From: Baffinella frigidus
Taxonomy: Eukaryota > Cryptophyceae > Cryptomonadales > Baffinellaceae
NCBI GenBank assembly: GCA_026770585.1
Contig: MU646332.1
Location: 407,021 to 431,814 of the forward strand
DNA length: 24,794 nucleotides
Direction of reading: 5' to 3'
Position 1 is the first letter of the stretch. Every line of letters begins with the position of its first letter. Below, in pieces: positions 1 to 24,794 of the stretch. The position numbers and the translations under genes are program-made. Under the pieces are notes generated by a model. That model ran no database searches and was not told the DNA's origin. It worked only from the letters and a program-made list of their open reading frames with translations.

Positions 1-77
1 GTAAGGCTATGCCTAGGCCCCAAGGTGGTCCTAGAAGGGGGGGGGGGGGGGTATTATGTGCGAGATACCCCTGTAAA
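1..77. mobile_element. GTAC-family foldback MITE, partial
   Basis: This is the right half of the ~115-base foldback family described at 11158-11272. It shows CCTAGG..GGTGGTCCTAG, a G run, and the terminal inverted-repeat end GCGAGATACCCCT followed by GTAA. The left half is outside the window. Its outer end abuts a partial copy of armadillo exon 4, the same junction seen at 385-400. The 14-base G run at about 37-50 could be miscounted in sequencing. Confidence 0.6.
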
Positions 78-83
78 CCATCA

Positions 84-235
84 CCTGCAGCACGCAGGCC
101 TGCAGCTCCCGGCTTTGACCATCAACTGTGACAACCCCTAAACCCTAAACCATCAGCACCTGCATCAACCCCGAATAGGCTTTGACCATCAAATCTGGCC
201 ATCACCTGCACGACGCAGGCCTGAAAACAGCTCCC
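84..235 (-). pseudogene. Two 3' fragments of armadillo-gene exon 4
   Basis: On the minus strand, 84-113 reads the end of exon 4 (RELQACV..) followed by the donor GTGATGG. A second, more decayed piece near 190-225 keeps only GGCCTGCGTCGTGCAG and the same donor, followed by intron sequence resembling that after the intact exon (GTGATGG-CARATTTGATG). Both lie downstream of the intact exon 530-604 in sense direction and keep only its 3' side. Telomere-like text (CCCTAAACCCTAAACC) separates them. Confidence 0.6.
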
Positions 236-390
236 CCTCAGGACCCTACAGTAGGCATGTGTCCAAGGCCCTATGGTGGGAGCCCGGAGGTGCCGTCCTC
301 CCCCCTAGGACCACCATAGGGCCTTAGGAACATGTCTACTGTAGAGTCCTAGGGGGGAGGACGGTTTCTTATAAGCGAGGTACCCCTGTA
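236..390. mobile_element. GTAC-family foldback MITE, rearranged copy
   Basis: The segment holds two inverted copies of the family's inner arm (GGACCCTACAGTAGGCATGT and its complement near 328-349) and one outer end, GTTTCTTATAAGCGAGGTACCCCT, at about 364-387. The left outer end AGGGGTACCTCGC is missing, so this is a truncated or doubled copy. The outer end runs directly into GTAAACCATCACC, the donor side of an exon 4 copy. Confidence 0.6.
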
Positions 391-399
391 AACCATCAC

Positions 400-461
400 C
401 TCCATCACACAGGCCTGCAGCTCCCGGCGGCGCCACGCGACCTTGAGGAACACGCCCAGCC
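400..461 (-). pseudogene. 5'-truncated copy of armadillo exon 4
   Basis: The minus strand reads GLGVFLKVAWRRRELQACVM then E and the donor GTGATGG, closely matching the intact exon at 530-604, but the first four codons (VQEF) are replaced by GTGTGGGGTGAGG-type sequence. It lies downstream of the intact exon and keeps the donor. The reading frame is still open, so either decay is recent or the copy could still be spliced from an alternative acceptor. Confidence 0.7.
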
Positions 462-529
462 CTCACCCCACACCCCATACCCTCAACCCTCAACCGTGAA
501 AGGCTTCGATCATCAAATTTGACCATCAC

Positions 530-3500
530 CTCCATCACGCAGGCCTGCAACTCCCGGCGGTGCCACGCGACGTTGAGGAACACACCCAGCCCGAACTCCT
601 GCACCTGCACAAAGTTCAGGGTTCAGGGTTCAGGGTTCAGGGGCCTGCGACCGCCCCCACCACACCGGTTGTGGATCTTACTCACAACTGAACCTGCGCA
701 GATCCCCGACACAACCTTGTTAACTCACCCTCATCCCCGACACCACCTTTCAACTCACCCTCTCAAGGGCCGTTCGCACCTGGTGGGGGGTGTTGAGGAA
801 CCCCGACACCACCTTTTTCAACTCAACCCAAACCCCAGCACCACCTCTTCACTCACCCTAATCCCCGACACCACCTTTTTTAACTCACCCTAATCCCCGA
901 CACCACCTCTTCACTCACCCTCGCGGGGGCCGTTGGCGCCAGGGCGGTGCCCTCGTGACCTTTGTGAGGGGGGGGTTAGGAACATGCTTCGCTGTGCCAC
1001 GCATGAGAGGGGTTGAGGAAAACGCCTGAGAGGGTTGAGGAGTTGCCACGCCTGAGAGGGGTTCAGGAACACATTCATGGGCTCACGGCCTGAAAATGGG
1101 GTAGTTGGGCATACGGCATTGCCTAGGACCTCCTACCGTAGGCCGAGGGATCCTAGGACCCAAAAGTCTCGGCCCACGGTAGGGAGGTCCTGGGCAATGC
1201 CGTAGGCCTAACTACCCCATTTTCAGGCCGTTGCCCTATTAATATCTCGCGTTTCCAAACCTCGTTGATAAACACGCCCAGCCCGCTGCACCTGCGACCG
1301 CCCCCCGCACAACGGTTGTTCAGTGCAGGGGTACCTCGCTCAAAACAAAGCGCGCCCCTCCCTAGGACCACCGGAGGGCCCTAGGCATAGGCCTATTGTA
1401 GGGGCCTAGGGGAGTGCGGTTTCTTATAAGCGAGGTACCCCTGTATTCGGTACTGAACCCTGGCAGGGGGTGTTCGCTCCGGGGCGGTGGATGTCATCCA
1501 TGGGGTAGCGAATGCTGAGACCTGTTTCGAGAGTAATAAAGACCTGTTTTGAGAGTAATAAAGAAGAAGAAATAACCTGTGTGTGTGTCGGTCTAAATTC
1601 AGGGTAGTTAACATGGGCGGCCATGGATGCGGCCACCTATACAAGAAACCCGGGCCTAGACGGCCCACCGTAGTCAATACCGTAGGCTTAACTACCCTGA
1701 ATTTAGGCCGTAGGCGTAACTACCCTGACTACCGTAGGCGTAACTTCCCTGAATTTCACCCTTTGGACGTGTGTGTTTGTCGGATACCGCAGGCGTAACT
1801 ACCACGCAAGAGTGTAGGGCAGAGTGGCCTGCAGGAGAAATAGCCAGATCTGGCTATTTTCAAATGTTCATAAGTCAACATTCTCCCCAGAGAAAAATCG
1901 AAATTTCGGGAAGTTGATACAAAGTCCGTGTGAACTGACTTGTTTTCCCAGGTCTGTGTTACACTCTTGCGTGGTACCCTGAATGGTAGCCTTTGAACCT
2001 ATGTGTTTGTCGGATGGATTGCCATAGCTGCGGCGACCTCTACGAGAAACCCAGACCGTAGTCAATACCGTAGGCGTAACAACCCTGACTACCGTAGTCA
2101 ATACCGTAGGCGTAACTACCTGTGTGTTTGTCGGATGGGCGGCCATGGCTGCGGCGACTTGCTGCACTCCCCCCGCCTCCACCACCTACGACCAAGCCGC
2201 TTTTTAGATCACCGCCTCTGGGCCTCTGGGGAGCACGGGTGCGGAGCCTGACGCGGCACTGCGGGTATCTACGGAGGTATCTCAAAAAGCCATGGCTGCG
2301 GCGACCTGCTCCACTCCGCCCGCCTCCACCACCTACGATCAAGCCTCCGTAAATCGGGGCTCCTCGCTGAATACATCAAGATCAGGACTCCGTACAAACG
2401 TGCAAACAGCGTCCAGTACGCCCCCGCCTCCACCACCTACGATCAAGCCGCGGTTTCATCTCGGAAGATAACTGAATAAGCTCCCTGTTAGCGTTTTCAT
2501 GTAATTAGGAGGCCTAATTAAATTTGCTATGCCCTGACTAATTTCTCCTATTCAATCTCGAGAAAAAACGCACGCGGTGTGCGGGAGGGGTGCGCGCGCG
2601 ACCCACCAGCCCTCACAGCCTGTCCACATCCTAAATCGGTTTGGTCCGTGTACTAGTCCAAGGAAGCCGGATCTCGGCGTCCTTGTACCAGAAAAATATA
2701 AGGACATAAGTGATTTGGGCTTTCTCCGGTCAAGAGTGGACTCGAGGATATATCTGGCAACTCAAGATCACGTTGCCCTTGAAACCGGGAGGAATCCTCC
2801 AGGTCGTGATGAATGATTTCTTGTACAAAAAAGTGGGGAAGTTGGTGAAAACCTTGGCCTTGTTCTTCTTGTGGAGCGCGAGGTTCATGAGAGCCCCGGA
2901 TCCTCTCCACTGGATTCCAGCGTGGGACGCGTGGGAGCGCATCGCTGATACCACCGCTTCGACGCCCCCCTTCTCCGCGACGACCAGCTCCTGCCATAGG
3001 GCTGGATTGTCAGTGCTGGACTGATGAATCATCAATGATATCAGCAGTTATCAGCTGCTGAGCTGATAATACTGATGCTGATAACCAGGGTTTCGGGTTT
3101 CGGGTTTCGGATTTCGGGTTTCGGGTTTCGGGTTTCGGGTTTAATTATCCCGGTTGATGCAGGACCTGCCAGTTGTTCTGCGCGGCGAGCTTCATGAGCA
3201 CGCGGCAGGCGTTCTCTTGAACGCCCGATCCTCGGTGCGCGCGCATCGCGCGAATAACGGTCTCGACGTTGGTGACAACAACGGCGTGTGCCTGCTGGTT
3301 GCTGGAGAGGATGGAGGAGAGCACGCGGCAACCGGTGCCTTGCACGTCGGCGTTTGCTCCGTGAAGGTGCATCATCCTCAGCGCCGTCCACGGTTCCGTT
3401 TTCCCCTCCATCCGCTTCAGCGCGTCCTGTACCTCCACGACCTCGCCGTCTCCAGCGTCCTTCAGGGCAGAACCTCGCCGGGAATCCGCATGCGGATTTC

Positions 3501-3579
3501 CAAAACTTTCGCCCGAGCCACCGATACCTTTCTCGTCGATCGGCACGATCGCGTTCTTTGCGCTGTGGCAGTTCCCCAT
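530..3579 (-). CDS. Armadillo-repeat protein with N-terminal acylation motif (3' partial)
   Basis: Four exons join in phase 0: 3579-3166 (138 codons), 2990-2853 (46), 2185-2120 (22) and 604-530 (25). The gene continues past the left edge. The start MGNCHSAK has Gly2, Cys4, Ser6 and a following Lys, which fits N-myristoylation plus palmitoylation and so membrane anchoring. After a ~60-residue polar leader come armadillo-type helices: VQGTGCRVLSSIL, VETVIRAMRAH, VQENACRVLMKLA, then GGVEAVVSAMRSH and GSGALMNLA in exon 2, GGVQQVAAAMAAHP in exon 3 and VQEFGLGVFLNVA in exon 4. Exon 2 alone, and exons 3+4 together, each supply about one repeat (46-47 residues). Introns are GT-AG (donors CAG|GTCCTG, AAG|GTTTTC, CAG|GTAGTT, GAG|GTGATG). 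Armadillo proteins are generally protein-binding scaffolds; the partner cannot be told. Fragments of exons 1, 3 and 4 recur in or near the gene. Confidence 0.8.
605..1086. repeat. Intron 3: telomere-like and decayed exon-4-like sequence
   Basis: Immediately upstream (sense) of intact exon 4, positions 612-640 hold four TTCAGGG units between an older acceptor-like block (GCGGTCGCAG on the minus strand) and the acceptor now next to the exon. From 680 to 920 there are repeats of CCCCGACACCACC(TTTTT)CAACTCACCCT. From 925 to 1075, GCCACGC...GAGGGGTTGAGGAA(CAC) recurs several times and resembles the middle of exon 4 read on the opposite strand. I see no intact gene. Confidence 0.5.
1087..1229. mobile_element. 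Foldback element, GGCCTGAAAATGGGG family
   Basis: The ends are perfect 20-base inverted repeats, GGCCTGAAAATGGGGTAGTT and its complement, with a further imperfect arm (CATTGCCTAGGACCTCCTACCGTAGGCC). There is no coding capacity. No clear target duplication is visible. A related, more decayed element with the same TAGTTTAGCC / ATTGCCTA / CCTACCGTAGGCC layout is at 8721-8863. Confidence 0.75.
1240..1300 (-). pseudogene. Decayed 5' copy of armadillo exon 4
   Basis: On the minus strand an acceptor GCGGTCGCAG is followed directly by GTGCAG-CGGGCTGGGCGTGTTTATCAACG (in two parts), matching the start of exon 4 with a small deletion that shifts the frame. It is upstream of the intact exon and keeps the acceptor side. 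The block before it (CGTTGTGCGGGGGGCGGTCGCAG, in part) also occurs at 640-665 upstream of the intact exon, where telomere-like repeats have come between it and the exon. Confidence 0.55.
1327..1442. mobile_element. GTAC-family foldback MITE
   Basis: The ends read AGGGGTACCTCGCTC and GCGAGGTACCCCT, with an inner inverted core (CCTAGGACCACCGGAGGGCC / GGGGCCTAGG). The length is 116 bases, in line with the 115-base copies near 11.2 and 11.4 kb. The flanks (GTGC left, GTAT right) no longer match perfectly, which suggests an old insertion. Confidence 0.75.
1593..1706. repeat. Inverted repeat CTAAATTCAGGGTAGTTAA
   Basis: Perfect 19-base inverted repeats lie at 1593-1611 and 1688-1706. The interior contains a decayed piece of armadillo exon 3 (minus strand, 1612-1640), so this is either a foldback element that took in the fragment or a palindrome formed from inverted copies of intron 3 (TAACTACCCTGAATTTAG, echoed at 1723-1756). 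Confidence 0.6.
1802..1974. mobile_element. MITE with 15-base inverted repeats and TA duplication
   Basis: The terminal repeats CCACGCAAGAGTGTA and TACACTCTTGCGTGG are perfect, and the element is 173 bases long. It is flanked by TA on each side (1800-1801, 1975-1976). Removing the element and one TA restores GTAACTACCCTGAAT, the motif present intact at 1689-1703, so a pre-insertion sequence is available. A TA target duplication is typical of Tc1/mariner-type elements; there is no transposase. It contains an internal palindrome TAGCCAGATCTGGCTA. Confidence 0.75.
2437..2852. other. Rest of armadillo intron 2
   Basis: Besides the two exon 3 fragments to its left, this intron has an AT-rich patch at 2460-2560 with a palindrome TAATTAGGAGGCCTAATTA near 2501-2519. 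I recognise no gene or element in 2560-2852. The forward and reverse frames crossing 2577-3035 are continuations or shadows of exon 2. Confidence 0.45.
3023..3141 (-). repeat. Armadillo intron 1: CTGATA palindromes and CCCGAAA tract
   Basis: Positions 3087-3141 hold about eight TTTCGGG units (CCCGAAA on the sense strand), a regular seven-base relative of the telomere-like repeat. Beside it, 3030-3085 carries nested short palindromes built from ATCAGC/GCTGAT and TGATATCA. The whole intron is 175 bases (2991-3165). Confidence 0.7.
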
Positions 3580-4379
3580 CTCACCCTCTCACTCTTCACG
3601 GAAGAAGAACCCCGAGCGTACTGTTCGTCGCAACAAACAACGGACTTTGGAAAAACGGTCAAAAACCAACGGTTGTCGGCAAAAAAGAACTTTTTGATAG
3701 TCACCTGACAAACGATATAGATTAGGGGTCGAGCTGCTTTACAACATTTATGCAAAAATGCTTTCTCTGCAGATCCCTTCTACGGAACGGCGTGTCGTTG
3801 GCATATGTTGGGAGCATTTAAAACCTAAAGGACCTAAAGGGGCTCAACTCATCGTTGAGCGATATCGCACGGCGGAAGGGAAGGGCCTGGGCGCGGAAAC
3901 TGAACTGCTCATCATGCGCACAGCTGGAAGACGCGACGGATGCGCACGCTCGATCGGGAGCGAGCGCGCGCATGCGGCAGTGCTGCTCCGGAGTTTGAGG
4001 AGCCAACCTGCAGGGATACGGCAGGTGTTGAATGAGCAGCGCGCCCGGGGAGGGGCCGAACGTGATGCTGAACGGCTTATCAGGTGCAAGACGCGGCGAA
4101 ATGGCACACTGGACGAGGAGCGCACGCGCGCGGTGCGAACGGCCCTTGTGATCTGAGGCTGAATAATTTCGGGCAGGTGGGAGGACGCGGCTCCACTCCT
4201 AGAAGGCTCTGCAGTGTGTGGCGGGTTCTGACGCGTGTGGCGGGCTCTGACGCGTTGGGGTCAGCTTTGACGAGTGTGGATTGGCTCTGATTGTCTCTGA
4301 TGCATCTGGATTGGCTCTGACGCATTTTTCTAGCTCTGCCTCACTCGGGTCGACCGACTATTCTCAAGTTGCACTGAAC
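3580..4379. other. 5' flank of the armadillo gene
   Basis: No gene is recognised here. The promoter should lie within 3580-3750, but no convincing core element is seen. Positions 3753-3840 are a 3' fragment of the ~300-base repeat that forms the array to the right. From 4205 to 4325, GGCTCTGACGCGTGTGG-type phrases repeat in a short tandem array. Positions 4326-4372 (TCTAGCTCTGCCTCACTCGG...CTATTCTCAAGTTG) are a fragment of the dispersed repeat at 12145-12271. Confidence 0.5.
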
Positions 4380-4585
4380 GCTAAACACTAAACACTAAAG
4401 ACTAAAGACTAAACACTAACTGAAGCGTGTGGGTAGGCATTGCCGCGAGTGGTCGAGCTCTAACGCGTGTGGATTGGCTCTGACGCGTGTGACTTGCCCC
4501 TAACCCCTAACCCCTAACACCTACCCCCTAACACCTAACACCTAACACCTAACCCCTAACCCCTAACCCCTGACCCCCTAACGTC
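4380..4585. repeat. Telomere-like tracts (CTAAACA, CTAACCC types)
   Basis: There are two blocks: 4380-4418 has CTAAACACTAAAGA units and 4497-4580 has CTAACCCCTAACACC units. Both are C-rich on the plus strand. Unit length varies from six to eight bases, so these are degenerate interstitial arrays and not a functional telomere end. Confidence 0.75.
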
Positions 4586-4769
4586 ACGCGTGAACGCTAA
4601 TGCGGGTGGGCACTATAATGGGTCGGTGTTTGACAGTGCTAACGGGATTTTCAAAATCCCCGATATCCTGCCCCCACTGTGTAACCTAGGGGAAACCCTT
4701 ACACATCCACCTCTCTCACTCTCTCGCTCGCTGACTTCCGTACACTGGGGGAAACCAGTGTAGGTTTGA

Positions 4770-6715
4770 CATCTGTCTCATCTCACACCCCCACACAACC
4801 CCTCTCACCTTGTGGGGTATTCGTGATTGAAGTTCTTAAACTTCAACCATGGGATACCATGAGCCTCAGAACAAGGCTGACTTGGGTTCGGTGCGTGGGC
4901 GGGCATGGTCACCAATTGGTATACCTCCAAACACCCCAAGAGAACCACCCTGTATCCCCTCTTCACGAGCCTCTGCACTGGAGAGCTAAACGCGATCCGA
5001 AAGCAAAAATGCTTTCTCTGCAGACCTTTCTACGGAAGGGCGTGTCGTTGGGCTATGTTGGGCGAAATTAAAACCTAAAGGACCTAAAGGCTGATGCCCC
5101 TCACTTTGCTAACATCCGTACATTGGGGAAGCCCCTTCACATCCACATTTCACTCCTTTCACCTTTGGTGTCTTAACTGATTTCACCCTTTGGTGTCTTG
5201 ACTGATCTCACCTCACACCCCTACACAATCACTCTCACCTTGTGGGGTATTCGTGATTGAAGCTCATAAACTTCAACCATGGGATACCATGAGCCTCATT
5301 AAGGCTGACTTGGGTTCGGTGTGTGTGCGGGCGCGCTCCTATTTTGGAAGCAATCAAACACCCCAAGAGAGCCACCCTGTATCCCATCTTCACGAGCCTC
5401 TGCACTGGAGAGCGAAACGCGATCCGAAAGCAAAAATGCTTTCTCTGCAGTCCTTTCTACGGAAGGGCGTGGCGTTGGGCTATGTTGGGAGAAATTAAAG
5501 CCTGAAGGACCTAAAGGATAAACCTAAAGGATAGTCAAACAAAGTTCATTCTCACACAATCCCTCTCACCTTGTGGGGTATCCGTAGTTGGAGCTATTAT
5601 ACTTCAACTATGGGATACCATGAGCCTCCTAAAGGCTGGCTTGGGTTCGGTGCGTGGGCGGTCATGGTCACCAATTGGTATACCTCCAAACACCCCAAGA
5701 GAACCACCCTTTATCCCCTCTTCACGAGCCTCTGCACTGGAGAGCTAAACGCGATCCGAAAGCAAAAATGCTTTTTATGCAGATCCCTTCTACGGAACGG
5801 CGTGTCGTTGGCATATGTTGGGAGAAATTAAAACCTAAAGGACCTAAAGGACCTATCTCCTTTCATCTTTGGTGTCTGGACTCATTTCACATCAACCCCC
5901 CACACGATCCCTCTCACCTTGTGGGGTATCCGTGGCTGGAGCTTTTATACTTCAACCATGGGCTACCATGAGCCTCATAGAGGCTGACTTGGGTTCGGTT
6001 TTTGTGATGAGCGCGATTTTCTGAATCGACTCAAGCACCCCAACAAAACAACCTTTATCCCTTTTACACGAGCCTCTGCACTGGAGAGCTAAACGCGATC
6101 CGAAGGCAAAAATGCTTTCTCTGCAGATCCTTTCTACGGAAGGGCGTGGCGTTGGCATATGTTGGGCGAAATTAAAACCTAAAGGACCTAAAGAAAAGGA
6201 AGCAAGGCCTTTCTACAGAACCAGTTCCGGTGTCCGCCTATGTTGGGAGCTCGAAGAACCTAAAGGACCTAAAAGTGACAAAAAGAAAAAAGAATCCTAA
6301 ATTTGACTTCTTCAGCCAAAAGTTGACAAACGGCTCCAATGACCGAAATCAAAAATGCTTTCTCTGCAACCTTTCTACGGAAGGGCGTGTCGATGGGATA
6401 TGTTGGGAGCATTTCAAACCTAACGGACCTAAAGGAATGGTAATGGCTCCAAAAACGAGGTCGAAATTCTCAACCATGGGATACCATGAGCCTCATACAG
6501 GCTGACTTGGGTTCGGTGTGTGTGATGAGCGCGATTTTCTGGATCAACTCAAACACCCCAAAAGAACCACCCTTTATCCCCTCTTCACGAGCCTCTGCAC
6601 TGGAGAGCTAAACGCGATCCAAAAGCAAAAATGCTCTTTCTGCAGATCCCTTCTACGGAAGGGCGTGTCGTTGGGCTATGTTGGGCGAAATTAAAACCTC
6701 AAGGACCTAAAGCAC
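4770..6715 (+). repeat. Tandem array of a ~300-base repeat family
   Basis: The unit starts near TCTCACCTTGTGGGGTAT, passes through CAACCATGGGATACCATGAG, CTTGGGTTCGGT, CACGAGCCTCTGCACTGGAG and GCAAAAATGCTTTCTCTGCAG, and ends AAACCTAAAGGACCTAAAGG. Near-complete copies lie at about 4805-5090, 5233-5517, 5562-5850 and 5911-6195, with a 5'-shortened one at 6470-6712. Further 3'-only pieces are at 3753-3840, 6205-6275 and 6348-6436. Copies are 329-428 bases apart because spacers vary. The shared 3' end, variable 5' ends and short tail of CCTAAAGGA repeats resemble non-LTR retroelement (SINE-like) copies later amplified in tandem. No Pol III boxes can be claimed. Confidence 0.75.
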
Positions 6716-6960
6716 AGGGCGTGTTGTTGGGCCATGTTGGGAGAAATTAAAACCTAAAAAACGTAAAGAACACTCCGTGTGAATTGATGGAAAGCACCCA
6801 AAGACTTCGTGGCCTGCACTGATGGTCAAAAGGGGCGTACTTTTTGGTATCGGGAACCGGAATTCCGGTGTCCGCCTATGGTGGGAGTTACATGTAACAG
6901 AACCTAATTGACCTAAAGGACATGCCGCCAGTGAGTTTCCCTCAAGAGTGCCATGCCGGT
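6716..6960 (+). repeat. Degenerate 3' fragments of the 300-base repeat
   Basis: Positions 6716-6772 repeat CAGGGCGTGTTGTTGGGCC.. through AAACCTAAAAAACGTAAAG. Positions 6845-6925 repeat CCGGAATTCCGGTGTCCGCC..GGTGGGAG..GAACC..GACCTAAAGGAC, matching the variant at 6220-6275. Nothing else is recognised here. Confidence 0.55.
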
Positions 6961-6961
6961 C

Positions 6962-8602
6962 CTCACCCGTAACACCTGAAACCTAACCCCTAAACTTTAA
7001 CCCCCAGCCCCTTAACCTTTAACCCTAACCATAAACCCTTAACCCTTATCCCTTAACCCTGGACACGACACCATCAAACCTCAACCCCAAAACCTGAACC
7101 CTAATGCAAGTGGTCCGGCGCCCAGTCCATTTCCTTCTCGAGATCCTTCTTTACTTAGTTCTTTTTCCATATGCCGCCGGCGTTTATCTGCGGGCAACTG
7201 GGGGCGCTGGACGGGATGTTTTCTGGCGACGAGTGGAACCCTTACACCCTACACCCTACACCCTACACCCCACGTTTGGGGTTTAAGGATTGGGGTGTAG
7301 AGTTTAGGGTTTAGGGTTTAGGGTTCAGGGTTTATGGTTGGGGGATTAGGGTCTAGGAATTGAGAAACAGGGTGTGGGGTTTGTGGTTCACAGTTCAGGG
7401 TTTCGGGTCTACAGTTTGGGGTTTGGGAACCCGAAACCTTCAACCCTAAACTGAGGGTTGAGGGTTGAGGGTTGAGGGTCGAGGGTTGAAGGTTGAGGGT
7501 TGAGGGTTGATGGTTGAGGTTTGAGGGTTGAGGGTTGAGGGTGTGGGTTTTAGGGTTTAGGATTTGGGGTTCAGAGGTTCAAAGTTTTGGATTTTGGGTT
7601 GATGGTTGAGGGCTGAGGGTTGAGGGTTGAGGGCTGAGGGTTGAGGGTTGAGGGTTGAGGGCTGAGGGTTGAGGGTTGAGGTTTGGAAGGTTGAGGGTGT
7701 GGATTTTAGGGTTGAGGGTTCAGAGTTCAGAGTTCAGGGTGCAGGGTTCAGGATTCAGGGTGTAGGATCTAGGGTCTAGGGTTTCGGGTTTCGGGTTTCA
7801 GGTGTAGGGTGTAGGGTGTAGGGCGTAGGGTGCAGGGTGTAGGGTGTTGGGTGTAGGGTGCAGGGTGTGAGGGGTAGGGTGTAGGGTGTAAGGTTCAAGG
7901 CTTAGGATTTAGGGTTTAGTATTTAACGTTCAGGTCTAAGGGTTTAAATTTTTGGGCGTGGGGTTTAGAGTTCAGGGATCTAGGGTTTTCGGTTCAGGGT
8001 TTAGGATTTATGGTCTAAGGTTCAAAGTTTTGGATTTGGGGTTAAGAGTTTAGCGGAGTAGGGTTTAGGGTTTAGAGTTCAGGGTACAGGATTTTGGGTT
8101 CAGGTTTGAGCGTTCAGAGTTTAGGGTTTAGAGTTCAGGGTTAAGGGTTCAGAGTTTAGGGTTTAGGGTTTGGGGTTCAGGGTTCAGGGTTCGGGGTCAA
8201 AGTTTTGGATTTGGGGTTAAGAGTTTAGCGGAGTAGGGTTTAGGGTTTAGAGTTCAGGGTACAGGATTTAGGGTTCAGGTTTGAGCGTTCAGAGTTTAGG
8301 GTTTAGAGTTCAGGGTTCAGGGTTCAGAGTTTAGGATTTAGGGTTCAGGGTTCAGGGTTCAGGGTTCGGGGTTTTGGGTACAGAGTTTAGAGTTTAGGGT
8401 TTAGGGTTTAGGGTTTAGGGTCTAGTTTCTATGGTTTGGGATTTCGAGTTCAGGGTTTAGGGTTTAGGGTGTAGGGTGTAGGGTTTAGAGTTCAGGGTAC
8501 AGGGATTAGGATTTAGGGTTTAGGGTTTATGGTTCAGGGTTCAGGGTCTAGGGTTCAGGGTTTAGGGTTTATGGTTTAGGGTTTAGGGTTTGGGGTGACG
8601 CC
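6962..8602. repeat. 1.6-kb interstitial telomere-like array with strand switch
   Basis: From 6962 to about 7265 the plus strand is C-rich (ACCCTAAC, CTACACC units), broken by 7104-7235, which is ordinary sequence. At about 7270-7290 the polarity flips and the plus strand becomes G-rich (GGTTGAGGG, GGTTTAGGG, GGTTCAGGG, GGTGTAGGG) to 8602. Local blocks favour one variant: TTGAGGG at 7450-7690, GTGTAGGG at 7800-7890, TTTAGGG/TTCAGGG afterwards. This is degenerate internal sequence and not a chromosome end. Confidence 0.85.
8023..8350 (+). repeat. 175-base tandem duplication inside the telomere-like array
   Basis: CAAAGTTTTGGATTTGGGG begins at 8023 and again at 8198, followed each time by the same irregular text (AAGAGTTTAGCGGAGTAGGG, CAGGTTTGAGCGTTCAGAG). 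Because the shared text is irregular, this is a block duplication and not chance similarity between simple repeats. Confidence 0.75.
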
Positions 8603-8620
8603 GCAAGAGTTGAACCCAAA

Positions 8621-8700
8621 GGATGGAGGAGAGCACGCGGCAACCGGTGCCTTGCACTCGGCACCGTTGGCCCTCCAAAACTCTCGCCCGAGCACCAATC
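8621..8700 (-). pseudogene. Dispersed fragment of armadillo exon 1
   Basis: Positions 8621-8657 are identical over 37 bases to 3309-3345 of armadillo exon 1 (minus strand VQGTGCRVLSSIL). Positions 8675-8695 match 3503-3523 (CCAAAACTYTCGCCCGAG), another part of the same exon, so about 160 bases between them have been lost. The copy sits at the very end of the 1.6-kb telomere-like array, over 5 kb from the parent gene. Confidence 0.8.
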
Positions 8701-8720
8701 AACACAATCTCATAAAGAAA

Positions 8721-8863
8721 CTGTCCAAAATTTGGGTAGTTTAGCCTACAAAATTTGCCTACCGTAGGCCGTAGGGCTCCTAGGACCAGAAAGTCCTGAG
8801 GTTTTGGCCTACGGTAGGAGGTGCTAGGCAATGCGGTAGGCTAAACTTCTCAAATTTGTGCAG
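8721..8863. mobile_element. Foldback element, decayed
   Basis: The outer arms CTGTCCAAAATTTGGGTAG.. and ..CAAATTTGTGCAG are imperfect inverted repeats. The inner arms GTTTAGCCTAC / GTAGGCTAAAC and CTACCGTAGGCC / GGCCTACGGTAG are perfect or nearly so. The layout is that of the element at 1087-1229, with diverged ends. Confidence 0.65.
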
Positions 8864-10190
8864 TTTTACGAATAAATCACCTTGTTCGGGTTGCCCATCT
8901 TGCCCTCCCAAGGAAGGTACGTTCAAGAAACCTCCCCGCCTGCTCCCCGAGGGAGAGAGGAAAGAAGTGGGAGACGTCCAGGATCCTATGTAGTCTGAAT
9001 GTACGGTACGAGATGTAGTCTGAAGGACTCGTATCCGTGACGAGTCTTTTAGTCTGGGGCTGCTGAGGCCACTTCTTGTATTGCATACAGGTAGCACCCT
9101 ACTGTATTGCACACGGGTGTGTTGCATACAGGTAGTGTCTGGTGCAGGAACCCTCAGGCCTATTGTAGTCCAATACCGTTTCCTATTCCCCTGGAATCGA
9201 CGAGCTCCCCGGCCAGTCCCCGGCCAGGAGTTACCCCGCCTCAGTTGGCTTCACGACGAATAAACTTCTCTCTGACACACACATCAGGTGCACAGTAGTA
9301 AACCTCTCTGTGACACACGACCCTGCGCCGTGAACCCTGAACCCTCAACTTTAAACCGTGAACCCTGAATACTTAACCCTAAACCCTAAACCATAAACCC
9401 TGAAACCTGAACCCTAAACCCCAAACCCTAAACTCTAAACTCTCAACCCTACACCCAAAACCTTAAACTCAGGTGCACACAACGGGCCGACAAGGCCAAG
9501 GGGAAATATAATACACATCTGTACTGGCACCCACATAACCTCTTCGAGAGTCCACAACTTGCCAGACTCAGAGTACTTTGACCCATCACCGGGCCCTGTG
9601 CCGAGTGTGTCTTGGGGACGTGCCGGTAGTGACGTTGTGTACCGCCCGCGAGGTCGCTCAGATGCCGGTACTAATGTCGTGACGTTTTTTTACCGCCCAC
9701 TCAGAGGCCGGTACTTGACATTACTAACCTGACCGGTCCACGTTTGGAGCCATTGACGCCTTCCCAACTCAGGCGCACACGCCGGGCACGTATCGCTCAT
9801 GGGCTATTCACGAAATCCCTTCGAAGTCCGCTGTGTGGACTTCACGGCGAATAAACCTCTCTCTGACGCACACCTTAGGTGTACACGACGGGCACGGGCG
9901 ACACGGACCGGCACCGCGCCCAGGCTGACCCGGAGCGCATCGCTGGGGTCCGGGAGCGATTACGGTGAGCGAGCAGCCTTCGTTGGATTGGTGCCGGCAT
10001 ACGAAACTTGAAGCTACAACACGCGTAGATACGCGTGATGGGGTCCGGGAGCGATTACGGTGAGCGAGCAGCCTTGGTTGGATTGGTGACGGTGAAAGAA
10101 ACTTGAAGCTACACCGCGCGTATCTAGGGCCATACGATAGCAGTCCTGGGTGGCGGGGGTGGCGTGTTGTGAGCAAGGCAGCCCGTAGCC
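8864..10190. other. Non-coding stretch with small repeats
   Basis: No gene is recognised. TTGCATACAGGTAG-type phrases repeat at 9081-9135. A block containing CGAATAAACYTCTCTCTGACRCACA occurs at 9255-9285 and again at 9848-9875, each followed by AGGTGYACA. A telomere-like tract (CCCTAAACC, CCCTGAA) fills 9330-9470. At 9615-9720 there are about three short repeats of GCCGGTA..TGACGT..ACCGCCC. Confidence 0.5.
9945..10130 (+). repeat. 95-base direct duplication
   Basis: GGGGTCCGGGAGCGATTACG begins at about 9945 and again at about 10040. Both copies continue through GTGAGCGAGCAGCCTT, GGTTGGATTGGTG and GAAACTTGAAGCTACA to a CGCGTA(G/T) motif. Only a few bases differ. No coding role is apparent. 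Confidence 0.75.
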
Positions 10191-10196
10191 CTGTAC

Positions 10197-10310
10197 AGGG
10201 GTACCTCACTCATAATAAAACGCCGCCCCCTAGAGCCCCTAGCATGTCTGCACGTAGGGCCCTGTTGTGGTCCTAGAGGGGGGGCGTTTTCTTACGAGCG
10301 AGGCAGCCCT
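10197..10310. mobile_element. GTAC-family foldback MITE
   Basis: It is preceded by GTAC (10193-10196) and starts AGGGGTACCTCACTCATAA. The right end is GCGAGGCAGCCCT, a diverged form of GCGAGGTACCCCT. The length is 114 bases. The right flank no longer shows GTAC because the arm of the next element (from about 10310) abuts it. Confidence 0.7.
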
Positions 10311-10917
10311 ATCCCTTAAGAGGCCAGTAGGCTCATACGCCCTACCGCAGGGCCCTAGGACCTGCCTAGGACCTCTTGGCCGTCAAAATTGACTGTCTGG
10401 CCACTTACGGGATAGACTGGTCCTTTAGGTCCTTTAGGTTTTAATTTCGCCCAACATATGCCAACGACACGCCGTTCCGTAGAAGGGATCTGCAGAGAAA
10501 ACATTTTTGCTTTCGGATCGCGTTTAGCTCTCCAGTGCAGAGGCTCGTGAAGAGGGGATAAAGGGTTGGTTCTCTTGGGGTGGGTGAAGGTATGCGATAT
10601 CGCTCCCATGCTCACTGAACACACACCGAACCACAAGTCAGCCTTAATGAGGCTCATGGTATCCCATGGTTGAAGTTTAGGAGCTTCAATCACGAATACC
10701 CCACAAGGTGAGAGGAATTGACGCGGCGCAGGTCTTCGCCGGCCGTTCAACGCCTCTGCGATACTCTCTACGCTGGCTGCTGACCCGCGTGACGATTTCA
10801 GGGATATCCCCTAAGTGGCGAGGGCAGGGGGTCTTAAAGGACCCCATACAGGTCCTAGTAGCCAGGTCCTAGGGCCCTACGGTAGGGCGTATGAGCCTAC
10901 TCGCCACTTAAGGGATA
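10310..10917. mobile_element. Large foldback element carrying a nested repeat copy
   Basis: Arms of about 66 bases at 10310-10375 and 10851-10917 are inverted repeats (TAGGCTCATACGCCCTACCG..GGGCCCTAGGA and its complement). A second, inner pair CCACTTACGGGATA / ATATCCCCTAAGTGG lies at 10401-10414 and about 10803-10818. Between the inner pair sits an inverted copy of the 300-base repeat (10421-10716) and about 85 bases of unique sequence. The simplest reading is insertion of the repeat into the foldback element. Confidence 0.65.
10421..10716 (-). repeat. Inverted, near full-length copy of the 300-base repeat
   Basis: Read on the minus strand, the copy runs from TCTCACCTTGTGGGGTATTC to AAACCTAAAGGACCTAAAGG. 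It is the only near full-length copy outside the 4.8-6.7 kb array. It stays open in one frame along its whole length, but other copies of the family carry frameshifts and stops, so coding is not supported. Confidence 0.8.
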
Positions 10918-11157
10918 TGGATAACAGGGATCAGCGTGGTACGCAGGCTGCTGCCCCGCGCGCTCGCCCTGCTTGCAACCCATGTACATTCATCCGGTGT
11001 GGGTATCTAGTAAACCTACATGTAACGAAAGACAAGGGGCTTCGTGTGATACGGTGCGTGTTAACGTTCCGATCCGGAAACTCCTCGGGTACAGGGTGGT
11101 GTGTATGCGGCACACACGCGTTGGATTCGTGCGGGTTTACTGTAAAGTAGCGCGTAC

Positions 11158-11272
11158 AGGGGTACCTCGCTCATAAGAAACCGCCGCCCCCTAGGACCCT
11201 ACAGTAGGACCATGCCTAGGGTCTTATGGTGGTCCTAGGGGGGTGGCAGTTTCTTAGGAGCGAGGTACCGCT
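11158..11272. mobile_element. GTAC-family foldback MITE, copy A
   Basis: The element is 115 bases with ends AGGGGTACCTCGCTCATAAG and CTTAGGAGCGAGGTACCGCT, flanked by GTAC at 11154-11157 and 11273-11276. The empty site is preserved in the neighbouring duplicate at 11563-11566. The inner halves are also complementary (CCTAGGACC..CATGCCTAGG..GGTCCTAGG), so the whole element can fold into a hairpin. No transposase is encoded. Confidence 0.85.
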
Positions 11273-11371
11273 GTACAGGGGCCCCTGCCCCCCCGTCCCG
11301 CCCCCCTTAGCACGACGTGCGGCACCGTGGCGACGTGCACTGAGAAGTTCGCATCGAAACTCCTCGGGTAC

Positions 11372-11486
11372 AGGGGTACTTCGCTCATAAGAAGGCGCCT
11401 CCCCCTAGGACCCTACAGCAGGCCCATGCCTAGGGCCCTGCGGTGATCCTAGGGGGGTGATCGTTTCTTATGAGCGAGGTACCCCT
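11372..11486. mobile_element. GTAC-family foldback MITE, copy B
   Basis: The element is 115 bases with ends AGGGGTACTTCGCTCATAAG and CTTATGAGCGAGGTACCCCT, flanked by GTAC at 11368-11371 and 11487-11490. Its empty site is at 11089-11092 in the other half of the duplication. The equal length and opposite filled/empty pattern relative to copy A fix both boundaries and the four-base target duplication. Confidence 0.85.
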
Positions 11487-11681
11487 GTACAGGGTGATGT
11501 GTATGCGGGACGGGACACACGCGTCGGATTCGTCTGGATGTACTTTACATATAAAGTAGCGCGTACAGGGGCCCCAGCCCCCCATCCCTCCCCCCTCCCC
11601 CGTAGCACGTAATGCGGCACCGTGCTAAACACATTCGCGGCGAAGTTGACGCTGGGAAGTTGACTGATACATTCGCGGCGC

Positions 11682-14600
11682 TTAGAAGTTGGCCTCACGC
11701 TGCTTCCTCTTGGCCATGCTGCGGTTGCGCATCGACTCCTTGTCCTGTTGCGGGTTTAGTCCAGAATGTTTAGTGTTTAGTGTTTAGTGTTTAGTGATTA
11801 GTGTTTAGTGATTAGTGATTAGTAGTTTTCATGGTTCAGGGCCACCCGGCGAAAGTGGGGTTAGAGTTGCGGATGCAGGGCCACTCGGCGACTCAGCACC
11901 GCACGAGTGTTGTGCGTGGCGTGCAGTGCGTAGCGGGCTACGGGGGGGACGAGCGCTGCTGACAGGGCGCTGATAGCACGCGGCAGGGCGTTGCGATCAC
12001 GTGCACTCGATCTAGCAACGTCTCCAAGCTGACAGACAACTATCTACCTTGCAGCAGATCGGACCTCGTAGTGGACCCGGGCTTCAAGGAGAAACAATCA
12101 GGGATTCTAGATCAGAGCGGGGGCTCTCATCTAGAAGAGAGAGAGCTTCTAGCTCTGCCTCAGTCGGATTGGCAGACTATTCTCAAGTCGACATGCTGAG
12201 TTGGCCGTACACATCCGTCAACTTTGGGGCGGAAAAGAGCCCGGTCTCACCAAATCGGCAAGACCAATTAGACAGAGGGAGAGCTAGACCTTGCGGATCA
12301 TCTTCTCGTTGTTGGTCTCGAAGGTCTTCCGGCGCTTGAGCTCCATGAGGTGCCCCGACTTGCTGCACGCCATCTGTAATGCCGCAGGTTCAGGGTTCAG
12401 TTTTTTTTGTTTTTGTTTTTGGTTCACGGCCTTGGGGTCCACGCGCCCTTCAGCACCACAACTGTGCAAGTTTCCCTTCTGCAAACGCCGCGGGCTCAGG
12501 GGTTAGGTTTCTGGGGATTTGGTTCAGGGCCTTGGGGTGTAAGGTCCACACGCCATCCAGCACCGGATCTCTGCACGTTTTCCATCAGGGTTCATAGTTC
12601 ACGGTTCAGGTTTGAGGGCGCTTGAGCTCCGTCAGGTGCAGCCCCGACTTGCTGCACGCCATCTGCCGCGGGTGTAGGGGTTAGGGTTTTGCGCTTAAGT
12701 TTCGTGGACTGAGAGGGTTTTGCGCTTAAGTTTCGTGGACTCTGATCTGAGTCCACGCGCCATTCAGCACCGGAACTGTGCAAGTTTCCCTTCAGGTTGG
12801 TCAGTGATGGAGTTCATGGTTTATGGTTCAGGGTTGAGGGCGCTTGGGCTCCATCAGGTGGCCGGACTTGCTGCACGCCATATGGAAACGCAACAGAGCA
12901 TTTAGGGTTTTGGGTTTAAGAAGAGTGACAGTTATGAGATCATACGCCTTTTAGCACGGCAGAGCAGCACGAGGCCAGGCTGTGGACTGTCGCCCTCGGC
13001 CCCGAGCACAACGCCCATCCCCGCACACGGAACATACTTGCACGCCACCTGCCCGCGTGTCCTTCGTACTAGGCTTGACTTTACCAGGACGACAACTAAA
13101 CCGGGCAGGCTTGGTCCCAGAGAAATTTCTGATCGGTCAACAGTCGTGTTGACGCTCGGGTCCTCACATGGTCGGTGCTGACCCGCGCGATGCATAGCAT
13201 CATTTGATGCCTAAAAGGTAGGGTAGGGTACTCCATAACCACTCTTTCGGCGGGAACTGGCGCCGATCCTTCAAATTCCGCCGGGAGTTCGGGAGCCGAT
13301 GCGCGAAACTCCAGGCAGGAAATTTGGTCTAGCTCTTGCTCAGTACTGCAACTTCTAGCTTCATCTCAGTACTGAGCCCTCCACTTAGCAACCACCGGGG
13401 GCTTCACGGATACAGTCCATTTAAACGAATTGCACTAAAATCTTATCCAGTTGAATCGGATTCCAACCGACTTCCGCCCGGATTTCCGGGCGAACAGGAA
13501 CTCGGCCGCTGCCAAGTGGAGGGGGTAGCAACCTTGAAACGGCGGATGGCGGACTCGATGGGCTCGCCGTCGTTAACCGACACCTTGATGTCCACCATCG
13601 ACAGCTGCGAGAGGGGGGAGAGCGCAGCCTGTTCCGAGGGCTTAGGGGTTAGTGTTTAGTGTTTAGTGTTTAGTGTTTAGTGTTGAGTGTTTGGAGTTAA
13701 GGGTTTGGGATTTGGGATCTGGGGGTTTGGCCCACCACCGCGTGTCAGCGCTCGACGCTACAGAACGATTCTGTCTCTGCAGCATCCTCAAAACGTTGTA
13801 GAAGTTATCTTGTATTCGAGATAACCTTGAGGGTTAGGGTTCAGGACTGCCCATCAGGGCTGCGTTCACTGGATTGCTATGCGTGGCGCACGGGCGTTCA
13901 CGGGCAGCGGGCAGCGCAGCCTACCCCATACGCACGCATCAGCGTGGCGTATGGTTCCGGTGCGGGACAGTTGGGCATCCCAGCGCCCAGCTGTTCATAC
14001 CGATCCCACGTGCACTGGTTCATCTGCCTTCCACACGCCGCTACGTTCAAACCGCCCAACACACCACATCCAACCATCGCCTACTGCTCGCAATTCCGAA
14101 GACAGACTCGCACCCATCCTCCCCCCACCGCTGATTCGACCGCCGTGCAAGAGATCACACCAGTCAAACTACGCACACCAATTGCCCTCAGGCGCCGCAG
14201 CATTCGTCTCCCCATAGCACACTAGGGGACGGATCGAGTGCTAGGCGTGAAAAAGACCTCCACGTCACGCCCTCGATCCCTAGCTGCATGACCGGAACCG
14301 GATTGGGTGCAAAAGCTCATAACAGTCAATTTACACACACTGGCCTCCAGACTCGTATCTCGCGACGTCCCTGGGCGCCGCAGCATTCTCCTCCGTCCCC
14401 AGCAGCGGCCATCCCACCCGCTTTTCGCACGGCGCGCACCCACGCAGCTAGGGATCAAGGGCGTGAAGTGGGTGGCGTTCTGTTTCGCCAGTAACACTCG
14501 ACCCTTCCCGCTACATGGGTTTCTCGAAATCAAGGAAACGCACCGCCATAGGGTCCTCGTACCGCCATAGGGTCCTACAGTAGGGCTAGTGCTAGGACTC

Positions 14601-14890
14601 TCCAGTACATGAGAATCGCTGTGCCGAGCAAGCTCACCAGAGCACGACCACCAGCCCCCCGGTGTTCAACATTTCCACCGTTTTGGGTTTGGCGGATTTG
14701 TAAGAGTTATCGAAAATCGACAGCCCCCTGGAACAAAATGTGGCGAATCAGGGGTTGGCCAAACGATGAAAATACTTATTAGTGCGGGGGGGGGGAGGCA
14801 TACCGGGCGGCTGGCCGCGGCCGGGAGCATCGAGGTGCGCGGCGCGAGCGCGGAGGGCATGGGCATGAACGCCTCAGCGCCCAGCGCCAT
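11682..14890 (-). CDS. Organellar ribosomal protein bS21, nuclear-encoded
   Basis: Four exons join in phase 0: 14890-14804 (29 codons), 13628-13533 (32), 12373-12290 (28) and 11744-11682 (20 plus TAA), giving 109 residues. The S21 core is clear: VDIKVSVNDGEPIESAIRRF in exon 2, then GHLMELKRRKTFE in exon 3 and a basic tail (RNRSMAKRKQREANF) in exon 4. bS21 is a small-subunit protein of bacterial-type ribosomes, near the mRNA anti-Shine-Dalgarno region. A split nuclear gene therefore implies import into plastid or mitochondrion. Exon 1 (MALGAEAFMPMPSALAPRT..) is rich in Ala, Ser, Pro and Met with few acidic residues, fitting a transit peptide. It is chosen because its donor CCG|GTATGC is in phase, and is the least certain exon. 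Introns are GT-AG (AAG|GTTGCT, AAG|GTCTAG). Introns contain TTTAGTG- and TTCAGGG-type tracts. Exon 3 has two truncated copies. Confidence 0.8.
11745..12144. other. bS21 intron 3, left part
   Basis: Positions 11769-11825 carry GTTTAGT/GATTAGT units (ACTAAAC on the sense strand). CGGCGA..GCAGGGCCAC(C/T)CGGCGA repeats at 11846-11895. GCTGACAGGGCGCTGATAG lies near 11958. Beyond these I see nothing but unique sequence with a CTAGAAG..CTTCTAG inverted repeat at 12130-12152. Confidence 0.5.
12145..12271 (+). repeat. Dispersed repeat (CTATTCTCAAGT.GACATGCTG family)
   Basis: This segment matches the minus strand of 19729-19857 along its length (TCTAGC.CTGCCTC, ACTATTCTCAAGT.GACATGCTG.GTTG, GTCAACTTTGGGG, GAGCCCGGTC.CACCAAAT). 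Shorter relatives are at 4326-4372 and 20490-20518. It lies in bS21 intron 3 here and in an MFS intron there, in opposite plus-strand orientations but antisense to the host gene in both. Confidence 0.75.
12374..12910 (-). repeat. bS21 exon 3 partial copies and their repeating intron block
   Basis: Two copies of the 5' part of bS21 exon 3 lie upstream of the intact exon in sense: 12662-12617 (MACSKSGLHLTELKR, one extra in-frame codon, acceptor CGGCAG kept) and 12881-12838 (MACSKSGHLMEPKR, acceptor lost, CCAT before the ATG). Both break at the same base, after AAGCGCC, and pass directly into telomere-like TCAAMCCTGAACC. Between copies another block (TCCACGCGCC.TTCAGCACC..CTGTGCAAGTTTCCCTTC) repeats near 12435, 12545 and 12755, so exon plus intron were duplicated as a unit. 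Confidence 0.8.
12911..13532. other. Rest of bS21 intron 2
   Basis: No gene is recognised. At 13328-13375 TCTAGCT(T)..CTCAGTACTG is repeated. Positions 13389-13411 (CACCGGGGGCTTCACGGA) recur at 22559-22578 in the MFS gene, the preceding TTAGCAAC / TTATCAGC also being similar, so this is another dispersed fragment. Confidence 0.45.
13629..14803. other. bS21 intron 1, with inverted repeats
   Basis: Positions 13645-13700 carry GTTTAGTGTTTAGT units. A stem-loop CCTCAA..GTTATCT..AGATAAC.TTGAGG spans about 13787-13832. Inverted repeats of 22 bases with one mismatch (CACGCCCTCGATCCCTAGC..) are at 14266-14287 and 14444-14465. GCGCCGCAGCATTC occurs at about 14192 and 14378. CCGCCATAGGGTCCT is repeated at 14541-14575 and resembles the inner arm of the GTAC-family MITE. 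The open frames across 13827-14570 show no recognisable protein. Confidence 0.5.
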
Positions 14891-15935
14891 CTGCCGTTGC
14901 GCGTCAGGGGTCAGCGCTCGGCGTCACGCGCGTGGAGACGCACACGCGGGGTGGTACGCCTGGTTTGAATTGCCGGCGGCGCCAAGGGCCTGGGGCAGCG
15001 CAGCGCGGGGGGGCACGCCCGTATAAGTGAACACGGGGGGTGGCCCGGACGTGCCGCGGCCTCCAGACGCGTATCTTGCCCCGAACGGGGCAGAGATACC
15101 ACCACATCCCGCGCCCTCATCGCCCTGCTATCGCATCGGCGTGCGTCCCCAGCAGGGCACATATGACCGCCTCCACACGTCCGAGAGCTCCAAAGGCGGC
15201 CACGAAAATGGCCGGCACACGCTCATCGGACCGGCGGTGGCGACGGCTGGGCCTCGCGCACAGCTCGAGGCACAGCGTGAGGAGGTGGTCATAAAAGCAC
15301 ATGGGTCACCGTCTCGCCGCCCTCACGCCTCTCCACCCATAATTCGCAGCCATCACGGGGCCAGAGGCAGTTGAGGTGAGACATTCAGGGCTTGGCGGCG
15401 GTTTGCGTCGGGCGAGGATGCAAGGGGGGGGCGCACGCCCAGCCGGGCGGCCGGGCCACAAACCCGGCCCCCGTATTCCTCTGACGCCTGCTTCCCGCCC
15501 ATGGGAGGCTCCGCGTGCCGTAACGCGGTGCGCGGACATGGCGGATAGGTCCATAGAGGTAGCGGAACACGCGAGAGGCAGCACCCGGGGAGCGCACGCG
15601 CCCCTCGCGGGCAGTTATGCACCTAACGTGCACCTTTATGAATGGGCCCGCAAATCGCCCGTCCCAAACCGCCCTCTCCCGCCACCGGGGGCAGCTCAAC
15701 GCCGATCAGAGGCACGGTGTGCCAGCACGCTGTCGTTCACCTCAACATGCGGGGCTGTGGGGCGGGGGGGACGCACCGCGACGAAGAGGGCGACCTTGCG
15801 CATCATCTCGAGTCCAGGAAAACTACCCCCTGTTTACCCGGGATTCTCCTTTGAAGTCCGGACTCGAGTCACGTGACCTCTGCCGCAAAATAAGAGGGGC
15901 ACCTGGTCGTGGTCCTTGCAACACGGGATCGACAG
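14891..15935. other. GC-rich region between the divergent bS21 and MFS genes
   Basis: bS21 (minus) and the MFS gene (plus) point away from each other, so promoters for both should lie here. The sequence is GC-rich with long accidental frames on both strands, none recognised. GCCTCCAGACGCGTATCTTGC (in part) near 15058 resembles 14343-14362 in the adjacent intron. CCGCGCACGCCC/GGGGCACGCCC motifs recur at 15010, 15430 and 15595. No TATA box or other core promoter element is convincing. Confidence 0.45.
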
Positions 15936-18900
15936 ATGACGGGGACAGTGACGGGAGGACGCGAAGACGAGGACGCGAGGACGAAGAAGTCTTCCGCAGG
16001 CGCGGAGCTCGCGGAAGAAGGGGCAGATTCTGAGCAGCGCGCTCCGGAGCGGGACGATGACCCAGCTGGGTTCAGCCTCTCTGGGGGAATCTTTTCCAGG
16101 CACAGATGGGGGCGGCACTCCGTGTTCCGACTCTTCCCCCTCCTCGCGCTCTCAGTGATTCCGGTGGTCATCATCGCCCCCATGTCACCGACCATCATAA
16201 AGGCGCGCTTCCATGTTTCGATGTGTCCAAACCTCACCGCTGCGTTATATCACAACGCCACGTCGGGGAAGGGGATAGAGGAAGAAGGCTACGAACGAGA
16301 GGCAATCCAGGATTCTGGGCGGGGGGTCGCTGCTGTGGCCACTGCGCTGGTTGCAGGCTGCATCGCCGACAAGTTTGGAAGGTAGCCGTACCCCTCACCT
16401 GACCTGCACCGACCCACTCGGTCAATCTTTACGGGGCGCATCGCCCCGGGCCCCACACCTTCCCCGGAAACGAGAGGACTCACCCCACCCTCGCGTTGCC
16501 CCGAGCAGAAAGGCGCTGCTGATAGGCGGGCTCCTCGGCGGGGTGGTGCCGTACGCGGTCCTCGCCGCGACGTGCGACACAGCCTACTACATCCCGCTGT
16601 ACACGATCGGCTCTGCCTTCGAGACGTGCATCAGCATTGCGGTGCGCGCCCTGACAGGAGCTGCCCCGGGGGCAATCCTCAATAGTCCTCCGTGGACAAA
16701 GTTGACGCCTTTTTGTACCACTACGATACTTTCCCCGCCTTCCAGTACTAGAATCCCTTGATGATCTCGACCGCTCGGATTCCGCGCGGTTTCTATACGA
16801 ATCGACCTTCACCCCCCCCCGGGTCGACTCTTCTCAGGTCCTGGCTCGTGGATGTAACTCGAGCAGCGGTTAGTGACTCTATGGCCAAAAATCCACCAGG
16901 GTTACCCACGTTGCGAGAGAGGTACCGAGTCGCGTCCAAATATCAAGATACTCTGCACGAGCCGCGTCCAAATAAGCCTCCCCTTCAACGTTGGCGTTCT
17001 GCATGCCCTAGCCCTGGGTGACGCACGGTGGCTTGGTGGCAGTGATACTACTGGTAGCGCACCACTCCACGCTGTTGGCCGACCTGGTCCCCGACCCTGG
17101 GTGATATACTCGCGGTGAGTATTCCTGAGGAACACGATTTCGGGGATCCCCGATCCGATTGTGGTGTATCTTAAGGGTAGAGATTAGACAGTCGCCTGTT
17201 GGCCTTCATTTACAGCTTCAAGATACACCACAATCGGATCGGAGATCTCCGAAACCGTATTCCTCGGTGTTACTCGTCCGGACGAGATCTGACCCTGCGG
17301 TTGGGCGTGGCAGGTGTACTCGCTTGTGGCGGACCTGGCGCCGACGCACCAACGCGCCCAGGTCATCGGCCAGATGTTCTTCGCATCCCTGGTCCAGCCC
17401 CCCCCACCAGCCCTCCGAAGTGAACCAAACCGAGCGATCGCAAAAATTTCCATCCAGGGGAATTGCCCACACGTCTCCATATCCCGATTTGGTTCATTTA
17501 TGAGGGCTGGTTCCGAAACCTCCACTGCAATTCCAAACCCTCCACTGCAATTAAACACGCGAAAGCTTTCCAAACCCTCCACTGCAATTAAACATGCGAA
17601 AGCTCCTGGCGTCGACGCACCAGCGCGTCCCTCACATCGGCCAGATGTTCTTTGCCTCTCTCGTGCACTCTCCTACACCCCAAACCCCACACTCCACACT
17701 CCACACTCCACTCTCCACACTCCACACTCCCAGCCCATCGGCCAGAAATTTCTTCGCCTCTATGGGCAAACCCAAACCCAAACCTGAACCCTACGCTACA
17801 CGCTACACCCTGCACCCTCACACCGACCAGTTGGCCCCACCTCCCTGGTCCTGTCCCCTCGACCCAGACCCGTAAAACCCTGGTGCCGTCCCCTCAACTC
17901 GAGCCCCTCCTCCCTGTGTCCGTCCCCTACGCCGAAACCCCTAAACTACATGCGCTGAACCCTCAACCCTGTACCCTTAACCCTACACTCTAACCCCCAC
18001 CCCCTGTTCCCCAACCTTCCCCTCGCCCCCTAACCCCCAACCCCACCCTCATCCCTAAACCCTAAACCCTCATCCCTCATTCTCAAACTCAAACCCCTAA
18101 ACCCTCATCCCTCAACCCTCAACCCTCAACCCCAATCCTCAAGCTCAAACCCCTAAGCCCTAAACCCTAAACCCTAAGCCCTAAACCCTACACCTTAAAC
18201 CCTAAACCCTAACCCCTCCTAACCCTCAACCTAACCGCAGCTCCCGCTGATGGTGCTATCGCCGCTCGGAGGATATCTCTCGGAGCACTACTCGGAGAAC
18301 GACGCCCGCTTCATCTTCCTCATCGCCGCCGTAACCAGGTCTCCTACAGATTTCTGTTAATTCACATGTCTTTAATTTTACGTTGATTCACAAGTATTTA
18401 ATTTACTCACAATTTTTGTATGATTGTATCTTGCTTAATCATCTTATCAGCTGTGTTATACCAACATGTATAATGTAAGATGACCACGCAAGATATTTTG
18501 CCTATTGGTATGATTTAGCTGGTGCTATCGCCGTTCGGGGGTATCTCGCGGAGCACTACTCAGAGAACGACGCCCGCTTCATCTTCCTCATCGCAGCTGC
18601 CACAAGGTCCCCTCAGGGAGAGTGCTTAAATTGATTTAACTGCTGCTCACACTGGTCTACGCGATCTTGTTCCTGCAGGCGGCCCCGCCCCCCCCTTCCC
18701 CCAGCCCTTCTTTCACACGTTACTCCGTGCCCTGCACCGCGTCGGCTTGCACGAATTGAAATGCACGATTTGCCGCAGCTTGCTCCCGCTGGTCTATGTG
18801 GGCTGCTAACGCTAGTTCAATTCGCCGAAGCTGGCCTCAATGTCAATTCGTCGAAGCTGACGCTAGTGCACCGCAGCCTGCTGCCGTATTATTTGTATAG

Positions 18901-21900
18901 TCATAATATTTGTTCAGTCTAAATGAATTTTTGGGGACCCAAAAGCGCACCTGGCGCCCCCAAATCACCTTGTTGGACGGGGCGCGTTCCGGGCGTACTT
19001 TGAGGTTCCGGGCGTCGGGCTTGCATACTTTGAGGGTCTGGGCGTCGGCTGACATGTCCCGAGCGGCGAACCGCAGCCTGCTGCCGCTGGTCTACGCGGT
19101 GCTGTTTGCGCACGAGGCACCTTCGAACCTCCGTGTTGGGCGGGCCTTCGGAATTCCCCCTTCCCCCAGCCTCTGACCGCGTCGACTTGCACGAATTGAA
19201 ATGAGCGAATCGTCGAAGCTCACGCGAACGCAACAAATTGAAATGAGCGCATTGCCGCAGCCTGCTGCCGCTGGTCTACGCGGTGCTGTTCGTGCATGAG
19301 GCGCCGCGGGTGGCGCCGATCCAGGACGTCATCTTCGAGGACGTCCTCGTGCGCCACGGGAACGAGGTGCCTATTATATTGGCAGCCGCCGGTGCCTTCG
19401 GGAATCGGTCCATGTGAAAGACCACCCCACAAACTGTAACTCGCTTCGCCAGTCACGTGCCCAATCTGTTCGTAGAGTTGGCACAGACCTGCGCGGGTTA
19501 GACAAGCGTCGTGTGCGGACGCGTCAGACCAAATAGACTGTGGGCGTAGAGCTGTAGAGCCCGTAGAGCTCTACGGGCTCTGCGCCACCTCGCTCCCCTG
19601 ACCCTTAAGCCCTGACACGTAGCCTCTACACCCTTCACCTTACACCCTAAACCCTGCACCCCAAACTCCAAACCCCTTAGGGGTCAGGGGAGCTCTGCGC
19701 CACCTCGCCCGTAGAGCGTGCCCACAGTCTATTTGGTCTGACCAATTTGGTGTGACCGGGCTCGTTTTCTCCCCAAAGTTGACGAATTTGTACCGCAACC
19801 CCAGCATGTCAACTTGAGAATAGCCTGCCAAGCGGATGGAGGCAGCGCTAGAACCCCACCGGCCTTATCAACATCTGCGATTTCTGAGTCGTTTTTGAGG
19901 CCATCAGATCCGAAACTGCTCCGTGAGACTCTCACAACTTTCGAGGCCCCGACAACTTTCGAGTGACGAGACTTTCTGACAGCAGGGTGGAGGCAAGGAA
20001 GAGGGTCCACAGGCTCCGTGCGACTCTCACAACTTTCGAGGCTCTTACAAGTTTCGAGTTCAGACAACTTTCGAGGGATGAGTGATGATGGGTTATGAAT
20101 GCAGGCGGAAGGCGAGGGGGAGGGTCCGCAGGCTCCATGAGACTCTCACAACTTTCGAGGTTCTGTCAACTTTCGACTGAGAGGTTGACGAGGGGTTATG
20201 CATGCAGGGTGGCGGAGAGGGGGAGGGTCCGCAGGGTGCGACGCTTCACGTGGAGCCTCATAATGCTATCCTGGGAAACATATTTTTCTTTAGTTTGATG
20301 GCAAGGAAAATTACTACATAAATGCTTCAATATTACTAATAAGAACGAATTGTGTAGTAATTTTCCTTGCCATCAAACTAAAGAAAAATTGGTTTCCCCG
20401 GATAAAATGAGGAGACCGGCAGTTGATTTCCCTGTTTAGTGGCGCCACTTCATCAACGTTTGGTGTGGAGCGATCAGGCAACGATCAGTCAACCCGACCG
20501 AGGCAGAGCTATGGCCCTCACAACTTTCGACTGATGAGGGGTTATGAATGCAGGCTGGAAGCGAGGGGGAGGGTCCGCAGGGTGCAAAGATCCACGTGGA
20601 CATGAATCGGAAGTCCAGCAACGCTCGGGCGGGGAGCTGGGTACGACACAGCCCGCTCTCAGGGTTTGGGGTTTGGGGTTTGGGGTTTGGGGTGTAGGGT
20701 TTAGGGTGTAGGGTGAAGGGTGTAGAGGCTACGTGTCAGGGCTTAGGGGTCAGGGGAGTCGCTCCGCAGATGCGCGGCGAGTCCGCGCCAGGGCACAAGT
20801 TCCTTTTTCACACACACTCGTTCACAAATCCTGGTACAAATTCTTTTAAAAAAACATTATACCCGCGGCGAAGAGCTCCAATTCCCATCACTTTTGGCGT
20901 GTTTCTCGGGTAGAATCAAGTTTACACGAACGAAGTATCATTTAACTACACGATCTCGAAAATTGAACTTGTGACCTGGCGCGGTTGTATTGTGCGAGAG
21001 AGCAAATTGTGTTTGTTACGGATCGCACCCAACATGGACACACTCCATGTGCGGATGGGCGCACGGCACTGCACGACGGCAGGCCCCTGAAGTTACGCGA
21101 GACGGGGTCTTCGGGGAAGTCTGTCCTCGGCGAAATGAACTCGGTGCTCGGGGAAATGAAGAGGAGGGCGTAGGTAGCCAGTGACGAGACTTTCTCCCCA
21201 AGGCTTAATCTTGAAGAATGCATGAGCCTTTGACAGTCCCCTAGCGAAGGTCGTGACATTCGACTTGTCACGTGGGACACGTGCGGTTGTGCGTGTTGTT
21301 AGGCTTGGCCTTGTTCTACACCATGTCCTCGATTGCATTGCAGCTAGCACATTGATCACTTTACCCCGGGTAGCGTTGTAGGGTTGGAAAAATAAATAAA
21401 TACTCTACAACGTATTTACAGTAAAGGACGCGTGACGGGGAACTCGGTCCCTCGGCAGGTGCGGCTGTGTGTGCTGCTGGCTGCCGCCTTCTTCTACAAC
21501 ATGTCTTCGACAGTCCCTAAAAAGATTCCGTATCACCAGTGGTTCGGATTCAATTGTGTGCCGAAATTACACTAAGGCGGATGTTTTTTTGTGTGTGCTG
21601 CTGGGTTTCTGTGTGTGCTGCTGGCGGTGGCGCTCTTCTACAACATGTCCGCGATGGGAGAACAGCCCCTAAAAATTGACACCGCTCCGGTTAGATGAAA
21701 ATGACGAGGAATGCGTGGGCAGGTGCGGCTATGCGTGCTGTCATAATCATAATCCTCAAACCCCACACCCTCCAGGTGCGGCTGTGCGTGCTGCTGGCTG
21801 TGGCGTTCTTCTACAACATGTCTTCGATGGGCGAGCAGTCGCTCATCTTCCTCTTCATCTCCAATCAGTTTCCCGTGTGCAAGGGTACACCCTACACCCT

Positions 21901-23870
21901 ACACCCTACACCCTGCGCCCTGCACCCTACACCCTACACCCTACGCCCTACGCCCTACACCCTACACCCTACACCCCACACCCCAAACCCCAAACCCCAA
22001 ACCCCAAACCCCAAACGCTAAACCCCAAACTCTTAACCCCAACCCTAAACCCTAACTCCCAAACCCCAAACCCCAAACCCCAAACCCCGCACCCCACATC
22101 CCAACCCCCACATCCCAAACCCCAAACCCCAAACCCCAGACTCTAAACCCCGAAACCCGAAAACAGGCAACTGCATGGCGGCATTGTTCGCGACATTCTC
22201 GTTCGTCGCGTGTTTCTCCCAGGTCCGCACCACACAGCCACCACTCAACGGACCTTTCATCAAAAGTGGACAACGGACCTTTCATCAAAAGTCAACTTCC
22301 CCTGTGGGCAGTCAACTTTGAGGATTTTCGAATGCAAATTCGGTCACGTCACCGCTAAATCTAGGGGTCCCGAACCACACAGCCATTCGCAGCTCCACTT
22401 AGCAGCCACAGGTGATGGTCAAAGTTGATGGTCAAAATCTCGCGTTGCCAGGCTGCGATGAGGATGTTAGAAGTTGGGTTTTGGGTTTGGGGAGACCGAG
22501 CGGGAGAGGAGAGTTCTCGAACACCTCCTTGCTCTGCGCCGTCTCCACCACTTATCAGCCACCGGGGGCTTCACGGACAAATCCTCACGCGTTCCCTTTG
22601 TTCGCAGGTGAAACGAGAGTTGACTGACTGCAAAGAAAGTTGACTGAAACGCTTGTTCGCAGTTGCTATACCTCCCGCTGACGATGCGCTTCCTCGGGAC
22701 GCTCTGGACCCTGCGCGTCGCGATTCTCTCAGCAGGATGCGCGGTGTTCGTCTACGCTATCGCTACCGAGCTCTGGATGGTCTTCGCTCAGGTTGTGAGC
22801 CCTACTTTGTGAACGCTACAGCCCTAACCCCTAGACCAACCCCCGTACGGACGTATACGCTATCGCTACCGAGCTGTGGATGGTCCTTGCTCGGGTGCGA
22901 GGGTTTAGGGCTTAGGGCGTATGACTTGAGGCTTAGGGCTTAGGGCTTAGGGCTTAGGGCGTAGGTCTTAGAGCTTAGGGCTTAGGGCGCAGGGCTTAGG
23001 GACTTTAGGGTGTAGAGAGCCTATCGCTACAGAGCGATGGATGGTGGCCGCCATCCTTCCTCGGGACGCTCTGGACCCTGCGCGTCGCGATCCTCTCGGC
23101 AGGGTGCGCGGTGTTCGTATACGCTATCGCTACGAATCTCTGGATGGTCTTCGCTCAGGTTGCGAGCCTTCAACCCTAAACCTTAACCCCCGAGCCATCA
23201 GCCCTAAACCCTGAACCCAGAGCTATCGCTACGGAACTGTGGATGGTCTTCGCTCAGGTTGCGAGCCCTACACCCTAAACCCTGAACCCTAGACCCTGAA
23301 CCCTAGTCCCACATTGCCCCCAATGGTACAAATCGGCATTTCCCAAGGCGCGAATCTTGGCGAAGACGTTTGATGCGATGCTGAGTTGTTGATGCCAGGA
23401 CGGCAACTGACGGTGCTTAAACAGAGCCGTTGAAGCTGTGTGCTCAACAAGCGGCGCCCCCTCCCTGCATACCGCTACCGAGCGAGGACGGGACACGATT
23501 TTAAAAACTTTAACCTGAATCCTGAAGGAAATGGACTTTTAAAATGAAAAGCCAGGACCGGAATCCCGGTCCTGGCTGTCTTATGTGTGCCGAGTTGGCT
23601 CGACAGCGGACCGGCGCTATCCCTCCGGCATCAGTCATCAGAATTCATCATTCATCATCATCGGCGCTCCCTCCCTGGACAGTCCGCGGTGGCGGTTCCA
23701 GCGTTCTGCCCCCTGACGTCTGAACCCTCAACTCTGAACCCTGAAACCCTGAACTAAACCCCTGAACCCTAGCCCAGAACCCAGAACACCCAAGCAGTTG
23801 GCGGTGCCGGTGCCAGCGTTCTGCTCCCTAAAGCCTGAAGCCTGAAGCCTGTACTCTGAACCCTGGACCC

Positions 23871-23923
<53 letters not shown>

Positions 23924-24794
23924 ACCCTGAACCCTCAACCCTCGACCCTGAACGAGTCACCCCTTGACAGTTCGCGGTTGCGGTGCCAGCGTTCTGCAGC
24001 CTGGCGGTCATGAACCAACTCGTCTCGGAAGCCGCCCCTGCGGTCCGCCCCCACTCCGGTTTTGGGTTTTGGGGTTCGGGGTTTGAGGTTTGGGGTTTGG
24101 GGTTTGGGGTCTAGGGTTTAGGGGTTAGGTGCCTCATAACCTGGTGTTGAGACTCGAAACCTCTCACGACCCCCCTCCCTTTGAACTCACGCTCTCCCCC
24201 TCTTCTTCACACCATCATGCCACTCACCCGCCAGCTCTGACACTCCCACTGATCCACCTTCCTGCGGGATAGTGGTGCTCCAGTCAAGCAGGGGTACTCG
24301 GTTAGGGATGATCGGCCCCGATCATCCCCTGACCGTCCAGAACTTTCCCCAACATTCCAGAACATTCTCCTATCCCTTTTGCTTTGAACATTCCAGAACA
24401 TTCTCCTCACTACCGATCGTGTAGTACGAAAAATCACCCCCCTGGCCGTCCAGAACCGTCCAGAACATTCCAGAACATTCCAGAACATTCTCTGACCGGT
24501 CTACGCGATCCAGGAGATGATCGGGCGCGCACAAGGCCTCCTCGAAGCCTCTCGAAGAACCGCCAAGATCCTCGCGCTCCCTGACCGCCTGAAACATTCC
24601 AGAACATTCCAGAACATTCTCCTCACTACCGATCGTGTAGTACGAACATCACCCCCCTGGCCGTCCAGAACCGTCCAGAACATTCCAGAACATTCTCTGA
24701 CCGGTCTTCGCGATGCAGGGGATGATCGGGCGCGCACAAGGCCTCCTCGAAGCCTCCCGAACAACCGCCAAGATCCTCGCGCCCCCCCTCTTCG
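15936..24794 (+). CDS. MFS transporter, 12-helix type (3' partial)
   Basis: Eleven exons join with consistent phases: 15936-16381, 16509-16671, 17314-17391, 18241-18338, 19261-19366, 20554-20640, 21776-21884, 22167-22222, 22663-22791, 23971-24042 and 24719-24794, over 470 residues before the window ends. An acidic cytosolic leader (GGREDEDARTKKSS) precedes helix 1 (FPLLALSVIPVVIIAP) and a lumenal loop with NLT and NATS sites. The MFS signature between helices 2 and 3, GCIADKFGRK, is split by intron 1. LVADLAPTHQRAQVIGQ follows helix 4. Exons 5-6 hold the central loop, exons 7-9 helices 7-9, exon 10 helix 10 (VAVPAFCSL) and exon 11 RAQGLLEASR at helix 11. The last motif and layout resemble the TetA/HIAT1-like drug:H+ antiporter branch; the substrate is unknown. 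All introns are GT-AG except intron 2, which reads best with a GC donor (CCGGGG|GCAATC). Most exons from the third onward have nearby partial copies. Confidence 0.8.
16672..17313. other. MFS intron 2, with possible decayed exon copy
   Basis: The donor appears to be GC. Near 17040-17090 the plus strand reads ..LLADLVPDPG, which resembles the start of exon 3 (SLVADLAPTHQ) and is followed by GTGATATACTCGCGGTGAG, reminiscent of the exon 3 acceptor region. This may be an old upstream copy, but similarity is weak. A foldback element occupies 17127-17265. Confidence 0.4.
17127..17265. mobile_element. Foldback element with 46-base arms
   Basis: Arms at 17127-17172 and 17220-17265 are inverted repeats with about four mismatches (GAGGAAYACGRTTTCGG..GATCCGATTGTGGTGTATC). 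The loop is 47 bases. No target duplication is evident and there is no coding capacity. Confidence 0.75.
17314..17770 (+). repeat. MFS exon 3 and two downstream 3' copies
   Basis: Intact exon 3 (17314-17391, 26 codons) is followed by 17607-17668 (THQR..HIGQMFFASLV, frame kept) and 17735-17762 (CATCGGCCAGAAATTTCTTCGCCTCT). Both downstream copies keep 3' portions of the exon. The first runs into CTCCTACACCCCAAACCCCAC and the second into CCCAAACCCAAACCTGAACCC. At 17520-17605 a phrase AAACCCTCCACTGCAATT(AAACAYGCGAAAGCT) repeats three times. Confidence 0.8.
17404..17512. mobile_element. Imperfect foldback element in intron 3
   Basis: CCAGCCCTCCGAAGTGAACCAAACCG at its left end is complementary, with several mismatches, to CGATTTGGTTCATTTATGAGGGCTGG at its right end. 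The interior is about 55 bases of unique sequence. This is small and decayed, so it is a tentative MITE. Confidence 0.5.
17680..18240. repeat. Telomere-like array filling MFS intron 3
   Basis: From 17685 (CACACTCCACACTCCA units) through 17765-17820 (CCCAAACC, CTACACC) and 17935-18235 (CCCTAAACC, CCCTCAACC, CCCTCATCC) the sense strand is C-rich nearly to the acceptor CTAACCGCAG of exon 4. A different CCCTGGT..CCGTCCCCT repeat lies at 17835-17930. Confidence 0.8.
18241..18606 (+). repeat. MFS exon 4 and its near-complete downstream copy
   Basis: Exon 4 is 18241-18338, ending CCAG|GTCTCC in phase 2. A copy at 18519-18606 reads LVLSPFGGYLAEHYSENDAR.. and ends CAAG|GTCCCC. It lacks the first three codons but keeps the donor, and differs by mostly conservative changes (L to F, S to A, V to A). 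Because only a weak acceptor (TTTAG) precedes it, it is probably not used, but mutually exclusive splicing cannot be excluded from sequence alone. Confidence 0.8.
18345..18515. other. AT-rich island between exon 4 copies
   Basis: This ~170-base stretch (TTTAATTTTACGTTGATTCACAAG-type text, in part) is strongly AT-rich in a GC-rich gene and holds no telomere-like repeats. TTCACA(T/A)GT.TTTAATTT occurs twice at 18360-18405. Its composition suggests inserted DNA, but no terminal repeats or target duplication are clear. Confidence 0.5.
18640..19366 (+). repeat. MFS exon 5 with four upstream 5' copies
   Basis: The intact exon is 19261-19366 (acceptor TTGCCGCAG, donor AACGAG|GTGCCT), encoding the end of helix 6 (LLPLVYAVLF) and the start of the central loop. 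Upstream copies are 18640-18676 (LLTLVYAILFL), 18779-18805 (LLPLVYVGC then stop), 18877-18886 (start only) and 19077-19125 (LLPLVYAVLFAHEAP). The last three keep a CCGCAG acceptor. Intron text (GTCG.CTTGCACGAATTGAAATG, TTCGTCGAAGCT.ACGC) is repeated with them, so intron and exon start were duplicated together. Confidence 0.85.
19523..19742. mobile_element. Foldback element with 23-base perfect ends
   Basis: GTCAGACCAAATAGACTGTGGGC at 19523-19545 (given here in full family form; 23 bases) is perfectly inverted at 19720-19742. Inside is a hairpin GAGCCCGTAGAGCTCTACGGGCTC, a repeated GCTCTGCGCCACCTCGC at 19579 and 19693, and a telomere-like tract at 19635-19675. Its right end overlaps the dispersed repeat at 19729-19857. 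Confidence 0.65.
19729..19857 (-). repeat. Dispersed repeat, inverted relative to 12145-12271
   Basis: The minus strand matches 12145-12271 along its length, with substitutions. It lies in MFS intron 5 and is antisense to the MFS gene. See the partner entry for shared motifs. Confidence 0.75.
19986..20640 (+). repeat. MFS exon 6 with three upstream 5' copies
   Basis: The chosen exon is 20554-20640 (29 codons, acceptor ATGAATGCAG, donor GCTGG|GTACGA, phase 0 both sides), encoding a hydrophilic central-loop segment with SEGEGPQGAKIHVDMNRK. Upstream copies begin at 19986 (GGGKEEGPQA), 20105 (AEGEGEGPQA) and 20208 (GGGEGEGPQGATLHVEPHN), all in the same frame and all behind an AG acceptor. The preceding block (CTCACAACTTTCGAGG..GATGAGGGGTTATGAATGCAG-like) repeats with each. 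Identity rests on frame conservation and phase fit; the loop itself is not a recognisable domain. Confidence 0.6.
20269..20402. mobile_element. AT-rich MITE with ~50-base inverted repeats, TA duplication
   Basis: The inner arms at 20283-20318 and 20353-20388 are 36 bases and perfectly inverted (TTTTTCTTTAGTTTGATGGC..). The outer ten bases TCCTGGGAAA and TTTCCCCGGA nearly match. TA flanks both ends (20267-20268, 20403-20404). The 134-base element contrasts in composition with its surroundings and sits at the end of the third exon 6 copy. It resembles a Tc1/mariner-type MITE; no transposase is present. Confidence 0.8.
20652..20757. repeat. Inverted copy of the 19600-19680 telomere-like block
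   Basis: The complement of 20652-20757 reads CTCCCCTGACCCCTAAGCCC, TGACACGTAGCCTCTACACC and then C-rich telomere-like units, matching 19595-19675 almost base for base through the irregular part. The two copies lie 1 kb apart in opposite orientation within the MFS gene. Confidence 0.75.
20760..21280. other. Left part of MFS intron 6
   Basis: No exon copy or element is recognised. GGGGAAGTCTGTCCTCGGCGAAATGAACTCGGTGCTCGGGGAAATGAAG at 21113-21161 (in parts) contains a short internal repeat TCGGSGAAATGAA. The overlapping forward and reverse frames here look accidental. Confidence 0.45.
21281..21884 (+). repeat. MFS exon 7 with four upstream 5' copies
   Basis: The intact exon is 21776-21884 (helix 7, VRLCVLLAVAFFYNMSSMGE..; donor AAGG|GTACAC, phase 1). 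Copies are 21281-21336 (VRLCVLLGLALFYTMSS), 21459-21511 (VRLCVLLAAAFFYNMSS), 21590-21667 (CVLLAVALFYNMSAMGEQ, with a second start piece CVLLG just before) and 21723-21742 (VRLCVLS). All lie upstream and keep the 5' part, and the second and fourth keep a GCAG acceptor. Substitutions are largely conservative. Confidence 0.85.
21885..22160. repeat. Telomere-like array filling MFS intron 7
   Basis: The intron between exons 7 and 8 is almost wholly telomere-like. CTACACC units start at the donor itself (GGTACACCCTACACCC) and pass into CCCCAAA units from about 21975 to 22150, ending just before the acceptor GAAAACAG. The proline-rich frames across it are translations of the repeat. Confidence 0.85.
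22223..22662. other. MFS intron 8
   Basis: CAACGGACCTTTCATCAAAAGT occurs twice in a row at 22246-22290 and GGTC.CG.ACCACACAGCCA at 22222-22241 and 22366-22385. The latter begins with the donor side of exon 8, so it is a duplicated intron start. GATGGTCAAA(GT/AT) is doubled at 22413-22437. A dispersed fragment shared with 13389-13411 lies at 22553-22578. Confidence 0.55.
22663..23257 (+). repeat. MFS exon 9 with four downstream 3' copies
   Basis: The intact exon is 22663-22791 (acceptor TTCGCAG, donor CTCAG|GTTGTG, 43 codons, helices 8-9). Downstream copies are 22850-22892 (YAIATELWMVLA), 23021-23045 (short), 23056-23158 (FLGTLWTLRVAILSAGCAVF..; lacks about nine codons) and 23222-23257 (AIATELWMVFAQ). 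Three keep the exon end and the donor-side text GT(T)GCGAG. Telomere-like tracts follow, either GGGCTTAGGG-type (22905-23010) or CCCTAAACC-type (23165-23215, 23263-23310). Confidence 0.85.
23551..23576. other. Strong perfect hairpin in MFS intron 9
   Basis: GCCAGGACCGG pairs perfectly with CCGGTCCTGGC around a short loop, preceded by CTTTTAAAATGAAAA. It looks like a bacterial intrinsic terminator stem, but in this eukaryotic intron it is more likely a remnant of a small foldback element. No function can be assigned. Confidence 0.5.
23683..24042 (+). repeat. MFS exon 10 with two upstream 5' copies
   Basis: The chosen exon is 23971-24042 (FAVAVPAFCSLAVMNQLVS.., donor CCTGCG|GTCCGC). Copies at 23683-23709 (SAVAVPAFC) and 23798-23824 (LAVPVPAFC) keep a CAG acceptor and the first nine codons, then pass into CTGACGTCTGAACCCTC and CTAAAGCCTGAAGCCTG, telomere-like in character. 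A regular CCCTCAA array lies at 23870-23950 before the intact exon. The exact 3' end of this exon is inferred from phase. Confidence 0.75.
24330..24794 (+). repeat. MFS exon 11 duplicated in a ~205-216-base tandem unit
   Basis: CCTCACTACCGATCGTGTAG begins at 24405 and 24621. Each unit then has CCGTCCAGAACCGTCCAGAA, a CCAGAACATT minisatellite of variable length, CTCTGACCGGTC and an exon start at 24514 or 24719 (MIGRAQGLLEASR). The first copy diverges after AAGATCCTCGCGC into CCTGAAACATTCCAGAACATT. The second continues KILAPPLF, as expected for helix 11, so it is taken as the real exon, cut by the window end. Confidence 0.8.

What the first reader, a model, noticed from the sequence alone, without database searches (positions are those of the whole stretch)
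84..24794. Exon echoes obey a polarity rule in all three genes
Around armadillo exons 3 and 4, bS21 exon 3 and MFS exons 3, 4, 5, 6, 7, 9, 10 and 11 there are extra partial copies. Without a clear exception among those I could place, copies upstream (in sense) keep the 5' part, usually with acceptor, and copies downstream keep the 3' part, usually with donor. A tandem duplication with one breakpoint inside an exon produces exactly this while leaving one intact exon. The pattern in three unrelated genes suggests a genome-wide process that lengthens introns by duplicating exon edges. I know of no description of such a rule.
Basis: partly seen in the sequence, partly recalled or inferred. Interest (0 to 1): 0.92.

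Follow-up and report, generated by a model that had tools for sequence, protein, structure and literature searches.

The report
Partial exon copies inside algal introns
In three neighbouring genes of a cold-water cryptophyte alga, introns carry decaying partial copies of the adjoining exons, placed as local head-to-tail duplication would leave them, so they keep a record of how these introns grew.

Summary
The window is Baffinella frigidus nuclear DNA (by protein match) with an armadillo gene, a plastid-type bS21 gene and an MFS transporter gene. Of 33 exon-copy hits above 60 shuffles, 33 are same-strand; 19 lie upstream nearer the exon's 5' edge, 12 downstream nearer the 3' edge. The two nominal misfits are an internal piece of a composite copy and half of a copy split by an indel. 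13 of 13 exon-side groups obey. A spliced database protein matches my MFS exon joins 277/277 and skips the MFS echoes. Random intron segments show almost no polarity (852 obey, 754 violate; exons 27 and 1). So the rule is geometry: frequent local direct duplication, sometimes with one breakpoint inside an exon, and selection keeping one intact exon. Echoes decay much like neutral DNA. DNA between exons and their farthest echoes is 5034 of 9289 nt in nine echo-bearing introns. Whether this is genome-wide could not be tested. The closest published case I saw is staggered-break repair in Daphnia introns; here the copies are longer and often several per exon.

The parts
3166..3579 (-). armadillo exon A1 (ATG MGNC...), intact
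   Evidence: exon model; matches annotated protein P0002
8618..8699 (-). composite upstream copy of A1: bases 221-274 and 55-81 side by side
   Evidence: A1 235-272 score 38 vs null max 16.5
2853..2990 (-). armadillo exon A2, no hit above the shuffles
2120..2185 (-). armadillo exon A3, intact (VVEAGGVQQVAAAMAAHPTNTQ)
2289..2332 (-). A3 echo, upstream, 5'-type (bases 1-44), with AG
2306..2332 (-). part of that echo used as a 27-nt exon in the deposited protein P0002
2421..2436 (-). A3 echo, upstream, 5'-type (bases 1-16), with AG and shared intron flank
1999..2037 (-). A3 echo, downstream, 3'-type (bases 28-66), with GT
1770..1785 (-). A3 echo, downstream, 3'-type (bases 50-65)
1613..1636 (-). 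A3 echo, downstream, 3'-side (bases 28-51)
524..604 (-). armadillo exon A4, intact (VQEFGLGVFLNVAWHRRELQACVMEVM)
1263..1285 (-). A4 echo, upstream, 5'-side (bases 12-34)
394..462 (-). A4 echo, downstream, 3'-type (bases 13-81; 6-81 in the gapped scan), with GT
200..226 (-). A4 echo, downstream, 3'-type (bases 55-81), GC at edge, intron flank shared with intact exon
79..113 (-). A4 echo, downstream, 3'-type (bases 47-81), with GT
12617..12662 (-). S4 echo, upstream, 5'-type, with AG
12839..12881 (-). S4 echo, upstream, 5'-type (bases 1-43), AG lost (AT)
17314..17391 (+). MFS exon M3, intact
17605..17661 (+). M3 echo, downstream, 3'-type, with GT
17735..17764 (+). M3 echo, downstream, 3'-type; above the 10 gapped shuffles, not above the ungapped maximum
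18241..18338 (+). MFS exon M4, intact
18518..18606 (+). M4 echo, downstream, 3'-type, near full (bases 9-98), 1-nt deletion, GT
18607..18641 (+). 35 nt between the M4 echo and the farthest M5 echo: the only part of this intron outside exon-to-echo spans
19261..19366 (+). MFS exon M5, intact
18643..18688 (+). M5 echo, upstream, 5'-type (bases 2-47)
18779..18808 (+). M5 echo, upstream, 5'-type, with AG and shared intron flank (gapped hit; equals the ungapped null maximum)
19077..19121 (+). M5 echo, upstream, 5'-type (bases 1-45), with AG
20554..20640 (+). MFS exon M6, intact
20105..20132 (+). M6 echo, upstream, 5'-type, AG and intron flank shared
20208..20254 (+). M6 echo, upstream, 5'-type, AG and intron flank shared
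19986..20013 (+). M6 echo, upstream, 5'-type, weaker (below the null maximum), but intron flank shared
21776..21884 (+). MFS exon M7, intact
21281..21333 (+). M7 echo, upstream, 5'-type (bases 1-53), AG lost (AC)
21459..21510 (+). M7 echo, upstream, 5'-type (bases 1-52), AG
21609..21665 (+). M7 echo, upstream, 5'-side (bases 7-63)
21723..21740 (+). M7 echo, upstream, 5'-type (bases 1-18), AG
22663..22791 (+). MFS exon M9, intact
22852..22894 (+). M9 echo, downstream, 3'-type, GT
23021..23045 (+). M9 echo, downstream, 3'-side (bases 95-119)
23056..23158 (+). M9 echo, downstream, 3'-type (bases 27-129), GT, homology runs on into the intron
23222..23257 (+). M9 echo, downstream, 3'-type (bases 94-129), GT, intron flank shared
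23971..24042 (+). MFS exon M10, intact
23683..23718 (+). M10 echo, upstream, 5'-type, AG
23798..23824 (+). M10 echo, upstream, 5'-type, AG
24719..24794 (+). MFS exon M11, intact start; runs past window end (GMIGRAQGLLEASRTTAKILAPPLF as in P0001)
24514..24581 (+). M11 echo, upstream, 5'-type (64 of 68 identical), AG, about 57 nt or more of intron copied with it

Best explanation
The echoes are debris of repeated local, direct (head-to-tail) DNA duplications in and around introns, each with one boundary inside an exon and the other in the adjacent intron. Such an event leaves one uninterrupted exon plus one truncated copy. The truncated copy lies upstream and keeps the 5' edge if the duplicated piece runs from the intron before the exon into it. 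It lies downstream and keeps the 3' edge if the piece runs from inside the exon into the intron after it. Selection keeps the uninterrupted exon spliced; the truncated copy lacks its partner splice site, is skipped, and decays. Repeated rounds push exon edges apart and lengthen introns from their ends. Shown: copies, orientation, polarity, truncation, neutral-like decay, skipping of the MFS echoes in one spliced sequence, copied intron flank in part of the groups. Inferred: the molecular route, most likely fill-in and end joining of staggered double-strand breaks (I give that route about 0.35), and exon definition as the reason the decoy splice sites are tolerated.
For: 33 of 33 hits above 60 shuffles are same-strand, 31 of 33 follow the rule, 13 of 13 exon-side groups obey. 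Polarity is nearly absent from random intron segments (852 obey/754 violate) but present at exons (27/1), as expected because an intact exon cannot be the inner junction of a duplication. The rest of the exon is missing beside 21 of 25 testable copies. M11: a block at 118/126 identity covers about 57 nt of intron and 69 of exon, and 24386-24581 repeats at 24602-24786. M9: 22689-22901 repeats at 23056-23265. 9 of 13 groups have a within-group intron-flank match at p of 0.014 or less against 441 cross-exon pairs, 6 of them starting at the edge. Mismatches by codon position over 31 anchored copies are 37/388, 26/382 and 75/382: low and similar at positions 1 and 2, about 2.4 times higher at 3, as for a neutral copy against a constrained exon. 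Exon joins match P0001 277/277 and read the same as P0007. Echo-bearing introns are longer (median 1135, n=9, against 492.5, n=8; p 0.011).
Against: For 4 of 13 groups (A3 downstream, A4 upstream, M4, M7) no intron-flank match at that level was found although their exon parts are roughly 74-94% identical, so plain duplication of a long unit does not fit them without filler or later insertions. Three of the 9 positive groups (M3, M10, S4) involve C-rich flank that could match by composition and do not start at the edge; several pairs were tested per group without correction. Telomere-like tracts, a candidate filler, are no more frequent in exon-to-echo spans (12.4%) than in the rest of those introns (15.0%) or in echo-less introns (12.6%). 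The length contrast is confounded: a longer intron has more room for echoes. The random segments overlap each other, so its p-values are too small. The arbiters of 'intact' for the armadillo and bS21 genes are annotations, not transcripts.
Confidence: 0.85

Rival explanations
1. Insertion-type repair: a staggered break spanning a splice site is filled in and non-homologous filler is joined between the two copies, so the exon edge is duplicated like a target-site duplication and the rest of the intron is not copied. This is a sub-route with the same polarity-giving geometry and may apply to part of the events; it overlaps with the best explanation rather than excluding it.
For: M7 has four upstream echoes whose intron flanks match neither the intact flank nor each other (10 pairs, lowest p 0.136). 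The nearest, 18 bases at 21723-21740, ends 35 nt before the intact exon.
Against: M6, M9, M11, M5, A4 (downstream) and A3 (upstream) do carry copied flank starting at the edge, so it cannot be the only route. No excess of telomere-like filler in the spans.
Confidence: 0.35
2. Functional alternative exons: the echoes are mutually exclusive or cassette exons kept for alternative splicing.
For: The deposited protein P0002 uses 2306-2332, a piece of an A3 echo, as a 27-nt in-frame exon. AG at 13 of 19 and GT at 8 of 12 anchored edges.
Against: The copies are truncated (rest of exon absent beside 21 of 25); the nearest to full are M4 (bases 9-98, with a frameshift) and A4 (6-81). Codon positions 1 and 2 also diverge. 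The one spliced MFS sequence seen skips the MFS echoes.
Confidence: 0.05
3. Copies captured from elsewhere by transposable elements or from mRNA by reverse transcription and inserted into introns, with selection removing badly placed ones.
For: Several repeat families and foldback elements lie in the same window.
Against: 33 of 33 same strand and, apart from the two A1 pieces and one likely chance hit, within 0.7 kb of the parent exon. Among the hits listed no copy joins two exons; the closest copies of neighbouring exons, M4 at 18518-18606 and M5 at 18643-18688, are 36 nt apart. Intron flank is copied in several. Splicing logic gives no clear reason why a 5' piece should be tolerated only upstream (inference).
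Confidence: 0.04
4. Assembly artefact of long-read consensus.
For: Assembly reads could not be inspected.
Against: In anchored parts of 15 nt or more, identity to the exon runs from 77 to 100%, 25 of 26 at 94% or below (the one at 100% is 22 nt and ends at an indel), and breakpoints differ between copies. Duplicated reads or collapsed haplotypes would be near-identical (inference).
Confidence: 0.02

Closest known systems
Internal direct repeats from staggered double-strand breaks in new introns of Daphnia pulex (PMC4202315, abstract and passages read)
   Same: Direct repeats inside introns, taken as footprints of staggered-break repair; authors propose a passive trend to longer introns; repeats of the terminal bases of an adjacent exon at the opposite intron end.
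   Different: There the exon-intron repeats are 4-12 bp and concern intron birth, and 61.1% of new against 16.2% of established introns have significant internal repeats. Here kept exon parts run from about 10 to 103 nt, often several per exon, in long introns, and the upstream/downstream polarity is counted.
Tandem genomic duplication as an intron-gain mechanism (review PMC3443670, passages read)
   Same: Local duplication with exon DNA and splice sites carried along.
   Different: There a duplicated exon piece with AGGT creates a new intron. Here existing introns are extended and no new intron is shown.
Small tandem duplications by CST-guided Pol alpha-primase fill-in and Ku-dependent joining (PMC8355091, passages read; rice 'patch-mediated' duplications are in its reference list)
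   Same: A break-repair route that makes local direct duplications without sequence homology.
   Different: Shown in mouse and human cells at Cas9 breaks, for short duplications (under 100 bp in its introduction); nothing is known of the enzymes here.
Interstitial telomeric repeats inserted at double-strand breaks (PMC2246262, PMC7215372; listing and start of abstract only)
   Same: Telomere-like tracts are scattered in the same introns.
   Different: Not enriched between exon and echo, so no link shown.

Membership tests
local direct (tandem) duplication | copies in the same orientation, near the parent | tested here: met
   33 of 33 same strand; 30 of 33 within 0.7 kb, the others being two A1 pieces at 5 kb and one likely chance hit
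local direct (tandem) duplication | partial copies upstream keep the 5' part, downstream the 3' part, when one copy is intact | tested here: met
   31 of 33 hits, 13 of 13 groups; random intron segments 852/754
local direct (tandem) duplication | homology continues into the intron beyond the kept edge | tested here: inconclusive
   9 of 13 groups positive, 6 of them from the edge on; 4 negative
staggered-break repair duplication (Daphnia type) | direct repeat flanking inserted non-homologous DNA | tested here: inconclusive
   M7 pattern fits; no empty allele available to prove insertion
mutually exclusive or cassette exons | full exon with both splice sites and coding constraint | tested here: not met
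   truncated in 21 of 25 testable copies, codon positions 1 and 2 also diverge, MFS echoes skipped in P0001; one annotation uses an echo piece as exon
intron gain by tandem genomic duplication | a new intron absent from relatives | not tested
   no orthologous gene structures were compared

The most novel reading that the evidence does not exclude
In Baffinella, duplication of exon edges is a main way in which introns lengthen. Introns grow from both ends outward, and the echoes are a readable record that lets ancestral introns be peeled back, as in intron M4-M5, where only 35 of 922 nt lie outside the exon-to-echo spans. Genome-wide this would be a sizeable part of the reported 6.1-fold larger genome relative to Guillardia theta.
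Probability: 0.35. Interest if true: 0.72.

Novelty: new variant of a known kind. Interest (0 to 1): 0.55.

Why it matters
To my knowledge (recalled) how introns become long is poorly documented outside transposon insertion. Because exons change slowly, a truncated exon copy stays recognisable after the surrounding intron has decayed, so it places duplication events that would otherwise be invisible. If the density seen in these three genes holds across the genome, one could count events, breakpoints and ages per intron, estimate a duplication rate, and ask how splicing tolerates decoy acceptors and donors next to the true ones. It would also warn gene annotators: a deposited protein here already contains an echo piece as an exon.

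Tried and rejected
Considered the prasinophyte Cymbomonas as source (two papers, passages read); dropped when protein matches pointed to Baffinella. A gapped exon-against-window scan with 10 shuffles gave many low-identity hits for the long GC-rich exons A1, M1, M2, in both orientations, and for A2 two inverted hits above its 10-shuffle maximum; I replaced it by the ungapped scan with 60 shuffles. That gapped scan also stretched some copies across most of the exon at low identity (for example A4 at 79-159, M6 at 20105-20187); I tested this, and beside those two copies the rest of the exon is not detectable. Tested a link between telomere-like filler and echoes: none. Tested whether exon edges are targeted: 11 of 18 exons up to 140 nt have a local same-strand copy against 83 of 250 random intron segments, inverted copies 0 of 20 exons against 34 of 250 segments; the same-strand excess can be due to slower decay of exons, so targeting is not needed. 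Tested whether flanks are always copied: no (the A3 downstream pair 1598/1577 there is the same DNA twice and was not counted). Looked for RNA families and tRNAs in the window: none. Literature searches for partial exon copies or exon fragments in introns returned 1, 1 and 0 papers, none on this by title and abstract start; 'Baffinella' with 'introns' returned 0; a cryptophyte intron search returned one nucleomorph paper. This covers only the open-licence library.

Full report
WHERE THE WINDOW COMES FROM. The armadillo and bS21 proteins of the window match deposited Baffinella frigidus proteins T484DRAFT_1879268 (P0002, 96% identity over the query) and T484DRAFT_1929240 (P0007), both listed with a contig of 1,330,466 bases. 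With corrected acceptors my bS21 model reads the same 119 residues as P0007 (compared by eye; the script's equality test came out false because the file held many records). The window is therefore nuclear DNA of this cryptophyte (taxonomy) or a very close strain. Pfam finds MFS_1 (E 1.9e-20) and Ribosomal_S21 (E 2.2e-12), and for the armadillo model two ARM families at E about 6e-6, both below their curated cut-offs (that query carried three wrongly typed residues).

EXONS. MFS exons M1-M10 were placed by open frame and splice sites. P0001, a 370-residue protein from a 1,651-nt JGI contig, is identical over 277 of 277 residues to the join of the later part of M2 through M10. It continues as GMIGRAQGLLEASRTTAKILAPPLF, which is the frame at 24719, not the echo at 24514, which reads EMIGRAQGLLEASRRTAKILALPDR. 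The genomic span is over 7 kb, so a 1.65-kb contig must be a spliced sequence; that it is a transcript is inferred. For the armadillo and bS21 genes the arbiters are deposited annotations, which is weaker. P0002 even includes 27 nt of an A3 echo (2306-2332) as an exon, giving VVEAGGVEQ-VVEAGGVQQ.

ARE THE ECHOES REAL? A gapped scan and then an ungapped scan with +1/-1.5 scoring compared each of 20 exons with the exon-masked window on both strands. 33 hits exceeded the maximum of 60 dinucleotide shuffles of the non-exon DNA; 33 of 33 are on the gene's strand. By nearer edge: 19 upstream/5', 12 downstream/3', 1 upstream/3', 1 downstream/5'. The last two are A1 235-272, part of a composite copy at 8618-8699 whose other block is A1 55-81, and M4 11-32, the front of the copy of M4 9-98. 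The A1 copy may reach the exon start near 8898, interrupted by a foldback element, but the alignment there is weak, so I do not claim it. Among the 19, the A3 hit at 12645-12660 lies inside an S4 echo in another gene and is probably chance. At the looser per-exon 95% level, 40 same-strand hits are listed (23 upstream/5', 14 downstream/3', 2 upstream/3', 1 downstream/5') against 1 inverted hit. Copies are truly partial. Of 27 correctly anchored copies, 25 leave enough exon to test, and the missing rest is found beside 4 (p below 0.02): S4 at 12662, M3 at 17764 and M4 at 18606 continue past an indel, and for M9 at 23257 the searched stretch includes a neighbouring echo. Ungapped identity just beyond the truncation is 158 of 637 (24.8%), which is chance level.

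THE POLARITY RULE. Copies of one exon are not independent, so I also counted exon-and-side groups: A3, A4, S4, M5, M6, M7, M10, M11 upstream and A3, A4, M3, M4, M9 downstream. 13 of 13 obey (binomial p 2.4e-4; Fisher p 7.8e-4). The decisive control is. With the same kind of search limited to 1 kb and with telomere-like DNA masked, 1500 random intron segments of exon length gave 852 obeying, 754 violating and 40 full-length hits, against 27, 1 and 1 for exons. The 1 violation is again the split M4 copy, and M11 counted as full because the window cuts that exon. The segments overlap each other, so the p-values there (7.9e-7 by hit, 4.0e-4 by segment) are too small, but the contrast is large. This is what tandem duplication predicts. 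A random segment can straddle the inner junction of a duplication, where polarity is reversed; an intact exon cannot. The rule therefore marks which copy is continuous. It is not a law about exon edges.

WHAT KIND OF DNA THE ECHOES ARE. In ungapped kept parts of 31 anchored copies, mismatches to the intact exon number 37 of 388, 26 of 382 and 75 of 382 at codon positions 1, 2 and 3. A neutral copy against an exon that changes mainly at silent sites gives about this ratio (inference). The M4 copy is frameshifted. AG stands at 13 of 19 and GT at 8 of 12 anchored edges. Four anchors in that call (A3 2446, A3 1598, A4 1297, M9 23055) were set wrongly or lie where the edge is absent; they lower these counts and add noise to the flank test there. 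The survival of many splice dinucleotides and their skipping in P0001 suggest that single decoy sites are tolerated, as exon definition would allow (inference).

HOW THE COPIES AROSE. M11 is the clearest: 24386-24581 repeats at 24602-24786 at 91%, with 118/126 identity across about 57 nt of intron and 69 nt of exon (exon start then set one base early). M9 is similar (22689-22901 and 23056-23265, 79%), with smaller nested copies. A first flank test gave a mean of 11.1 of 25 identical against 7.9 for other AG or GT sites (Wilcoxon p 0.022, 31 anchors). Pairwise flank comparison within groups found a match at p of 0.014 or less in 9 of 13 groups (A3 up, S4, M5, M6, M10, M11, A4 down, M3, M9) and none in A4 up, A3 down, M4, M7 (several pairs per group, no correction). 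In six (A3 up, M5, M6, M11, A4 down, M9) the match starts within two bases of the edge; in M3, M10 and S4 it starts further out in C-rich DNA and is less certain. In A4 down, the intact exon shares its flank with the echo at 200, while the echoes at 394 and 79 share another flank that belongs to a foldback element. Echoes of one exon end at different bases (for example M7 at 18, 52, 53 and 63; M9 starting at 27, 87, 94 and 95), so several events per exon are likely, though 94 and 95 may be one. M7, with four echoes and no shared flank, looks more like exon-edge duplication with filler, the outcome described for staggered breaks in Daphnia introns (PMC4202315, passages). Fill-in by CST-Pol alpha-primase and end joining is a known maker of small tandem duplications (PMC8355091, passages). 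Which enzymes act here is unknown.

EFFECT ON INTRONS. In the 9 complete introns with echoes, the DNA between exon edges and their farthest counted echoes is 5034 of 9289 nt. These introns have a median of 1135 nt against 492.5 for the 8 without (p 0.011). One of the span ends (A3 downstream, 1598) was extrapolated 15 nt from the hit. In intron M4-M5, 887 of 922 nt lie in such spans and 35 nt remain. Taking these spans as added DNA assumes each echo was once adjacent to its exon; later insertions and deletions are included. Longer introns also give more room to find echoes. Local direct duplication is not confined to exon edges: 549 of 1500 random intron segments have a local copy, and in an earlier run 83 of 250 against 11 of 18 exons up to 140 nt. 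Telomere-like heptamer DNA fills 12.4% of the spans, 15.0% of the rest of those introns and 12.6% of echo-less introns, so it is not tied to the echoes.

WHAT IS KNOWN AND WHAT IS NOT. The Arctic algae genome paper (PMC9756366, passages) reports 534.5 Mb for Baffinella sp. CCMP2293, 6.1 times Guillardia theta, and its main text has no occurrence of a word beginning 'intron'. The Daphnia study is the nearest relative of the process among the papers I saw. My searches found no description of the polarity count in the open-licence library; most subscription papers are not held there. I judge the rule correct, ordinary in its geometry, and unusual in density and copy size: a new variant of a known kind. 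Whether it is genome-wide remains untested.

Noticed in passing
21885-22166: Intron M7-M8 (282 nt) is almost wholly a telomere-like C-rich heptamer array (91% by my measure; sequence): an intron made of telomere-type repeat.
   Followed up: partly
introns of all three genes: Telomere-like tracts in introns are mostly C-rich in the sense strand (10.6% against 2.6% G-rich of 13591 nt). One reading (inference) is that sense TTTAGGG would create acceptor-like TTTAG sites.
   Followed up: partly
2306-2332 (-): An A3 echo fragment appears as a 27-nt in-frame exon in the deposited protein P0002; either a misannotation or an echo turned into an exon.
   Followed up: partly
3752-6768 (+) and 10422-10720 (-): A repeat family with units of about 340 bases and a conserved core of about 88 bases, several copies in a row and one inverted elsewhere; no Rfam match.
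   Followed up: no
297-390, 1323-1445, 10194-10310, 11151-11280, 11365-11494: Foldback (inverted-repeat) elements of one family that match each other in both orientations.
   Followed up: no
15777-15806 and 14804-14890 (-): bS21 begins with two short exons coding a signal-peptide-like start followed by AEAFMP, resembling cryptophyte plastid targeting sequences (motif recalled, not tested; exons).
   Followed up: no
7274-8597: A degenerate TTTAGGG-like array of about 1.3 kb between the armadillo and bS21 genes.
   Followed up: no
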